The notes under the pieces: model-generated
Databases searched by the model: none
Told to the model about the DNA's origin: nothing
What the model saw: only the letters and a program-made list of their open reading frames with translations
In this document: piece after piece, positions 1 to 64,000 of the stretch
Numbering within the stretch: position 1 is the stretch's first letter
How the letters are laid out: the number at the start of each line of letters is the position of its first letter
Assembly: GCF_034424315.1 (NCBI RefSeq)
Contig: NZ_CP139972.1
Span: forward strand, 2,294,001-2,358,000
From: Chitinophaga sancti
Lineage (GTDB): Bacteria > Bacteroidota > Bacteroidia > Chitinophagales > Chitinophagaceae
Direction of reading: 5' to 3'
Length of the DNA stretch: 64,000 nucleotides
Position numbers and translations under genes: made by a program

Positions 1-1549
1 CTTCTATGCTGCTTCAGAAACAGATCAGAAAGGATCTTATACCAGTAGCAGGATGAAAGAAACCTATTGGGATGGAAATATTCGCCTGAACTATGTAAAA
101 CAGTTGCATGATCATAATATCAACCTGGTAGCAGGTGCCAATATCAGAACGGAACTATCCGACTATGCTGATTTTACAGCCATAGGTTTTCCCAACGACC
201 GTTTTACCAGCGTAGGCTTTGCCAAGGGCTATGCAGAAGGCGCACACCCCAGGAGTAATATAGAGAAGTCAAGATTGTTCGGTGATTTTATCAGCACAAA
301 CTATTCTTATAAAGACAGGTACCTGATGGATGCTACCCTGCGTACAGATGGTTCTTCTAAATTCGGTACAGCTAACAGGCTCGCGCCTTTCTGGTCATTG
401 GGTGTGGGCTGGAACCTGCATAAAGAAAGCTGGTTTGATAATGATGTCATCAGCCAGTTAAGATTACGTTTTACAACAGGGCTCACCGGGTCTGTGCAAT
501 TCAGTCCTTATTTATCCCGCACCACCTATAGCTATGACCAGAGTAACTGGTACTCTTCCGGGATAGGCGCTACCGTAGGTAATTATGGTAATTCCAACCT
601 GGGCTGGCAGAAAACCCGCAGTACAGACTTCGGCTTCGACCTCGGCTTGTTCAAAGACAGGATCTTCCTGTCTCCACGCATCTATTACAAACTCACCAAA
701 GACCTATTGGCAGATATCAGCATCGCTCCCTCTACAGGTTTTAGCTCCTACAAGGAAAACCTGGGAGACATGGAAAACAAGGGGATTGAACTCAGTTTGC
801 GGGCAGTCGTACTACAAAACAAGGACTGGGGGGTAAACATTTATGCGAACCTGGTACACAATACCAATAAGATCGTTCGTATCTCCAATTCCCTGGAAGC
901 ATACAATAATAAGGTGAACCAGGAACAGGCCACGAACTCCAAATACAAAGGGGTACCCTTGCTCCGCTACAAAGAAGGACAATCTTATGATGCCATTTAT
1001 GCTGTACGCTCCCTCGGCATTGATCCTGAAAACGGGAAAGAAGTCTTTGTAAAACGGGATGGTTCACTGAGCTATCAATGGGATGCCCGCGATGTAAACG
1101 TAGTAGGTGATGCCACGCCTTTTGCACAGGGTTCATTCGGCGGTACTTTTCATTACAGGAAATTCATGATGAGCCTGAATTTCCAGACAGAATTTGGCGG
1201 AGACATGTATAACCAGACACTGGTAGACAGGGTGGAGAATGCCAATCCCCGGTATAATGTAGACAGTCGTGTATTTGCAGAGAAGTGGAAGCACCCCGGC
1301 GACAAAACCTTTTACAAAAACATCTATGACTGGGGCCAGACACAGGTATCTTCCCGCTTTATTCAACCGAATAATGTACTGTCATTGCAATCCATCTACT
1401 GCTCATATGACCTGCGCGTAGTAAAGAGAATGGTACGCCTGGGAATGACCGCCAATGACATCCTGCGCTGGTCATCAGTAGAACAGGAAAGAGGGATTGA
1501 TTATCCTTTTGCAAGAAGCGTCACCTTTTCATTACAAGCTCAATTCTAA
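1..1549 (+). CDS. SusC/RagA-family TonB-linked outer membrane protein, C-terminal part (5' end outside window)
   Basis: The frame is open from base 2 to the stop at 1549, so the gene starts left of the window and only about the last 515 residues are seen. The visible part is alternating beta-strand sequence rich in aromatic and Tyr/Asn turns, ending in ARSVTFSLQAQF, the aromatic-terminated last strand expected of an outer-membrane beta-barrel. In the family this barrel, with its N-terminal plug and carboxypeptidase-regulatory-like domains, imports a ligand using TonB energy. A SusD-type lipoprotein gene follows after 5 bp, the usual SusC-SusD pairing. The substrate cannot be told: no glycoside hydrolase is in this operon, and a thioredoxin-like protein closes it. 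Confidence 0.93.
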   Translation, partial: FYAASETDQKGSYTSSRMKETYWDGNIRLNYVKQLHDHNINLVAGANIRTELSDYADFTAIGFPNDRFTSVGFAKGYAEGAHPRSNIEKSRLFGDFISTNYSYKDRYLMDATLRTDGSSKFGTANRLAPFWSLGVGWNLHKESWFDNDVISQLRLRFTTGLTGSVQFSPYLSRTTYSYDQSNWYSSGIGATVGNYGNSNLGWQKTRSTDFGFDLGLFKDRIFLSPRIYYKLTKDLLADISIAPSTGFSSYKENLGDMENKGIELSLRAVVLQNKDWGVNIYANLVHNTNKIVRISNSLEAYNNKVNQEQATNSKYKGVPLLRYKEGQSYDAIYAVRSLGIDPENGKEVFVKRDGSLSYQWDARDVNVVGDATPFAQGSFGGTFHYRKFMMSLNFQTEFGGDMYNQTLVDRVENANPRYNVDSRVFAEKWKHPGDKTFYKNIYDWGQTQVSSRFIQPNNVLSLQSIYCSYDLRVVKRMVRLGMTANDILRWSSVEQERGIDYPFARSVTFSLQAQF

Positions 1550-1554
1550 TCATC

Positions 1555-3003
1555 ATGCGATTAATTATTACTACACTGATACTCGCGCTAACTTTTACTT
1601 CCTGTAAAAAATGGCTGGATATACAACCCGAGAGCGAGATCTCTGATGAGGTGTTATATTCAACACAGGAAGGTTTCCAGGAAGCCCTGATCGGGGTGTA
1701 TACCAAATGCTCCCAGGAAGGTCTTTATGGCAGGGAACTGACAGTAGGTACACCGGAGGTACTGGCACAAAATTATACCCTCAGTGATAATGATAAATAT
1801 TATTATCTGAAGACCAGCAAATATATCTACACGGATGCTGATTTCATCTCCAGGAAAGACAATATCTGGCAGGGGCTGTACAATGCAATTGCCAATTGTA
1901 ACCTGCTCCTTTCCAATGTTGACAAAAAGCGGAAATTATTTACCGGCAATAACTACGCACTGATCAAAGGAGAAGCCCTGGCGCTCAGAGCTTATCTTCA
2001 TTTTGATCTTTTACGATTGTTTGCACCGGTTACAACAACCGCAACAGGTATTCCATACGTCACCAAATATTCAAAAGATATTACGCCAATGTCTACCGTG
2101 GGAGCGGTGCTGGATTCTGCAATTGCCGATCTTTCGAAAGCGAAGGAACTATTATCCATCGATCCGATCATCCGTAAATCTTATATCGTAGGTTATCCTA
2201 CCGAAAAGGATTCTACACTGAACACAGAAGAAAGCGATCCTTCATTATTCCTGCAAAACCGCCGTCACCGGCTGAACTACTATGCGGTATGCGGTACACT
2301 GGCGCGTGTATACCTTTATAAAAATGACAAGGCCAATGCACTCAGTAATGCCCTGGAAGTGATCAACTCCAACAAATTTCCCTGGACAAATAACAGTGAT
2401 TTCCTGGCAGTAGATGATGATAAGAAAGATCGTATCCTTTACAAGGAACTCCTGTTTGGCTGGTATGTACCAGCAATGGCGAATAAGTACAAAAATGAAT
2501 TCTTTCTTACCAGTACCAGTGGCATTCACCTGTCTGAAAATGCGGGGCAAAGCATTTACGAAACTGGTGGCGCGGGTGCTGATGACCTCCGCTACAAAGA
2601 ATGGTTTGTATCCAGCAGTGGCAGTACTTCCAATACACTGAACATCACCAAATACCTGCATAATACAGACAACACCGCCGCCGATGCCAACCTGCACTAT
2701 ATGATGGCACCAGCCATCCGCCTGAGTGAAATGTACTACATCGCGGCGGAATGTAGTAACAATGCTGCCTACCTGAATACGGTACGTACACACCGGGGTA
2801 TAGGTAGCCCGGCAAGCGGCGACCTTATCACCGCATTACTAAAAGAAGGCCGCAAAGAATGGTATGGGGAAGGGCAGATCTTCTATATGTACAAAAGGCT
2901 GAATCATGACATTGCCAACCAAAATGGCGGCAGCATCCCGGCATCAGACAAAATATTTGTATTACCACTTCCAAACGACGAAATACTTTATGGCGGAAGA
3001 TAA
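1555..3003 (+). CDS. SusD/RagB-family substrate-binding outer membrane lipoprotein
   Basis: 482-residue lipoprotein; the signal peptide ends in a lipobox with Cys17 (TFTSC), followed by KKWLDIQPESE, typical of the SusD N-terminus. The family forms a helical TPR-containing lid over the SusC barrel and captures the ligand at the cell surface. Typical SusD features are the N-terminal SusD-like region, the middle ALALRAYLHFDLLRLF helix, and the C-terminal RLSEMYYIAAEC helix plus EGRKEWYGEGQIFYMYKR. Start and stop are unambiguous; the gene lies 5 bp after SusC and 13 bp before the next lipoprotein start. The ligand is unknown. Confidence 0.95.
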   Translation: MRLIITTLILALTFTSCKKWLDIQPESEISDEVLYSTQEGFQEALIGVYTKCSQEGLYGRELTVGTPEVLAQNYTLSDNDKYYYLKTSKYIYTDADFISRKDNIWQGLYNAIANCNLLLSNVDKKRKLFTGNNYALIKGEALALRAYLHFDLLRLFAPVTTTATGIPYVTKYSKDITPMSTVGAVLDSAIADLSKAKELLSIDPIIRKSYIVGYPTEKDSTLNTEESDPSLFLQNRRHRLNYYAVCGTLARVYLYKNDKANALSNALEVINSNKFPWTNNSDFLAVDDDKKDRILYKELLFGWYVPAMANKYKNEFFLTSTSGIHLSENAGQSIYETGGAGADDLRYKEWFVSSSGSTSNTLNITKYLHNTDNTAADANLHYMMAPAIRLSEMYYIAAECSNNAAYLNTVRTHRGIGSPASGDLITALLKEGRKEWYGEGQIFYMYKRLNHDIANQNGGSIPASDKIFVLPLPNDEILYGGR

Positions 3004-3016
3004 AAAAGACTACACC

Positions 3017-3829
3017 ATGAAAGGGATCTATCTCATGTTACTGCTAAGTATATTGGCAGCATGTAAAAAAGCGGAAGAGCTGCATTTTGATCATGCAGGA
3101 AACATTCATTTCAATTTAGGCGCTGGTGATAAGGATAGTATTGTATATACCTTTGCTTACACCCCTACTCTTTCCAGGGATACCATCTGGCTTCCTGTAC
3201 AATTAGCCGGTATCCAGGTTAATAAAGACAGGAGTTTTAGCGCTTACGTGGAAACTGACTCGTCCACGGCAAAATCCGGCATTCACTATGAACCATTGAA
3301 GTCTGTCTATACCCTGCGGGCAGATACAGGTCGTGCATACCTGCCCGTGATCATCTACAACGTTGCAGACCTGGAAAATGAGTCCGTATCGCTGGTGATC
3401 AAGCTCAAAGGCAGCAATGACCTGGGAATTGAAATTCCGACAGCAGACGATGGCAGCAGTCTCCTGAGAGCGAAGATCGTATTCTCTGCTATGCTCGAAC
3501 AGCCTAACTGGTGGAATATGTGGTTAGGCAGCTACTACTCCCGTACCAAGCACCAGCTCTTTTTGATCGTAACAGGCGTTACTCAACTTACCACCGTAGG
3601 ATTGGATGCGCCCCGTAATCTCTACCTGGCCAATTTGTTGACAACGATGCTCAATGATCCTTTTAAATGGGTGGCCAACAACCCGGCGAAAGGATATGTA
3701 TTGGAAGCCAGTGGTGATGATTACTACTTCTACAATAAAGAGAACCCGGCCAGGAAAATATTGCTGCGTAAAAATGCAGCTGCCGGTAAATATTATTTCA
3801 TTGACGAAAACGGCGAGGAGGTTAACTAA
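3017..3829 (+). CDS. DUF4843-like lipoprotein of a SusCD operon
   Basis: I chose ATG 3017 because it gives a clean lipoprotein signal (MKGIYLMLLLSILAACKK, Cys16). The frame is open further upstream to 2906, but that would overlap SusD and bury the signal. The product is 270 residues. Position directly after SusD, overall size and the region around SAYVETDSSTAKSGIHYE resemble DUF4843-domain lipoproteins, which commonly follow SusD and are thought to be surface-exposed accessory ligand binders. This assignment is from memory of the family and not from a search. It is followed after one base by the PKD-like lipoprotein gene. No catalytic motif is visible. Confidence 0.75.
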   Translation: MKGIYLMLLLSILAACKKAEELHFDHAGNIHFNLGAGDKDSIVYTFAYTPTLSRDTIWLPVQLAGIQVNKDRSFSAYVETDSSTAKSGIHYEPLKSVYTLRADTGRAYLPVIIYNVADLENESVSLVIKLKGSNDLGIEIPTADDGSSLLRAKIVFSAMLEQPNWWNMWLGSYYSRTKHQLFLIVTGVTQLTTVGLDAPRNLYLANLLTTMLNDPFKWVANNPAKGYVLEASGDDYYFYNKENPARKILLRKNAAAGKYYFIDENGEEVN

Positions 3830-3830
3830 T

Positions 3831-5249
3831 ATGAAAAATCATCTCACAGCAATTATCTGTTTCCTGCTGCTGACAGCCTGTTATAAAGACAAGGGGAATT
3901 ATGATATTAAGATGCCGGCCACACCTGTGGTCAGCGGGCTCGATTCAATATACAACGCAGTAGTGGGTGATAGTCTTATCATCACCCCGAAGATCTCTAT
4001 TGAAGGGAACGATTCATTGTTACTGGAATGGCGTATCAGTGCACCGGAAAGCTCCACTGGTTTTTTGAATTTCACCGGTCCTTCCCTGCGGATGTTGTTT
4101 GGCTTACATGCAAACCTATACTCGGCTCGCCTTACTGTGTACAATCGAAAAAATGGCATCCGGTATTTTTATGCATTCCAGATCCAGGGGGTAACGGAAT
4201 TCACTGCCGGCACCACAGTGCTGAGTCTTGACAATGGAGTAAGCAGGCTTTCATTCATCACACCCGCTGGTGAACTAAAACCGAATATCTATGAAACGGT
4301 GAATGGGCATAGCCTTCCCCCCGATCCTTTGTCATTATTTTATATGAAAGATCAGATGCAGGGAGATATGGCGCTGGGCTACTGGATTATTTGTAAGAAA
4401 GGTGGTGTAAGACTAAGTGTAAGCAGCTTGCAGGATGACCCTACCTATCCCCATACACTGGCCGGCAATTTCTTTGCTGCGCCTGATAGTATGGTGGTTG
4501 GGTCCATGCAGCAGGGGAACAGGGCATTCCTCACAGGTGTGATCAATGATAAGTTCTATGCGGGCTTTACACTCACCTGGAACCAGGCAGCTACCTATGG
4601 TATGTTTGGCGATTATGCAACTGGTACCTATAACCTGGCAGCATCCTTTGTCTCCACTTTTATCAATGGCCAGTATTCTTATATCGCCTTTGAAAAAGAT
4701 AAGCAACAATTTGTACGCATCAGCGGCACACCCTATTACTATGGCACACAGTATACCACCACAAGTACGGCAGCATTTGATCCTACCAATGTAGGTATGT
4801 CACTCATACACATGGAACAGATCAATGGCGGTGATTGCTTTGCTTATTGTAAAGGAAGCGATGGAACAGTATATGAATTAAAATTCACGGTGAGTTTCAC
4901 GAACAGTCCGTACACATTTACACCTATACATAAACGGGCATTTATACAACAGGACCTGATCAATGAAAATACCAAATGGCAGGCAGCTATCAATGGCGTG
5001 CTTTATATCGCAGCTGGTGAAAAGGTGTATCGCTACAATCCATTAAACCAGGAACTGCGTGCGCTGGAAACATCTTTCAATGGCAACAAGGTATCTATGA
5101 TCAGGCTCTCCGACAACCAGGATACACTAATAGCAGGCGCAGGTACTTCATTGTATTATATGGACATCAGCACGGGTAAATATGGCGTGCTGACAAAAAC
5201 AATCACAGGTATTCCCGGACAGCCAATAGATATGGCCTGGCGTCCATAA
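3831..5249 (+). CDS. PKD-like family lipoprotein
   Basis: Start ATG 3831 lies one base after the previous stop and gives a 472-residue lipoprotein with signal MKNHLTAIICFLLLTAC (Cys17). The open frame extends back to 3654, but that part overlaps the preceding gene. The N-terminal third (about residues 25-120) has a PKD/Ig-like beta pattern with a GDSLIITPKI strand; the rest looks like a beta-propeller-like repeat region ending in GVLTKTITGIPGQPIDMAWRP. SusC-SusD-DUF4843-PKD_like is a recurrent gene order in Chitinophagaceae, so a surface ligand-binding role within this uptake complex is likely. No enzyme motif is seen. Confidence 0.72.
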   Translation: MKNHLTAIICFLLLTACYKDKGNYDIKMPATPVVSGLDSIYNAVVGDSLIITPKISIEGNDSLLLEWRISAPESSTGFLNFTGPSLRMLFGLHANLYSARLTVYNRKNGIRYFYAFQIQGVTEFTAGTTVLSLDNGVSRLSFITPAGELKPNIYETVNGHSLPPDPLSLFYMKDQMQGDMALGYWIICKKGGVRLSVSSLQDDPTYPHTLAGNFFAAPDSMVVGSMQQGNRAFLTGVINDKFYAGFTLTWNQAATYGMFGDYATGTYNLAASFVSTFINGQYSYIAFEKDKQQFVRISGTPYYYGTQYTTTSTAAFDPTNVGMSLIHMEQINGGDCFAYCKGSDGTVYELKFTVSFTNSPYTFTPIHKRAFIQQDLINENTKWQAAINGVLYIAAGEKVYRYNPLNQELRALETSFNGNKVSMIRLSDNQDTLIAGAGTSLYYMDISTGKYGVLTKTITGIPGQPIDMAWRP

Positions 5250-5268
5250 ATATTAAAATCATTTCACT

Positions 5269-6378
5269 ATGCATAAATTCATATTCACTTTACTGCTGCC
5301 GGTAATTGGCGTAGCACAACAAAAGAGTTTCAATATTCAGGGTACAGCCCCGGCCACTAAAAATGGTTGCAAAGTTTACCTGAACTATCAGATTGATGGC
5401 AAGCTGCTCTCAGATTCTACCGTGGTAAAGAACGGGCAGTTTAATTTCAAAGGCAGCGTGAACGAATTGTCTTATGCCCGCATGGTATTCGATCATGAGA
5501 ACAAAGGTAGCTATTGGGTACTTAACATAGGAGATCGTTCCTACTTTTACCTGGCCAACGAAACCTACCAGGTAGCTATAAAAGATTCATTAAAGAAAGC
5601 AACATTCAGCGGTGCTCCTACCCAAAAAGCATATGCCAGTTACCTGTCAAAAATAGGTGGTGGGTTCATGAACATCATCGATTCTGCCAACCAGGAAATG
5701 AGTGCTGCTGAGCCGTCTGCAGTTCCGGCAATCAGGAAAAAATACGATGATAAATTCGCTGCCATGCGTGATAAAGAGAAGATATTCATAAAAGGGAACC
5801 CAAATTCCTACTTCTCAATCGTTGCCCTGACAGATGTATCGAACAGCGCACCTATGAGTGAGGTAGAGCCCTTGTTTAACAGCCTGGGCGAAAAGGTACG
5901 TAATACTACCCCGGGCAGGGAAATGAAGGCCCGTATAGTAGCCACACATACCATACAGGTAGGTCTGGCAGCACCTGATTTTGAGCAACCGGATGTAAAT
6001 GGTAAGCCGGTTAAACTCTCTGATTTCCGGGGAAAGTATGTGCTGGTAGATTTTTGGGCCAGCTGGTGCCATCCCTGCAGAGAGGAAAATCCTAACCTGA
6101 AGAAAGCCTATGGAGAACTAAAGGACAAGGGCCTGGAAGTGCTGGCAGTATCACTGGATGATAAGCAGACCAGGAATGCCTGGATCAAGGCGATTGAGAC
6201 GGATGGGCTGCCATGGATACATGTTTCAGACCTGAAAGGCTGGCAGAACCAGGTAGCCGTGTTATATGGGATAAGAGCGGTGCCGCAGAACTACCTTGTT
6301 GATCCGGCAGGGAAAATTGTGGCGCAGAACCTGAGAGGCCCGGAACTGAGCACGAAGCTGGCGGCTTTTATACATTAA
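5269..6378 (+). CDS. DUF4369/TlpA-like thioredoxin-fold disulfide oxidoreductase
   Basis: 369 residues with a short Sec signal ending near VAQQK, a beta-rich DUF4369-like N-terminal domain (about residues 20-115), a helical linker, and a C-terminal TlpA/AhpC-TSA domain (about 230-369). The redox motif is WCHPC (Cys267/Cys270) inside FWASWCHPC, and a cis-Pro lies in IRAVPQNYLVDP. Such proteins reduce disulfides in the periplasm. It is the last gene of the first SusCD operon, 19 bp after the PKD-like gene, and is followed by a strong terminator. Paralogues occur in the second SusCD operon on the other strand at 19627-24496. Confidence 0.9.
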   Translation: MHKFIFTLLLPVIGVAQQKSFNIQGTAPATKNGCKVYLNYQIDGKLLSDSTVVKNGQFNFKGSVNELSYARMVFDHENKGSYWVLNIGDRSYFYLANETYQVAIKDSLKKATFSGAPTQKAYASYLSKIGGGFMNIIDSANQEMSAAEPSAVPAIRKKYDDKFAAMRDKEKIFIKGNPNSYFSIVALTDVSNSAPMSEVEPLFNSLGEKVRNTTPGREMKARIVATHTIQVGLAAPDFEQPDVNGKPVKLSDFRGKYVLVDFWASWCHPCREENPNLKKAYGELKDKGLEVLAVSLDDKQTRNAWIKAIETDGLPWIHVSDLKGWQNQVAVLYGIRAVPQNYLVDPAGKIVAQNLRGPELSTKLAAFIH

Positions 6379-6446
6379 GCGGGGCTTCATACATCAACCG
6401 GTCATTTTCATCCATTCACTATCCTTGCGAATTCCCCCTATTTCAT

Positions 6447-6484
6447 AGGTGTATCATATTAATCTATGATACACCTTTTTTTTT
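6447..6484 (+). terminator. Rho-independent terminator of the first SusCD operon
   Basis: A perfect 12-bp inverted repeat AGGTGTATCATA / TATGATACACCT (6447-6458 and 6465-6476) with a 6-base loop is followed directly by a run of nine T residues on the plus strand. It lies 68 bp after the thioredoxin gene and before the ECF sigma gene, so it should end transcription of the SusC-SusD-lipoprotein-TlpA operon. Confidence 0.92.
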
Positions 6485-6536
6485 ATCATAATTTTTTATA
6501 CTTTTCTTTCGAGCTTGTTCATCTAACAATTTTTAC

Positions 6537-7124
6537 TTGGCTAAACCTGATATTGCATTGGAATCATTATCTGACCAACAACTGCTGCAGCTGCTGGCAG
6601 GGGGAAGTCAGCCGAGCTATACTGTCATTTATGCACGGTATAGTGAAGTGCTTTTCAGGCATGCCTGTAACATGCTCGAAGACCGGGCAGAAGCAGAAGA
6701 TGTGATCCAGGAGGTGTTCCTGATGCTTTGGACAAAAAGATCGGAAGTAGCGGCAGCGAAAACACTTTCTGCTTATTTATACACCAGTGTGCGCAATCGC
6801 ATCCTGAACCATATCACGCATCAGAAGGTAGTAGATAAATACCTGGATAGTATGCGTAATTACATGGAAGCAGGTGCGTATACCGCGGATGAATTACTGC
6901 GGGGGAAAGAGCTGGCCGCCGTGATAGAACGTGAACTGGAGGCAATGCCGCCTAAAATGAGGGAGATCTTTTTGATGAGCCGGAACGAGCAGTTATCGCA
7001 TAAATCCATTGGGGAGTTGCTGAATATTTCTGATAAAACAGTGAAGCAGCAGGTATATAAGGCGGTGAAACAGCTAAGGGGTAGAGTGGAGAATTTTTTA
7101 AAGGTGATCCCTTTGTTGCTTTGA
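6537..7124 (+). CDS. ECF-type RNA polymerase sigma-70 factor (orphan)
   Basis: 195-residue sigma factor. Region 2 contains AEDVIQEVFLMLW (the -10/core-binding helix) and region 4 contains the helix-turn-helix LSHKSIGELLNISDKTVKQQVYKAVKQLR. The length and the long NYMEAGAYTADELL linker fit the ECF sigma family expanded in Bacteroidota. The best start is TTG 6537 (MAKPDIALESL); no in-frame ATG lies near it, and the frame stays open upstream, so the start is uncertain. No FecR anti-sigma gene is adjacent, unlike the sigma factor at 32422-32955. Its target could be the flanking SusCD operon or the GH5 gene, but nothing in the sequence proves it. Confidence 0.9.
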   Translation: MAKPDIALESLSDQQLLQLLAGGSQPSYTVIYARYSEVLFRHACNMLEDRAEAEDVIQEVFLMLWTKRSEVAAAKTLSAYLYTSVRNRILNHITHQKVVDKYLDSMRNYMEAGAYTADELLRGKELAAVIERELEAMPPKMREIFLMSRNEQLSHKSIGELLNISDKTVKQQVYKAVKQLRGRVENFLKVIPLLL

Positions 7125-7180
7125 AACTACTTCTTACAGACTTTCTCCTCCTCCCGCCCTCTCTCCTTTGAAAATTATTC

Positions 7181-7188
7181 TATATTTG
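7181..7188 (+). promoter_or_regulatory. Candidate Bacteroidota -7 promoter element for the GH5 gene
   Basis: TATATTTG matches the Bacteroidota -7 consensus TAnnTTTG, about 155 bp before the GH5 start codon. No good -33 TTG is at the usual 19-23 bp spacing (a TTG is only 10 bp away), so this is a tentative call. If used, the transcript would begin near 7195, just before the two degenerate repeats at 7197-7315. Confidence 0.35.
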
Positions 7189-7196
7189 CCCCGATT

Positions 7197-7315
7197 CCTA
7201 TGTGCGTTTTTTCTTTCCCTATCACTAAAAAACCACATGAAACTGTATCAGGCATATCCTATGTAGGTTTTATCTTCCCATATCAGTAAAAACCGCATAA
7301 GACCATATTGGATTG
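7197..7315 (+). repeat. Two degenerate tandem repeats of about 60 bp upstream of the GH5 gene
   Basis: Copy 1 (7197-7257) and copy 2 (7258-7315) both begin CCTATGT, carry TTTT and TCTT, then CCTATCACTAAAAA or CATATCAGTAAAAA, an ACCRCATRA block and a TATYRG block. A third copy seems to begin at 7316 (CCTATGTC) and stops soon after. The copies are clearly related but diverged. They sit in the probable 5' leader of the GH5 gene. They may be operator repeats or leftover duplications; no known element is recognised. Confidence 0.6.
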
Positions 7316-7344
7316 CCTATGTCTATCAAAATAACCTAATCAAC

Positions 7345-9810
7345 ATGAAAAAAACAGCTATCTTATTGATTAACCTGCTCCTCGCAGTTTATTGCTCCGC
7401 ACAAACCCCCGTAGCCATTAATGGCCAGTTGAAAGTGGTCGGCACCAAACTTTGTAACAAAAACGGCTACCCTATTCAGCTCAGGGGTATGAGCACCCAT
7501 GGTATCCAATGGTATGCCAGCTGTATCACAGATGCAGCCCTGGATACCCTCAAAAGTGACTGGGGTGCAGACATTGTCCGCATTGCCATGTATGTACAGG
7601 AAGATGGTTACGAAACGAATCCATCCTACTACACTTCCCTCGTTAAAAGTTATGTAGACAAGATCACGGCCCGTGGTCTTTATGCACTGATCGACTTCCA
7701 CATTCTTACGCCCGGCGATCCTAATTACAATACCGACAGGGCGAAAACCTTTTTCACTGATATTGCCAATACCTATAAGAACTACAACAACGTGCTGTAT
7801 GAAATATGCAATGAACCAAATGGTGTTACCTGGGCAACTATCAAAAACTATGCAGACCAGATCATCCCTTTAATCAGGGCGATAGATAATGACGCGGTGA
7901 TTTGCGTAGGAACAAGAGGATGGTCTTCACTGGGTCTTTCTGAAGGCAGCACATCCCAGGAGATCCTGAACAATCCGCTTAGCTACACCAACGTGATGTA
8001 CAGTTTTCACTATTATGCAAAGAGTCACCAGGATTATTACATCAATCATCTTGACTGGGCATCTGATCGTCTTCCAATCTTTATAACAGAATTTGGCACA
8101 CAGGAATCCAGTGGCGACGGCCCCAACGACCTCACCATGAGTCAGCGTTATATGGATCTCTGTAAAAATAAAAAGATCAGCTGGACCAACTGGAACTTCA
8201 GTGATAATCCGTTAAGCGGTGCGGTTTGGAATAGTGGTACCTGCTCCGGTAATACCTGGACGACCAGCAAGCTGAAAGAAGCAGGTGTGTTTATCCGCAA
8301 CAATATGCGTACAGCCGATGATTTTGGATCTACTAACAATGGTACGAATATCGCCCTGGGGAAAACAGTGACTGTATCTTCTACAGAAAGTTCCACCACA
8401 TCACTCGTGGCTGCCAATGCAGTAGATGGCAATTCATCTACCCGCTGGGCCAGTGTTGCCGGCACAGATCCGCAATGGATCACCGTTGACCTGGGCAATA
8501 CTTACAGCATCTCTGAAATAAAGATCAACTGGGAAGCTGCCTATGGCAAGAATTTCCTCGTTCAGGTATCTTCAGATAACAGCAGCTGGACAACGCTCAA
8601 AGATGTGCAGGGCAATACATCTGTCAGTAACGATTACACGGGCCTGAGTGGCACAGGTCGTTATATCCGTATTTATGGTACAGCAAGAGGTACTACTTAT
8701 GGTTATTCTATCTACGAACTGGAAGTTTATGGTACACTGGCCAATACATCCAACCTGGCCTTGAATAAAACAGTGACTACATCTTCAGTAGAAACTGCGG
8801 GGTTGAAAGGTAACTATGCAGTAGATGGCAATACCGCCACCCGCTGGTCATCTACCATGTATGCAGATCCGCAATGGATCACGGTGGACCTGGGTAGTTC
8901 TTATATCGTTGCTGAGGTAAAACTGACCTGGGAAGCGGCTTATGCCAAAGATTACCTGGTACAGGTTTCAGCAGACAATACCAACTGGACAACTGTAAAA
9001 ACAGTGAGTGGCAATGCAAGTCTGACGAATGATCATACCGGCTTATCTGCCAGTGGAAGATACGTTCGTATCTATGGTACTGCCCGCGGTTCTGCTTATG
9101 GATATTCATTGTATGAACTGGAAGTATATGGCACAAATGCCAGCAATCCAAACCTGGCATTGAACAAAACGGTAAGCACATCTTCAGTAGAAACTGCAGG
9201 GCAGGAAGGTAAATATGCGGTAGATGCAAATACGGCTACACGCTGGTCATCTACTTTGTATGTTGATCCGCAATGGCTGACGATAGACCTGGGTAGCAGC
9301 TATAGCATTGGAGAGGTGAAAATAAGTTGGGAAGCAGCATATGCAAAAGATTACCTGGTACAGGTATCTGCGGATAATACCAACTGGACAACTGCAAAAA
9401 CAGTCAGTGGTAATACGAGCCTGACGAATGATCATACCGGCTTATCAGCAACAGGCAGGTATCTTCGTATTTATGGTACGGCACGGGGTTCTGCTTATGG
9501 CTATTCTATCTATGAAGTGGAAGTTTATGGTAATAGCAGCAGTGCAAGGCAGGCGGTAAGTACCAGTAATAAATTGCAGGATATTACGATCTATCCGGTG
9601 CCGGCACATGACCAGGTGATGATCACGCTTCCTGCAAGTGATCAGAAAACATACATTAGTCTGGGTGATATGAGTGGCACAAAATACCGGACGATCAGCA
9701 CTAACGAAAAGACCTATAATATGAATATCAGTAAATTGCCTGCTGGTATTTATTTCATCATGATCCAACAGGGAGATCAGCGAACAATTAAGAAGATAGT
9801 GAAACAATAA
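7345..9810 (+). CDS. Secreted GH5 endoglucanase with three F5/8 type C modules and T9SS sorting domain
   Basis: 821 residues. A Sec signal peptide ends near residue 20. A GH5 TIM-barrel (about 24-325) carries the acid/base Glu157 in CNEPNG and the nucleophile Glu249 in ITEFG, with RGMSTHG and ALIDFHI motifs as in the cellulase-like subfamily that includes Bacillus Cel5 enzymes. Then come three discoidin/F5-8 type C (CBM32-like) modules at about 335-463, 469-596 and 603-729, which bind carbohydrate. The last about 75 residues (ITIYPVPAHD to the C-terminal KKIVKQ) form a type A T9SS sorting domain, so the enzyme should be exported through T9SS and anchored or released at the cell surface. Cellulose or a related beta-glucan is the likely substrate. 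The gene appears monocistronic. Confidence 0.93.
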   Translation: MKKTAILLINLLLAVYCSAQTPVAINGQLKVVGTKLCNKNGYPIQLRGMSTHGIQWYASCITDAALDTLKSDWGADIVRIAMYVQEDGYETNPSYYTSLVKSYVDKITARGLYALIDFHILTPGDPNYNTDRAKTFFTDIANTYKNYNNVLYEICNEPNGVTWATIKNYADQIIPLIRAIDNDAVICVGTRGWSSLGLSEGSTSQEILNNPLSYTNVMYSFHYYAKSHQDYYINHLDWASDRLPIFITEFGTQESSGDGPNDLTMSQRYMDLCKNKKISWTNWNFSDNPLSGAVWNSGTCSGNTWTTSKLKEAGVFIRNNMRTADDFGSTNNGTNIALGKTVTVSSTESSTTSLVAANAVDGNSSTRWASVAGTDPQWITVDLGNTYSISEIKINWEAAYGKNFLVQVSSDNSSWTTLKDVQGNTSVSNDYTGLSGTGRYIRIYGTARGTTYGYSIYELEVYGTLANTSNLALNKTVTTSSVETAGLKGNYAVDGNTATRWSSTMYADPQWITVDLGSSYIVAEVKLTWEAAYAKDYLVQVSADNTNWTTVKTVSGNASLTNDHTGLSASGRYVRIYGTARGSAYGYSLYELEVYGTNASNPNLALNKTVSTSSVETAGQEGKYAVDANTATRWSSTLYVDPQWLTIDLGSSYSIGEVKISWEAAYAKDYLVQVSADNTNWTTAKTVSGNTSLTNDHTGLSATGRYLRIYGTARGSAYGYSIYEVEVYGNSSSARQAVSTSNKLQDITIYPVPAHDQVMITLPASDQKTYISLGDMSGTKYRTISTNEKTYNMNISKLPAGIYFIMIQQGDQRTIKKIVKQ
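8347..9531 (+). repeat. Triplicated discoidin-module coding repeats within the GH5 gene
   Basis: Three in-frame copies (8347-8733, 8749-9132, 9151-9531) of about 128 codons share LALNKTV, WITVDLG, WEAAYAKDYLVQVS, NDHTGLS and YGTARGSAYGYS blocks. Copies 2 and 3 are nearly identical in protein sequence; copy 1 is more diverged. This indicates a recent duplication of the second module after an older one. Confidence 0.85.
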
Positions 9811-9858
9811 ATGTAAAGAGTTTGTATCATCAAATGATGCAGTAATTTATTGATAAAT

Positions 9859-9960
9859 TCAGAGGTTGTATCAACCGTAATTTGAAGGTATTGAGAATAA
9901 TTCTCTTCCTCAGGTACCTGGATTAAACCCGGGTAATTTTACGCCTGGTACAACCTCTGA
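9859..9960. other. Structured intergenic element (long-range inverted repeat with inner hairpins)
   Basis: The arms TCAGAGGTTGTA (9859-9870) and TACAACCTCTGA (9949-9960) are perfect 12-bp reverse complements 78 bp apart. Between them lie further self-complementary sequences: GAGAATAATTCTC (9893-9905), the palindrome CAGGTACCTG and ACCCGGGT. The whole could fold as a branched structure. It lies between the convergent GH5 gene and the 55-codon gene. It may be a repetitive extragenic palindrome-type element, a small MITE or a structured RNA/terminator. No transposase or target-site duplication is obvious. Confidence 0.55.
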
Positions 9961-9998
9961 TTATTCTACCTCAAGCCTGGTTTATATCTTCCCCTTCT

Positions 9999-10166
9999 TT
10001 AACGAACCACATCCCGCTTACGCTCCTTTTTAAGATTTAGCATCGGTGGATTTTCCCGCCATTCTTTAAATTCTGCAAATTTCCTAACAAATTCTTCCGG
10101 ATCTTCGTCTATATATCTCAGAATATACTGCCGGAGGATTTCTACTGGATTCTGTGTAACTAACAT
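9999..10166 (-). CDS. Small hypothetical protein (55 aa), coupled to the upstream gene
   Basis: An ATG at 10166 directly follows the stop codon of the 188-residue gene (TAA then ATG with no spacer), giving 55 codons that end at TAA 9999-10001. The product is highly charged and helical (YIDEDPEEFVRKFAEFKEW) with a basic end (LKKERKRD). There is no signal peptide or membrane segment. Direct abutment to the upstream gene implies translational coupling and a shared function. I do not recognise the family. Two small coupled genes in an accessory stretch could be a toxin-antitoxin-like pair, but nothing in the sequence shows this. Confidence 0.6.
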   Translation of the reverse strand: MLVTQNPVEILRQYILRYIDEDPEEFVRKFAEFKEWRENPPMLNLKKERKRDVVR

Positions 10167-10733
10167 TTATATTGATTTTAATTTTAAAACGATGTAATTG
10201 TACAAATTGCTAACCGGAATATTCAATTCCTTACTTAACAACACTGTCTCAGGAAAAATCTCATCAAAATTAAATGGATTCTCATATTCCATTGAAACAG
10301 GAGCGTTCAACCGTACATATAAATTCAATCCATAAACTTCAAAATACCGGCTCACCTGCTCAATTTCCCGCATAATGATATCATAACGCAAATGCTCCCT
10401 GTTATCATTATTACTATTTATGCCAATTAGACGATCGGGATGTAAGGTTAAATATTCCATCGCAAAACGCATAACCGTCGAAAGAACGATGGAATAATCC
10501 GCAAACACTAATTCCGATCGGCTGTCGATCCTGCCCTTGTTATCTACAGGTCCTAATTTAAGTTCATACACATGCTTTATAAATTCATGTTCTTCATTGT
10601 CAATTTGTATCCGCATATTTATAACTCTTCCATCCTGCAAAGCAGTTCTGAAATCTAAAACAGCAGGTTCTTTAATTGCAGACCTAGCTCCATCGTAATA
10701 ATGATCATGATTACTTTCTTCAAATTGTGACAT
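10167..10733 (-). CDS. Hypothetical protein, possibly DUF6934-like (188 aa)
   Basis: 188 residues, acidic, with no signal peptide. The central part (VYELKLGPVD, then ADYSIVLSTVMRFAMEYLTLHPDRLIGI, then REHLRYDIIMREIEQVSRYFEVYGLN) recalls small Bacteroidota proteins of the DUF6934 type, in which a strand-helix unit is followed by a REHLRY-like helix with a conserved Arg. This likeness is from memory and weak. The N-terminal DHYYDGARSAIKEPAVLDFRT has no recognised motif. It is the first gene of a two-gene operon with the 55-residue gene, and its promoter must lie in 10734-10779 or upstream. Confidence 0.65.
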   Translation of the reverse strand: MSQFEESNHDHYYDGARSAIKEPAVLDFRTALQDGRVINMRIQIDNEEHEFIKHVYELKLGPVDNKGRIDSRSELVFADYSIVLSTVMRFAMEYLTLHPDRLIGINSNNDNREHLRYDIIMREIEQVSRYFEVYGLNLYVRLNAPVSMEYENPFNFDEIFPETVLLSKELNIPVSNLYNYIVLKLKSI

Positions 10734-10770
10734 TTTTTATGGTTTTAAATTAAACAATGAACGATCATTA

Positions 10771-10817
10771 AAAACAAAAAACACCTGAAGTACAGATCAC
10801 TCCGTACTTCAGGTGTT
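10771..10817 (-). terminator. Rho-independent terminator (minus strand)
   Basis: A perfect 14-bp inverted repeat, AACACCTGAAGTAC / GTACTTCAGGTGTT (10780-10793 and 10804-10817), has a 10-base loop. Read on the minus strand it is followed by TTTTTT G TTTT. It therefore fits a terminator for minus-strand transcription arriving from the right, where only the sulfatase relic is found, and it also insulates the hypothetical gene pair starting at 10733. Confidence 0.85.
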
Positions 10818-10922
10818 TATGTAATAATTTATCGCAGAAAAATATTGTAAACTGAAAGTAGTTCTAAATTACATCAATCTTCAAAACAAAAAAACAAATC
10901 AATACCACAAACAAAAAAAATA

Positions 10923-11127
10923 TCAATACTCACCCATCGTAACCCTCAAATCCGTTATCGCCCCATCAAAGGTTCTCAATCTCTCTCCTAATTCCTCCCC
11001 AACGTACATCCGGCAGATTCAGGTTACCGCAAATAAATAACACTATATTAGGCCTATTCTGGGCTAAAGCGGAGGATGCCTTTAAAAGAAGGCATAACAA
11101 TAGCGTTTTAAAACGTGGATAGAACAT
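10923..11127 (-). pseudogene. Relic of a sulfatase gene (N-terminal fragment with deletion scar)
   Basis: From ATG 11127 the minus strand encodes a Sec signal (MFYPRFKTLLLCLLLKASSA) followed by AQNRPNIVLFIC, the way many periplasmic sulfatases begin (the metal- and Cys-containing core would follow). The frame then reads 20 unrelated residues and stops at 10966. A second frame (11009 to 10923) encodes a fluent stretch ending LRTFDGAITDLRVTMGEY that could be the original C-terminus. This suggests one large internal deletion with frame change. The minus-strand terminator at 10771-10817 lies where the intact gene's terminator would be. The sulfatase assignment rests on a short motif and is moderate. 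Confidence 0.5.
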
Positions 11128-11281
11128 GGCTATAAAATAAAAATTCTGTATCATTAATGTACAGCATTTGTCCGCAACCGGACAAATCCCAGCCAAACTA
11201 CCACTATAATGATTTAATATTCACCCGTTTATGTTCCGGCATTGCCTTTGAAGCGGAGCGTACTGACTGAATAATTCACAC

Positions 11282-13639
11282 ATGTTCAAAAATTACTTCA
11301 AAATTGCATTTAGAAATCTGCTGAGAACAAAAACGTTCTCCTTTATTAATATCACAGGCCTTGTCATGGGCATGTCGTGTTGCATGCTGATTTGCCTGTG
11401 GATCTACAATGAAGTAACTTTTGACAAATTTCATCAGCACCGGGAAACCCTTTACCAGATTTATAACCGTGCTACCGTAGATGGTAAATTATTTTGCTGG
11501 AATTATACACCCAAACCACTGGCAGCTGCACTCAGAAAGGACTACCCGGGCATTGCAAACACCTGCCGCACCAGCACCCGCACCTGCGTAACCGTTGCTG
11601 GCGACAAAAAGATTTCTTCAAAAGCAATGACCGTAGATACTTCCTTCCTGAACATGTTCACTTTCCCGCTCCTGAAAGGAAATAAAGCCACCGCCCTGAA
11701 CGACCCGAATGCGATGATCGTAACGGAAAAGATGGCAATGAAAATGTTTGGTACCACCGATGTCATCGACAAGGTTATTTCTATTGACGGAGAAAATTTT
11801 AAAATCACAGGTTTATTGAAAAACCTGCCAGTCAACAGTACCTTTGATTTCGAGTGTCTCTTCTCCTGGCTGAACTGGCAGGCCAAAGGTCAGGATGACC
11901 ATAACTGGGGGAATAACAGCATATCCACTTATGTACAATTGACACCCAATGTAACTGAATCCGCCATGGATAACCGTATCAAAGAGGTAACCATCAAGAA
12001 CTCCAATGGTGAATTACCTATCGAGGTTTTCCTTCATCCTATGAGCAAATGGCATTTATATTCCAAATTCGAAGACGGTAAGATCACCGGTGGCCGTATC
12101 GAAATTGTGCGCTTCTTTGGGTTCATCGCCATTTTCATACTCCTAATTGCATGTATCAATTTCATGAACCTCAGTACTGCGCGCAGTGAAAAACGTGCGA
12201 AAGAAGTTGGTATACGCAAGGTAGCCGGCGCCATGAAAAAATCCCTGATCAGCCAGTTCCTCATAGAATCTATATTACTCACTGCCATTGCCGGCATACT
12301 GGCTATCATACTTGTGTTCCTGACACTACCTGCATTCAATCGCATGTTAGACCAGGAACTAGTACTCCCTTACGGTACCCTTGCTTTCTGGACCATACTC
12401 CCTGGCTTTATTCTTTTCACTGGCCTGCTTGCAGGCAGTTATCCTGCATTCTTCCTTTCTTCACAGCAACCAGCCGGCATATTCAGGGGTTCATTCAAAA
12501 GAATAAATGGCACAATCAGTCCCCGTAAAATACTGGTGGTTATCCAATTTTGTATTTCTACTATCCTGATCATATCCACTGTCATCATCGTACGCCAGCT
12601 GGATTACGCGAGAAACCGAAATTCCGGTTTCACAGGAGACTTGCTGATATACCATGAACTCAATGCAGAACTAAGCAAAAACCGGCACCTGGTGAAGGAG
12701 GAATTATTATCAGCCGGACTTGCCTCTTCCGTTACTGCTACCGCCGGCAAGCTCACTGAAACATACAGCTCTACCTGGGGTATATTCTGGAGAGGTAAAC
12801 CGGAAAAAGATAATACCATATTTGAACGAAAATCAGAAGAAGGCGGCCTGGTAGGAACTGCAGGACTCAAATTAATAATGGGGCGTGATATAGACCTGGT
12901 CAAATTTCCGTCCGATTCATCAGCTGTACTTCTCAATGAAACAGCAGCTAAAATAATGGGCTTCTCCAACCCTATTGGAGAAACAATTAAAGACGAAAAC
13001 AGGGTGTACCATGTAATTGGTGTATTCGGAGACATCGTGTTCGATTCTCCTTTTGAGAATAACAAACCAGTGCTCCTGTTAGGGCCAAAATACGATTATA
13101 TGACTACGTTGCACATTCGGCTGTCTCCAGCCACTGATGCTGTGAAACAAATGGCCGAAGTCGAAAAGATCTTTACCAAATACTGCCCCAGCTATCCATT
13201 CGAATATCATTTTGTAAACGAGGATTATGCGAAGAAATTTGAGGATATGCAGCGTGTAGCAAGATTAACTACGCTCTTTGCCATACTGACGATCTTCATC
13301 TCCTGCCTGGGTTTATTCGGCCTGGCCAGTTATATCGCAGAAGGCAGGGTTAAAGAAATTGGTATACGCAAAGTATTAGGTGCTTCAGCGATGAAGATCA
13401 TCACATTGCTCACGAAAGATTTCATTGTACTGGTAGCTATATCACTTGTCATCTCAGCACCTATTGCATGGTATGCAATGCACAAATGGTTGCAGGGATA
13501 TGCATACAGGATCAGTATTGATTGGTGGATCTTCGTGGGCGCAGCAATATTAGTAATGCTGATATCATTGTTCACTACCGGCTATCATGCCTACAAAGCC
13601 ACACTGGCCAATCCTGTAAAAAGTCTGAAAGCAGAATAA
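11282..13639 (+). CDS. FtsX/MacB-type ABC transporter permease (paralogue 1)
   Basis: 785 residues. An N-terminal membrane helix (about 20-40) is followed by a MacB-like periplasmic core domain (to about 240), three membrane helices with FtsX signatures (LIACINFMNLSTARSEKRAKEVGIRK region), a second periplasmic core, and a last group of three helices with EIGIRKVLGAS. The double FtsX architecture is common in Bacteroidota and normally works with a separate LolD/MacB-like ATPase in export or efflux of peptides or lipoproteins; none is encoded here. It ends 2 bp before its paralogue starts, so the two are one operon. Substrate unknown. Confidence 0.92.
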   Translation: MFKNYFKIAFRNLLRTKTFSFINITGLVMGMSCCMLICLWIYNEVTFDKFHQHRETLYQIYNRATVDGKLFCWNYTPKPLAAALRKDYPGIANTCRTSTRTCVTVAGDKKISSKAMTVDTSFLNMFTFPLLKGNKATALNDPNAMIVTEKMAMKMFGTTDVIDKVISIDGENFKITGLLKNLPVNSTFDFECLFSWLNWQAKGQDDHNWGNNSISTYVQLTPNVTESAMDNRIKEVTIKNSNGELPIEVFLHPMSKWHLYSKFEDGKITGGRIEIVRFFGFIAIFILLIACINFMNLSTARSEKRAKEVGIRKVAGAMKKSLISQFLIESILLTAIAGILAIILVFLTLPAFNRMLDQELVLPYGTLAFWTILPGFILFTGLLAGSYPAFFLSSQQPAGIFRGSFKRINGTISPRKILVVIQFCISTILIISTVIIVRQLDYARNRNSGFTGDLLIYHELNAELSKNRHLVKEELLSAGLASSVTATAGKLTETYSSTWGIFWRGKPEKDNTIFERKSEEGGLVGTAGLKLIMGRDIDLVKFPSDSSAVLLNETAAKIMGFSNPIGETIKDENRVYHVIGVFGDIVFDSPFENNKPVLLLGPKYDYMTTLHIRLSPATDAVKQMAEVEKIFTKYCPSYPFEYHFVNEDYAKKFEDMQRVARLTTLFAILTIFISCLGLFGLASYIAEGRVKEIGIRKVLGASAMKIITLLTKDFIVLVAISLVISAPIAWYAMHKWLQGYAYRISIDWWIFVGAAILVMLISLFTTGYHAYKATLANPVKSLKAE

Positions 13640-13641
13640 CT

Positions 13642-16002
13642 ATGTTCAGAAATTACCTTACAATAGCATGCAGAAATTTGCTACGGACCAAATCCTTTTC
13701 CCTGATCAACATTATCGGGTTAGTGCTGGGTATTGGGTGTTGTATGCTGATTTGCTTATGGATCTACAATGAAGTAAGCTACGATAAGTTTCACAGGAAC
13801 AACGCTAACCTGTACCAGGCATGGAACAGAGGCATTTTTGATAATAAACTGCAATGCTGGAATTCTGTACCTAAGCCACTGGCTGCCGCACTGAAAGATG
13901 AATATGCAGGTGTTCAGAATACCTGCCGTACAGATACCCGTTGGTTCGTCACTGTTGTAGGTGAGAAGAAATTCTCTTCAAATGCACTCGTGGTAGATCC
14001 GGCTTTCCTGTCTATGTTTAGCTTTCCGCTGATAAGAGGGAATGCAGCCACCGCACTTAAGGATGTATTTAACATTGTGATCACGGAGAAAATGGCGGCT
14101 AAGATGTTTGGAACCGCCGATCCGATGGATCAGATCATCACGATCAATAAAGATCGCTTCAGGGTAACCGGGATCTTAAAAGATCTTCCGTTAAACAGTA
14201 CATTCAAATTTGAATTCCTGCTGCCCTATAATTATTACGTCTATTTGTCAGGGTCTGATGATGCCTCCTGGAGCAATAACTCCATCAATGTATTCGTTCA
14301 GCTCGCACCAAATACCAGGGCCGAAACAATCAATCAACAAATAAAAGATGTCACCAAAAAACATAGCGGTGGTAAAGAACAAACCGAAGTGTTCCTGCAC
14401 CCTATGAGCAAGTGGCACCTGTATTCAAAATTTGAAAACGGCCGCATCACCGGAGGACGTATAGAAATAGTAAGGCTGTTCGGGATCATTGCTGGTTTTA
14501 TACTGCTGATTGCCTGTATCAATTTCATGAACCTGAGTACAGCGCGTAGTGAAAAGCGGGCAAAGGAAGTAGGTATCCGCAAAGCAGTCGGGGCACAGAA
14601 ACAATCACTGGTATTTCAGTTCCTGCTCGAATCATTGCTCCTGGTAAGCATCGCAGGTATACTGGCAGTGATAGCAGTATTTCTCGTATTACCCGGATTC
14701 AATGTACTCATCAACCAGGAACTGACATTGCCCATCGGCAGCTGGATCTTCTGGTTAACGCTGCTCGTTTTCATTTTACTTACAGGCTTACTGGCAGGCA
14801 GCTACCCGGCATTTTTCCTTTCTTCCTTTCATCCTGCCGGCATATTCAGGCGTACTTTCAAAAAAGGACGGGGTACGATCAATCATCGCAAGATCCTGGT
14901 AGTACTGCAATTCTGTATTGCCATCACACTCATTATATCTACAGTCGTAGTCGTTCGTCAGTTACAATACGCACGCAACAGGAATGCAGGGTATAGCGGA
15001 GAACAACTCATGTATCACTGGAGTAATACCGAACTGGTTAATAATTTCCAGGCACTGAAGAGTGAGCTTTTAGCTTCGGGTAATGTGATTTCCGTGACCC
15101 GTACCGTCTCCCAGTTGACAGAGCAGTTTAGTTCCTCTACATCCGTATCCTGGCGGGGAAAATCTCCGAATGATAATACTGACATCGAACGTGGTGCACA
15201 GGATGAAGGGCTGGTTCGCACCGCTGGTTTGAAACTAATCATGGGCCGGGATCTGGACCTGACTAAGTTCCCCACTGATTCCACGGCTGTGCTCATCAAT
15301 GAATCAATGATGAAGGTGATGGGTTTTAAAGACCCGATTGGAGAAGTGATCCGTGAGTTTGATACAGATTATCGTGTGGTTGGTGTAATTGGTGATTATA
15401 TATTTGGATCTCCTTATGAACATACACATCCCATGATCATAATGGGAGCCAGCAAGATGTTTTTCAGTGTGATTCATATGCGGCTGGCAGCAGGTGGAGA
15501 TGTCATGAAACAGGTACCGGCAATAGAAAAGATCTTTGCAAAATATAATCCCAGCTATCCGTTTGAATATCACTTTGTAGATAAGGATTATGAATTGAAA
15601 TTCCTGGATATGACTATAGTCGCGCGTTTAACAACCTTATTCGCGGTGCTGACAGTACTGATATCCTGTATGGGTTTATTTGGGCTGGCTAGTTATATGG
15701 CAGAGGAGCGGATCAAAGAAATAGGGATTCGTAAAGTACTGGGGGCTTCAGTGCCCAGGATCATTAGTCTGCTGACGAGAGACTTCTTGATACTGGTAGG
15801 TATTGCCATCCTGGTAGCGGCACCAATCGCCTGGTATGCGATGCATGAATGGCTGCAACAATATGCTTACAGAACGATCGTAGAATGGTGGGTGTTTGTA
15901 GCCACAGGCTTATTGGTCATCCTCATTTCCCTGCTCACGACCGGCTATCATGCATTCAGGGCAGCGCTGATGAATCCAGTAAAAAGTCTGAAAGCTGATT
16001 AA
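13642..16002 (+). CDS. FtsX/MacB-type ABC transporter permease (paralogue 2)
   Basis: ATG 13642 (MFRNYLTIACRNLLRTKSF) matches the start of paralogue 1, so the longer open frame back to 13522 is not used. 786 residues with the same layout: membrane helix, MacB-like core, three helices, second core, three helices, and the motifs EVGIRKAVGA and EIGIRKVLGAS. It is a tandem duplicate of the preceding gene, clearly related along its full length. No ATPase gene is next to it. Its stop overlaps that of the convergent GreA-like gene by 4 bp (15999-16002), leaving no room for a terminator between them. Confidence 0.92.
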   Translation: MFRNYLTIACRNLLRTKSFSLINIIGLVLGIGCCMLICLWIYNEVSYDKFHRNNANLYQAWNRGIFDNKLQCWNSVPKPLAAALKDEYAGVQNTCRTDTRWFVTVVGEKKFSSNALVVDPAFLSMFSFPLIRGNAATALKDVFNIVITEKMAAKMFGTADPMDQIITINKDRFRVTGILKDLPLNSTFKFEFLLPYNYYVYLSGSDDASWSNNSINVFVQLAPNTRAETINQQIKDVTKKHSGGKEQTEVFLHPMSKWHLYSKFENGRITGGRIEIVRLFGIIAGFILLIACINFMNLSTARSEKRAKEVGIRKAVGAQKQSLVFQFLLESLLLVSIAGILAVIAVFLVLPGFNVLINQELTLPIGSWIFWLTLLVFILLTGLLAGSYPAFFLSSFHPAGIFRRTFKKGRGTINHRKILVVLQFCIAITLIISTVVVVRQLQYARNRNAGYSGEQLMYHWSNTELVNNFQALKSELLASGNVISVTRTVSQLTEQFSSSTSVSWRGKSPNDNTDIERGAQDEGLVRTAGLKLIMGRDLDLTKFPTDSTAVLINESMMKVMGFKDPIGEVIREFDTDYRVVGVIGDYIFGSPYEHTHPMIIMGASKMFFSVIHMRLAAGGDVMKQVPAIEKIFAKYNPSYPFEYHFVDKDYELKFLDMTIVARLTTLFAVLTVLISCMGLFGLASYMAEERIKEIGIRKVLGASVPRIISLLTRDFLILVGIAILVAAPIAWYAMHEWLQQYAYRTIVEWWVFVATGLLVILISLLTTGYHAFRAALMNPVKSLKAD

Positions 16003-16466
16003 AATAAAGAAAGAATGGTTCTTTCTTCTTTGTTAAAGAGGAAGATATCCCCTTCCTTTTTCCCTTGCAGCAATTTTGCTATGGGTGACAAGGGAGAGAG
16101 AAAAAAGATGGTCTCTTCATTGATTGTTTGTTTGCCCAGGCCTGCGGCGATAAAAAAGGATTGCTCCTTACACCTGATAAAAGCACCTGGCTGGGCGCTG
16201 GTATAGATTTTCCCGGTATTTACTTTTTGTAATCTATCCAGCTCTGATTTATTTTCTTCCTGCTGGCGGGCATGCATATCTTTTTCAAGATGCCCCATGG
16301 CCCTGCCAGTTTCGTATTTATCACCTGCGGAGCTTTTCTCTTCGCTGTTAGCCGCTTCCTGCGCACTGGCAATCATTTGCTTTGCCTGGTCGATGCGTTT
16401 ATTGATCAGGTCTGATCCTGTTTGTTTTAAGGTGGTTTTGAAGGCGATCATCTCCTGGCTTGTCAT
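15999..16466 (-). CDS. GreA/GreB-like transcription factor (Bacteroidota short type)
   Basis: 155 residues. An N-terminal helical hairpin has an acidic tip (SEEKSSAGDKYETGRAM), and the C-terminal domain resembles the FKBP-like end of GreA, with FFLSPLSPIAKLLQGKKEGDIF matching the GreA SPIGxALLGKxxGD signature. GreA/GreB enter the RNA polymerase secondary channel and stimulate transcript cleavage. Bacteroidota members are often mislabelled 3-oxoacyl-ACP synthase; no such active site is present. It is the last gene of a MarR-Rph operon (21 bp after Rph). Whether it cleaves transcripts or only modulates polymerase cannot be seen. Confidence 0.8.
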   Translation of the reverse strand: MTSQEMIAFKTTLKQTGSDLINKRIDQAKQMIASAQEAANSEEKSSAGDKYETGRAMGHLEKDMHARQQEENKSELDRLQKVNTGKIYTSAQPGAFIRCKEQSFFIAAGLGKQTINEETIFFLSPLSPIAKLLQGKKEGDIFLFNKEERTILSLF

Positions 16467-16487
16467 ACCTGTTATATTTTGAATTAT

Positions 16488-18983
16488 TTATACAATTACC
16501 TCTACATACCCATCCGTACCATTCACCCTTATCCGCATACCATCTTTAATAATTTTAGTGGCATTTGCCACGCCTACTACTGCAGGTAAGCCATACTCCC
16601 GTGCAATCACTGCACCATGGGTCATTAAACCGCCGATCTCAGTCACAAGTCCTTTCACTGCTACAAATAAAGGCGTCCAGCTGGGATCAGTAAAAGTAGT
16701 CACCAGGATATCCCCTTCTTCCAGACTGGCATCTTCCATGTTCAGGATCACACGTGCTCTCCCTTCTATTACCCCGGCGGAAACAGCCAGCCCGGCAAGT
16801 GCATGAGCAGGAAGACCCGCCCTGTCGTACGTACTGCTAATGATCTCCCCATCGGAAGTCATTACCCGCGGCGGTGTCATTTTTTCAAACACTTTAAATT
16901 CCGCTTTACGTTGATCAATCAACTGCTCATCCAGTTGATGAGTACGAACCAGTTCCCGCAATTCATCAAAAGTAAGATAGAATATATCCTCTTTCTCATG
17001 AATAATATTTGATTGAACAAGTTCTTCCACCTCTTTTAAAATGGCCTGCTTATAAATATCATACCGGCATATCTTGGCGTATTTAGGAAATTCGCGGTAA
17101 CCGATGAAATTCCGGATCAGGCAGATCTTCTCTTTTGTCTCAGCAGCTTGTTCTTCATGCAGGCGGGCTAATAATTCTTTCTCCTTATGCTCAGCTTCAA
17201 TTCTACCCTTCTCAAATTTGCGTTTACTTTCACCGGGAGCAAAGTTCCTCGTATTACTTAATATCAGCGGTGCCAACATTCCCGGTTGTTCGCGCCAACG
17301 GGTTTTAGTAATATCGATTTCTCCGACACAACGCATACCATACCTGTCAAGGAAATCTGCGATGGCCTGCCAGGCCTTCTCATTTATTGCTTTCAATTCA
17401 TTTAAGAAATGTTCACCATGTTCCGCCTGTAAAAACGCGATCACTTCCGGGAAAGGGAGAATCGCATCCGCAACATCCAGTAATGCCAGCCCCATTTCAG
17501 AGGTAATATTATCAGGAACAGATTGAGAAATAATATCAGCTACACCTTTCTCTCCTAACCATTCAAACATCTTCTCATTCACCCAGGCGGAGGCTTCCAT
17601 GCCTGCCATGATCACTGCAAGGCTTTGCTGGTTAGAAAGGTTATTTTTTAAAGCCTGCAGGTCGTTTTGAATAAAATCAAACAGGTCAACTCCCTTTTGT
17701 GCCTGGATATTTTGTTTTAATGCTTCGATAGATGCCAGCGTGGTTTTCATTAAATCAGCAACGATCGCCGGATCATTTTCCACCTTCAATTGTGGACGTG
17801 TCGGAACTGTATCGCCTGTTGGTTTAATATAACCTTCCCGTTCTACGATGGTGATCAGCGCATCTCTGAACAATGGATCATATCTACCAAAAGTACCGAT
17901 CAGCATTTCCCGGCTGGCGGGCTGTGATAACTGCTGTGCTACGTCGATGAACAGCCGTCCGCCTGCTGTGCACATACGGGCCGGGGTGGTCATTAAAAAG
18001 AAGGATAAACCCAGGGGCTTCATGGCATCGGTCATCATCTGGTTATGTCCAACAGAAAGATACACATGGTTATCCGAATCATTCGCTGACGGAATAGGGA
18101 ACAAGGTTGTAATGGGGCGGCTCTGTAGCATATAAAATACTCCACTCGCCAAACACCATTCAATATCCTGTGGCTGGTCAAAATGAGCCTCGATTTTGCG
18201 CCCTAATTCATTGAGCGCCCTACATTCATTATCCGTCAATACAGGCGAATTTTGGCGTTCTTTTGGGATTTCCTGCTGTATTGTACCCCCTTCCTTACTG
18301 GCGACTACCTGTAAATGCTTTCCCCCTATGTTCCTGTCGATAATTTCGTTTCCTTTTACTTTATAGTGATCAGCATTCACCAGTCCTCCGACCAGTGCTT
18401 CACCCAGCCCGAAACTGGCATCAATTGCCACCACTCTCCGATCTCCATTCACGGGATCTGCTGTAAACATAATGCCCGCTACCTCCGGAAATATCATTTT
18501 TTGAATGACCACAGCCAGCAGCACCTTACTATGATCAAAACCATGCTGCTCCCGGTAAACCACCGCCCTTTCTGTAAACAGGGACGCCCAGCATTTACGG
18601 ATATATTGCGTTATATCCTGCTTCCTCACATTCAGGTAGGTATCCTGCTGCCCTGCAAAGGAGGTATTGGGCAGATCTTCTGCCGTAGCACTCGATCGTA
18701 CCGCATAGGTGAGATCTTCTAACTTTGCTATCACCGCCACAATTTCCCCAGGTACAGGCTGAGCTTCAATAGCCGCCCTGATCCTTGCACAGGAAGCAGG
18801 GATGTTATCCTTATCAATTTGGATCGCAACATCTTTGATGAGATCCTGGTAAACATCCGTAGTGATGCAAAACCCTTCCGGCACCTGGATCCCATCTATC
18901 TTTAGCAATTCCCCCAGGTTCGCTCCCTTTCCTCCTGCTAATGATAATTTAGTATGGTCAATTTCCCGAAAATCCAGTATCAT
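16488..18983 (-). CDS. rph: Rifampicin phosphotransferase-like (PEP synthase-related) enzyme
   Basis: 831 residues. An N-terminal ATP-grasp domain (about 1-310) has GGKGANLGEL, YAVRSSATAEDLPNTSFAG and IEWCLASGVFYMLQSRPI. A helical middle part (about 330-740) follows, and the phospho-carrier His789 (GGLMTHGAVIARE) lies in a small swivelling domain at the extreme C-terminus. That order, ATP domain, drug-binding domain and terminal His domain, is that of rifampin phosphotransferase, which phosphorylates the ansa-chain hydroxyl of rifamycins. True PEP synthase has its His domain in the middle and a C-terminal PEP barrel, which is absent. The ATG overlaps the MarR stop by 4 bp. Substrate other than rifamycin remains possible. 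Confidence 0.8.
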   Translation of the reverse strand: MILDFREIDHTKLSLAGGKGANLGELLKIDGIQVPEGFCITTDVYQDLIKDVAIQIDKDNIPASCARIRAAIEAQPVPGEIVAVIAKLEDLTYAVRSSATAEDLPNTSFAGQQDTYLNVRKQDITQYIRKCWASLFTERAVVYREQHGFDHSKVLLAVVIQKMIFPEVAGIMFTADPVNGDRRVVAIDASFGLGEALVGGLVNADHYKVKGNEIIDRNIGGKHLQVVASKEGGTIQQEIPKERQNSPVLTDNECRALNELGRKIEAHFDQPQDIEWCLASGVFYMLQSRPITTLFPIPSANDSDNHVYLSVGHNQMMTDAMKPLGLSFFLMTTPARMCTAGGRLFIDVAQQLSQPASREMLIGTFGRYDPLFRDALITIVEREGYIKPTGDTVPTRPQLKVENDPAIVADLMKTTLASIEALKQNIQAQKGVDLFDFIQNDLQALKNNLSNQQSLAVIMAGMEASAWVNEKMFEWLGEKGVADIISQSVPDNITSEMGLALLDVADAILPFPEVIAFLQAEHGEHFLNELKAINEKAWQAIADFLDRYGMRCVGEIDITKTRWREQPGMLAPLILSNTRNFAPGESKRKFEKGRIEAEHKEKELLARLHEEQAAETKEKICLIRNFIGYREFPKYAKICRYDIYKQAILKEVEELVQSNIIHEKEDIFYLTFDELRELVRTHQLDEQLIDQRKAEFKVFEKMTPPRVMTSDGEIISSTYDRAGLPAHALAGLAVSAGVIEGRARVILNMEDASLEEGDILVTTFTDPSWTPLFVAVKGLVTEIGGLMTHGAVIAREYGLPAVVGVANATKIIKDGMRIRVNGTDGYVEVIV

Positions 18984-19426
18984 AATTTATGGGTTGTCTC
19001 GTTCATAATATCAATAGCCGCTGTAAAGTACTTCTCCAGTACCTTCAATTCCTTATTGGAAAAGGATGCGAAGAGTTTTTCTGATTCCTTCCGGAATTCT
19101 TTATATAGTGGCTGTAACAGTGCCATGATCTTCTTAGTATCAGGTACGATCATCACCTTCCGCCTGTCATCCTCCGCCAATTGCCTTTTCACCAGTTTCT
19201 TCTTCTCCAGCCTGTCAATCAATCCTGTGACAGCACCTGTCGTCAAACCGGAAAGGGTCGCCAACTCTCCCGCTGTCATGGCTCCCTGCTGTAATAAAAA
19301 GCCCAGGTATTTATGATCCGTACCGGATAGGCCCGCCTTCCGGCCTATGGCCTCATGCATTTGAATGGAGGTGTAGGCGTATGCCTGGCTGAGCCGCCTG
19401 ATTTGCGTGATGACTTCGGTTTCCAT
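18980..19426 (-). CDS. MarR-family transcriptional regulator
   Basis: 148 residues. The winged helix-turn-helix is at about 50-81 (MTAGELATLSGLTTGAVTGL) with the wing EDDRRKV (Asp86-Arg89) that contacts DNA in the family; flanking helices would form the dimer and ligand site. It is the first gene of the operon with the rifampicin phosphotransferase (4-bp overlap) and the GreA-like gene. A 19-bp palindrome ends 18 bp before its start codon, so it probably represses its own operon until a ligand, perhaps a rifamycin or another aromatic compound, binds. Confidence 0.92.
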   Translation of the reverse strand: METEVITQIRRLSQAYAYTSIQMHEAIGRKAGLSGTDHKYLGFLLQQGAMTAGELATLSGLTTGAVTGLIDRLEKKKLVKRQLAEDDRRKVMIVPDTKKIMALLQPLYKEFRKESEKLFASFSNKELKVLEKYFTAAIDIMNETTHKL

Positions 19427-19443
19427 ATATCTTATTGGGTAAA

Positions 19444-19462
19444 TATCTTAGCCACTAAGATA
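19444..19462. promoter_or_regulatory. Candidate MarR operator palindrome
   Basis: TATCTTAG CCA CTAAGATA is a perfect inverted repeat with 8-bp arms and a 3-bp centre, 18 bp upstream of the MarR start. Length and symmetry fit MarR-dimer operators. There is no T-run beside it, so it is not a terminator. Confidence 0.65.
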
Positions 19463-19476
19463 ATAATTTAAATACA

Positions 19477-19510
19477 AAAAAGACAATGTTCTTTCAAACA
19501 TTGTCTTTTT
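19477..19510 (-). terminator. Rho-independent terminator between the thioredoxin operon and the MarR operon
   Basis: AAAAAGACAATGTT (19477-19490) and AACATTGTCTTTTT (19497-19510) form a 14-bp stem with a 6-base loop and T-runs on either strand. On the minus strand it lies after the thioredoxin gene ending at 19627 and before the MarR operator, so it should stop read-through of the SusCD operon into MarR. Confidence 0.85.
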
Positions 19511-19593
19511 ATGTTAATGTTATCTATCGGGCAATAAAAACGCCCTGTTTCCTGCAGGCACGCCAGCGGTAGAGTCGCCGAAGAATGCCTTGA

Positions 19594-19625
19594 TAAATAA
19601 AGGGGGCATATGCCCCCTTTATTTA
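19594..19625. terminator. 32-bp perfect palindrome right after the thioredoxin gene
   Basis: The whole of 19594-19625 is one uninterrupted palindrome centred on GGGGGCATATGCCCCC and flanked by TAAATAAA/TTTATTTA. It begins one base after the stop codon of the minus-strand thioredoxin gene. As RNA it folds into a GC-rich hairpin with a weak U-rich tail, so it is probably the first of two terminators in tandem, or a 3'-end stabilising hairpin. A protein-binding palindrome is the alternative. Confidence 0.7.
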
Positions 19626-19626
19626 C

Positions 19627-20820
19627 CTACCTACTCAATGTGATCATTTCTGCCAATTCTGCTACCGATTCCTCATCTGTTCCGTTAAATCCTTTCATAC
19701 TAAACCTTATATATCCCTCCCTATCAATTACAAATTTTGCAGGCACACCATCTACGCCATACTGTTTCACGACTTCGTCCTTCCTGTCACGTAGCACCCT
19801 GAATGTATACTGCTTCTTTGACAGGAACTCCTTTATTTCCTTCTCCATACTATCATTATACTCCCAGGTATCTATAAAAAGAAAGACCACTGATGTATCC
19901 GCACTATATTTATTAATCGCCTTCTGCATAGCAGGGAATGAGGCTTTACAGGGTACACACCAGGTAGCCCAGAAATCAAGTACCACCACTTTACCTAAAT
20001 AATCTGCCAGTTTCACGATCTTTCCATCCAGGTCCTTTAACTCAAATAAAGGAGCCTTCGATTTTAAGGTAGACTTGCTGATACTATCACTAAATTCATG
20101 CGCGATCCTGGCCTTAATGTCTGATAAATAGGCCTCAAAACCCAGCGTATCTGCACCATGCCAGGCCACATATGCCTGCTTCATCTTTTGCTCAACCACT
20201 TTTCCCCCTGCCCTTGCTTTTAATACAGCCGTATAGGTATCCAGGGCTTCATTATACTTAGCCGCTTTCACCAGCATATCTGCTTTCAATGACAGGAGAC
20301 CGGCTCTGTTCCTTGCCGAACAATATTCCGTTCTATCCGTCAGCCACCGGATCGCTTCTTCGTATTTCCGCTGTTTCTCAAGTACCTCAGTCAATAAAAC
20401 CAATGAAGAAGCCAGTATCGAAGCCGGTGAAACGCCTGCAGGATTTAACTCCAGGTAGCCCATTACGGAATCTGCTGCCAGTTTTGCGAATCGTTCTGTT
20501 TGTGCCAGGTCATTTGCATTTTCAAATGACCTCGCTATCCTGAAATACTGATTCCCTTTTTCAGGACCATATTGCAACTGGCTCACATACTCCTCCACTT
20601 TCGCCTGATTGTGATAGTAAGCATATGAAGCCGCAATGTAAGACCTGATATCATCCAGCTTACTAATACTGACACAGTCACGTAACAGCGCCGGAGAATA
20701 GCTCTTATAAACGGAATCCATCTTTCCCGGGTCAGGAAGCTTGTAAATATCAGTAATCTGGGCAACCAAGCTTCCTGGATGCCAGGAAATTAACAGGCAC
20801 AATAAATATATTACTCGCAT
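19627..20820 (-). CDS. TlpA-like thioredoxin-domain protein with TPR-like N-terminal half
   Basis: 397 residues. A Sec signal ends near residue 20 (SLVAQ). Residues about 30-245 are helical and TPR-like (KYEEAIRWL, KYNEALDTYTAVLKA), and a C-terminal TlpA domain (about 255-397) has WCVPC (Cys288/Cys291) and a cis-Pro in VDGVPAKFVID. It is probably periplasmic and redox-active. It is the last gene of the SusCD operon, 9 bp after the preceding thioredoxin gene. Unlike its neighbours it has helical repeats in place of the beta-rich DUF4369 domain, so it may bind a different partner protein. Confidence 0.88.
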   Translation of the reverse strand: MRVIYLLCLLISWHPGSLVAQITDIYKLPDPGKMDSVYKSYSPALLRDCVSISKLDDIRSYIAASYAYYHNQAKVEEYVSQLQYGPEKGNQYFRIARSFENANDLAQTERFAKLAADSVMGYLELNPAGVSPASILASSLVLLTEVLEKQRKYEEAIRWLTDRTEYCSARNRAGLLSLKADMLVKAAKYNEALDTYTAVLKARAGGKVVEQKMKQAYVAWHGADTLGFEAYLSDIKARIAHEFSDSISKSTLKSKAPLFELKDLDGKIVKLADYLGKVVVLDFWATWCVPCKASFPAMQKAINKYSADTSVVFLFIDTWEYNDSMEKEIKEFLSKKQYTFRVLRDRKDEVVKQYGVDGVPAKFVIDREGYIRFSMKGFNGTDEESVAELAEMITLSR

Positions 20821-20829
20821 CGGCTAAGC

Positions 20830-21981
20830 TTAACTTTTACCAAATACTTCTTCCAGTTTCTGTTCCAGTTCCTCTCCCCGCAGGTTCTTCGCCACTATTT
20901 TCCCGGAAGGATCCAGGAGGAAATTTGCAGGTATCGCTTTCAGGTTATACAACATGGCAACCGGACTTGCCCATCCTGCCAGGTCAGACAACTGCATCCA
21001 TGGCAAACCATCTTTTTCTATGGCCTTCAGCCATTTTTCTTTTCCATCATTCCCTTCATCAAGGGAGAAACCTACGATCGTAAAATTCTTATCCTTAAAA
21101 CGGTTAAACGCTTTCACTACATTCGGATTCTCATGGCGACAAGGCACACACCAGCTAGCCCAGAAATCAACCAGCACATACTTACCCCTGAAACTCTTTA
21201 ATGAAATATTCTCCCCTGCCGTATTCGCTGCTGTAAACGCAGGCGCTTCTCCTCCTATATCCAGTACTGTAGCCCGCTTTATCATTCTGCCAAATAATTG
21301 CCCCTGTGATGATGCCTTCAATGCAGGATCCAGTAAATCAAATCCCGCTGTTGCCTTTTCTATTTTTGTAGCAGGATCAAAATATGAACGCAGTGAGAGT
21401 AAAGACACCAGTGATGCCGGGTGTGCTTTTACAAAACCCAGCACAGCACTGTCTTTCTTTGCTTCCAGCGCTTCGTACCGCATTCTCACCATTGCAGATT
21501 GCAGCGAATCTTCCGAGCTATTCGCTGCCGCATATTGTATTTCCAATACATCGACCTTTTTTTGAATGGGTGCCAGCAGGTCCACCAGCGCCTGCTGATC
21601 ATTGTTCAGTGGTGTACCACCAACCTTCGCATGCTTTAATGAATCAGCTGCTGTAACCTTAATCGTTCCGTTCTCCAGGTACACAGGTACATTGTCACCT
21701 AAGCCAATGCTTTGGGGCATAATTCCACCATGTGTTACATACAGAAATGCCTTTTGCTTTGCCGGTGCAGTACCAGTGATTACAAATGTACCATTCACCA
21801 CATCCACCGTATCAAATACCATCTTACCCGGCAGCATATGCATCAATACAGCTTTGTTATTCTGCTCTGTTGCCAGTTTTTTGATAGACGCTTCCAGCCT
21901 GAATTGCTGCGGATCCTGCGCTTTCAGCCCTGCAGGCACTGTCGCTATCGCAAACAGTACATATTTTATTACACTATTCAT
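20830..21981 (-). CDS. DUF4369/TlpA-like thioredoxin-fold protein
   Basis: 383 residues: signal peptide to about 21 (GLKAQ), beta-rich DUF4369-like domain (about 25-125), helical linker, and TlpA domain (about 240-383) with FWASWCVPCRHENP (Cys278/Cys281) and cis-Pro in LKAIPANFLLDPSG. It is a paralogue of the proteins at 22881-23993 and 5269-6378 by domain order and the KLGG/KVGGTPLNNDQQ-type segment. Spacing is 5 bp from the protease gene before it and 9 bp to the next thioredoxin gene. It likely keeps disulfides of imported ligands or of surface proteins reduced. Confidence 0.9.
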   Translation of the reverse strand: MNSVIKYVLFAIATVPAGLKAQDPQQFRLEASIKKLATEQNNKAVLMHMLPGKMVFDTVDVVNGTFVITGTAPAKQKAFLYVTHGGIMPQSIGLGDNVPVYLENGTIKVTAADSLKHAKVGGTPLNNDQQALVDLLAPIQKKVDVLEIQYAAANSSEDSLQSAMVRMRYEALEAKKDSAVLGFVKAHPASLVSLLSLRSYFDPATKIEKATAGFDLLDPALKASSQGQLFGRMIKRATVLDIGGEAPAFTAANTAGENISLKSFRGKYVLVDFWASWCVPCRHENPNVVKAFNRFKDKNFTIVGFSLDEGNDGKEKWLKAIEKDGLPWMQLSDLAGWASPVAMLYNLKAIPANFLLDPSGKIVAKNLRGEELEQKLEEVFGKS

Positions 21982-21986
21982 TTTAA

Positions 21987-22874
21987 TTATTTTGTCATGA
22001 TTGAATAAATTGATCTTACCGGAATGGTCTGCTTTACGACCATCTGCATTTCCTGGCGTTGCTTGCCATAAATAGAATGTGTACTTGACACTACACCGAT
22101 TAATGCGCCAAATTCATTGACTATTGGCCCGCCACTGGAACCAATAGCGTAATCAGCCGTGATATCCATCCGTTCTGTATAAGCACCAAATTCTCCATAT
22201 TTAGCATTCCGGGCTACCTGACCTGATGAAAAATAATAGGGGAAGCCTTCCGGGTGCGAGAGCAGGTAAACCGGCGTACCAACAGGCGCATCATTACCCA
22301 GCGCAAGAGGATGAATCTTTACTGCATGTACATTTTTAATGGTGAACAAAGCCAGGTCCGCATTCTCATCACAACTCAATATCTTGTCTATACTAAAAAC
22401 ATTCCCATTCACATCAGATAAGAACAGGGTACTATCCATCTCATAGAATTCAGGTGTCTTCTTCAACAACACCTCAAACACATGCTGATTGGTCACCATC
22501 GTACCATCTTCATTGATGGGGAAAGCCGTCGCTGCAATCGAAATGCCTTCAATATTCGTTTCTGTCTTTCTGAAAAATTTCCAGATAACAAATACCTGTT
22601 CATGCAATTGTTTCGCCAGCGCTACCGGCGTCATAGGTTTCTTTTCTTTTGCCTGCGTGTATTTCACACTTACTTTCTGTGATGGTAATACATTCACAGA
22701 TTCAGCCCAGAGTTGCCGAAACCCTTTTACCCCACCGCCTTTCATATCTTCTCTCACATTATTATATACCAGTTTCGTGAACTGATCGTCATCCCTGAAC
22801 TGTATTGTATCCTGTGCCAGCAATGTATGACCAGATCCTACAAGCATGGCCAATAACACCCATTTTCTAAACAT
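21987..22874 (-). CDS. Trypsin-like serine protease (S1/HtrA-type fold), secreted
   Basis: 295 residues with a Sec signal to about residue 20. The catalytic triad is visible: His131 in TNQHVF, Asp173 in ENADLALF and Ser247 in AIGSSGGPIVN. A VGTPVYLLSHPEG loop and the late GALIGVVSS strand also fit trypsin-like/HtrA catalytic domains. There is no PDZ domain. A 100-residue N-terminal extension precedes the catalytic domain. It lies between two thioredoxin genes in the SusCD operon (6 bp and 5 bp spacing), so it may cut imported peptides or process an operon partner after disulfide reduction. That role is inferred. Confidence 0.88.
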   Translation of the reverse strand: MFRKWVLLAMLVGSGHTLLAQDTIQFRDDDQFTKLVYNNVREDMKGGGVKGFRQLWAESVNVLPSQKVSVKYTQAKEKKPMTPVALAKQLHEQVFVIWKFFRKTETNIEGISIAATAFPINEDGTMVTNQHVFEVLLKKTPEFYEMDSTLFLSDVNGNVFSIDKILSCDENADLALFTIKNVHAVKIHPLALGNDAPVGTPVYLLSHPEGFPYYFSSGQVARNAKYGEFGAYTERMDITADYAIGSSGGPIVNEFGALIGVVSSTHSIYGKQRQEMQMVVKQTIPVRSIYSIMTK

Positions 22875-22880
22875 GAATTA

Positions 22881-23993
22881 TTAATTTAAAATTGCAGTCA
22901 ATTGTTTTGCCAGCTCCTCACCTCTCAGGTTCAGCGCGATTATCTTGCCTGATGGATCCAGCAGGAAATTAGTTGGTAGTGCCGTTATGCCATACAGCTT
23001 CGCTACAGATGCTGCAGGATCTATATAATCTACGAGATTCGTCCAGGTATACTGATCTTTCTCTACTGCTTTCTTCCAGTCATCTGCCTCTTTATCTACT
23101 GAGAAACTGATGATCTCAAATTGCTTGCTGCTGAACTTTGCATAACTCTCCACCAGGTTCGGACTTTCCCTGCGGCAGGGGCCACACCAGCTGGCCCAGA
23201 AATCCAGCAATACATATTTGCCTTTGAAATCAGAGAGATGCTTCTCTGTACCATTCAGATCTTTCGCTACAAAATCAGGTGCGGGTTTGCCAACGCTGAG
23301 TTTGAATACATTCTCTATAGACTCTTTATATAATTCTCCCGAAGAGGAAGCCTTGATAGAATCTGACATTGAATTGAATAAATTTGTAGCCAGTTCCACA
23401 TTGTCAACCGGGTTAAAATTGCTCCTTAATGCATGCATGGCTACCAGTGAATTTGGATGCGACTGGATAAAACCTGCCAGGTTGGTTTGCAGCAACACAT
23501 CCAGTTGCTTGTAATCTTCCATTAGATTCATTCGCTTTACAGAATCGGGTTCGCTCCTGAACTGTGCAATGATACCGGCCTGTAACTGTTTTACATTTCC
23601 CATGCTGCTGATCAATTCCTGCTGATCTTTATTCAGCTGTGAACCGCCTAATTTTGCATGCAGCAGTGAATCGGGCGAGCTCACTTCAATCACGCCTTCC
23701 TCCAGGTAAATGGCCAGTTGATCGCTGGAGTACCTGGAATTACCTCCTTGCCCTCCCTGCCGTAAAAAAATATTCACTCTTTGCTTCAGACCAGCCACTC
23801 CGGATAATGTAAACTCATTATTCCTTACCTCAGCAGAATCGGTCTGCATGTACCTATTGAAGTACATGATATATACCTTTGCCGGCTCTTTAACATGGCC
23901 CAGCTTTCCTTTGATGACAAAATGTTGTTGTGCTTTTGCTATTCCAAATGAACCTGCAAGCACTACTAACAGCATCGTTACTTTAGACATCAT
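22881..23993 (-). CDS. DUF4369/TlpA-like thioredoxin-fold protein
   Basis: 370 residues: signal peptide to about 21 (GIAKAQ), DUF4369-like domain (about 24-120), helical linker, and TlpA domain (about 232-370) with FWASWCGPCRRESP (Cys270/Cys273) and cis-Pro in ITALPTNFLLDPSG. The WCGPC motif is the classical thioredoxin one, in contrast to WCVPC, WCYPC and WCHPC in the other copies here. A second Met follows the first, so the start could be one codon later. It lies 5 bp after the short thioredoxin gene and 6 bp before the protease gene. Confidence 0.9.
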   Translation of the reverse strand: MMSKVTMLLVVLAGSFGIAKAQQHFVIKGKLGHVKEPAKVYIMYFNRYMQTDSAEVRNNEFTLSGVAGLKQRVNIFLRQGGQGGNSRYSSDQLAIYLEEGVIEVSSPDSLLHAKLGGSQLNKDQQELISSMGNVKQLQAGIIAQFRSEPDSVKRMNLMEDYKQLDVLLQTNLAGFIQSHPNSLVAMHALRSNFNPVDNVELATNLFNSMSDSIKASSSGELYKESIENVFKLSVGKPAPDFVAKDLNGTEKHLSDFKGKYVLLDFWASWCGPCRRESPNLVESYAKFSSKQFEIISFSVDKEADDWKKAVEKDQYTWTNLVDYIDPAASVAKLYGITALPTNFLLDPSGKIIALNLRGEELAKQLTAILN

Positions 23994-23998
23994 ACCTA

Positions 23999-24496
23999 TT
24001 ATTTCAGATTATTTAAGAACTTAATGGTTTCCTTACTGGAAGGCCTTGTCATTGAAAACTGCATGACCCTTCCTTTTTTGTCCAGCAGTATAAAGCGAGG
24101 AATTCTATCTATATGAAAATCGGTGGCAAAGGTTGTATCTTTTGCCCACCACTGAATCCCTTCATTGATGGCATATCCGTTCATGCCTCCCTTCCAGCGG
24201 TATTCATGCTGGTCTATGGATATACTAATCACCGCTATCTTCTTTTTATTTACTGACTTTTCCAGTTCCCTCAGGAATGGGTATTCCTTTCGACAGGGAT
24301 AGCACCAGGATGCCCAGAGATCCAGGTAGATATATTTCCCTTTGAACTCATCGAGGGAATGCTGCACACCGGCAGTATCTGAGAACATGTATTGGCTGGC
24401 CCGCAGACCGGCTGCATAAGTGGTGGTATCTTTGAGTTCCTGCGCCTTCAGGCAGGAACACCACAGCAGACTGATTATGATGAATGCTTTTTTCAT
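23999..24496 (-). CDS. Short TlpA/ResA-like thioredoxin
   Basis: 165 residues: signal peptide (to about residue 18, SCLKAQ; Cys15 could instead be a lipobox) followed by a single thioredoxin domain with LWASWCYPCRKEYP (Cys65/Cys68) and cis-Pro in IDRIPRFILLD. It lacks the DUF4369 domain of its neighbours. It starts 2 bp after the DUF1735-like gene stop, so it is co-translated in the SusCD operon. It probably serves as the small diffusible reductant of the set. Confidence 0.88.
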   Translation of the reverse strand: MKKAFIIISLLWCSCLKAQELKDTTTYAAGLRASQYMFSDTAGVQHSLDEFKGKYIYLDLWASWCYPCRKEYPFLRELEKSVNKKKIAVISISIDQHEYRWKGGMNGYAINEGIQWWAKDTTFATDFHIDRIPRFILLDKKGRVMQFSMTRPSSKETIKFLNNLK

Positions 24497-24498
24497 AA

Positions 24499-25503
24499 TT
24501 ATTGTAAAATGTAAAAACTAAACAAGGCGTAAGCACCCGCACCGTTTCTGGGTGGTGCACTTAGAGGATCCTGCTGATCTGCGACCAACTTTACTCCCAT
24601 GAGATAGAATGTTCCAGGTTTAAAAGCTGAATAATTACTAAAAGAAAGCTTCAGACTATCACTACTATTCAATGTATTTGCAGCTACTACAGCACTTGCT
24701 TTTGTGAGACTATAAGTTCCTTCCGGGAAACGCTCATAACTTGTATACGCTGCTGCAGAAAAAGCGTTGATCAATGAATCGCTAACATCTGTCACTGCAT
24801 ATGCATGCAGTTCGCCTGCCGGAAAGCGAACACCAGCTGCAATACTAATATCCAGGGAAGAAGGTCCAATCACATTCCCTGCTTCATCTTGCGACAGGTA
24901 GAAACCCCAGTACTGACTACCATTTCTTGCATACGGATAAGTATACTCAAAAGCAGCGCCGCCATTGACATAGAGATCCACAGCTGTGATAGTCACCATC
25001 ATTTTAAAGAAGACAACTGAGGTAGCCACCTTTCCACCGTTATTGGCGCTTAGGCGAACGGGTACCAGGTAGAGCGTATTATTTTCCAGGCCGGAGGCAT
25101 CATTCAATAGTATGTAGAGCGAATCAGCAGCTGTCTTTTCATTGGCCGCAATGCGGAATGTACCATTGAATGAAGGACGAAAGGCTTTTGTGTCAATGGA
25201 TGGATTTGATTCATTATACAGGGTATTGTATGCAGCAATCAATGAAGTATCTATGGTTGCCGTCACCACCGTCTCTCCGGATGCACTGCCGGTGAGCGAT
25301 ACCGGAAACCCACGGTAGGTCAGTGTTGTATTTCCTGAAGTCGCACCATTCAAACGGATCGCAGAACCTGTTTCGATATAGGAATACTTATACGACCCTA
25401 ATTCCCTCGCCAGCGCCGTCAATGGATCGTCTTCCTTTTTGCAGGAGAACTGTACGATTATTAAGATGAGGGCGATATATATTGCTGATTTATTGTCTGA
25501 CAT
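24499..25503 (-). CDS. DUF1735 (BT_3987-like N-terminal) domain lipoprotein
   Basis: 334 residues with a lipobox at Cys21 (IVQFSCKK). The first beta-sandwich (about 35-170) has the DUF1735-type pattern: TIDTSLIAAYNTLY followed by TAADSLYILLNDASGLENNTLYLVPVRL. A second beta domain of similar size follows, so the protein probably has two related Ig-like domains. Such lipoproteins are common third members of SusCD operons and likely bind ligand at the cell surface. It overlaps the SusD gene by 14 bp and ends 2 bp before the short thioredoxin gene. Confidence 0.8.
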   Translation of the reverse strand: MSDNKSAIYIALILIIVQFSCKKEDDPLTALARELGSYKYSYIETGSAIRLNGATSGNTTLTYRGFPVSLTGSASGETVVTATIDTSLIAAYNTLYNESNPSIDTKAFRPSFNGTFRIAANEKTAADSLYILLNDASGLENNTLYLVPVRLSANNGGKVATSVVFFKMMVTITAVDLYVNGGAAFEYTYPYARNGSQYWGFYLSQDEAGNVIGPSSLDISIAAGVRFPAGELHAYAVTDVSDSLINAFSAAAYTSYERFPEGTYSLTKASAVVAANTLNSSDSLKLSFSNYSAFKPGTFYLMGVKLVADQQDPLSAPPRNGAGAYALFSFYILQ

Positions 25504-26860
25504 TCTGCACCATATTTGGATTGTTAGCCAATACTGTTTGTGTAAAGGGTACCAGGTACCTGCTGGATAAAGGCGCTAGTGAAGCGATCACGGTACTATC
25601 ATCCTGCTTGCGGGTCAGGGTGAGTTGGGTATTGGTATTTACGTTGAACCGTTTCAGGTCAAACCAACGTAACCCGCCATGAACAAACAATTCACGCCGC
25701 CGTTCTCTCAATACATAAGCCAATGCGGTATCCGCTGAGCTGGCATTGACTGCTGTATAATTATAGATTCTTGTTGCTGCCAGTGTATTCACCAGTGCCA
25801 TGGCAGCTGCCGCATCACCCTTCCTGGCCAGGCATTCCGCTTTAGTCAACATCACTTCAGGCACACTGACACTGAAATCGGAAAACACGGTGGTGCTGCC
25901 ATTGTAAGTGGTCGTTCTATAGAAATATCCGCTTAGCCTGGTATTATAACGGCCATCATTGTACGACAACAGGCTATATAGTGAAGAACTGAGCTGAAAA
26001 GAATACTTGAATATTGAATAAAAGTTCTGTTCGTAAGCCACTTTTGCCATGAGTACTTCCGGGTTTGTGCGGAGATCAATCAATTGCGTAGGCCCGGAAT
26101 ACGAAGACCTCAGATCTGTCAGGGAGCTGGCCAGCGCAAGTGAGGAATCGGCGTACAGGGAAGCTGAATCATAGGCCGCCATATAGAGATAGGCACGGGA
26201 TAGCAGCGCATATCCGGCAGCCTTTCCGGGATGAATAATATTCTTTCCCAGGGCAGGCAAATAAGGGTTGTTTACTGCCTGTTTCAGATCAGTGATCACT
26301 TTATAGTACACCTCTCTTACCGTAGCTCTTGAGGGTTGTGCGGTTGCATCCGGAGATAGTACCAGCGGCACAGCCAGATCGGTTCCGGCAGTTGCACTAT
26401 TGTAAGCTGCTCCGTAAATATTTGCCAGTTGCAAATAATACCAGCTTCGCTGAATAAGACTCTGGGAGATCACGTTACTACGATTCTTTTCCGTATTGAC
26501 AGAGTCCTGTGGTGCGGCATTAATCCTGTTCAGGATAATGTTCATCTGCAGGATGCGGGTGTAAGAACTGTTATACATGTAATCCTCATCAGCAGGATTC
26601 CAGACCACCTTTCCCCACAGGTAAGACCGGGAATAAAAATTATCCTGCCCGTTTAATTCGATGTCTGTAAACCGTACATCATCACTCATCAGGTCTGTCA
26701 GGATATAATTGCCCACCGCCAGTGAATCTGCATTCAGCATCTCCTGAAAGTCCGCAATGGTAGTAGGGTTTACTGACTCTGTGGAAGGGTTGACGTCCAG
26801 GAATTTCTCACAGCCCGTCAACACAATTATGCTTAGCAAAAAACAAATAACTTTATACAT
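25490..26860 (-). CDS. SusD/RagB-family substrate-binding lipoprotein
   Basis: 456 residues. Lipobox Cys17 (IVLTGCEKFLDVNPS) is followed by the SusD N-terminal signature. The helical RSWYYLQLANIYGAAY and AAGYALLSRAYLYMAAYDSA repeats and the C-terminal YVLRERRRELFVHGGLRWFDLKRF block are typical of the family. It forms the lid over the SusC barrel encoded upstream (24 bp gap). Its moderate length, and the protease and thioredoxin genes that follow, fit a peptide-type ligand better than a glycan, though this is inference. Confidence 0.94.
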   Translation of the reverse strand: MYKVICFLLSIIVLTGCEKFLDVNPSTESVNPTTIADFQEMLNADSLAVGNYILTDLMSDDVRFTDIELNGQDNFYSRSYLWGKVVWNPADEDYMYNSSYTRILQMNIILNRINAAPQDSVNTEKNRSNVISQSLIQRSWYYLQLANIYGAAYNSATAGTDLAVPLVLSPDATAQPSRATVREVYYKVITDLKQAVNNPYLPALGKNIIHPGKAAGYALLSRAYLYMAAYDSASLYADSSLALASSLTDLRSSYSGPTQLIDLRTNPEVLMAKVAYEQNFYSIFKYSFQLSSSLYSLLSYNDGRYNTRLSGYFYRTTTYNGSTTVFSDFSVSVPEVMLTKAECLARKGDAAAAMALVNTLAATRIYNYTAVNASSADTALAYVLRERRRELFVHGGLRWFDLKRFNVNTNTQLTLTRKQDDSTVIASLAPLSSRYLVPFTQTVLANNPNMVQNVRQ

Positions 26861-26884
26861 TGCGATGCGTTTAAAAGTTCAACA

Positions 26885-29800
26885 TTAGAGACCTATCATA
26901 AAACTGCATGAATACTGTTTGGGAACAGGCATACCCACCACGCCGCCAGAACTCACTACGGTAGGATCCAGGTGATATTTATTCTGTGTCCACATGGCCA
27001 GGTTCTGCCCCTGCAATGTCACCATAGCGCTGTTCATTTTCATTCTCTTCAGCAATTGCTGCGGGAGGCGGTAGCCGATCATCACTTCCTGCAGGCGGAT
27101 AAAATTGGCAGACATAATGCTGTTAGTTGAATAGTTTGTCACAAAGGCCCGGAAGCTTCCGGCACCATCAGTAGACATCCCTGGTACGTCTGTATACAAT
27201 TCATCTCCAGCTTTTTTCCATCTGTTGCGGATCAGGCTACTATTCACCAGTTCAGTGGAAGGTGTAGGAATAAATCTTTTCATTACAGCGCCCATACTAA
27301 AAGTCAGTGATGCTCTTCCGAAAAAGGAGCCCCAGCTGACTTCATGAATCAGGCCACCATTCCAGGGAGCGCGCAATACACCTGCATAGGTAAGAGAAGA
27401 AGCGACCGTTGCACTATCCAATACAGCTGTCTTCTTACCTTCTTTATCATAGATCTGGGGGTTACCTTTATTATCCAGTCCGGCCCACTTAAAAGCCCAG
27501 AGATTGCTGGTATTATAGCCATCACGATAGGCGGTAGCATAAGCATCAGTTGCCGTAAAACCTGGCGTAGGTACTGATCTGGCCACATTCGCATTGTAGG
27601 CGCCATTGAGGATGAGTGTATAAGAAAATCTTGTATGCTTTACAAGGTCCGATTTCAGGAAAAATTCTACTCCTTTATTCACGATATTGCTGTAGGCGAT
27701 CTGGCTGCCCAGTCCACTGGAAGCATCTGCTGCTACAGATACGCTGCTGTTTACGCCGGAGGTTGTTCTGTTGTAATACCTCATGTCCAGCATATACTGA
27801 TCATTGAGAATACCGATCCGGCCTCTGAATTCATAGTTAAGGTTTTGCGGTGGCAGTGTCGTGAACGAGCTGTTGGTAGCCATAGTATAACTACCTCCTC
27901 CTGCAACGTTAGTACTCATCATCAGGTCCAGCCCCTGGTAAGCACTGATGTTCTGTATCAGGCCTTCTGCATCAAGGGTACTGATGAGGTTTGAGTGGAA
28001 ATAGGACTCTTTTGCGATATTGTATTTCAGACTTCCATTTACCTGGTTCTGACCTTCAGGAGATTTATTGTAAGATACAAGTGCCGTAAACAATCCTTTT
28101 CGCAGGTTGGCTCTTACGACAGCACTCAGGTAGTGAATCATGGCAGTGCTGTCACCCGCTGTCGTATAAACTTTACTGGTAGAACTGATCAGGCCAGTCA
28201 TTCTTTGAGAATTGTAGCCTACTGATACTTCATACCGCCCCTTTCCCAATCCTACTTTTACACGCTGATAGATATTGCGGCTGGACTGACCGCTCTGCTG
28301 TGTAGGAGAATAACCACTTACCCAAATACCATAGTCTTCCCAATATAATTGCTGATACCTGCTGGTGGCATAGTTCACCGGCAGATCCGGCATTTTCGTA
28401 CCTGTCAGACCGGTAGATACAGATACGTCGTCTATCCATTTATTGATCGGCGCTTTGAATAATTCAAAGTTACCTTCCACATTATAACTCGACAAGGTAG
28501 AATACGGTGTTTTCAACCCATAGCTGGGGTTCATCACACTATTGTACCGGCCCGATAAGCTGAAGCGTTTATTATATGTGTAACGCGCACCTGCGTTATA
28601 GTTGATATTCCGGGAGTTTGTATTCAGTAAATTGGCGGGTACGACCAGGTTATTCGGATACACGGTAGAACCCTGGCCGGCAAAAAGCGAATAATAGTTT
28701 AGGATGGCTGCAGCAGGATCGGGTGTTGGCAGGTAGATAGGAGCCCCTCTACCTGTCTTTGCATTATAACCATACAATACGTAATTGTTCGGGCGCCTGT
28801 AACCTACACTGGCAGCACCGCCACCGATTGACAGATCTATTTCATGTCGCCCAAAAGATATGTTGTAAGATAAGCCGGATCGCAGGTTCCATTCCTTGTT
28901 CTTACTCTTGCTCCTGTTAAGTACATCTCCGTAAGGCACATAGAATTTCACTCCATTTTCATAGTACTGGCCATACTGATTAACTAATTGCCGTACATAA
29001 CTGGAGCCTTTATCATAAAATAAATCAGCAGTATTATCCTGTATCGTATTTAACAGCGAAGCACTCCATTGTAAGCCGGGTAATAATTTCCAGCTAAGGT
29101 TTAAACGGGACTGCGTTTGCAAACTTTTGTTTATGCTGCTATTGAGTCGGGCATCTTCCAGGATGTTCACGCCATTATTATAGTACCCTTTGCTCATGAT
29201 AACGGCATTGGCATCCGGGTTAAAAGCAGAATAGTCATAGACATATTTATTGTTATTATCCAGCAGGAGCTGGTAAGGCTGAATTGTGAGGTTACCTGGA
29301 TTCATGCTGTAACCTGCGCGACTAGTGGTATTCGCTACATATAAAGTCCAGTTAATATTGAGTTTATCCTGCAGGAGATTGAATACATTGTTTGCGTTCA
29401 GGCTGACTATTTTATTAGAGCCGTTCAGGGAGTTATCAGCATTCGTAGCATAGCCGCCAATAAAAGAGAACCTGTACTTATTTGTACCCCCGATCAATGA
29501 AAGGGAATGGTTCTGATTAAAGGCGTTTTGCTGCAGTTTGCGGAACTGGGAGGCGTTGTCCAGGTTCCTTAGGGAATCCCAGCTGGCATTGAACTTGTCA
29601 GTCGTAATGTAATTATTATGTAATTGGCTCAGTAGCCGCTGCGCAGGTGATATCTGGAATGTGTTATTTGGATTAAAGGTGTTCTGCGTGAATAATGAAT
29701 CTGATTGTCTCACGTAATCCAGCACATCAGCGGAAGAAGGCAGGTATAATTTTTCCCTGTCAAACTTTGGTGCAGGCATGTAGTATAAGTTCACGGAATA

Positions 29801-30994
29801 GCTGACCCTGATCTCTCCTGATTTACCCTGTTTGGTTCTTACCATGATGACGCCATTGATAGCCTTAGGCCCCCATTTTACCAGTTCTTTTGGGTCTTTG
29901 ATGACTTCTACTGATTCCACGTTATTCATGGGAAAATCAGACGGAAAACCTTCCCTGGGAAAACCATCTATGACGACCAGCATACCATCAGTGTTGCCGG
30001 CAAAAGAGTTAGAGCCCCGTAGCTCCGGCACCAGGGTAGTCGCAACCTGGGTAGTCATTCTTACCTGGTAAATATACCGGTTCATCCAGCTGGGGAAATT
30101 GCCGGAAAGGAAGGCATCCAGCACCAGCTGACCGTAGGTTGGATATGCTTTGAGAAACTGCTCTGGTGTAAGAAATGTCCAGCCCAGCCTTGAGTTCCAG
30201 ACACCGATGCTGGTGACTTTTTTAACAGAGGTGCTCCTCGTTTGCAGACTTAATCCTGGTACGGTACCCTGCAGTACCTGCCCGAGATTCATATAACTAC
30301 GGTTGGTAAGGTCTATTTGCAGGGTTGGATCTTTTACTTTTGCGGTGTTGGAGATGTTTACAGCTTCCAGTGTGGTTTCCACCTGTTCGAGGGCAATTTG
30401 CAGACGTCCCATATTAGGGGTCACCCTGATGGAATAGGGTTTAAAGCCGACATAAGAGACCGTGAGCAAGCTGCCCTTGGGGGCACCGATTACAAAATGA
30501 CCTTCCCTACTGGTGGTGACGCCGGAGGGTATGCCTTGTACTTTTACAGAAGCGCCTACCAGCACGGGGCCGTCTTTGCCGGTCACTTGTCCGATGACGA
30601 CGATGCTCGTATCTTCATTGACACGGGGTGCAGGATATTCTTTAGGCCTTTCGGTAATGATAATATTGCGGTCTACAATTTTGTAGGTGACCGGCTGGCC
30701 GTCGAAACAGCGGGCAAGGACTACGGACAAGGGCTGGCTGGAGAATGAAGCGGTAACCGGGCGTGTATTCTTCATTAACTCCTTCGTATATACGATACCA
30801 TATCCGCTTTGCGATTTGATGGTAGCTAATACTGATTGTAAGCTGGCGTTGTTCACGCTGAAAGAAATAGATGATTGGGCAATTGCAGTGGTGGGCCGCA
30901 AATGCATCAGGAGTATAATGAGTAACACCTGATAGGTTCGGTTAATGACAATACATAGCCGTCTCCACATCCGTGAAGTAGATTTTCGATTCAT
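26885..30994 (-). CDS. SusC/RagA-family TonB-dependent transporter with N-terminal STN signalling domain
   Basis: I chose ATG 30994 (MNRKSTSRMWRRL); the frame continues to a GTG at 31030, 12 codons earlier. It gives 1369 residues: signal peptide to about 40, an STN/secretin-like domain (about 42-115, ISFSVNNASLQSVLATIKSQ), a carboxypeptidase-D-regulatory-like domain (about 130-210), a plug with DGFPREGFPSDFPMNNVESV and GVIMVRTKQG, and a long beta-barrel ending in SCSFMIGL. The STN domain passes ligand occupancy to a FecR anti-sigma, whose gene lies just upstream, so this is a transducing transporter. An extra segment of about 80 residues (WNSRLGWTFLTPEQFLKAY) lies inside the plug. The ligand is unknown. 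Confidence 0.94.
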   Translation of the reverse strand: MNRKSTSRMWRRLCIVINRTYQVLLIILLMHLRPTTAIAQSSISFSVNNASLQSVLATIKSQSGYGIVYTKELMKNTRPVTASFSSQPLSVVLARCFDGQPVTYKIVDRNIIITERPKEYPAPRVNEDTSIVVIGQVTGKDGPVLVGASVKVQGIPSGVTTSREGHFVIGAPKGSLLTVSYVGFKPYSIRVTPNMGRLQIALEQVETTLEAVNISNTAKVKDPTLQIDLTNRSYMNLGQVLQGTVPGLSLQTRSTSVKKVTSIGVWNSRLGWTFLTPEQFLKAYPTYGQLVLDAFLSGNFPSWMNRYIYQVRMTTQVATTLVPELRGSNSFAGNTDGMLVVIDGFPREGFPSDFPMNNVESVEVIKDPKELVKWGPKAINGVIMVRTKQGKSGEIRVSYSVNLYYMPAPKFDREKLYLPSSADVLDYVRQSDSLFTQNTFNPNNTFQISPAQRLLSQLHNNYITTDKFNASWDSLRNLDNASQFRKLQQNAFNQNHSLSLIGGTNKYRFSFIGGYATNADNSLNGSNKIVSLNANNVFNLLQDKLNINWTLYVANTTSRAGYSMNPGNLTIQPYQLLLDNNNKYVYDYSAFNPDANAVIMSKGYYNNGVNILEDARLNSSINKSLQTQSRLNLSWKLLPGLQWSASLLNTIQDNTADLFYDKGSSYVRQLVNQYGQYYENGVKFYVPYGDVLNRSKSKNKEWNLRSGLSYNISFGRHEIDLSIGGGAASVGYRRPNNYVLYGYNAKTGRGAPIYLPTPDPAAAILNYYSLFAGQGSTVYPNNLVVPANLLNTNSRNINYNAGARYTYNKRFSLSGRYNSVMNPSYGLKTPYSTLSSYNVEGNFELFKAPINKWIDDVSVSTGLTGTKMPDLPVNYATSRYQQLYWEDYGIWVSGYSPTQQSGQSSRNIYQRVKVGLGKGRYEVSVGYNSQRMTGLISSTSKVYTTAGDSTAMIHYLSAVVRANLRKGLFTALVSYNKSPEGQNQVNGSLKYNIAKESYFHSNLISTLDAEGLIQNISAYQGLDLMMSTNVAGGGSYTMATNSSFTTLPPQNLNYEFRGRIGILNDQYMLDMRYYNRTTSGVNSSVSVAADASSGLGSQIAYSNIVNKGVEFFLKSDLVKHTRFSYTLILNGAYNANVARSVPTPGFTATDAYATAYRDGYNTSNLWAFKWAGLDNKGNPQIYDKEGKKTAVLDSATVASSLTYAGVLRAPWNGGLIHEVSWGSFFGRASLTFSMGAVMKRFIPTPSTELVNSSLIRNRWKKAGDELYTDVPGMSTDGAGSFRAFVTNYSTNSIMSANFIRLQEVMIGYRLPQQLLKRMKMNSAMVTLQGQNLAMWTQNKYHLDPTVVSSGGVVGMPVPKQYSCSFMIGL

Positions 30995-31174
30995 AGTTGG
31001 AGGATTAAGTATCCGAAACGCTGGCCGCACGCTTACGGATTTTTTGGTTGATTATTGGTTTAGACTAACTCCTGGACTTATTTTTTCGATGTTTGGTTTT
31101 AGTTGCCTGGTTGTTTAAAATTCAGTGCTGTTTTGCTGAGATGAATGTTGGCTTTAATTAACTTCTTTCTGACA

Positions 31175-32356
31175 CTATCTGAACGGCAAAACAGTCACGA
31201 CATCTCCATCAATTTTAAATCTGGCCGACTTCGTCAGCATAATCATCTCCAGTATTTTCTTTAAAGGCACATCCCTGCTTATTTCAACAGTCAGACCTGT
31301 GGCGGCTTTGAAATCCCCGGCATACATGACATCTACATTATACCATCGCGCCAGTTCTTCCATAATATCCCTGAGATCTGCATCCCTTAATATAATCTGT
31401 TTATTCTTCCAGGCAATTACCTGTTCTACATCTGCATTTGTGATACTCAATCCACCGTTACCTGATCTCGCCATTTGTCCGGGTTGTAACACCTGGCCCT
31501 TACTACCTGTTGGCGCTACCCGCACTGCACCATTTACCAGTGTGGTATAAGTAATAGCCGCCTTGTAAGCTTTCACATCGAATTCGGTGCCTAAAACCTG
31601 TATAGCGGTTCCATTTGCATTCACAATAAATGGCCGTTGCGGGTCATGAGTGACTTCAAAATACGCTTCCCCTGTTAGTTCCACTGCACGTTGCTTTCCT
31701 GAAAACCGGTTCGGGAAGCGGATAGCAGAAGCTGCATTCAACCACACCACCGTACCATCGTTCAATACTAATTTATATTCCCCTCCTTTCGGCGTAATCA
31801 GTGTATTATAAGACGGCTGTTCTTTCGCATTGTGCCTTGCCTGGAACGACAATACACCTTGTTGTTGCTGCACCTGTACATCTTTTCCTTCTGTAAAACT
31901 TGAATCTCCATCTTTATCTAACCCGATCGTACTGCCATTTGCCATTACAAGGCGGGCCTTTGATGTACCAGGAGGTACTTCATTGCCAATGACGACCATT
32001 TCCATCTCTGTTGCAGGTGGTGTAAGGACTTTCAAATATTGTAAGCCAACAGCGATGATCATTAAAACTGCTGCTGCGACAGCACCATATATAAAGAAGT
32101 GTCGTTTCTTATTCTTATTGATCTTATGATGAATGGTGTCAATCACGGCCTCCATATCATAACTCCGCAGCGGGGTGCTGGCCCATTCACTCGCCTGCCC
32201 TTGCAGGATCTCAGCCCACAGTGCTTTATTCCTTTCGGATAGGTTGATCCATTCATCTAATGCGGCCTGCTCATCTGGTGTGATTTCACCGGCAATGTAT
32301 TTTTTTACAAGGGTAGCGATCTGAAATGGCAATTCTAATGGTGGTTGGCTCATCAT
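31175..32356 (-). CDS. FecR-type anti-sigma factor
   Basis: 393 residues. The N-terminal cytoplasmic helical domain (about 1-75, with EITPDEQAALDEWI) would hold the sigma factor. One membrane helix (about 87-107) follows KNKKRH. The periplasmic FecR domain (about 160-290) contains YNTLITPKGGEYKLVLNDGT and VWLNAASAIRFPNRF, and the C-terminal STN-like DUF4974 domain contains DADLRDIMEELARWYNVDV. In the Fec model, ligand binding to the STN domain of the SusC transporter triggers release of the sigma factor. It lies 66 bp after the sigma gene and 180 bp before SusC. Confidence 0.94.
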   Translation of the reverse strand: MMSQPPLELPFQIATLVKKYIAGEITPDEQAALDEWINLSERNKALWAEILQGQASEWASTPLRSYDMEAVIDTIHHKINKNKKRHFFIYGAVAAAVLMIIAVGLQYLKVLTPPATEMEMVVIGNEVPPGTSKARLVMANGSTIGLDKDGDSSFTEGKDVQVQQQQGVLSFQARHNAKEQPSYNTLITPKGGEYKLVLNDGTVVWLNAASAIRFPNRFSGKQRAVELTGEAYFEVTHDPQRPFIVNANGTAIQVLGTEFDVKAYKAAITYTTLVNGAVRVAPTGSKGQVLQPGQMARSGNGGLSITNADVEQVIAWKNKQIILRDADLRDIMEELARWYNVDVMYAGDFKAATGLTVEISRDVPLKKILEMIMLTKSARFKIDGDVVTVLPFR

Positions 32357-32421
32357 TCAACAGATTACGATATAATAACACCAAACAGGTGTGGTTCGTC
32401 TAAAGGGTCTGAAAAAATATT

Positions 32422-32955
32422 TTATACCATCAGCAAGAGCAATGTAAAAGCCCCGCTGGACAAGGTTTTCTTTAATAAAGAAAGGCCCCTGGCTTTTTGA
32501 TTACGGACAGTGCTTTCAGTAATATCCAGCAGTTTGGCGATTTCGTCGGTCGATTTACCTTCCTGGAAGCTAAGTTTTATAACTTTTTTACATTGTTCCG
32601 GCAGGGTATTGATGGCAAGGTCGATTTCTCTCCATACTTCTGCAAGGATGATATTATTGGTGATTTCGTCTTCTGAGACGGGGCTGAGTGGGATGGTTTC
32701 TTCCCGTTGTTGTTTACGTTTGGTATCGCGGATGTAATTGAGACAACGGTTTTTGGCGGCCAGGTACAGGAAGTTTCTGATGCTGGTGTCGTTGTCAAAG
32801 TTTTTTCCCTGTTCCCATAGTTTTACAAAGACATCCTGGGCTATTTCCTGTGCTACAGCATGGTTGTCGATAATTTTTTCTGCGAAAAAGACAATTGCCG
32901 GGTAATATTTTTTTACCACGCTATTAAATTCAAGTGTTCTTGCTGTCCCAAACAT
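32422..32955 (-). CDS. ECF-type sigma-70 factor controlling the SusCD operon
   Basis: 177 residues from ATG 32955; the frame extends 9 codons to a TTG at 32982, which is less likely. Region 2 has VAQEIAQDVFVKLWEQ and AAKNRCLNYIRDTKR; region 4 has LSFQEGKSTDEIAKLLDITESTVRNQKARGLSLL. It is followed by FecR and the STN-bearing SusC, so it should direct transcription of the SusC-to-thioredoxin operon when the ligand is present. The hydrophobic C-terminal tail (GAFTLLLLMV) is unusual for a sigma factor. Confidence 0.94.
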   Translation of the reverse strand: MFGTARTLEFNSVVKKYYPAIVFFAEKIIDNHAVAQEIAQDVFVKLWEQGKNFDNDTSIRNFLYLAAKNRCLNYIRDTKRKQQREETIPLSPVSEDEITNNIILAEVWREIDLAINTLPEQCKKVIKLSFQEGKSTDEIAKLLDITESTVRNQKARGLSLLKKTLSSGAFTLLLLMV

Positions 32956-33534
32956 ATAAACTGCCTTGCGGTCAAAATACAAAAAGAATGGTATTTTTTG
33001 AAGGATTTTATGAAAGTAAAGGTAGATGATCGTTGGTGGGAGGACTCAAGGTCAAACATTGCTAAAGCAAAAAGTCTCACATTGCTGTAAGCCTTTTTCC
33101 CGTGATCCCGGTGGTACAAAACTCGAACTTATTTATGTTTGATTTACGAAAATTAGCCGAAACAACCAATTTCAATCAAAAATTGTCAAAATAACATCAT
33201 AATCAGCTTATATCTTAATGAAGAGCACAGAGATCTCAAAAATTTTAATCAAACGCGGGCGAAAAAAGGGGAGCTTACAATATCACAGCTATCTATTAAA
33301 TTTGGTGGCTGGGTTGATGGTAAAAATATAAATGGTGTCTCATTGGTAAATGATATTTTTTGCAACGATAGCATATAACTCAGCACCGTCAGAAAAAACA
33401 TCTCTTCCCAATGAGATTCATTCATTTAAAAGATCGATGACACAGTTTATTTTACAGTGCCCAAAAGTATAATTTTATAGCATAAAAAGCTTGCTGTTTC
33501 TGCCAGAAAACAATTACCCGAATAACTTTCACCC
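32956..33534. other. Divergent intergenic region
   Basis: 579 bp of AT-rich DNA separates the sigma gene (leftward) and the hydrolase gene (rightward), so promoters for both must lie here. No consensus TAnnTTTG/TTG pair with correct spacing is clear; TAACTTTC at 33523-33530 lies close to the hydrolase start. A run without stops occurs at about 33170-33380 on the plus strand (no good start codon), and a 26-codon ORF starts at ATG 33010. Neither is convincing as a gene. No terminator or repeat was seen. Confidence 0.6.
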
Positions 33535-34518
33535 ATGGATGCGCTAATAACCCACATTACTGAAAATAAATACGCGAATCTTTATAGTCTTCTCATTTAT
33601 CACAGCAATACAATTATCTATGAAAATTATTTTTCGGGTCACTCTGCTGACTCATTGTTTGATATCAGGTCCTCTTTTAAATCAATCCTGTCATTATTGG
33701 TAGGCATTTCTCTGGATCAAGGGCATATCCATAGTCTTGATGACAAAGTCTCATTGTATTTTGACGATACCAGGTATGCGCCCTTTTTTACCGGGAGGAA
33801 AAGGGATATTACCGTACGGCACCTGCTGACTATGAAATCGGGCCTCATTTGCGAGGAGTTTTTTTCTTCCCATGATTGTGAAACACCTATGGAGAAAAGT
33901 GATAACTGGATTACTTTCTGCATGGAAAGGCCTTTGGCAAACAAGCCCGGTCATCAATGGTCATATGGCACCTGCAATACGCTTATTGCCGGTGCACTAA
34001 TCGAAGTTGCTGCGGGAATATCACTTGGAACATTCGCAGCCAGGTATCTTTTTACTCCTCTCGGGATCAATGACTACAAATGGACCAGGGATCCTTCCGG
34101 CAACTACATGTCCGGCGGTTCCTTCTTTATGCGGGCGCCGGATATGCTTAAAATAGGGCAACTGATGTTAGGCAATGGTAGCTTCTCGCATCAGCGTATC
34201 ATTTCGGGCGAATACCTGGCCCTTGCAACATCTCCTATCAATAAAATACCTTCTTTTTCTTTTGTTGGTCAAAGCGGGCTTAAGGATATTTCCTGCAAGC
34301 CAGCTTATTATGGCTTCTATTGGTATACCGAATCTGTTAAAGTGGGTAAACGTTTTTATACATGTCAGTTTACTTCAGGCAATGGAGGGCAGTATTTGCT
34401 GCTGATCAGGGAACTGGCTTTGGTTGTTGTTTGTACACAAGGGAATTTTGATTCCCCACGTGCCAAACAGTTTTTTGAATTGCTGATTCAACAGATTATC
34501 CCGGCAGTACTTCAATAG
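33535..34518 (+). CDS. Beta-lactamase-fold serine hydrolase without signal peptide (class C/PBP-like)
   Basis: 327 residues. The family's catalytic Ser-x-x-Lys is Ser46-Ser-Phe-Lys49 (RSSFKS). Other markers are HLLTMKSGL, the WSYGTCNT block where Tyr144 replaces the Tyr of the usual YxN motif, MRAPDMLKIGQLMLGNG, and SGNGGQ in place of the third motif. There is no signal peptide or membrane helix, so it should act in the cytoplasm, unlike most penicillin-binding proteins. It converges on the aminomutase gene with a 3-bp gap. In an NRPS cluster it could be a PBP-type peptide esterase or cyclase, a peptide-trimming enzyme or a resistance hydrolase. The cluster already has a C-terminal TE, so no role is certain. 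Confidence 0.8.
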   Translation: MDALITHITENKYANLYSLLIYHSNTIIYENYFSGHSADSLFDIRSSFKSILSLLVGISLDQGHIHSLDDKVSLYFDDTRYAPFFTGRKRDITVRHLLTMKSGLICEEFFSSHDCETPMEKSDNWITFCMERPLANKPGHQWSYGTCNTLIAGALIEVAAGISLGTFAARYLFTPLGINDYKWTRDPSGNYMSGGSFFMRAPDMLKIGQLMLGNGSFSHQRIISGEYLALATSPINKIPSFSFVGQSGLKDISCKPAYYGFYWYTESVKVGKRFYTCQFTSGNGGQYLLLIRELALVVVCTQGNFDSPRAKQFFELLIQQIIPAVLQ

Positions 34519-34521
34519 ATA

Positions 34522-35814
34522 TTATACTGTAACCTCAAGATTCCTGGCATGTTCAAAGTAACGCTCTTCATATTTATCAATGGTGGCGAGATCCGAAAAC
34601 CATTTAGGATTATTGATAATCTCCCGGCCCTTAAATACTTTGTAGGCAAGTCCCGGGTCGCGGTGCTGGAGGTAACGTAAGTAAAACACATCATCCACAC
34701 AATCAAGTAATTCGATCTTACCATGCAGCGCCGACATCACCGGTCCTTTTGCGGTACGGCAAATACCACTTAGTTTTTGAATTGCATTCTTATAAATATG
34801 CAGGGCAGTTCTCAGATCCTCTGCAAAATGATGTTGCGCTCCTGTATCTCTCGGCAAAAACATGTAATAAGGGATCAACCCCAATTGTACCTGCCGCTCC
34901 CACATTTCCGCCCATATCTCACTTTTATTGTTGATAGTTCTGAGTAAAGGGGCCTGTGTCCTGATCTCAGCACCTGTAGATCGCAGATTTTTAATTGCTT
35001 CTACCACAATATCAGGTTTCAATTCTGCGGGATGATTAAAATGGGACATAATAGCAAGATGTTTCCCGCTTTCCGTTACCTTGCGAAGTATTTGAAGTAC
35101 ATCCTTATACCCTTCTTCCGCCGTAAACTTAAATGGCCAGAAAGTGAGAGATTTAGTACCTATCCTGATATTACGCAAACTTTTCACCTGCAACAGTGCG
35201 TCGATATACCTGGAAAGTATTTGAGGACCCATTACCATAGGATCTCCCCCTGTCAGCAACACATCCGTAATCTGCGGATTGTAATTAAGATACCTGATCA
35301 GCGAATCGATTTCCTTTGATTGAAACTTTAATTCTGCATTGGATATAAACTGTGGCCAACGGAAACAAAAAGTGCAATATGCGTGACATGTCTGACTATG
35401 ACTGGGGAAGTACAACACCGTATTTCTATATTTATGTTGAAGGCCTTCCAGTCGTATTCCATTTTCATATGGTACATTAAAAGATGTTTGACCTGCCGGA
35501 TGAGGATTGAGTGTATCCCGGACCTGATCTACTAATTCTGCAAATTCAGCTTTTGAGAGATGGACTCTTCCCCACTTCAATTTATCGTAGTGCTCTTCTG
35601 TGAGCATCCCCCGGTGAGGAAAGTTTAACCTGAATATCGGATCATCAATCCCTCTTTCCCAGTCGATGAGATTATCCAGCACATAGTTATTTGTCTTGAA
35701 CGGATATATTTCACCAACAATTTTGACATCCTCAATAATTTCCTTATCCATCTTTTGCAGATGGGGAATAGATTCCAGGGCACTAATATTGTATGATTTA
35801 TATTTGGGTACCAT
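34522..35814 (-). CDS. KamA-family radical SAM aminomutase (lysine 2,3-aminomutase-like)
   Basis: ATG 35814 gives 430 residues; the longer open frame to 35940 overlaps the oxygenase gene. The Fe4S4 ligand motif CxxxCxxC is Cys143, Cys147 and Cys150 (CHAYCTFC), followed by FRWPQF. TGGDPMVM is the SAM-binding loop, and the late AKGPVMSALHGKIE block is where KamA relatives bind PLP. KamA enzymes shift an amino group from C2 to C3, for instance lysine to beta-lysine. Here it is the last gene of the NRPS operon (26 bp after the oxygenase). Module 1's A domain has a Lys-like code, so beta-lysine supply is plausible. Substrate is not proven. Confidence 0.85.
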   Translation of the reverse strand: MVPKYKSYNISALESIPHLQKMDKEIIEDVKIVGEIYPFKTNNYVLDNLIDWERGIDDPIFRLNFPHRGMLTEEHYDKLKWGRVHLSKAEFAELVDQVRDTLNPHPAGQTSFNVPYENGIRLEGLQHKYRNTVLYFPSHSQTCHAYCTFCFRWPQFISNAELKFQSKEIDSLIRYLNYNPQITDVLLTGGDPMVMGPQILSRYIDALLQVKSLRNIRIGTKSLTFWPFKFTAEEGYKDVLQILRKVTESGKHLAIMSHFNHPAELKPDIVVEAIKNLRSTGAEIRTQAPLLRTINNKSEIWAEMWERQVQLGLIPYYMFLPRDTGAQHHFAEDLRTALHIYKNAIQKLSGICRTAKGPVMSALHGKIELLDCVDDVFYLRYLQHRDPGLAYKVFKGREIINNPKWFSDLATIDKYEERYFEHARNLEVTV

Positions 35815-35840
35815 AACAATTGAATTAAAATGATCTTCAG

Positions 35841-36800
35841 TTACGCCATTGAGGCAAGTATCTTCCTGTTTCCGCGATAGGGCAGCCTTCCGTGTAAAGA
35901 GGCCATATTGTCTACAATTAACAGATCGCCCTTTTCCCAACTTACCGGAATCGTTACTTCATCCAGTACCTGAATAATTTCCTGAATATATTCCAGCGGA
36001 ATTTCTGTTCCGTCGCCAAATGTGGCATACATAGGCAAGTTCTCTTTAATACCATTGTTCATAGCCAATAATGCTTCATAAACTTCTGCCCCGTATATCT
36101 GCGGATAGAACTGATCTACCTGATTGAACCACAATTCTTCATTTGTCTGAGGATGGAGTCTTATTGCGGGTCTTGTCTGGATAAACCTTCCTGTTCCGTC
36201 CTTACGCCATTCAACGGTAATATTATGTTTGGCACAATATTCATTGACAAAATTTTTGTCTTCTGATTCAAATGCTTCCTGCCAGGAAGGACCTAATCCC
36301 TGACCTTTATGAAGGTTTCTTATATAGGTAATCCCTTTTGTTCTGAAATCATTTACCAGCGAAACATTCAGCTTTTCAAGTACCTGTTTACAATCCCCCA
36401 CGGTTGTTTCTCCACCTTCATCTGGCCGCACCACACAACAGAAGCAGATAACCGCTGGCCATTCTCCGCTGTAGGAGAATTCTGTATGCAGTTGTATGAT
36501 AGACCCTGCATCGTATTCCGAGGCATTATATACGGTAGAGGTATATTTACCTCTGCTGGAGTTGCCATCCAGAAAACTCTTGGTTGATGGATATAACTCC
36601 TGCATCAGGTATTGAAACTTATCCGCAGAATCGATATTCAAACCCTTTATCCATAGCGCGCCCGAGTCTAGCACACGCTGGTATACCGGGCTTTCTTCTG
36701 TGCGTGCCCAGGCAATAAAATCATCAACAGTTGTTTGTTCATCAAACCGCAGCACCATAGGAAGTGCCTGTTCATTAATTGTTTTTTCTTGCAGATGCAT
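35841..36800 (-). CDS. SyrP/TauD-type Fe(II)/2-oxoglutarate oxygenase (likely amino-acid beta-hydroxylase)
   Basis: 319 residues. Iron ligands are His105 and Glu107 (LHTEFSYS; Glu in place of the more common Asp) and His303 (SLHGRLPYRGNR), with Arg312 available for 2-oxoglutarate. The SSRGKYTSTVYNASEY stretch is typical of the SyrP-like family, which hydroxylates Asp, Asn or other residues while bound to a carrier protein. It starts 20 bp after the TE-containing NRPS gene, so it is in the operon. Module 7 has an Asn code, so beta-hydroxy-Asn is a reasonable guess, but Lys or the four X residues are alternatives. Confidence 0.88.
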   Translation of the reverse strand: MHLQEKTINEQALPMVLRFDEQTTVDDFIAWARTEESPVYQRVLDSGALWIKGLNIDSADKFQYLMQELYPSTKSFLDGNSSRGKYTSTVYNASEYDAGSIIQLHTEFSYSGEWPAVICFCCVVRPDEGGETTVGDCKQVLEKLNVSLVNDFRTKGITYIRNLHKGQGLGPSWQEAFESEDKNFVNEYCAKHNITVEWRKDGTGRFIQTRPAIRLHPQTNEELWFNQVDQFYPQIYGAEVYEALLAMNNGIKENLPMYATFGDGTEIPLEYIQEIIQVLDEVTIPVSWEKGDLLIVDNMASLHGRLPYRGNRKILASMA

Positions 36801-36820
36801 ATGTTAAGTGTTTTAAGTGT

Positions 36821-39800
36821 TTACAAGCCCGCTTTTATAACCTCTTTAATATTATCATGCTGCTGTAGCGCTTCATAAATTTTATCGATATTCTCATCCA
36901 GTTCTAGGCTTTCGTAGTGGTCGCCGGATAAATAGTAATGTGTAAACGCATTAACGGTAAACTCATTCCAGTCTTCCATACTAAGGAAGTCCTTACTCAT
37001 ATTCTCCTTCGACTTAAATGCGATCAGCTTTCCTTTTATACTTCCTTTTTGCTGATATTTTTCTGTCAGCTTGATATTATTATTCCAGTTGATGGTGATA
37101 TCATTCAGATAGGATATGGCAGGATCGATCATTTTGATCTTGTCAAGAAACTGATTGATATCTTCGTGTTCTGCGGAAGCCGTTTTAAGTCCAAGGAAAG
37201 ATCTACGTTTGATTACCGGGCGGTCTATAACAAGCAACGTAGTTTCAAAACCTTCCTGTTCCAGCATTTTTGCGACCTCAAACGCCACTGTTGCACCGTA
37301 GGAGAATCCCATCAACCGTACTTTTTTCTCCGTTGCATGTTCAATAATCTGATTGGCAAAAAGTCTTACTTTTTCGTTTAATGTAAGATCTATTTTCTCC
37401 GCCTGGTCAAAGCCTGCATCCTGCAGTCCATAACAGTTATAGCAGCCACTCAGGGTATTAGCTATTTTTTTGTACACTAATGGCGAGCCTATGAGTGGTG
37501 GCAGCAAATACAATGCGGGTCTCCCGGCCTGGTGCTGGTCTATTGCTACTATCAATGCCGGCTCATGATGCCTGTTGGTTGCAGATAGAATAGCGGCCTG
37601 CGCCCCAATGGTTGGATTTTGCATAAACGAGCCCAATGTGAGCCTGCAATGGAATGCTTTAAATATTCTTGATATTACCTGGATAGCCCGCAGGGAATGT
37701 CCACCAATCTCGAAAAAGTTATCATCCACTCCAATTTGTTGTTTACCCAGTACATCTTCCCATATGCGGGCCAGTGTCTGTTCTGTAGCTGTTTCCGGTG
37801 CACGGTAAATCTGTCGCAGTGCTTCCGGCGCCGGCAGTGATTTACGGTCTATCTTACCGTTACCCGTAAGTGGCAGCTGCTCCAGTTCCATGAAATAGGC
37901 AGGAATCATATATTGTGGCAACCGGGTTTGCAGCCAGGATCGTACAGATGCTGCCGATACTGCCTTATCGACCGTATAATAGGCTACCAGTGACTTTTCT
38001 GTTCCTTTATTGTATACAGTTACTATTGCCTGACGAAGTAAACCTGATGAAAGCAGGCTTTCTTCAATCTCTCCAAGCTCTATGCGATAACCGCTGATCT
38101 TTACCTGATTATCTTTACGGCCATAGAATACTACTTCTCCATCAGCAGTCCAGCTCGCGATATCTCCTGTCCGGTATAATTTACCCCGGCCATAAGGATC
38201 GACGATGAAACGGTCCTGCGTCAGTAAGTCATTGTTCAGGTATCCTGCCGCAACTCCGTCTCCGGCTATACATAACTCTCCCGGCACTCCTACCGGTTGT
38301 AATTGCTGATGACCATCCAGTATATAGAGTTGGGTATTGGCCAACGGGCGGCCGATAAGAGGAGATTGTTCCGTACTCGTTACCTCCAGTGCTGTAGAAA
38401 ATATCGTGGTTTCTGTTGGACCATACATGTTCCATACACGGCCTGTAAGATGCAGCAGCTGCCGGATCAGGCCTTCTGTCATCGCTTCACCTCCGGAGAT
38501 GACCTGCAGGCCTGCACGGCCCTTCCAGCCACTCTGCAACAACAGATTCCACATCCCGGGGGTTGCCTGCAGTATTGTGGCCTCACTACTGTTAAGTAAA
38601 GCACTCAGCTGGTCTGGCATGTTGCAGACATCATTACCTGCTAATATCAATCGGCAACCCATGGTCAGCGGGAGCAACAGCTCTACAACTGACATATCAA
38701 AAGTATAGGTCGTAATTGCCACCAAACGGTCGGCCATACTCACACCCAGTTTCTCTTTAATATAGCACAGTACATTTACGACTCCTTTATGTGGCACCAG
38801 TACTCCTTTCGGACGCCCGGTAGAACCGGAGGTATAGATGACATAAGCAATATCTTCCGGATGAATTTTAACGGCAACACCAGCTGCATTATAACCATTA
38901 AGGGTACTTTCTTCACTGAGGTTCAGTACAGCAACTCTTCCCTCATCGGAAAGGGTGGTATTATCTGTAAGGATAAGCCGCAGCTGACTGTCTGCTATAA
39001 TATATTCCAGCCTGTCTGCCGGATGCGTCGGGTCCAGTGGCACATAACCTGCTCCTGATTTCAGGATCCCCAGTATACCGATGACCAGGTATTCATTACG
39101 TGTGGTGCTGATACCTATCAATTCATTGCCTGTGATGCCATGAACACCCACCAGCCTGTCTGCAAGCTGATTAGACAAGCTATCCAGTTCCCGGAAAGAA
39201 AACGTTTTCCCCTCGCTGACAAGTGCTGTTTCATCAGGATGAAGGGATGCCTGTTGTACAAAACAGCTCACAAGATCCTGCCTGTTTAAATCCCAGGCTT
39301 TACTGGTTTCATTGAATACCTTCAGCAGCTGGACCTGCTCTGCTTCAGGAATATAATTAAGATGACCTATCGCCTTTTCCGGTGCCTGAAGGATTTCTTC
39401 CAGCAAACATTGCATATGAGTGGCCATACGCTCTATCCGTGCACGGCTATATATATCTGTGTCATATTCTATCCGGAAATTCATTCTGCCGTCTACCAAT
39501 ACAAAGAAAAAAGTAAGATCAAACTTACTTACCTCTTGCTGTACTGGTAGGTTTTCCCCGGTAAGTCCTTTCATATCAGCGCCCTCTTCTCCTTCTTCAC
39601 TTTTCTGCCATACCACCATTACATCAAACAAAGGCGAGCGGCTCATGTCACGCCTTACTCCCAGCTCTTCTATCAATAAATCAAAAGGATAAGCCTGATG
39701 GGAAAAAGCATCAATGGTTGTTGATCTGACCTGGTCCAGAACATGAATAAAACTATCTCTTTCTTCCAGCTGATAGCGCAGAGCCAGCGTATTGAGATAA

Positions 39801-42800
39801 TAGCCAATCTGATCTTCCAGATCGGGGTGATCACGACCAGTCACCGGTGTACCTATTATGATATCCTGCTGGCCGCTGTAACGATATAAAAGAATAGCAA
39901 CCAACGAGAGTATCCCCATAAATGGTGTAACCTGCTTGTCCTGAATTATTTGGCGGAACATCCGGCTTTGTTCTGGTGTGAAATTACTTCGCAACAGTGC
40001 TCCGCGGTGCTTCTGAACAGCGGGGCGGGGATAATCAGCGGGCAACTCCAACACGGGCAATTCTCCTTCAAAAAGAGACAACCAATATTGACGATCCTGC
40101 GAGAATGATTTTTTGGCTAATTCCTGCTGTTGCCATCCGGCATAATCTTTATACTGAACCGGTAATTCAGCAAGTGTTGGCACACTCCCTGCTACATAGG
40201 AATTATAGCAGCTAATCACTTCTTTTACCAAAACCTGTACCGACCACTCATCAGAAATAATATGATGCATGCAACATACCAGCAAATGACTGTCCGGGGA
40301 TTCTCTCAGCAATTCCACCCGGAAAAGCGGCCCCTGTTCAAGATCAAAAACCTTTTCGCAAATGTCTGCGGCATGTGCAATAGCATAATCAACTGGAGAA
40401 GTAAAGGAGCTAAAGTCATGAAATACCAGGTCTATCCCGCATTCTTCTGCTTCCAGTATCCGTTGTCTGGGCGCTCCTTTTTCCAGGATAAATGTGGTGC
40501 GTAAACTTTCGTGACGGGCAACCAAATAGCGGAATGCTGCACGTAATGCGGCAAGATCTACATCTCCATTCAGCCTGTAATGCATGGAAATATTATAGGC
40601 CACCGACTGATCTTCCAGCTGGTTGATGACCCATAAGCGCCGTTGTGCATGCGAAAGTTCATAATCCGGCTGCTTAGCAATCCGCGGAATAGATCCTGCA
40701 AAAGTTTGCCGGGATGCCTCTACTAAAGCTACCAGCTGAGATAGCACGGAGCAGGTGAAAATATCACGTAGATTCAACTTAACAGACAGCTCACGGGCGA
40801 TACGATGATTCACCTGTATAGCAGTCAGCGAATGACCTCCTATCTCAAAAAAATCATCATCAAGACTAATACGTTCCTTACCTAACACTTCCTCCCAAAT
40901 GCGGGCAATTGACTTTTCTGTGGCAGTACCGGCTGCACGATAGGCCTTTGATCGGGAAAGCGGGGCCGGCAGAGACATACGGTCAATCTTCCCGTTAGTG
41001 GTCAACGAAAACTGTTCCAGCTGCATAAAATGAGTTGGTATCATATACTGCGGCAAACGCCCCTGCAGATGAATACGCAGCGTATCAACAGCTACAGGCT
41101 TATCTGCTGTATAGTAAGCCACAACAGACTTCGCAGTACCTGCATCATAAACCGCAGCGACTACCTGACTAAGCAAACCTGAAGAAATCAGGCTTTCTTC
41201 AATCTCTCCCAGCTCTATACGATATCCCCGGATCTTAACCTGATTATCCCTGCGTCCGTAAAAGATAATTTCCCCGGTGCTTGTCCACCCAGCGATGTCG
41301 CCGGTACGGTATAATCTTCCTTCGCCATAAGGATTTGAAATAAAACGTTCATCCGTCAGCACATCATTGTGCAGATATCCTTTAGCAAGTCCTTCACCAG
41401 CGATACATAACTCACCTGGCACTCCTGGCGGTAGCAACTGTTGATGTTCATCCAGGATATAAATCTTCATATTAGCAATAGGGGTACCAATCACACGTAC
41501 ATCAGCACTAACATTAACAGGGGCCACCACACAACCTACTGTTGCCTCCGTTGGCCCATATTCGTTAAAGATGCGGACATCGGAACTTGTCATCCCGGAG
41601 AGGCGTGCAATATGGGAGCTTGTCAATTCCTCTCCACCAACAATGATAACTTCCAGATCACGAAGATCAGCACCTATACTATGTAATAATTCGATATGAG
41701 CAGGAGTGATCTTCAGCGCATTAATACCGGGTTCGCGGAACATGAGATCCAATGCGTCCAGCAAGTTTGTTTGAGGATATAGCCGCACTGCATCACCCCT
41801 GTAAAGGCCGCCCAGTAAACTTGTCACAGTTAAATCAAATGAAATCGAGGTAAAAACGGGGAAGACATAGGTTTTTCCAGGTTTAAAATAATAGTTATTC
41901 GCCCAGCTGATATAGTTGATTACTGCATGATGCTGCAATATTACTCCCTTAGGACGGCCTGTTGAACCAGAAGTATAGATCACATATGCTATATCTGCAG
42001 GTTCTGGCAAAACAGGCATATCAACAGGGTCGTAACCACTCAAAACATCTTCGCCACTCAAATCCAAGACTTCTGTATTATTAAAGAGCTGCGTTGCATC
42101 ATCTGTCAGTACCAGGTCAAGCTTACTATCTTCAATAATATAATTCAGCCGGTCTGCGGGATATACAGGATCTAGCGGAACGTATGCTCCGCCTGCTTTC
42201 AAAATACCCAGTATACCAATCATGAGGAATTCATTACGAGCAGTGCTGATACCTATGAGTTGATTTCTTTTAACACCATGTGCCTTGCGAAGTCTATCTG
42301 CCAGCTGATTTGAAAGGGCATTCAGCTCACGGAATGAAAGTATTTTCCCGTCACGGATAAGTGCGGTTTTATTTGGATTTAGTGACACCTGTTTTGCGAA
42401 GCAGCTCACCAAATCCGGTGGGTTTAATTGCCAGTCAAAATTAGTATTATTAAAGGTATGCAGCACCAGATGCTGTTCTGTGGCGGGAATATATTGCAGG
42501 ACCTTAACCGCAGCCATTGGCGTCTGTAATACGGTATGTAAAAGTTCTTTCAGATGAGCTGCCATTTGTTCAATACGCTCTTTCCTGAATAATGCAGTAT
42601 CATATTCTATCTGAAAATCAATTATACCTTTATTAATTTCGAAGAAAAATGTAAGATCAAACTTGCTCACAACATCATGGAGATGTACATTTTCAATTTC
42701 AAGATCATCCAGATCAGGCAGTGTTTCTGCCTGCTGCCCGTTCTGCCAGACCACCATGACATCAAACAATGGTGATCTACCCGGGTCTCTTCCCAAACCT

Positions 42801-45667
42801 AATTCTTCCACCAGCAGATCAAAAGGATATGATTGATGTGCATATGCATTTATGATAGTTGCTTTAACCCTCTCCAGCACTTCCATAAAACTATCTTCCC
42901 CTGTAATATGGTTTCGTAATGCCAGTGTATTCAGATAATATCCGATCTGATTTTCCAGATCCGGATGATCCCGGCCAGCTACCGGGGTACCAGTTATGAG
43001 ATCAGACTGACCTGTATAACGATACAATAAAATGTTGACCAATGCACTTAGCCCTATGAATGGTGTCAATTCCTTTTCCTGCAGTAATTGCTGAAATGCC
43101 TGGCTGTCGTTTTCTACAAAGCATGAGCGTAATACGGCTCCCTGATGAAGCTTTTCGGTAGAACGGGTATAATCCAATGGTAAATCTAATACGGGCAAGT
43201 CCCCTTCAAACTGTTTCAGCCAATATTGCCGGTGGTGAGAAAATAGTTGCTCCGATAATGCTGACTGTTGCCATACTGCATAATCTTTATATTGAATCGG
43301 AAGTGCCTCAAATTTGGGTTCATTACCTTCTGACAGCGCATTATAGGAATTGATAATTTCCCGTAGCATAACGCCCATCGACCATTCATCAGAGATTATA
43401 TGATGGATCGACAAAATCAGCAGATATTCTTTTTTGGCTATTTTCAACAGTTCTGTCCGAAACAGCGGACCGTTGGTAAGATCAAAAGGTTCTGCAGCAA
43501 TTCTGGCCGCCTGTTCATAGGCCTGCGCCTCCGTATTTGTTCCGGTAAAAGAGCGCACTACCAATCCTGTTCCTGATGCATCCACGGGAAGAATACGCTG
43601 CAATAACTCTTCTCCCTGCAAAAAGAAAACAGTTCGCAAACTTTCATGCCGTTCAAACAAACGCTGAAATGCTCCGGCTAAGGCGGCTATATCTAACATC
43701 CCCCGAATTTTATATACCGGAACAATATTATAGGCCACTGATTGTTCAGGCAATTGACTTAACAGCCACAAACGTTTCTGAGAATTGGATAGAGGATAAC
43801 TATCCCGCTCACCGGCCCTGGGTATGGCACTATAAGCATCAATATGCTTCTGACCAATAAATTCGGCCAGTTTCCGGAGAACCGGGTTGCCAAATATATC
43901 AGCAATGGTGAGCTGAACATCCAATTCTTTATATACCCTGGTAACCACCTGTATTGCTTTGAGAGATGAACCACCGGCGTTAAAGAAATTATCTTCCCTG
44001 CCTATGACACTTACTCCCAACACGCTTCGCCATACATTAGCCAGCTGTTCTTCCAACCCTGGCCGCGGTTCTTCGTGACCCGCTTTCAAAAGTATTTCCA
44101 TAGGTTTGGGCAGTGCTTTCTTATCTACTTTGCCGTTCATGTTCAACGGAAAACTATCCATCCATACATAATATACCGGCAAAAGGGATGGATTTAAATC
44201 AGCAGCCAACAATGCACGCAGCTGCTCAGGCATATAGCGGTCGCCGGTATAGTAGCAAATTAAATCCTGTTGAAAATCCTCCGTAGTATGTACCACCAAT
44301 TCAGCACGCATGATCCCCTTTTGCTGCAATAGCACGGAACGTACATGTTCCAGTTCAATCCTGACACCATTAATTTTTACCTGCTCATCCCTACGGCCAA
44401 GAATTTCAAGATTACCGTCACTGCGGTAACGCCCCAAATCTCCGGTACGCCAGACAAGATCTGTTTCATTACTCTCCAATGGATTCTGAACAAGATGATG
44501 TTCATTCAATAAAGGATCCGTATATCCTTTACTGATGAAAGGGCTCTTAATATAGACCTCTCCTATTTCGCCACTGATACAAAGACTATTATTATTAACA
44601 ACAGCTATCATCGTATTGCTAACCGGCAATCCTACCGGCAACACTTCTCCCGCCTGCCAGTCCCAGTGATCAATATGAAAACAGGTTTTCAGTATCGTCG
44701 TTTCTGTTAATCCGTACAAATTAGACAGACGTGCTGCTGTACCATTGGCGGCTTTCCAGTTTAGTACATCCCTCCCGTATAAACGCTCTCCGGCCAGCAC
44801 CACATAACGCAACGCTGTAAACGGCTGCCCGGACTCCTGCAGGCTGCCGGTAATCAAACGGAAAACAGAAGGTACCGTCTGCAGCAGCGTGATCTCTTCA
44901 CTTCGTAACCATTCCACTAACAGCGCAGGATTGTTTTTTATGTTGCTTTCAGGCATACAGATGGTAGCCCCTCCGATAAGGCCTGTCAGTATATCTTTCA
45001 GTGAGGCATCAAAAGTCATTGGTGCCAGCTGGCTTATCCGGAAACTACCATCTATCCCCCATTCCCGCTGATGCCAATGAATATAATGGCTAAGCGATGT
45101 ATGAGAACCTATTATTCCCTTGCTTCTACCCGTAGACCCTGAAGTATAAAAAACATAGGCACTGTTAAATTCACTATACGACAGATCTACATTGGAAGTA
45201 CTGAAAACAGGATGCTCCTTCTGATCCTGATGATACACAGTCAATGGCAATACAGCAGCTGCAGGGTTATCAATCACCATCAGTGTAGCAACTTTAACCC
45301 CATGTCTGGTTAAAAACTGTTGTAGCCCTGCCACATGTGTAGCAGTGGTGATGATAGCTTTCATACCGGTATCTTCCATCACCTGCAATAGCTGCTGCGC
45401 TGCCTGGTCTGCCGACATTGGCACATATACGGCTCCCGCCTTAAAGCACGCTAACAGGGCAACCACCTGCAAAGGACCACCGCCGGCATAAACACCAACC
45501 GTACTTTCATTTCCGCAGTCAAAAGACAATAGTCCATGGGAAAGCTGGTTAGCGTAACTATTCAGTGCTTCATAAGTTAAACGAAGGCCATAACCGGACA
45601 GCGCTATCCTGTTCGCATATTCCCCTATCCGTTGTTCTATTAATGTATGAATGAGTTTATTATTCAT
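36821..45667 (-). CDS. Nonribosomal peptide synthetase, final subunit: A-PCP-C-A-PCP-C-A-PCP-TE
   Basis: 2948 residues. Order: A6 (1-505), PCP (Ser568), C (HHIISDEW at 755), A7 (about 1090-1570), PCP (Ser1613), C (HHIISDEW at 1801), A8 (about 2130-2615), PCP (Ser2658), and a type I TE (about 2700-2948) with Ser2789 in GFSYG, Asp2815 and His2917. It begins directly with an A domain; the C domain for that module is the end of the previous protein, so module 6 is split. Hand-read codes: A6 DAKQVALIL (unknown), A7 DLTKIGEVG (Asn), A8 DMVQIGMIF (unclear, somewhat Gly-like). The TE should release the peptide by hydrolysis or cyclisation. No epimerisation domain is present. Confidence 0.95.
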   Translation of the reverse strand: MNNKLIHTLIEQRIGEYANRIALSGYGLRLTYEALNSYANQLSHGLLSFDCGNESTVGVYAGGGPLQVVALLACFKAGAVYVPMSADQAAQQLLQVMEDTGMKAIITTATHVAGLQQFLTRHGVKVATLMVIDNPAAAVLPLTVYHQDQKEHPVFSTSNVDLSYSEFNSAYVFYTSGSTGRSKGIIGSHTSLSHYIHWHQREWGIDGSFRISQLAPMTFDASLKDILTGLIGGATICMPESNIKNNPALLVEWLRSEEITLLQTVPSVFRLITGSLQESGQPFTALRYVVLAGERLYGRDVLNWKAANGTAARLSNLYGLTETTILKTCFHIDHWDWQAGEVLPVGLPVSNTMIAVVNNNSLCISGEIGEVYIKSPFISKGYTDPLLNEHHLVQNPLESNETDLVWRTGDLGRYRSDGNLEILGRRDEQVKINGVRIELEHVRSVLLQQKGIMRAELVVHTTEDFQQDLICYYTGDRYMPEQLRALLAADLNPSLLPVYYVWMDSFPLNMNGKVDKKALPKPMEILLKAGHEEPRPGLEEQLANVWRSVLGVSVIGREDNFFNAGGSSLKAIQVVTRVYKELDVQLTIADIFGNPVLRKLAEFIGQKHIDAYSAIPRAGERDSYPLSNSQKRLWLLSQLPEQSVAYNIVPVYKIRGMLDIAALAGAFQRLFERHESLRTVFFLQGEELLQRILPVDASGTGLVVRSFTGTNTEAQAYEQAARIAAEPFDLTNGPLFRTELLKIAKKEYLLILSIHHIISDEWSMGVMLREIINSYNALSEGNEPKFEALPIQYKDYAVWQQSALSEQLFSHHRQYWLKQFEGDLPVLDLPLDYTRSTEKLHQGAVLRSCFVENDSQAFQQLLQEKELTPFIGLSALVNILLYRYTGQSDLITGTPVAGRDHPDLENQIGYYLNTLALRNHITGEDSFMEVLERVKATIINAYAHQSYPFDLLVEELGLGRDPGRSPLFDVMVVWQNGQQAETLPDLDDLEIENVHLHDVVSKFDLTFFFEINKGIIDFQIEYDTALFRKERIEQMAAHLKELLHTVLQTPMAAVKVLQYIPATEQHLVLHTFNNTNFDWQLNPPDLVSCFAKQVSLNPNKTALIRDGKILSFRELNALSNQLADRLRKAHGVKRNQLIGISTARNEFLMIGILGILKAGGAYVPLDPVYPADRLNYIIEDSKLDLVLTDDATQLFNNTEVLDLSGEDVLSGYDPVDMPVLPEPADIAYVIYTSGSTGRPKGVILQHHAVINYISWANNYYFKPGKTYVFPVFTSISFDLTVTSLLGGLYRGDAVRLYPQTNLLDALDLMFREPGINALKITPAHIELLHSIGADLRDLEVIIVGGEELTSSHIARLSGMTSSDVRIFNEYGPTEATVGCVVAPVNVSADVRVIGTPIANMKIYILDEHQQLLPPGVPGELCIAGEGLAKGYLHNDVLTDERFISNPYGEGRLYRTGDIAGWTSTGEIIFYGRRDNQVKIRGYRIELGEIEESLISSGLLSQVVAAVYDAGTAKSVVAYYTADKPVAVDTLRIHLQGRLPQYMIPTHFMQLEQFSLTTNGKIDRMSLPAPLSRSKAYRAAGTATEKSIARIWEEVLGKERISLDDDFFEIGGHSLTAIQVNHRIARELSVKLNLRDIFTCSVLSQLVALVEASRQTFAGSIPRIAKQPDYELSHAQRRLWVINQLEDQSVAYNISMHYRLNGDVDLAALRAAFRYLVARHESLRTTFILEKGAPRQRILEAEECGIDLVFHDFSSFTSPVDYAIAHAADICEKVFDLEQGPLFRVELLRESPDSHLLVCCMHHIISDEWSVQVLVKEVISCYNSYVAGSVPTLAELPVQYKDYAGWQQQELAKKSFSQDRQYWLSLFEGELPVLELPADYPRPAVQKHRGALLRSNFTPEQSRMFRQIIQDKQVTPFMGILSLVAILLYRYSGQQDIIIGTPVTGRDHPDLEDQIGYYLNTLALRYQLEERDSFIHVLDQVRSTTIDAFSHQAYPFDLLIEELGVRRDMSRSPLFDVMVVWQKSEEGEEGADMKGLTGENLPVQQEVSKFDLTFFFVLVDGRMNFRIEYDTDIYSRARIERMATHMQCLLEEILQAPEKAIGHLNYIPEAEQVQLLKVFNETSKAWDLNRQDLVSCFVQQASLHPDETALVSEGKTFSFRELDSLSNQLADRLVGVHGITGNELIGISTTRNEYLVIGILGILKSGAGYVPLDPTHPADRLEYIIADSQLRLILTDNTTLSDEGRVAVLNLSEESTLNGYNAAGVAVKIHPEDIAYVIYTSGSTGRPKGVLVPHKGVVNVLCYIKEKLGVSMADRLVAITTYTFDMSVVELLLPLTMGCRLILAGNDVCNMPDQLSALLNSSEATILQATPGMWNLLLQSGWKGRAGLQVISGGEAMTEGLIRQLLHLTGRVWNMYGPTETTIFSTALEVTSTEQSPLIGRPLANTQLYILDGHQQLQPVGVPGELCIAGDGVAAGYLNNDLLTQDRFIVDPYGRGKLYRTGDIASWTADGEVVFYGRKDNQVKISGYRIELGEIEESLLSSGLLRQAIVTVYNKGTEKSLVAYYTVDKAVSAASVRSWLQTRLPQYMIPAYFMELEQLPLTGNGKIDRKSLPAPEALRQIYRAPETATEQTLARIWEDVLGKQQIGVDDNFFEIGGHSLRAIQVISRIFKAFHCRLTLGSFMQNPTIGAQAAILSATNRHHEPALIVAIDQHQAGRPALYLLPPLIGSPLVYKKIANTLSGCYNCYGLQDAGFDQAEKIDLTLNEKVRLFANQIIEHATEKKVRLMGFSYGATVAFEVAKMLEQEGFETTLLVIDRPVIKRRSFLGLKTASAEHEDINQFLDKIKMIDPAISYLNDITINWNNNIKLTEKYQQKGSIKGKLIAFKSKENMSKDFLSMEDWNEFTVNAFTHYYLSGDHYESLELDENIDKIYEALQQHDNIKEVIKAGL
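37748..39460 (-). repeat. 1713-bp segment duplicated from or to module 2
   Basis: This is the partner of 57265-58977. It includes A8 entirely; the predicted code is the same in both copies (DMVQIGMIF), so positions 2 and 8 of the peptide should carry the same residue. Confidence 0.92.
44628..45563 (-). repeat. A-domain core block near-identical to the repeat A domains
   Basis: From about 44628 (around the CCTACCGGCAACACTTC segment) to about 45563, the DNA of A6 is nearly identical to the corresponding part of the 3243-bp repeats. Flanking sequence on both sides, including the C-terminal A subdomain and the N-terminus, is diverged. This pattern suggests gene conversion of the substrate-binding core. 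Confidence 0.85.
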
Positions 45668-45703
45668 GGTGTTGCCATTTAATCCTGTGATTGGATTATT
45701 TCA

Positions 45704-48700
45704 TTAATCTTCATCAATATTGGCGTTGAAAGAAAGTGTCCTCTTCATCGAATGTTGTATCTCAGATTCATTGAGATATTCCAGATTATCAATTGCCATA
45801 TCAGGATCTGCAAGCACAGCGTCCATCAGCTTACAGAGGTGGGTGGCCATACGTTCTATACGCTCACGGTTGAAAATTGCACTGTTATATTCAATGTTGC
45901 CATAAAGTACATCACTGTGTTCATTATGATAAAACTGGAAGCGAAGGTCTCCTTTGCTGATGTCCAGGGAAGCTGTTTCTGCAACAACTTCCAGTCCATG
46001 CATCTTTAGCTGCTTTTCATCATTGAGCCGTACATTCTGTAATATCACCACCACATCCGACAATGGTGACCGGCTCAGATCTCCACCAAGGCCCAGCTCT
46101 TCCACCAACATATCAAACGGGTAAACCTGGTGATCAAAACCTGACAAGGTCGTATCCCGCACAGAAGACAACAACTGTTTAAAACCGGTGTTGCCATTTA
46201 CTTCATTTCTCAGCGCCAGCGTGTTCAGGTAATAGCCTATCTGGTCTTCAAGGTCAGGATGATGACGGCCAGCAACAGGGCTACTAATGATCAGGTCTGA
46301 CTGCCCGCTGTAACGGTACAGCAAGACATTTACCAATGACAGCACCCCCATAAACAGGGTAGCATCCTGGCCATGCAGCAGCTCCTGATAGCTTTTGCCT
46401 GAAGCTGTGTCAAACCGGAAGCTCACATGTCCTCCATGGTGCGCCTGTACCTGTGGACGGCTGTGATCTGCAGGCAGCTCCAGCAAGGGCAGCTCTCCGG
46501 ACAAACGAGACAACCAGTAATCACGGTGGGTAGCCAGCTGATCACCGCTTAGCGCAATTTGCTGCCATACCGCGTAGTCTTTATATTGCAGGGGCAGTAC
46601 ACTCATCGATAGTGAATGGCCAGCCGTATGATGATTATAGACTTTTACCAGCTCCCGAACCATCACCTGCATGGACCATTCATCGGAGATGATATGATGC
46701 ATCGACCAGGCCAGCAGCCATTCTGTGGCAGAGAGCCGCAGCAACGCCACCCGCAGCAATGGACCACTCTTCAAATCAAAACCGGCGTTGATAAAATCGC
46801 GGATATAGTCCTGTGCAGACTCCTCAGGTGAAGGTAATCCGCTAAAATCCCGGGTACTCCAGTAACCGTCAGCGGCTGCTGCTAATATGCGCTGACGCGG
46901 CACACCCTCCCGCAGCACAAAAACAGTACGAAGGATCTCATGACGATCCGACAGCTGGCGGAAGGAAGCCTCCAGCGCAGCAATATCCACTGCGCCATGC
47001 AGACGATACACCACAGGAATATTATAAGTAGCGCCATGGCCATGTAACTGATCCTGCACCCACAACCGCTGCTGGGAATGCGACAATGGGTAATCAGCCA
47101 TGACATCAGCTAATGGAATGGGCTCATAACTGGTGTGAACACTGGCTTTGATCAGTGACGCCAGCTGGTGTAATACAGGATGGGAGAACAGCTCTGCTAT
47201 CGTAAGCTGTACGTCCAGCTCCTTATAGATACGGGCAATCAGCTGAATAGCTTTCAGCGAAGAACCTCCTATGGTAAAGAAATTATCGCCACGTCCTACA
47301 CGGGATAACCCCAGCACCTGCTGCCACAAGGCGGATAGCTGTTGTTCCAGACCCGCCTGCGGTGCATCGTAAGTACTTTGCAATAACATTTCTTCAGGAC
47401 GTGGCAAGGCATTGCGGTCTACCTTGCCATTCATGTTTAAAGGAAAAGTATCCATCCAAACATAATAGCCGGGCAACAGCGCAGCGTTTAGTTTTGCAGA
47501 CAACAAGCTGCGCAGCTCTTCAGCCTCATAGCGGTGCCCACTATAATAACACAGCAGCTCCTGACGGAAATCTTCCCCCGTATGTACTACCAGCTCTGTG
47601 CGGGACACACCCTCCTGTTCCAGCAACGCCGCCCGTACCTGCTCCAGCTCTATACGCACACCGTTGATCTTCACCTGCTCATCGCGGCGGCCAAGAATTT
47701 CAAGGCTCCCATCGCGGCGGTAACGGCCCAGATCTCCCGTACGCCATAACTGGTCGCCGGCAGCCCCATTCAAGGGGTTGGCTACCAGATACCCACTGTT
47801 AAGATCTGCAGAAACATAACCTTTGGTGATATAAGGACTCCTGATATATACCTCTCCCATTTCTCCGGCAACACAAAGATGATGGCTGTTATTGATCACG
47901 CCCACCAGTGTATCGGCTACCGGAAATCCTACCGGCAACACTTCTCCCGCCTGCCAGTCCCAGTGATCAATATGAAAACAGGTTTTCAGTATCGTCGTTT
48001 CTGTTAATCCGTACAAATTAGACAGACGTGCTGCTGTACCATTGGCGGCTTTCCAGTTTAGTACATCCCTGCCGTATAAACGCTCTCCTGCCAGCACCAC
48101 ATAACGCAAAGCTGTGAACGGCTGACCGGACTCCTGCAGGCTGCCGGTAATCAAACGGAAAACAGAAGGTACCGTCTGCAGCAGTGTGATCTCTTCACTT
48201 CGTAACCATTCCACTAACAGCGCAGGATTATTTTTTATGTTGCTTTCAGGCATACAGATGGTAGCCCCTCCGATAAGGCCTGTCAGTATATCTTTCAGTG
48301 AGGCATCAAAAGTCATCGGTGCCAGCTGGCTTATCCGGAAACTGCCATCTATCCCCCATTCCCGGTGATGCCAATGAATATAATGGCTAAGTGATGTATG
48401 AGAACCTATTATTCCTTTGCTTCTACCCGTAGACCCTGAAGTATAAAAAATATAGGCACTGTTAAATTCACTATACGACAGATCCACATTGGAAGTACTG
48501 AAAACAGGATGCTCCATCTGATCCTGATGATAGACAGTCAATGGCAATACTACATCTGCAGGGATATCAATCACCATCAGTGTAGCTACTTTAACCCCAT
48601 GTCTGGCTAAAAACTGTTGTAACCCTGCCACATGTGCAGCAGTGGTGATGATCGCTTTCATGCCGGTATCTTCCATCACCTGTAATAGCTGCTGCGCTGC

Positions 48701-51700
48701 CTGGTCGGCCGACATTGGCACATATACGGCTCCCGCCTTAAAGCACGCTAACAGGGCAAGCACCTGCAAAGGACCGCCGCCGGCATAAACACCAACCGTA
48801 CTTTCATGTCCGCAGTCAAAAGACAATAGTCCATGGGAAAGCTGGTTAGCGTAACTATTTAACTCTTCGTAGCGCACACAAAGGCCATAACCGGATAGCG
48901 CTATCCGGTCAGGATACTGCCTCACGCGTTCCTCTATCACACGATGCAACAGCGGCTGCGCCACACCTGGAAGGGGGGCCGTAAACCAGCTCTCATCTTC
49001 CTGCTCTCCTGCTGCCTGGTAAACAATATTATCTATTGCCATATCAGGATCTGCAAGCACAGCGTCCATCAGCTTACAGAGGTGGGTGGCCATACGTTCT
49101 ATACGCTCACGGTTAAAAATTGCACTGTTATATTCAATGTTGCCATAAAGAACATCACTGTGTTCATTATGATAAAACTGGAAGCGAAGGTCTCCTTTGC
49201 TGATGTCCAGGGAAGCTGTTTCTGCAACAACTTCCAGTCCATGCATCTCTAGCTGTTTTTCATCATTGAGCCGTACATTCTGTAATATCACCACCACATC
49301 CGACAATGGTGACCGGCTCAGATCTCCACCAAGGCCCAGCTCTTCCACCAACATATCAAACGGGTAAACCTGGTGATCAAAACCTGACAAGGTCGTATCC
49401 CGCACAGAAGACAACAACTGTTTAAAACCGGTGTTGCCATTTACTTCATTTCTCAGCGCCAGCGTGTTCAGGTAATAACCTATCTGGTCTTCAAGGTCAG
49501 GATGGTGACGGCCGGCAACAGGGCTGCTAATGATCAGGTCTGACTGCCCGCTGTAACGGTACAGCAAGACATTTACCAATGACAGCACGCCCATAAACAG
49601 GGTAGCATCCTGGCCATGCAGCAGCTCCTGATAGCTTTTGCCCGAAGCTGTGTCAAACCGGAAGCTCACATGTCCTCCATGGTGCGCCTGCACCTGTGGA
49701 CGGCTGTGATCTGCAGGCAGCTCCAGCAAGGGCAGCTCTCCGGACAAACGAGACAACCAGTAATCACGGTGGGTAGCCAGCTGATCACCGCTTAGCGCAA
49801 TTTGCTGCCATACCGCGTAGTCTTTATATTGCAGGGGCAGTACACTCATCGATAGTGAATGGCCAGCCGTATGATGATTATAGACTTTTACCAGCTCCCG
49901 AACCATCACCTGCATGGACCATTCATCGGAGATGATATGATGCATCGACCAGGCCAGCAGCCATTCTGTGGCAGAGAGCCGCAGCAACGCCACCCGCAGC
50001 AATGGACCACTCTTCAAATCAAAACCGGCGTTGATAAAATCGCGGATATAGTCCTGTGCAGACTCCTCAGGTGAAGGTAATCCACTAAAATCCCGGGTAC
50101 TCCAGTAACCGTCAGCGGCTGCAGCTAATATGCGCTGACGCGGCACACCATCCCGCAGCACAAAAACAGTACGAAGGATCTCATGACGATCCGACAGCTG
50201 GCGGAAGGAAGCCTCCAGCGCTGCAATATCCACTGCGCCATGCAGACGATACACCACAGGAATATTATAAGTAGCGCCATGGCCATGTAGCTGATCCTGC
50301 ACCCACAGCCGCTGCTGGGAATGCGACAACGGATAATCAACCATGACATCAGCTAATGGAATGGGCTCATAACTGGTGTGAACACTGGCTTTGATCTGTG
50401 ACGCCAGCTGGTGTAATACAGGATGGGAGAACAGCTCTGCTATCGTTAGCTGTACGTCCAGCTCCTTATAGATACGGGCAATCAGCTGAATAGCTTTCAG
50501 CGAAGAGCCTCCTATAGTAAAGAAATTATCTCCACGTCCTACACGGGATAACCCCAGTACCTGCTGCCACAAGGCGGATAGCTGTTGTTCCAGGCCCGCC
50601 TGCGGTGCATCGTAAGTACTTTGCAATAACATTTCTTCAGGACGTGGCAAGGCGTTGCGGTCTACCTTGCCATTCATGTTTAAAGGAAAAGTATCCATCC
50701 AAACATAATAGCCAGGCAACAGCGCAGCGTTTAGTTTTGCAGACAACAAGCTGCGCAGCTCTTCAGCCTCATAGCGGTGCCCACTATAATAACACAGCAG
50801 CTCCTGACGGAAATCTTCCCCCGTATGTACTACCAGCTCTGTGCGGGACACACCCTCCTGTTCCAGCAACGCCGCCCGTACCTGCTCCAGCTCTATACGC
50901 ACACCGTTGATCTTCACCTGCTCATCGCGGCGGCCAAGAATTTCAAGGCTCCCATCACGGCGGTAACGGCCCAGATCTCCCGTACGCCATAACAGGTCGC
51001 CGGCAGCCCCATTCAAGGGGTTGGCTACCAGATACCCACTGTTAAGATCTGCAGAAACATAACCTTTGGTGATATAAGGACTCCTGATATATACCTCTCC
51101 CATCTCTCCGGCAACACAAAGATGATGGCTGTTATTGATCACGCCCACAAGTGTATCGGCTACCGGAAATCCTACCGGCAACACTTCTCCCGCCTGCCAG
51201 TCCCAGTGATCAATATGAAAACAGGTTTTCAGTATCGTCGTTTCTGTTAATCCGTACAAATTAGACAGACGTGCTGCCGTGCCATTGGCGGCTTTCCAGT
51301 TTAGTACATCCCTCCCGTATAAACGCTCTCCTGCCAGTACCACATAACGCAAAGCTGTGAACGGCTGACCGGACTCCTGCAGGCTGCCGGTAATCAAACG
51401 GAAAACAGAAGGTACCGTCTGCAGCAGCGTGATCTCTTCACTTCGTAACCATTCCACTAACAGCGCAGGATTATTTTTTATGTTGCTTTCAGGCATACAG
51501 ATGGTAGCCCCTCCGATAAGGCCTGTCAGTATATCTTTCAGTGAGGCATCAAAAGTCATCGGTGCCAGCTGGCTTATCCGGAAACTGCCATCTATCCCCC
51601 ATTCCCGCTGATGCCAATGAATATAATGGCTAAGCGATGTATGAGAACCTATTATTCCTTTGCTTCTACCCGTAGACCCTGAAGTATAAAAAATATAGGC

Positions 51701-54700
51701 ACTGTTAAATTCACTATACGACAGATCCACATTGGAAGTACTGAAAACAGGATGCTCCATCTGATCCTGATGATACACAGTCAATGGCAATACTGCAGCT
51801 GCAGGGTTATCAATCACCATCAGTGTAGCTACTTTAACCCCATGTCTGGTTAAAAACTGTTGTAACCCTGCCACATGTGCAGCAGTGGTGATGATCGCTT
51901 TCATACCGGTATCTTCCATCACCTGTAATAGCTGCTGCGCTGCCTGGTCTGCCGACATCGGCACATATACGGCTCCCGCCTTAAAGCACGCTAACAGGGC
52001 AAGCACCTGCAATGGACCGCCGCCGGCATAAACACCAACCGTACTTTCATGTCCGCAGTCAAAAGACAATAGTCCATGGGAAAGCTGGTTAGCGTAACTA
52101 TTTAACTCTTCGTAGCGCACACGAAGGCCATAACCGGATAATGCTATCCTGTCAGGATACTGCCTCACGCGTTCCTCTATCACACGATGCAACAGCGGCT
52201 GCGCCACACCTGGAAGGGGGGCCGTAAACCAGCTCTCATCTTCCTGCTCTCCTGCTGCCTGGTAAGCAATATTATCTATTGCCATATCAGGATCTGCAAG
52301 CACAGCGTCCATCAGCTTACAGAGGTGAGTGGCCATACGTTCTATACGCTCACGGTTGAAAATTGCACTGTTATATTCAATGTTGCCATAAAGAACATCA
52401 CTGTGTTCATTATGATAAAACTGGAAGCGAAGGTCTCCTTTGCTGATGTCCAGGGAAGCTGTTTCTGCAACAACTTCCAGTCCATGCATCTCTAGCTGTT
52501 TTTCATCATTGAGCCGTACATTCTGTAATATCACCACCACATCCGACAATGGTGACCGGCTCAGATCTCCACCAAGGCCCAGCTCTTCCACCAACATGTC
52601 AAACGGGTAAACCTGGTGATCAAAACCTGACAAGGTCGTATCCCGCACAGAAGACAACAACTGTTTAAAACCTGTATTGCCATTTACTTCATTTCTCAGC
52701 GCCAGCGTGTTCAGGTAATAACCTATCTGGTCTTCAAGGTCAGGATGGTGACGGCCAGCAACAGGGCTGCTAATGATCAGGTCTGACTGCCCGCTGTAGC
52801 GGTACAGCAAGACATTTACCAATGACAGCACACCCATAAACAGGGTAGCATCCTGGCCATGCAGCAGCTCCTGATAGCTTTTGCCCGAGGCTGTGTCAAA
52901 CCGGAAGCTCACATGTCCTCCATGGTGCGCCTGCACCTGTGGACGGCTGTGATCTGCAGGCAGCTCCAGCAAGGGCAGCTCTCCGGACAAACGAGACAAC
53001 CAGTAATCACGGTGGGTAGCCAGCTGATCACCGCTTAGCGCAATTTGCTGCCATACCGCGTAGTCTTTATATTGCAGGGGCAGTACACTCATCGATAGTG
53101 AATGGCCAGCCGTATGATGATTATAGACTCTTACCAGCTCCCGAACCATCACCTGCATAGACCATTCATCGGAGATGATATGATGCATTGACCAGGCCAG
53201 CAGCCATTCTGTGGCAGAAAGCCGCAGCAATGCCACCCGCAGCAATGGACCACTCTTCAAATCAAAGCCGGCGTTGATAAAATCACGGATATAGTCCTGT
53301 GCAGACTCCTCAGGTGAAGGTAATCCACTAAAATCCCGGGTACTCCAGTAACCGTCAGCGGCTGCAGCTAATATGCGCTGACGCGGCACACCATCCCGCA
53401 GCACAAAAACAGTACGAAGGATCTCATGACGATCCGACAGCTGGCGGAAGGAAGCCTCCAGCGCAGCAATGTCCAATGCGCCATGCAGACGATACACCAC
53501 AGGAATATTATAAGTAGCGCCATGGCCATGTAACTGATCCTGCACCCACAGCCGCTGCTGGGAATGCGACAATGGGTAATCGGCCATGACATCAGCTAAT
53601 GGAATGGGCTGATAACTGGTGTGAACACTGGCTTTAATCAGTGACGCCAGCTGGTGTAATACAGGATGGGAGAACAGCTCTGCTATCGTAAGCTGTACGT
53701 CCAGCTCCTTATAGATACGGGCAATCAGCTGAATAGCTTTCAGCGAAGAGCCTCCTATGGTAAAGAAATTATCTCCACGTCCTACACGGGATAACCCCAG
53801 CACCTGCTGCCACAAGGCGGATAGCTGTTGTTCCAGACCCGCCTGCGGTGCATCGTAAGTACTTTGCAATAACATTTCTTCAGGACGTGGCAAGGCATTG
53901 CGGTCTACCTTACCATTCATGTTTAAAGGAAAAGTATCCATCCAAACATAATAGCCAGGCAACAGCGCAGCGTTTAGTTTTGCAGACAGCAAGGTGCGCA
54001 GCTCTTCAGCCTCATAGCGGTGCCCACTATAATAACACAGCAGCTCCTGACGAAAATCTTCCCCCGTATGTACTACCAGCTCTGTGCGGGACACACCCTC
54101 CTGTTCCAGCAACGCCGCCCGTACCTGCTCCAGCTCTACACGCACACCGTTGATCTTCACCTGCTCATCGCGGCGGCCAAGAATTTCAAGGCTCCCATCA
54201 CGGCGGTAACGGCCCAGATCTCCCGTACGCCATAACTGGTCGCCGGCAGCCCCATTCAAGGGGTTGGCTACCAGATACCCACTGTTAAGATCTGCAGAAA
54301 CATAACCTTTGGTGATATAAGGACTCCTGATATATACCTCTCCCATCTCTCCGGCAACACAAAGATGATGGCTGTTATTGATCACGCCCACCAGTGTATC
54401 GGCTACCGGAAATCCTACCGGCAACACTTCTCCCGCCTGCCAGTCCCAGTGATCAATATGAAAACAGGTTTTTAGTATCGTCGTTTCTGTTAATCCGTAC
54501 AAATTAGACAGACGTGCTGCTGTACCATTGGCGGCTTTCCAGTTTAGTACATCCCTGCCGTATAAACGCTCTCCTGCCAGCACCACATAACGCAACGCTG
54601 TAAACGGCTGACCGGACTCCTGCAGACTGCCGGTAATCAAACGGAAAACAGAAGGTACCGTCTGCAGCAGTGTGATCTCTTCACTTCGTAACCATTCCAC

Positions 54701-57034
54701 TAACAGCGCAGGATTGTTTTTTATGTTGCTTTCAGGCATACAGATGGTAGCCCCTCCGATAAGGCCTGTCAGTATATCTTTCAGTGAGGCATCAAAAGTC
54801 ATCGGTGCCAGCTGGCTTATCCGGAAACTACCATCTATCCCCCATTCCCGCTGATGCCAATGAATATAATGGCTAAGTGATGTATGAGAACCTATTATTC
54901 CTTTGCTTCTACCCGTAGACCCTGAAGTATAAAAAATATAGGCACTGTTAAATTCACTATACGACAGATCCACATTGGAAGTACTGAAAACAGGATGCTC
55001 CATCTGATCCTGATGATACACAGTCAATGGCAATACTGCAGCTGCAGGGTTATCAATCACCATCAGTGTAGCTACTTTAACCCCATGTCTGTTTAAAAAC
55101 TGTTGTAACCCTGCCACATGTGCAGCAGTGGTGATGATCGCTTTCATGCCGGTATCTTCGATCACCTGCAATAGCTGCTGCGCTGCCTGGTCTGCCGACA
55201 TCGGCACATATACGGCTCCCGCCTTAAAGCACGCTAACAGGGCAACCACCTGCAAAGGACCGCCGCCGGCATAAACACCAACCGTACTTTCATGTCCGCA
55301 GTCAAAAGACAATAGTCCATGGGAAAGCTGGTTAGCGTAACTATTTAACTCTTCGTAGCGCACACGAAGGCCATAACCGGATAATGCTATCCTGTCAGGA
55401 TACTGCCTCACGCGTTCCTCTATCACACGATGCAACAGCGGCTGCGCCACACCGGGAAGGGGGGCCGTAAACCAGCTCTCATCTTCCTGCTCTCCTGCTG
55501 CCTGGTAAACAATATTATCTATTGCCATATCAGGATCTGCAAGCACGGCGTCCATCAGCTTACAGAGGTGGGTGGCCATACGTTCTATACGCTCACGGTT
55601 GAAAATTGCACTGTTATATTCAATGTTGCCATAAAGAACATCACTGTGTTCATTATGATAAAACTGGAAGCGAAGGTCTCCTTTGCTGATGTCCAGGGAA
55701 GCTGTTTCTGCAACAACTTCCAGTCCATGCATCTCTAGCTGTTTTTCATCATTGAGCCGTACATTCTGTAATATCACCACCACATCCGACAATGGTGACC
55801 GGCTCAGATCTCCACCAAGGCCCAGCTCTTCCACCAACATATCAAACGGGTAAACCTGGTGATCAAAACCTGACAAGGTCGTATCCCGCACAGAAGACAA
55901 CAACTGTTTAAAACCGGTGTTGCCATTTACTTCATTTCTCAGCGCCAGCGTGTTCAGGTAATAACCTATCTGGTCTTCAAGGTCAGGATGGTGACGGCCA
56001 GCAACAGGGCTGCTAATGATCAGGTCTGACTGCCCGCTGTAGCGGTACAGCAAGACATTTACCAATGACAGCACACCCATAAACAGGGTAGCATCCTGGC
56101 CATGCAGCAGCTCCTGATAGCTTTTGCCCGAAGCTGTGTCAAACCGGAAGCTCACATGTCCTCCATGGTGCGCCTGCACCTGTGGACGGCTGTGATCTGC
56201 AGGCAGCTCCAGCAAGGGCAGCTCTCCGGACAAACGAGACAACCAGTAATCACGGTGGGTAGCCAGCTGATCACCGCTTAGCGCAATTTGCTGCCATACC
56301 GCGTAGTCTTTATATTGCAGGGGCAGTACACTCATCGATAGTGAATGGCCAGCCGTATGATGATTATAGACTTTTACCAGCTCCCGAACCATCACCTGCA
56401 TGGACCATTCATCGGAGATGATATGATGCATTGACCAGGCCAGCAGCCATTCTGTGGCAGAAAGCCGCAGCAATGCCACCCGCAGCAACGGACCACTCTT
56501 CAAATCAAAACCGGCGTTGATAAAATCGCGGATATAGTCCTGTGCAGACTCCTCAGGTGAAGGTAATACACTAAAATCCCGGGTACTCCAGTAACCATCA
56601 GCGGCTGCAGCTAATATGCGCTGACGCGGCACACCATCCCGCAGCACAAAAACAGTACGAAGGATCTCATGACGATCCGACAGCTGGCGGAAGGAAGCCT
56701 CCAGCGCAGCAATATCCACTGCGCCATGCAGACGATACACCACAGGAATATTATAAGTAGCGCCATGGCCATGTAACTGATCCTGCACCCACAACCGCTG
56801 CTGGGAATGCGACAATGGGTAATCAGCCATGACATCAGCTAATGGAATGGGCTGATATTCCTCCTTTCTTATATCTTTCAGATATGTTATGATAGCCTCC
56901 TTATTTCCCCTGATCTGCTCAAGAATAACCGGAGTTAAAATGCCAGCGGGAGCACTTAGTTTCAGCTGAGCATCCACCAGCTGAAGTTGAACTCCTTTCT
57001 TCCGGAGTTCATTTAATAATAATTCCATCTTCAT
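45704..57034 (-). CDS. Nonribosomal peptide synthetase, three near-identical C-A-PCP modules plus terminal C
   Basis: 3776 residues: TubC-type N-terminal docking domain (1-55, RKKGVQLQLVDAQLKL), then three C-A-PCP modules repeating every 1081 residues, then a fourth C domain that ends the protein. C catalytic HHIISDEW is at 203, 1284, 2365 and 3446; PCP Ser is at 1097, 2178 and 3259. All three A domains give the same code, DAKQVALIL, and share the odd motifs GRSKG, NLYGLTETT and QVKINGVR, so three identical residues should be added. The last C domain must work with the A-PCP that begins the next protein. The C-terminus (SFNANIDED) is acidic. It starts by a 4-bp overlap with the preceding gene's stop. 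Confidence 0.95.
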   Translation of the reverse strand: MKMELLLNELRKKGVQLQLVDAQLKLSAPAGILTPVILEQIRGNKEAIITYLKDIRKEEYQPIPLADVMADYPLSHSQQRLWVQDQLHGHGATYNIPVVYRLHGAVDIAALEASFRQLSDRHEILRTVFVLRDGVPRQRILAAAADGYWSTRDFSVLPSPEESAQDYIRDFINAGFDLKSGPLLRVALLRLSATEWLLAWSMHHIISDEWSMQVMVRELVKVYNHHTAGHSLSMSVLPLQYKDYAVWQQIALSGDQLATHRDYWLSRLSGELPLLELPADHSRPQVQAHHGGHVSFRFDTASGKSYQELLHGQDATLFMGVLSLVNVLLYRYSGQSDLIISSPVAGRHHPDLEDQIGYYLNTLALRNEVNGNTGFKQLLSSVRDTTLSGFDHQVYPFDMLVEELGLGGDLSRSPLSDVVVILQNVRLNDEKQLEMHGLEVVAETASLDISKGDLRFQFYHNEHSDVLYGNIEYNSAIFNRERIERMATHLCKLMDAVLADPDMAIDNIVYQAAGEQEDESWFTAPLPGVAQPLLHRVIEERVRQYPDRIALSGYGLRVRYEELNSYANQLSHGLLSFDCGHESTVGVYAGGGPLQVVALLACFKAGAVYVPMSADQAAQQLLQVIEDTGMKAIITTAAHVAGLQQFLNRHGVKVATLMVIDNPAAAVLPLTVYHQDQMEHPVFSTSNVDLSYSEFNSAYIFYTSGSTGRSKGIIGSHTSLSHYIHWHQREWGIDGSFRISQLAPMTFDASLKDILTGLIGGATICMPESNIKNNPALLVEWLRSEEITLLQTVPSVFRLITGSLQESGQPFTALRYVVLAGERLYGRDVLNWKAANGTAARLSNLYGLTETTILKTCFHIDHWDWQAGEVLPVGFPVADTLVGVINNSHHLCVAGEMGEVYIRSPYITKGYVSADLNSGYLVANPLNGAAGDQLWRTGDLGRYRRDGSLEILGRRDEQVKINGVRVELEQVRAALLEQEGVSRTELVVHTGEDFRQELLCYYSGHRYEAEELRTLLSAKLNAALLPGYYVWMDTFPLNMNGKVDRNALPRPEEMLLQSTYDAPQAGLEQQLSALWQQVLGLSRVGRGDNFFTIGGSSLKAIQLIARIYKELDVQLTIAELFSHPVLHQLASLIKASVHTSYQPIPLADVMADYPLSHSQQRLWVQDQLHGHGATYNIPVVYRLHGALDIAALEASFRQLSDRHEILRTVFVLRDGVPRQRILAAAADGYWSTRDFSGLPSPEESAQDYIRDFINAGFDLKSGPLLRVALLRLSATEWLLAWSMHHIISDEWSMQVMVRELVRVYNHHTAGHSLSMSVLPLQYKDYAVWQQIALSGDQLATHRDYWLSRLSGELPLLELPADHSRPQVQAHHGGHVSFRFDTASGKSYQELLHGQDATLFMGVLSLVNVLLYRYSGQSDLIISSPVAGRHHPDLEDQIGYYLNTLALRNEVNGNTGFKQLLSSVRDTTLSGFDHQVYPFDMLVEELGLGGDLSRSPLSDVVVILQNVRLNDEKQLEMHGLEVVAETASLDISKGDLRFQFYHNEHSDVLYGNIEYNSAIFNRERIERMATHLCKLMDAVLADPDMAIDNIAYQAAGEQEDESWFTAPLPGVAQPLLHRVIEERVRQYPDRIALSGYGLRVRYEELNSYANQLSHGLLSFDCGHESTVGVYAGGGPLQVLALLACFKAGAVYVPMSADQAAQQLLQVMEDTGMKAIITTAAHVAGLQQFLTRHGVKVATLMVIDNPAAAVLPLTVYHQDQMEHPVFSTSNVDLSYSEFNSAYIFYTSGSTGRSKGIIGSHTSLSHYIHWHQREWGIDGSFRISQLAPMTFDASLKDILTGLIGGATICMPESNIKNNPALLVEWLRSEEITLLQTVPSVFRLITGSLQESGQPFTALRYVVLAGERLYGRDVLNWKAANGTAARLSNLYGLTETTILKTCFHIDHWDWQAGEVLPVGFPVADTLVGVINNSHHLCVAGEMGEVYIRSPYITKGYVSADLNSGYLVANPLNGAAGDLLWRTGDLGRYRRDGSLEILGRRDEQVKINGVRIELEQVRAALLEQEGVSRTELVVHTGEDFRQELLCYYSGHRYEAEELRSLLSAKLNAALLPGYYVWMDTFPLNMNGKVDRNALPRPEEMLLQSTYDAPQAGLEQQLSALWQQVLGLSRVGRGDNFFTIGGSSLKAIQLIARIYKELDVQLTIAELFSHPVLHQLASQIKASVHTSYEPIPLADVMVDYPLSHSQQRLWVQDQLHGHGATYNIPVVYRLHGAVDIAALEASFRQLSDRHEILRTVFVLRDGVPRQRILAAAADGYWSTRDFSGLPSPEESAQDYIRDFINAGFDLKSGPLLRVALLRLSATEWLLAWSMHHIISDEWSMQVMVRELVKVYNHHTAGHSLSMSVLPLQYKDYAVWQQIALSGDQLATHRDYWLSRLSGELPLLELPADHSRPQVQAHHGGHVSFRFDTASGKSYQELLHGQDATLFMGVLSLVNVLLYRYSGQSDLIISSPVAGRHHPDLEDQIGYYLNTLALRNEVNGNTGFKQLLSSVRDTTLSGFDHQVYPFDMLVEELGLGGDLSRSPLSDVVVILQNVRLNDEKQLEMHGLEVVAETASLDISKGDLRFQFYHNEHSDVLYGNIEYNSAIFNRERIERMATHLCKLMDAVLADPDMAIDNIVYQAAGEQEDESWFTAPLPGVAQPLLHRVIEERVRQYPDRIALSGYGLCVRYEELNSYANQLSHGLLSFDCGHESTVGVYAGGGPLQVLALLACFKAGAVYVPMSADQAAQQLLQVMEDTGMKAIITTAAHVAGLQQFLARHGVKVATLMVIDIPADVVLPLTVYHQDQMEHPVFSTSNVDLSYSEFNSAYIFYTSGSTGRSKGIIGSHTSLSHYIHWHHREWGIDGSFRISQLAPMTFDASLKDILTGLIGGATICMPESNIKNNPALLVEWLRSEEITLLQTVPSVFRLITGSLQESGQPFTALRYVVLAGERLYGRDVLNWKAANGTAARLSNLYGLTETTILKTCFHIDHWDWQAGEVLPVGFPVADTLVGVINNSHHLCVAGEMGEVYIRSPYITKGYVSADLNSGYLVANPLNGAAGDQLWRTGDLGRYRRDGSLEILGRRDEQVKINGVRIELEQVRAALLEQEGVSRTELVVHTGEDFRQELLCYYSGHRYEAEELRSLLSAKLNAALLPGYYVWMDTFPLNMNGKVDRNALPRPEEMLLQSTYDAPQAGLEQQLSALWQQVLGLSRVGRGDNFFTIGGSSLKAIQLIARIYKELDVQLTIAELFSHPVLHQLASLIKASVHTSYEPIPLADVMADYPLSHSQQRLWVQDQLHGHGATYNIPVVYRLHGAVDIAALEASFRQLSDRHEILRTVFVLREGVPRQRILAAAADGYWSTRDFSGLPSPEESAQDYIRDFINAGFDLKSGPLLRVALLRLSATEWLLAWSMHHIISDEWSMQVMVRELVKVYNHHTAGHSLSMSVLPLQYKDYAVWQQIALSGDQLATHRDYWLSRLSGELPLLELPADHSRPQVQAHHGGHVSFRFDTASGKSYQELLHGQDATLFMGVLSLVNVLLYRYSGQSDLIISSPVAGRHHPDLEDQIGYYLNTLALRNEVNGNTGFKQLLSSVRDTTLSGFDHQVYPFDMLVEELGLGGDLSRSPLSDVVVILQNVRLNDEKQLKMHGLEVVAETASLDISKGDLRFQFYHNEHSDVLYGNIEYNSAIFNRERIERMATHLCKLMDAVLADPDMAIDNLEYLNESEIQHSMKRTLSFNANIDED
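45790..47128 (-). repeat. NRPS module repeat, partial fourth copy (C domain only)
   Basis: The fourth copy follows the same sequence through the C domain and ends near the DPDMAIDN segment, where it switches to a unique tail and stop. The A-PCP part of this copy is continued, in diverged form, as the start of the next gene. Confidence 0.92.
47129..50371 (-). repeat. NRPS module repeat, copy 3 of 3 (3243 bp)
   Basis: Third direct repeat, module 5 (C-A-PCP), with the same period and code. Near-identity over more than 9.7 kb indicates recent amplification or continued gene conversion. Confidence 0.95.
50372..53614 (-). repeat. NRPS module repeat, copy 2 of 3 (3243 bp)
   Basis: Second direct repeat, module 4 (C-A-PCP), joined to copy 1 without spacer. 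Differences from copies 1 and 3 are scattered single bases, mostly silent; examples of coding change are VDIAAL versus LDIAAL in the C domain and DQLWRTGD versus DLLWRTGD in A. Confidence 0.95.
53615..56857 (-). repeat. NRPS module repeat, copy 1 of 3 (3243 bp)
   Basis: This unit covers residues 60-1140 of the large NRPS and begins at the YQPIPLADV segment. It is nearly identical to copies 2 and 3, with no length change (exact 3243-bp period, seen at the C-domain His codons 56428, 53185, 49942 and 46699). It covers C, A and PCP of module 3. Confidence 0.95.
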
Positions 57035-60000
57035 AGAAATATTTCTTCTGCGTCACCTGATAAATCAGTAGTAACCGGGTTATTAATCCATAACAACATC
57101 TCGATCTTATCAGAAAACTGATAGAGCAGTGGGTTTATAAATATATCTTCCAGTTTAAGTTTTAGGGAGAGCTCTTTTAAAATCCGGGAGTTAACCTGTA
57201 TTACCTTCAGAGAATTTCCACCTAATTCAAAAAAATTATCATCCAAACCTACACGCCCATTTCCCAGTACATCTTCCCATATGCGGGCCAGTGTCTGTTC
57301 TGTAGCTGTTTCCGGTGCACGGTAAATCTGTCGCAGTGCTTCCGGCGCCGGCAGTGATTTACGGTCTATCTTACCGTTACCCGTAAGTGGCAGCTGCTCC
57401 AGTTCCATGAAATAGGCAGGAATCATATATTGTGGCAACCGGGTTTGCAGCCAGGATCGTACAGATGCTGCCGATACTGCCTTATCGACCGTATAATAGG
57501 CTACCAGTGACTTTTCTGTTCCTTTATTGTATACAGTTACTATTGCCTGACGAAGTAAACCTGATGAAAGCAGGCTTTCTTCAATCTCTCCAAGCTCTAT
57601 GCGATAACCGCTGATCTTTACCTGATTATCTTTACGACCATAGAATACTACTTCTCCATCAACAGTCCAGCTCGCGATATCTCCTGTCCGGTATAATTTA
57701 CCCCGGCCATAAGGATGAGCGATGAAACGGTCCTGCGTCAGTAAGTCATTGTTCAGGTATCCTGCCGCGACTCCGTCTCCGGCTATACATAACTCTCCCG
57801 GCACTCCTACCGGTTGTAATTGCTGATGACCATCCAGTATATAGAGTTGGGTATTGGCCAACGGGCGGCCGATAAGATGAGATTGTTCCGTACTCGTTAC
57901 CTCCAGTGCTGTAGAAAATATCGTGGTTTCTGTTGGACCATACATGTTCCATACACGGCCTGTAAGATGCAGCAGCTGCCGGATCAGGCCTTCTGTCATC
58001 GCTTCACCTCCGGAGATGACCTGCAGGCCCGCACGGCCCTTCCAGCCACTCTGCAACAACAGATTCCACATCCCGGGGGTTGCCTGCAGTATTGTGGCCT
58101 CACTACTGTTAAGTAAAGCACTCAGCTGGTCTGGCATGTTGCAAACATCATTACCTGCTAATATCAACCGGCAACCCATGGTCAGCGGGAGCAACAGCTC
58201 TACAACTGACATATCAAAAGTATAGGTCGTAATTGCCACCAAACGGTCGGCCATACTCACACCCAGTTTCTCTTTAATATAGCACAGTACATTTACGACT
58301 CCTTTATGCGGCACCAGTACTCCTTTCGGACGCCCGGTAGAACCGGAGGTATAGATGACATAAGCAATATCTTCCGGATGAATTTTAACGGCAACACCAG
58401 CTGCATTATAACCATTAAGCGTACTTTCTTCACTGAGGTTCAGTACAGCAACTCTTCCCTCATAGGAACTGGTGGTATTATCTGTAAGGATAAGCCGCAG
58501 CTGACTGTCTGCTATAATATATTCCAGCCTGTCTGCCGGATGCGTCGGGTCCAGTGGCACATAACCTGCTCCTGATTTCAGGATCCCCAGTATACCGATG
58601 ACCAGGTATTCATTACGTGCGGTGCTGATACCTATCAATTCATTGTTTGTGATGCCATGAACACCCACCAACCTGTCTGCAAGCTGATTAGACAAACTAT
58701 CCAGTTCCCGGAAAGAAAATGTTTTCCCCCCGCTGACAAGTGCTGTTTCATCAGGATGAAGGGATGCCTGTTGTACAAAACAGCTCACAAGATCCTGCCT
58801 GTTTAAATCCCAGGCTTTACTGGTTTCATTGAATACCTTCAGCAGCTGGACCTGCTCTGCTTCAGGAATATAATTAAGATGACCTATCGCCTTTTCCGGT
58901 GCCTGAAGGATTTCTTCCAGCAAACATTGCATATGAGTGGCCATACGCTCTATCCGTGCACGGCTATATATATCTGTATTATACTCGATATTCAGATTAA
59001 GTTCATTTCCCTGTTTCTCGAAATAAAAAGTAAGATCAAACTTGCTGACAACATCACCCAGTTGAATTCGTTCGGCCTCAATTCCATTAAAGGCAATATC
59101 CCCTGTACTATCCTGTCCGCCGCTATGCCATACCACCATTATTTCAAATACAGGAGACCGGCTCAGGTCGCGTTTCAAGCCCAATTCATCTACCAGCAGA
59201 TCAAAAGGATACGCCTGATGGGTGAATCCTTTCATAGTTGTTTGCCTTGTTTGGCTGAGTACATTTACAAAACTATCTTCCGCAACAATTCTATTTCTGA
59301 ACGCCAGTGTATTAACATAAAAGCCAATTTGTTCTTCCAGATCCGGATGTTCCCGACCGGCTACAGGTGTACCAATAATTACATCTGATTGCCCACTGTA
59401 TCGGTACAGTAAAACATTAACGAGAGATATCACACCCATGAACAGGGTTGCCTGTTGTTCTTTCAGCAGTTGCTGGAACCTTGAACTCTGGCTTAAAGAA
59501 AATGAATGTCTGGAATAGGCCCCCTGATGTTTGAGCACCGCAGACCTTTTATAGTCAGTTGGCAGATCCAATACAGGTAGTTCTCCTTCGAAATGAGATA
59601 ACCAATAACTTCTATGTTCCTTAAACTGTTCACCTGTTAATTCCTGTTGCTGCCAGGCAGCATAATCTTTATACTGTATGGTCAGTTCCGGCAACAAAAT
59701 CTTTCTTCCTTCTACTATTGCATTATATGTCTGATTTATTTCCCGAACCATTACCTGCATAGACCATTCATCAGAAATAATATGATGTATAGCGCAAAGA
59801 AGTACAGATAGTGAATCGGTTATCCTGAAAACTACAACCCTGAATAGCGGGCCGTTTTCCAGGTCAAATTGCTTCATACTTATATCCCTGGCACTTTCCA
59901 TCGCTAAACTTTCCGCATCCGGTGATGTGCGGAAATCATGGATCTCCAGGCTGGTATTGACATCCTGCTCTGACTGAATCCGCTGCCTGGGTTCTCCATC

Positions 60001-60399
60001 TCTTAATACAAACACAGTTCGCAGACTTTCATGACGTTCCACCAGATGACGGAATGCAACAGACAAAGCATTAACATCCAATAGTCCCTTCATCTTATAA
60101 AGAGTGGATATATTATATGCTACCGACTGTCCATTGAACTGACTCAATACCCATAATCGTTTCTGCGAATTGGATAATGCATAGCTTTCCATCAGTGGTA
60201 CTTTAGGAATAGGCTGGTAGGCCTCTTTCTTTACCTCGCTGAGGTAGCTTATGATTTCCGCTTTATTGTTCCTGATCTCATCCAGATGAGCTGATGTCAA
60301 TGTTCCCGATGGTGCATTAATCTTCACCTGGCCATCAACAAGCTGGATTTGCACACCTAGCTTACGAAGTTCATTCAGTAAAATTTGTAACTGCTTCAT
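57031..60399 (-). CDS. Nonribosomal peptide synthetase, single module C-A-PCP
   Basis: 1122 residues: TubC-type docking domain (1-55, RKLGVQIQLVDGQVKI), C domain (HHIISDEW at 205), A2 (about 510-1000) and PCP (Ser1063 in LGGNSLK), with a hydrophobic-acidic tail (NNPVTTDLSGDAEEIFL). The A2 code reads DMVQIGMIF, matching no code I know with certainty; it shares Asp, Gln, Gly, Met and Ile with the Gly-type code. The A2 region is nearly identical at DNA level to A8 in the last subunit. The start overlaps the previous stop by 4 bp. The docking domain should receive the acylated dipeptide intermediate from the first subunit. Confidence 0.94.
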   Translation of the reverse strand: MKQLQILLNELRKLGVQIQLVDGQVKINAPSGTLTSAHLDEIRNNKAEIISYLSEVKKEAYQPIPKVPLMESYALSNSQKRLWVLSQFNGQSVAYNISTLYKMKGLLDVNALSVAFRHLVERHESLRTVFVLRDGEPRQRIQSEQDVNTSLEIHDFRTSPDAESLAMESARDISMKQFDLENGPLFRVVVFRITDSLSVLLCAIHHIISDEWSMQVMVREINQTYNAIVEGRKILLPELTIQYKDYAAWQQQELTGEQFKEHRSYWLSHFEGELPVLDLPTDYKRSAVLKHQGAYSRHSFSLSQSSRFQQLLKEQQATLFMGVISLVNVLLYRYSGQSDVIIGTPVAGREHPDLEEQIGFYVNTLAFRNRIVAEDSFVNVLSQTRQTTMKGFTHQAYPFDLLVDELGLKRDLSRSPVFEIMVVWHSGGQDSTGDIAFNGIEAERIQLGDVVSKFDLTFYFEKQGNELNLNIEYNTDIYSRARIERMATHMQCLLEEILQAPEKAIGHLNYIPEAEQVQLLKVFNETSKAWDLNRQDLVSCFVQQASLHPDETALVSGGKTFSFRELDSLSNQLADRLVGVHGITNNELIGISTARNEYLVIGILGILKSGAGYVPLDPTHPADRLEYIIADSQLRLILTDNTTSSYEGRVAVLNLSEESTLNGYNAAGVAVKIHPEDIAYVIYTSGSTGRPKGVLVPHKGVVNVLCYIKEKLGVSMADRLVAITTYTFDMSVVELLLPLTMGCRLILAGNDVCNMPDQLSALLNSSEATILQATPGMWNLLLQSGWKGRAGLQVISGGEAMTEGLIRQLLHLTGRVWNMYGPTETTIFSTALEVTSTEQSHLIGRPLANTQLYILDGHQQLQPVGVPGELCIAGDGVAAGYLNNDLLTQDRFIAHPYGRGKLYRTGDIASWTVDGEVVFYGRKDNQVKISGYRIELGEIEESLLSSGLLRQAIVTVYNKGTEKSLVAYYTVDKAVSAASVRSWLQTRLPQYMIPAYFMELEQLPLTGNGKIDRKSLPAPEALRQIYRAPETATEQTLARIWEDVLGNGRVGLDDNFFELGGNSLKVIQVNSRILKELSLKLKLEDIFINPLLYQFSDKIEMLLWINNPVTTDLSGDAEEIFL
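57265..58977 (-). repeat. 1713-bp segment duplicated in module 8 of the final NRPS
   Basis: Bases 57265-58977 match 37748-39460 almost base for base with a constant offset of 19517, so without insertions or deletions. The segment runs from the end of the C domain (YSRARIERMATHMQC) through all of the A domain to the linker before the PCP. The sequences diverge abruptly at both ends. Confidence 0.92.
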
Positions 60400-63300
60400 A
60401 TAATGATTTCATCGATGTTATTTGATAAATCAGATTTTGTTGGTGTATTAATCCACATCAGTAATGCAACACGTTCTGTAAACTGTGCGAATACAGGGTT
60501 AATAAACAAATCTCTCAATTCCAGCTTAACGGAAAATTCCTTAAATACTCTGGAAATTACCTGTATTGCCTTTAAAGACTGGCCTCCGATCTCAAAAAAA
60601 TCATCATTCATACTAACATTGGGGCGCTGAAGCACATTTTCCCAGAGGCGGGCCAAATCACGTTCTAATGGTGTTTCAGGGGCATGGTAGCTGTGAGGGC
60701 TGGATACAGGTGCGGGTAGTAACTTTCTGTTTATCTTGCCATTTGGTGTTAATGGTAACTGTGTCAACAACACGAAAAAAGATGGCACCATATAATAGGG
60801 CAACCGGGTATGTAAGTACTCCCTTAATGCAACCAGGTTCTCATTTTTAGCAGTATAGTATGCCACCAGCGTTTTTCCTGCATCATTTAGCAAAACATCT
60901 ACCACTACCTGATCTACCAATCCCGAACCTAATAGACACTTTTCGATTTCACCCAGTTCTATACGGTATCCGCGAATCTTTACCTGCGTATCCCGTCTGC
61001 CAGAAAAAATAACATTGCCATCCGACTCCCAGCACCCAATATCACCGGTACGGTATAATCTTCCTTCTCCAAATGGGTTTACTACAAACCGCTCATGGGT
61101 CAATTCCGGTTTATTAAGGTATCCAAGTGCGACCCCGGCACCGGCTATGCATATTTCACCCGGAACCCCAACCGGCTGTGGCTGAAGCGTATGATCAAGT
61201 ATATATACCTGCGTATTGGCAATTGGCTTGCCTATAATATGTGTTCTCCTTATATCTGTAACCGGAAAATAGGTAGCACATACGGTTGTTTCTGTTGGTC
61301 CGTATGTATTATACAGGGCAACTTTACCGAGTAAGCGATCCACATAGGAAGGCAATAATTCATCTCCTCCGCTGATAATAACCCGGAGCGTACCAGGGAA
61401 TTGCAGACGGGTATTTAGTTCATTCAGGATGAGCGGTGTTACACTTAAAACAGTGACGTGTTCTCTCTCAATCATATCACATAGTGATTCAATGTCACGG
61501 CCTCCTTGTTCCGACAGCACCAATACTCCCCCTTTGAACAATACAGGAAACAATTCTTCTACCATCGTATCAAAAGCGATAGATGATTGCAGCACTACCC
61601 TGTCATCTTTACTAATATTGAAATATGTACAAAAAGCATGTATATAGTTAGTCAGCGAACCGCGCGATACCATGACACCTTTCGGCTGTCCGGTAGACCC
61701 CGAAGTATAGAGGATATAAGCCGGTGTATCAGGAGGTACTTTATGGCTGTATGTTGAAGAGGTTATTTCATTTGCGGTAATGATGTCAGGAATGGAACAT
61801 ACCCTTACCTTTCCACCATAAGCATGTACCGTTCCATCCGTAAGCAGCAGCCTAAGATCACTGCTCTCAAACACATAGCGAATCCTGTCTTCAGGATATT
61901 CCGGATCAACAGGAACATAGGCAGCCCCCGCCTTGAGTATACCCAAAATACCTATAACCAGCCATTCATTTCTACCAGTGCTGATTCCAACCAGTCTGTT
62001 ATTACTTTCTCCCAGCCAGTCTGCCACCATTGCGGCCACCTTATCGGCACGCTGATTAAGCTCATCATAAGAAATCACCTTATCTCCGCAAACAAGAGCC
62101 GGAGCTTCCGGTCTGCGCATCACCTGGTTTTCGAAAAATTCAGTCAGCTCCATATCCGTTCCCCAGTCAACAAGGGTATTATTAAATTCATATAGTACCC
62201 GTTCACGTTCTTCCTTCAATAGCAAGGCTACCTGGTCAACGGAAATCAGAGGACGCTCACATACCTGCTGTACGATATTCCCTAAATGATGGCATATCCC
62301 GGAAACATATGCTTCATCATATAGTGTGGTATTGTATTTTATCTTTAAAGAAAGGATATCCTCATTTATACTGAATTCAAAAAGAAGGTCATTCAGACAA
62401 GTATCATTTTCAATTTCTGCAGTACTTGTTTCAAGATCAGCGAAGACTGTATCAAATCCGAGCCCCTGTTCAAAATTCTGGAATATTACCAGCACATTGT
62501 AAGTAGAAAAATCGGTTACTTTCTGCAGACCGGTATTCACCTCTTCAATATGGCAGGTTTGATGGTCATAAATTAATAACAGGTCCTGATGTATTTTCTT
62601 CAGAAAGTTCACATAATGCTCTCCGTTTTCCAGCTTAACATTAACCGGCAGAACATGAAGAAAATACCCGATCTGATCTTCCAGCTGCGGATGGGTACGA
62701 CCGGCAGTATCTATTCCGATCATCATATCGTCTGTACCTGCATAGTTATACTTATTGATCAGTAACGATATAGCAGAAATAATTACACTAAAGAATGATA
62801 CACCATGGGTATAGGCAAGTGTGTTAATTGCAGCAGTTGTTCCGGCAGCATAGTGCTTTTTAAAAACGGCTCCCTGCGCCATTTCCTTTTCCGGTACCGT
62901 ATGCTTATTTGTCGTTACCGGGATACGAAAACCTGCAGATACATCTCGAAGATATTTTTCCCAGAACAACCTGTTCTGCTGATATTTTTCTGTCAGCAGC
63001 AACTGTTGCTGCCAGAAGACAAAATCCTTATATTGAATTTTTTCAGACACTGGTTCCGGGGCCATTCCATTTTTAAGCAATTGGTATAATGCTGCCAATT
63101 CTTTTCCGATAAGCTGAATGGACCATCCATCGCTGATAATATGATGAATGGATAAAACAAAGACCCATGTGTCCGCAGAGACTTTTGCAAGATAGGAACG
63201 GCATAAAGGCGCCTGCTCAATATTAAACGGCATACGGGCTATCCGCTGCTTTTGCTTTTGCAACAATGCGTCCGGATTTATTTCTGCAGTCAGGTCTTCC

Positions 63301-64000
63301 GTCTCCCATACCGGCTGCACCTCTTCTGCAGGAAATAAAACCTGCATAGGTTCATTATCCTTCCATTGAATGGCTGTTCTGAGCACATCATTATTACGGA
63401 TCAATAACTGAAATGCCTGTTGCAGGATTTCCTCTTCCAGATGCCCTTTCATATCTACGGCAAAGCAAATATTCATGTTAGCTGATTCAGGTGCCATCAT
63501 ATGAGCTACATAAATCTGCTTTTGGCCCCAGCTGAGCGGATATACCGTTTCGTAAGGAGATTTTTTTATGTTCCGGCCAATATAATCATGTTCTCTTTTT
63601 TGTTGTTTTAGTAGTGTTTCCAGATTATTAATGGAACCAGCTTCGTATAACATTGAAAAAGAGATATCAAATTTATGCCGGCTAAGTGCGTTGATCAATG
63701 AGAGTGCTTTCAGACTACTTAAAGCTGCGTTAAACAAGCTCTCATCCGGCTGCACATCACTGCCTACACCAACCTGTTTCAGCACCTTGGCAAGTAAACC
63801 GGAAATATCTTCACCACCGGGATCTCCAGACAGGTCATTTTCAAGTTGTTGCATCAATGCTATTTCACCGTTGAAAGTTCCCCGGATCAGATCTTCCTTC
63901 AACCTGAAGTGCATTACCTTTCCACTCGTAGTTTTAGGAATACTGCGTATAGGCAATATATAGTCCGGATAGATATCCATTCTGGCCGCCAGCAGTTCTC
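60396..64000 (-). CDS. Nonribosomal peptide synthetase loading subunit: FAAL(end)-ACP-C-A-PCP (5' end outside window)
   Basis: The frame is open to base 64000, so the N-terminus lies outside. The first visible residues (YILPIRSIPKTTSGKVMHFR) are the A10-like end of a fatty acyl-AMP ligase, followed by a carrier domain with NAALSSLKAL, a C domain with the canonical HHIISDGWS (about residue 279 counted from the Met at 63980), A1, and a PCP (Ser1135 on that count). This is the architecture for lipoinitiation: an activated fatty acid is passed to the ACP and condensed with the first amino acid. The A1 code DTESIGTVC is close to the Lys code DAESIGSVC known from bacitracin synthetase. A basic first residue is therefore likely. 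Confidence 0.92.
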   Translation of the reverse strand, partial: ELLAARMDIYPDYILPIRSIPKTTSGKVMHFRLKEDLIRGTFNGEIALMQQLENDLSGDPGGEDISGLLAKVLKQVGVGSDVQPDESLFNAALSSLKALSLINALSRHKFDISFSMLYEAGSINNLETLLKQQKREHDYIGRNIKKSPYETVYPLSWGQKQIYVAHMMAPESANMNICFAVDMKGHLEEEILQQAFQLLIRNNDVLRTAIQWKDNEPMQVLFPAEEVQPVWETEDLTAEINPDALLQKQKQRIARMPFNIEQAPLCRSYLAKVSADTWVFVLSIHHIISDGWSIQLIGKELAALYQLLKNGMAPEPVSEKIQYKDFVFWQQQLLLTEKYQQNRLFWEKYLRDVSAGFRIPVTTNKHTVPEKEMAQGAVFKKHYAAGTTAAINTLAYTHGVSFFSVIISAISLLINKYNYAGTDDMMIGIDTAGRTHPQLEDQIGYFLHVLPVNVKLENGEHYVNFLKKIHQDLLLIYDHQTCHIEEVNTGLQKVTDFSTYNVLVIFQNFEQGLGFDTVFADLETSTAEIENDTCLNDLLFEFSINEDILSLKIKYNTTLYDEAYVSGICHHLGNIVQQVCERPLISVDQVALLLKEERERVLYEFNNTLVDWGTDMELTEFFENQVMRRPEAPALVCGDKVISYDELNQRADKVAAMVADWLGESNNRLVGISTGRNEWLVIGILGILKAGAAYVPVDPEYPEDRIRYVFESSDLRLLLTDGTVHAYGGKVRVCSIPDIITANEITSSTYSHKVPPDTPAYILYTSGSTGQPKGVMVSRGSLTNYIHAFCTYFNISKDDRVVLQSSIAFDTMVEELFPVLFKGGVLVLSEQGGRDIESLCDMIEREHVTVLSVTPLILNELNTRLQFPGTLRVIISGGDELLPSYVDRLLGKVALYNTYGPTETTVCATYFPVTDIRRTHIIGKPIANTQVYILDHTLQPQPVGVPGEICIAGAGVALGYLNKPELTHERFVVNPFGEGRLYRTGDIGCWESDGNVIFSGRRDTQVKIRGYRIELGEIEKCLLGSGLVDQVVVDVLLNDAGKTLVAYYTAKNENLVALREYLHTRLPYYMVPSFFVLLTQLPLTPNGKINRKLLPAPVSSPHSYHAPETPLERDLARLWENVLQRPNVSMNDDFFEIGGQSLKAIQVISRVFKEFSVKLELRDLFINPVFAQFTERVALLMWINTPTKSDLSNNIDEIII

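What the first reader, a model, noticed from the sequence alone, without database searches (positions are those of the whole stretch)
34522..64000. Lipopeptide NRPS operon with eight modules, tetra-repeated substrate and two tailoring enzymes
Seen in sequence: FAAL end, ACP, 8 C, 8 A, 8 PCP and one TE in co-linear order, then an oxygenase and a radical SAM aminomutase in the same operon. Inference from codes: acyl-Lys-(Gly-like)-X4-Asn-(Gly-like). I do not know a described Chitinophaga lipopeptide with four identical consecutive residues between Lys and Asn.
Basis: partly seen in the sequence, partly recalled or inferred. Interest (0 to 1): 0.85.

Follow-up and report, generated by a model that had tools for sequence, protein, structure and literature searches.

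The report
Lipopeptide assembly line with insert module
A bacterium of the genus Chitinophaga carries a gene set that probably builds an undescribed fatty-acid-tagged peptide with nine, not eight, building stations, one of them on a separate gene that appears to slot into the middle of the line, and it repeats one unusual building block several times.

Summary
In detail: FAAL end, ACP, 8 C, 8 A, 8 PCP, one TE, then a TauD-type oxygenase and a KamA-like radical SAM gene, all on the minus strand. The window cuts the operon. To its right lie the FAAL domain, a cyclic-peptide exporter, an AsnB-like gene, a stand-alone A-PCP-C gene and an outer-membrane receptor-like gene. The stand-alone gene has the pocket code of the repeated residue X, and its ends match where gene N3 stops (after C) and gene N4 starts (with A). 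In 8 of 8 Chitinophaga genomes with this A-domain type the same split was seen, with an insert of one or five modules (G461 partly from contig ends). Best reading: acyl-Lys-Gly-X3-[X]-X-Asn-Gly, nine modules. X is unresolved; K239 in its code and an Arg in the radical SAM pocket where lysine aminomutases have Asp point to an Asp/Asn/Glu-type residue, perhaps hydroxylated and amino-shifted. No described product was found; chitinopeptin does not match. New variant of a known kind; moderate interest.

The parts
34522..35844 (-). radical SAM protein of the KamA (lysine 2,3-aminomutase-like) kind, 440 aa; CxxxCxxC and PLP-Lys kept, the two Lys-binding Asp positions changed (first one Arg)
35841..36800 (-). 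TauD/clavaminate-synthase-like Fe(II)/2-oxoglutarate oxygenase, 319 aa; HTE...H seen in sequence
36821..45667 (-). NRPS gene N4: A6(X)-PCP-C-A7(Asn)-PCP-C-A8(Gly-like)-PCP-TE, starts directly with the X adenylation domain
36866..37516 (-). terminal thioesterase domain (GFSYG)
38237..39259 (-). A8 (Gly-like), code DMVQIGMIFK
41372..42400 (-). A7 (Asn), code DLTKIGEVGK
44522..45637 (-). A6 (X); about 900 nt of its core 93-98% identical in DNA to the N3 domains, lower outside
45704..57034 (-). NRPS gene N3: TubC docking-(C-A(X)-PCP)x3-C; ends after a condensation domain
45758..47095 (-). terminal condensation domain of N3, the open end of the slot
47816..48934 (-). A5 (X), code DAKQVALILK
51059..52177 (-). 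A4 (X), code DAKQVALILK
54302..55420 (-). A3 (X), code DAKQVALILK
57031..60399 (-). NRPS gene N2: TubC docking-C-A2(Gly-like)-PCP
60396..64000 (-). NRPS gene FAAL-ACP-C-A1(Lys)-PCP, runs on to 65540; the FAAL domain itself lies right of the window
62199..63551 (-). first condensation domain, next to the acyl carrier domain
63612..63806 (-). acyl carrier domain after the FAAL

Best explanation
A FAAL-initiated lipopeptide assembly line of nine modules. FAAL loads a fatty acid on the ACP; then Lys, Gly-like, X, X, X are added (FAAL protein, N2, N3; N2 and N3 start with TubC docking domains). N3 stops after a C domain. The separately encoded A-PCP-C protein (genome 2363130-2366414) binds there, adds one more X, and its own C domain hands the chain to N4, which starts with an X adenylation domain and adds X, Asn and a Gly-like residue before the TE releases the peptide. 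Predicted core: acyl-Lys-Gly-X3-[X]-X-Asn-Gly. X is inferred to be an Asp/Asn/Glu-type residue altered by the TauD oxygenase (hydroxylation) and the KamA-like radical SAM enzyme (2,3-amino shift); hydroxylated beta-glutamate or iso-asparagine-like residues are the leading candidates. Export by the cyclic-peptide ABC exporter. Shown: gene and domain order, codes, end-to-end homology, conservation of the split. Inferred: use of the insert in trans, once; identity of X; role of AsnB; product.
For: Domain order and operon. The insert protein is homologous to the last A-PCP-C of N3 (57.8%, residues 1-1092 of 1094 against 2691-3775 of 3776) and to the start of N4 (56.6%, residues 1-1078 against 1-1067), with the same pocket code. 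In 8 of 8 Chitinophaga genomes with DAKQ-type domains there is a gene that starts with X-A and ends with C (one module in 3, five modules in 5) and an N4 that starts with X-A; N3 ending in C was read whole in 7 and as a fragment at a contig start in G461; in G354 and G411 insert and N4 lie on different contigs. Of 60 database proteins with X-type motifs among 240 listed, 19 are complete inserts, 3 insert fragments, 18 N3-type or pieces of it, 12 end in TE, and 8 end otherwise. Tails differ by class: 19 of 19 insert tails end in F, against 3 of 19 in the N3 list. In G461 six A-PCP-C genes in a row show that a C|A gene boundary is a standing format in this genus. Tailoring: 8 of 8 DAKQ genomes carry the radical SAM gene at 59% identity or more, 0 of the other 71; 16 of 16 radical SAM rows have Arg where two lysine-aminomutase-like rows have Asp.
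Against: No docking was modelled or tested; N3 to N4 direct is possible from the same C|A ends. Four database proteins with X domains end in PCP and do not fit the three classes (P0012, P0060, P0121, P0238). Class-specific tails could be plain orthology, and the C. agri insert and N3 C domains group together. The co-occurrence of radical SAM and DAKQ domains follows one inherited cluster type, not 8 independent events. The radical SAM protein is far below the glutamate 2,3-aminomutase cut-off (102.4 against 650 bits), so its substrate is a guess. D235 in the code is the usual mark of alpha-amino acids (stated in PMC12283262, passages), which fits a beta-amino acid less well. DARH-type relatives occur with TauD and AsnB-like genes without the radical SAM gene, so the radical SAM step may act elsewhere.
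Confidence: 0.55

Rival explanations
1. Eight modules: N3 hands over to N4 directly, and the stand-alone A-PCP-C gene is a duplicated, unused or side-reaction module. Product acyl-Lys-Gly-X4-Asn-Gly.
For: N3 and N4 ends are compatible C|A ends and the genes are adjacent.
Against: The insert gene is intact, in the operon, and present in 8 of 8 Chitinophaga genomes with DAKQ domains and in Flavobacterium, Kordia and Sphingobacterium proteins; without it the conserved split has no evident reason and its terminal C domain would be idle.
Confidence: 0.2
2. The insert is used iteratively or optionally, because open C ends and X-A starts are of one kind, so the strain makes a ladder of products with X4, X5, X6 and so on.
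For: In the window genome and the full-length relatives the open junctions are X-PCP-C | X-A; insert ends are compatible with each other by homology.
Against: Tails of N3-list and insert-type proteins differ (3 of 19 against 19 of 19 ending in F), which suggests separate addresses and a fixed order.
Confidence: 0.12
3. X is a plain or only hydroxylated Asp/Asn/Glu, and the radical SAM enzyme acts elsewhere, for example making a free beta-amino acid or altering another residue.
For: The DARH-type sister A domains of G424, G413 and G432 occur with TauD and AsnB-like genes but no radical SAM gene was found there; the code keeps D235; relatives of the radical SAM protein are widespread.
Against: The form with 59% identity or more is found only in the 8 of 79 genomes with DAKQ domains and sits directly after TauD at the end of the operon.
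Confidence: 0.35
4. It is a known cluster, such as a chitinopeptin variant.
For: Same genus, acylated NRPS peptide; iron-binding chitinopeptins contain beta-hydroxy-Asp.
Against: Chitinopeptins have 14-15 residues (a relative has 16 modules), with sbnA/B-like, thioester reductase, metallo-beta-lactamase-fold and S8 peptidase genes; none of these families is among the Pfam matches of the ten genes of 34522-74886.
Confidence: 0.03

Closest known systems
Chitinopeptin gene cluster family (Chitinophaga eiseniae, C. flava; PMC9248904, section 8 read whole, other passages)
   Same: Chitinophaga lipopeptide NRPS with ABC transporter and hydroxylated residues
   Different: 14-15 residue products, other tailoring genes (sbnA/B-like, thioester reductase, metallo-beta-lactamase fold, S8 peptidase); C-starter or, in one relative, PKS start (the figure legend also lists CAL and ACP domains, so a ligase start in a relative is not excluded); no KamA-like gene is named in the section read
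In-trans NRPS modules such as SyrB1, Alb04 and CysH (review PMC8949500, passages; PMC7966384, passages)
   Same: a separately encoded unit supplies a residue to a gap in the main line; cystobactamid couples a 2-oxoglutarate-dependent hydroxylase with an amino shift on Asn
   Different: those are A-T units without a C domain, with a shuttle protein in syringomycin and cystobactamid; here the unit is A-T-C and fits between a C end and an A start; the amino shift there is by an AMDH domain, not radical SAM
IdnL4 of incednine (PMC11284099, passages)
   Same: radical SAM gene inside a natural-product cluster, proposed glutamate 2,3-aminomutase giving beta-glutamate
   Different: polyketide macrolactam starter; activity not seen in vitro; sequence relation to the window protein not tested here
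Lysine 2,3-aminomutase (2A5H)
   Same: sequence match over residues 132-362, CxxxCxxC, PLP-Lys
   Different: both Lys side-chain-binding Asp positions changed, the first to Arg

Membership tests
FAAL-initiated lipopeptide NRPS | FAAL-ACP-C start, C-A-PCP elongation, TE end | tested here: met
   the AMP-binding domain is called FAAL from its place before the ACP and first C, no FAAL-specific model was run
FAAL-initiated lipopeptide NRPS | catalytic motifs present in C, PCP and TE domains | tested here: met
   9 of 9 C, 9 of 9 PCP, TE; ACP motif not canonical
FAAL-initiated lipopeptide NRPS | product is an acylated peptide | not testable with these tools
   no chemistry
Chitinopeptin cluster family | 14 or more modules | tested here: not met
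   9 counting the insert; feature
Chitinopeptin cluster family | sbnA/B-like, thioester reductase, metallo-beta-lactamase-fold and S8 peptidase genes | tested here: not met
   no such Pfam match in the ten genes of 34522-74886
Lysine 2,3-aminomutase | radical SAM CxxxCxxC and PLP lysine | tested here: met
   (PLP-Lys by alignment)
Lysine 2,3-aminomutase | two Asp that bind the Lys side chain (roles recalled) | tested here: not met
   first is Arg in 16 of 16 rows, second not Asp, against two usable lysine-aminomutase-like rows
Glutamate 2,3-aminomutase (TIGR04368) | score above curated cut-off 650 | tested here: not met
   102.4 bits
KamA family (TIGR00238) | score above curated cut-off 199.2 | tested here: not met
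   125.9 bits
TauD/TfdA oxygenase (PF02668) | score above cut-off 27 | tested here: met
   113.7 bits
Cyclic peptide exporter (TIGR01194) | score above cut-off 286.2 | tested here: met
   320.4 bits; gene at genome 2359563-2361224

The most novel reading that the evidence does not exclude
A family of Bacteroidota lipopeptides, seen in Chitinophaga, Sphingobacterium, Flavobacterium and Kordia, whose assembly lines keep a three-part split at a C|A boundary, into which a separately encoded cassette of one or five modules is plugged in trans, and whose repeated residue is a hydroxylated beta-amino dicarboxylic acid made by a radical SAM aminomutase for acidic amino acids; the cassette sets the product's length and could be swapped or iterated.
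Probability: 0.2. Interest if true: 0.75.

Novelty: new variant of a known kind. Interest (0 to 1): 0.52.

Why it matters
If the cassette model is right, nature already uses a conserved cut point (between C and A) to insert one or several modules in trans, with different end signatures; this would be useful for NRPS engineering and warns that reading gene order alone can miscount residues. A radical SAM aminomutase for an acidic amino acid feeding an NRPS would be an uncommon route to repeated beta-amino acids. Neither is proven here.

Tried and rejected
Looked for published codes of X: text searches for DAKQVALILK and a variant found 0 papers. Related codes of the DPRH kind were found in 2 papers: in PMC3547906 (passages) one was predicted as 2-aminoadipate by software, and PMC12283262 (passages) repeats that and lists a similar one as Asn-activating; this leaves X open. 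Recalled pocket codes of microcystin synthetase gave 0 papers, and the two microcystin papers opened (passages) treat other domains, so that comparison stays a recollection.

Neighbour genes of the radical SAM relatives (48 of the 80 loci were entered) gave no function; 6 of the 7 thaumarchaeal loci entered share a neighbour that looks by eye like a mechanosensitive channel, not tested with Pfam. No glutamate 2,3-aminomutase over its cut-off was found in 296 genomes of the phylum (94 genomes with a match, 0 over the cut-off), so the Arg/Asp comparison used two lysine-aminomutase-like rows only; five other rows there were wrong-frame picks and were dropped.

Structure prediction was not used: single-chain models would not show docking or substrate. 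No antiSMASH, PARAS or MIBiG is on hand. Searches for a described product: (18, 1, 2 and 0 papers), in a library of open-licence papers only.

Full report
1. Observation. The window is base 2294001-2358000 of an 8.42 Mb single-contig genome. Domain counts are 8 C, 8 A, 8 PCP, one ACP and one TE, with conserved motifs. The AMP-binding domain taken as FAAL is at 64299-65495 in extended coordinates, so the window holds only the end of that gene.

2. What lies to the right. Reading on, the operon continues: ABC exporter 65563-67224 (TIGR01194 over its cut-off), an asparagine-synthase-type gene 67229-69106 (TIGR01536 over its cut-off), a stand-alone A-PCP-C gene 69130-72414 (1094 aa), and an outer-membrane beta-barrel/TonB-receptor-like gene 72442-74886. 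From 34522 to 74886 no gap between neighbouring genes exceeds 36 nt. A 477-nt gap then separates another receptor-like gene and a second NRPS cluster.

3. Codes. Picked by alignment to the module-7 domain (the last K is added by the script): A1 DTESIGTVCK, A2 and A8 DMVQIGMIFK, A3-A6 and the stand-alone gene DAKQVALILK, A7 DLTKIGEVGK. Assignments Lys, Gly-like and Asn are from general knowledge of such codes; PMC12283262 (passages) treats DLTKIGEVGK in its Asp/Asn section, as also compatible with cyano-alanine. X has no published match found.

4. The repeat. N3 units are 93-100% identical in DNA per 120-nt step, apart from the last step at the end of unit 3, and 98.3% over 7830 nt. The first A domain of N4 shares this only over about 900 nt of its core (93-98%), with 37-72% in the complete steps outside it apart from a border step of 86%; A2 and A8 are 97-100% identical over about 1.6 kb with 49-71% outside, apart from border steps of 85%. 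This looks like recent duplication and local gene conversion. In the nearest relative, G461, both contig ends fall inside N3.

5. The slot. N3 ends after a C domain and N4 begins with an A domain. The stand-alone protein begins like N4 (56.6%) and ends like N3 (57.8%, to within two residues of both C-termini). It fits the break, and N3, insert, N4 is the one order I see that uses each gene once and leaves no C domain idle. In all 8 Chitinophaga genomes with DAKQ-type domains the three parts occur: the insert is one module in the window genome, G423 and G461, and five modules in G330, G354, G394, G407 and G411 (one C domain of the G394 insert was not called). In G461 N3 is broken by contig ends; in G354 and G411 insert and N4 are on different contigs. 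The two database searches list the best 120 proteins each; 60 of these 240 hold an X-type domain by motif: 19 complete inserts, 3 insert-like fragments, 18 N3-type proteins or pieces, 12 ending in TE, and 8 others, of which 4 are pieces ending in an A domain and 4 end in PCP (P0012, P0060, P0121, P0238) and do not fit. Tails: 19 of 19 complete inserts end in Phe; 3 of the 19 entries of the N3 list do, two of which (P0052, P0169) look like incomplete inserts. In a tree of 32 terminal C domains, insert and N3 ends need 3 changes of label; two insert clades (9 rows, 98/96; 7 rows, 100/98) span genera, while the C. agri pair groups together (100/100), against a simple picture.

6. Stand-alone A-PCP-C genes also occur in the sister DARH group: six in a row in G461 contig 4 (PCP called in 4 of 6), then an exporter and an A-PCP gene; three each in G424 and G413 and two in G432, near TauD and AsnB-like genes. 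So the C|A boundary as a gene boundary is a standing format, though its mechanism is untested.

7. Tailoring and X. The radical SAM protein matches lysine 2,3-aminomutase (2A5H, E 9.2e-20) but is below the cut-offs of the Pfam and NCBIfam models it matches. Against two lysine-aminomutase-like rows, the Asp of QCDLS is Arg in 16 of 16 family rows, the second Asp is lost, and the PLP-Lys is kept; that these Asp bind the Lys side chain is recalled. An anionic substrate is inferred. In the genus the gene at 59% identity or more is in 8 of 79 genomes, the same 8 that have DAKQ domains; two others (G412, G446) have it at 43-46%, and G461 has a second copy at 46%. Of the 12 other genomes with hits at E 1e-60 or better (which scored at most 25 candidates a genome), codes were read in 11: 10 DARH-type and one DAHH (G446); G437 gave none. 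So the change from R/H to K/Q in the pocket goes with the close form of the radical SAM gene. In G446 the DAHH-type A-PCP-C gene sits beside a TauD (35%) and the 45-46% radical SAM gene, which links these three genes but not the K/Q code. The TauD protein has an HxE...H pattern as in clavaminate-synthase-like hydroxylases (recalled); its best solved match is At3g21360. Precedents: IdnL4, a radical SAM gene disrupted in incednine biosynthesis and proposed to make beta-glutamate (PMC11284099, passages), and cystobactamid, where hydroxylation and an amino shift act on Asn (PMC7966384, passages). X is therefore most likely an Asp/Asn/Glu-type residue, hydroxylated and perhaps amino-shifted. AsnB may supply Asn or amidate X; this was not tested.

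8. Known or new. No paper found describes this product; the library holds open-licence papers only. Chitinopeptins differ. The parts are all of known kinds. The three-way split with a trans A-T-C insert was not described in the passages read of the review on non-canonical NRPS (PMC8949500), which describes A-T units in trans. Verdict: new variant of a known kind.

Noticed in passing
genome 2371829-2419584 (right of the window; L003-L006, L192): A second large NRPS cluster follows at once, with PPTase, type II TE and MutS/MutE-like glutamate mutase genes (over the Pfam but below the NCBIfam cut-offs) that suggest 3-methylaspartate supply.
   Followed up: partly
G461 contig 4, 199651-222771 (L178, L179): Six consecutive stand-alone A-PCP-C genes (PCP called in 4), an exporter and an A-PCP gene; codes DVRHLALLAK in six and DVRHFALLAK in one: an assembly line with one module per gene.
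   Followed up: partly
window, about 44590-45550 (A6), 37810-39370 (A8), 57330-58890 (A2): Local gene conversion of A-domain cores: A6 core with the N3 domains, and A2 with A8, while the surroundings are far less alike.
   Followed up: yes
L174-L177, L180, L181 (G424, G413, G432): DARH-type A-PCP-C genes sit near TauD and AsnB-like genes; the radical SAM search found no match in these genomes.
   Followed up: partly
L136 (G446), 135860-141521 of contig 1: A radical SAM gene (45%), a TauD gene (35%) and an A-PCP-C gene with a DAHHFALNLK code lie side by side.
   Followed up: no
   Followed up: partly
window 33535-34518: Beta-lactamase-fold gene (PF00144) convergent with the operon; a 327-aa ORF of the same size lies at the same place in G461, not compared in sequence.
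   Followed up: no
window 19627-32982: ECF sigma, FecR, TonB-receptor-like, SusD-like, trypsin-like and three thioredoxin-type genes in one stretch on the minus strand, probably a separate uptake system.
   Followed up: no
P0121: Another assembly (contig 8,491,830 bases) holds a 2226-aa version of N3 whose frame is lost after the second PCP; real or a sequencing error in the repeat.
   Followed up: partly
genome 3050850-3108945 and 1168378-1177868: Two more loci rich in condensation domains in the same genome.
   Followed up: no
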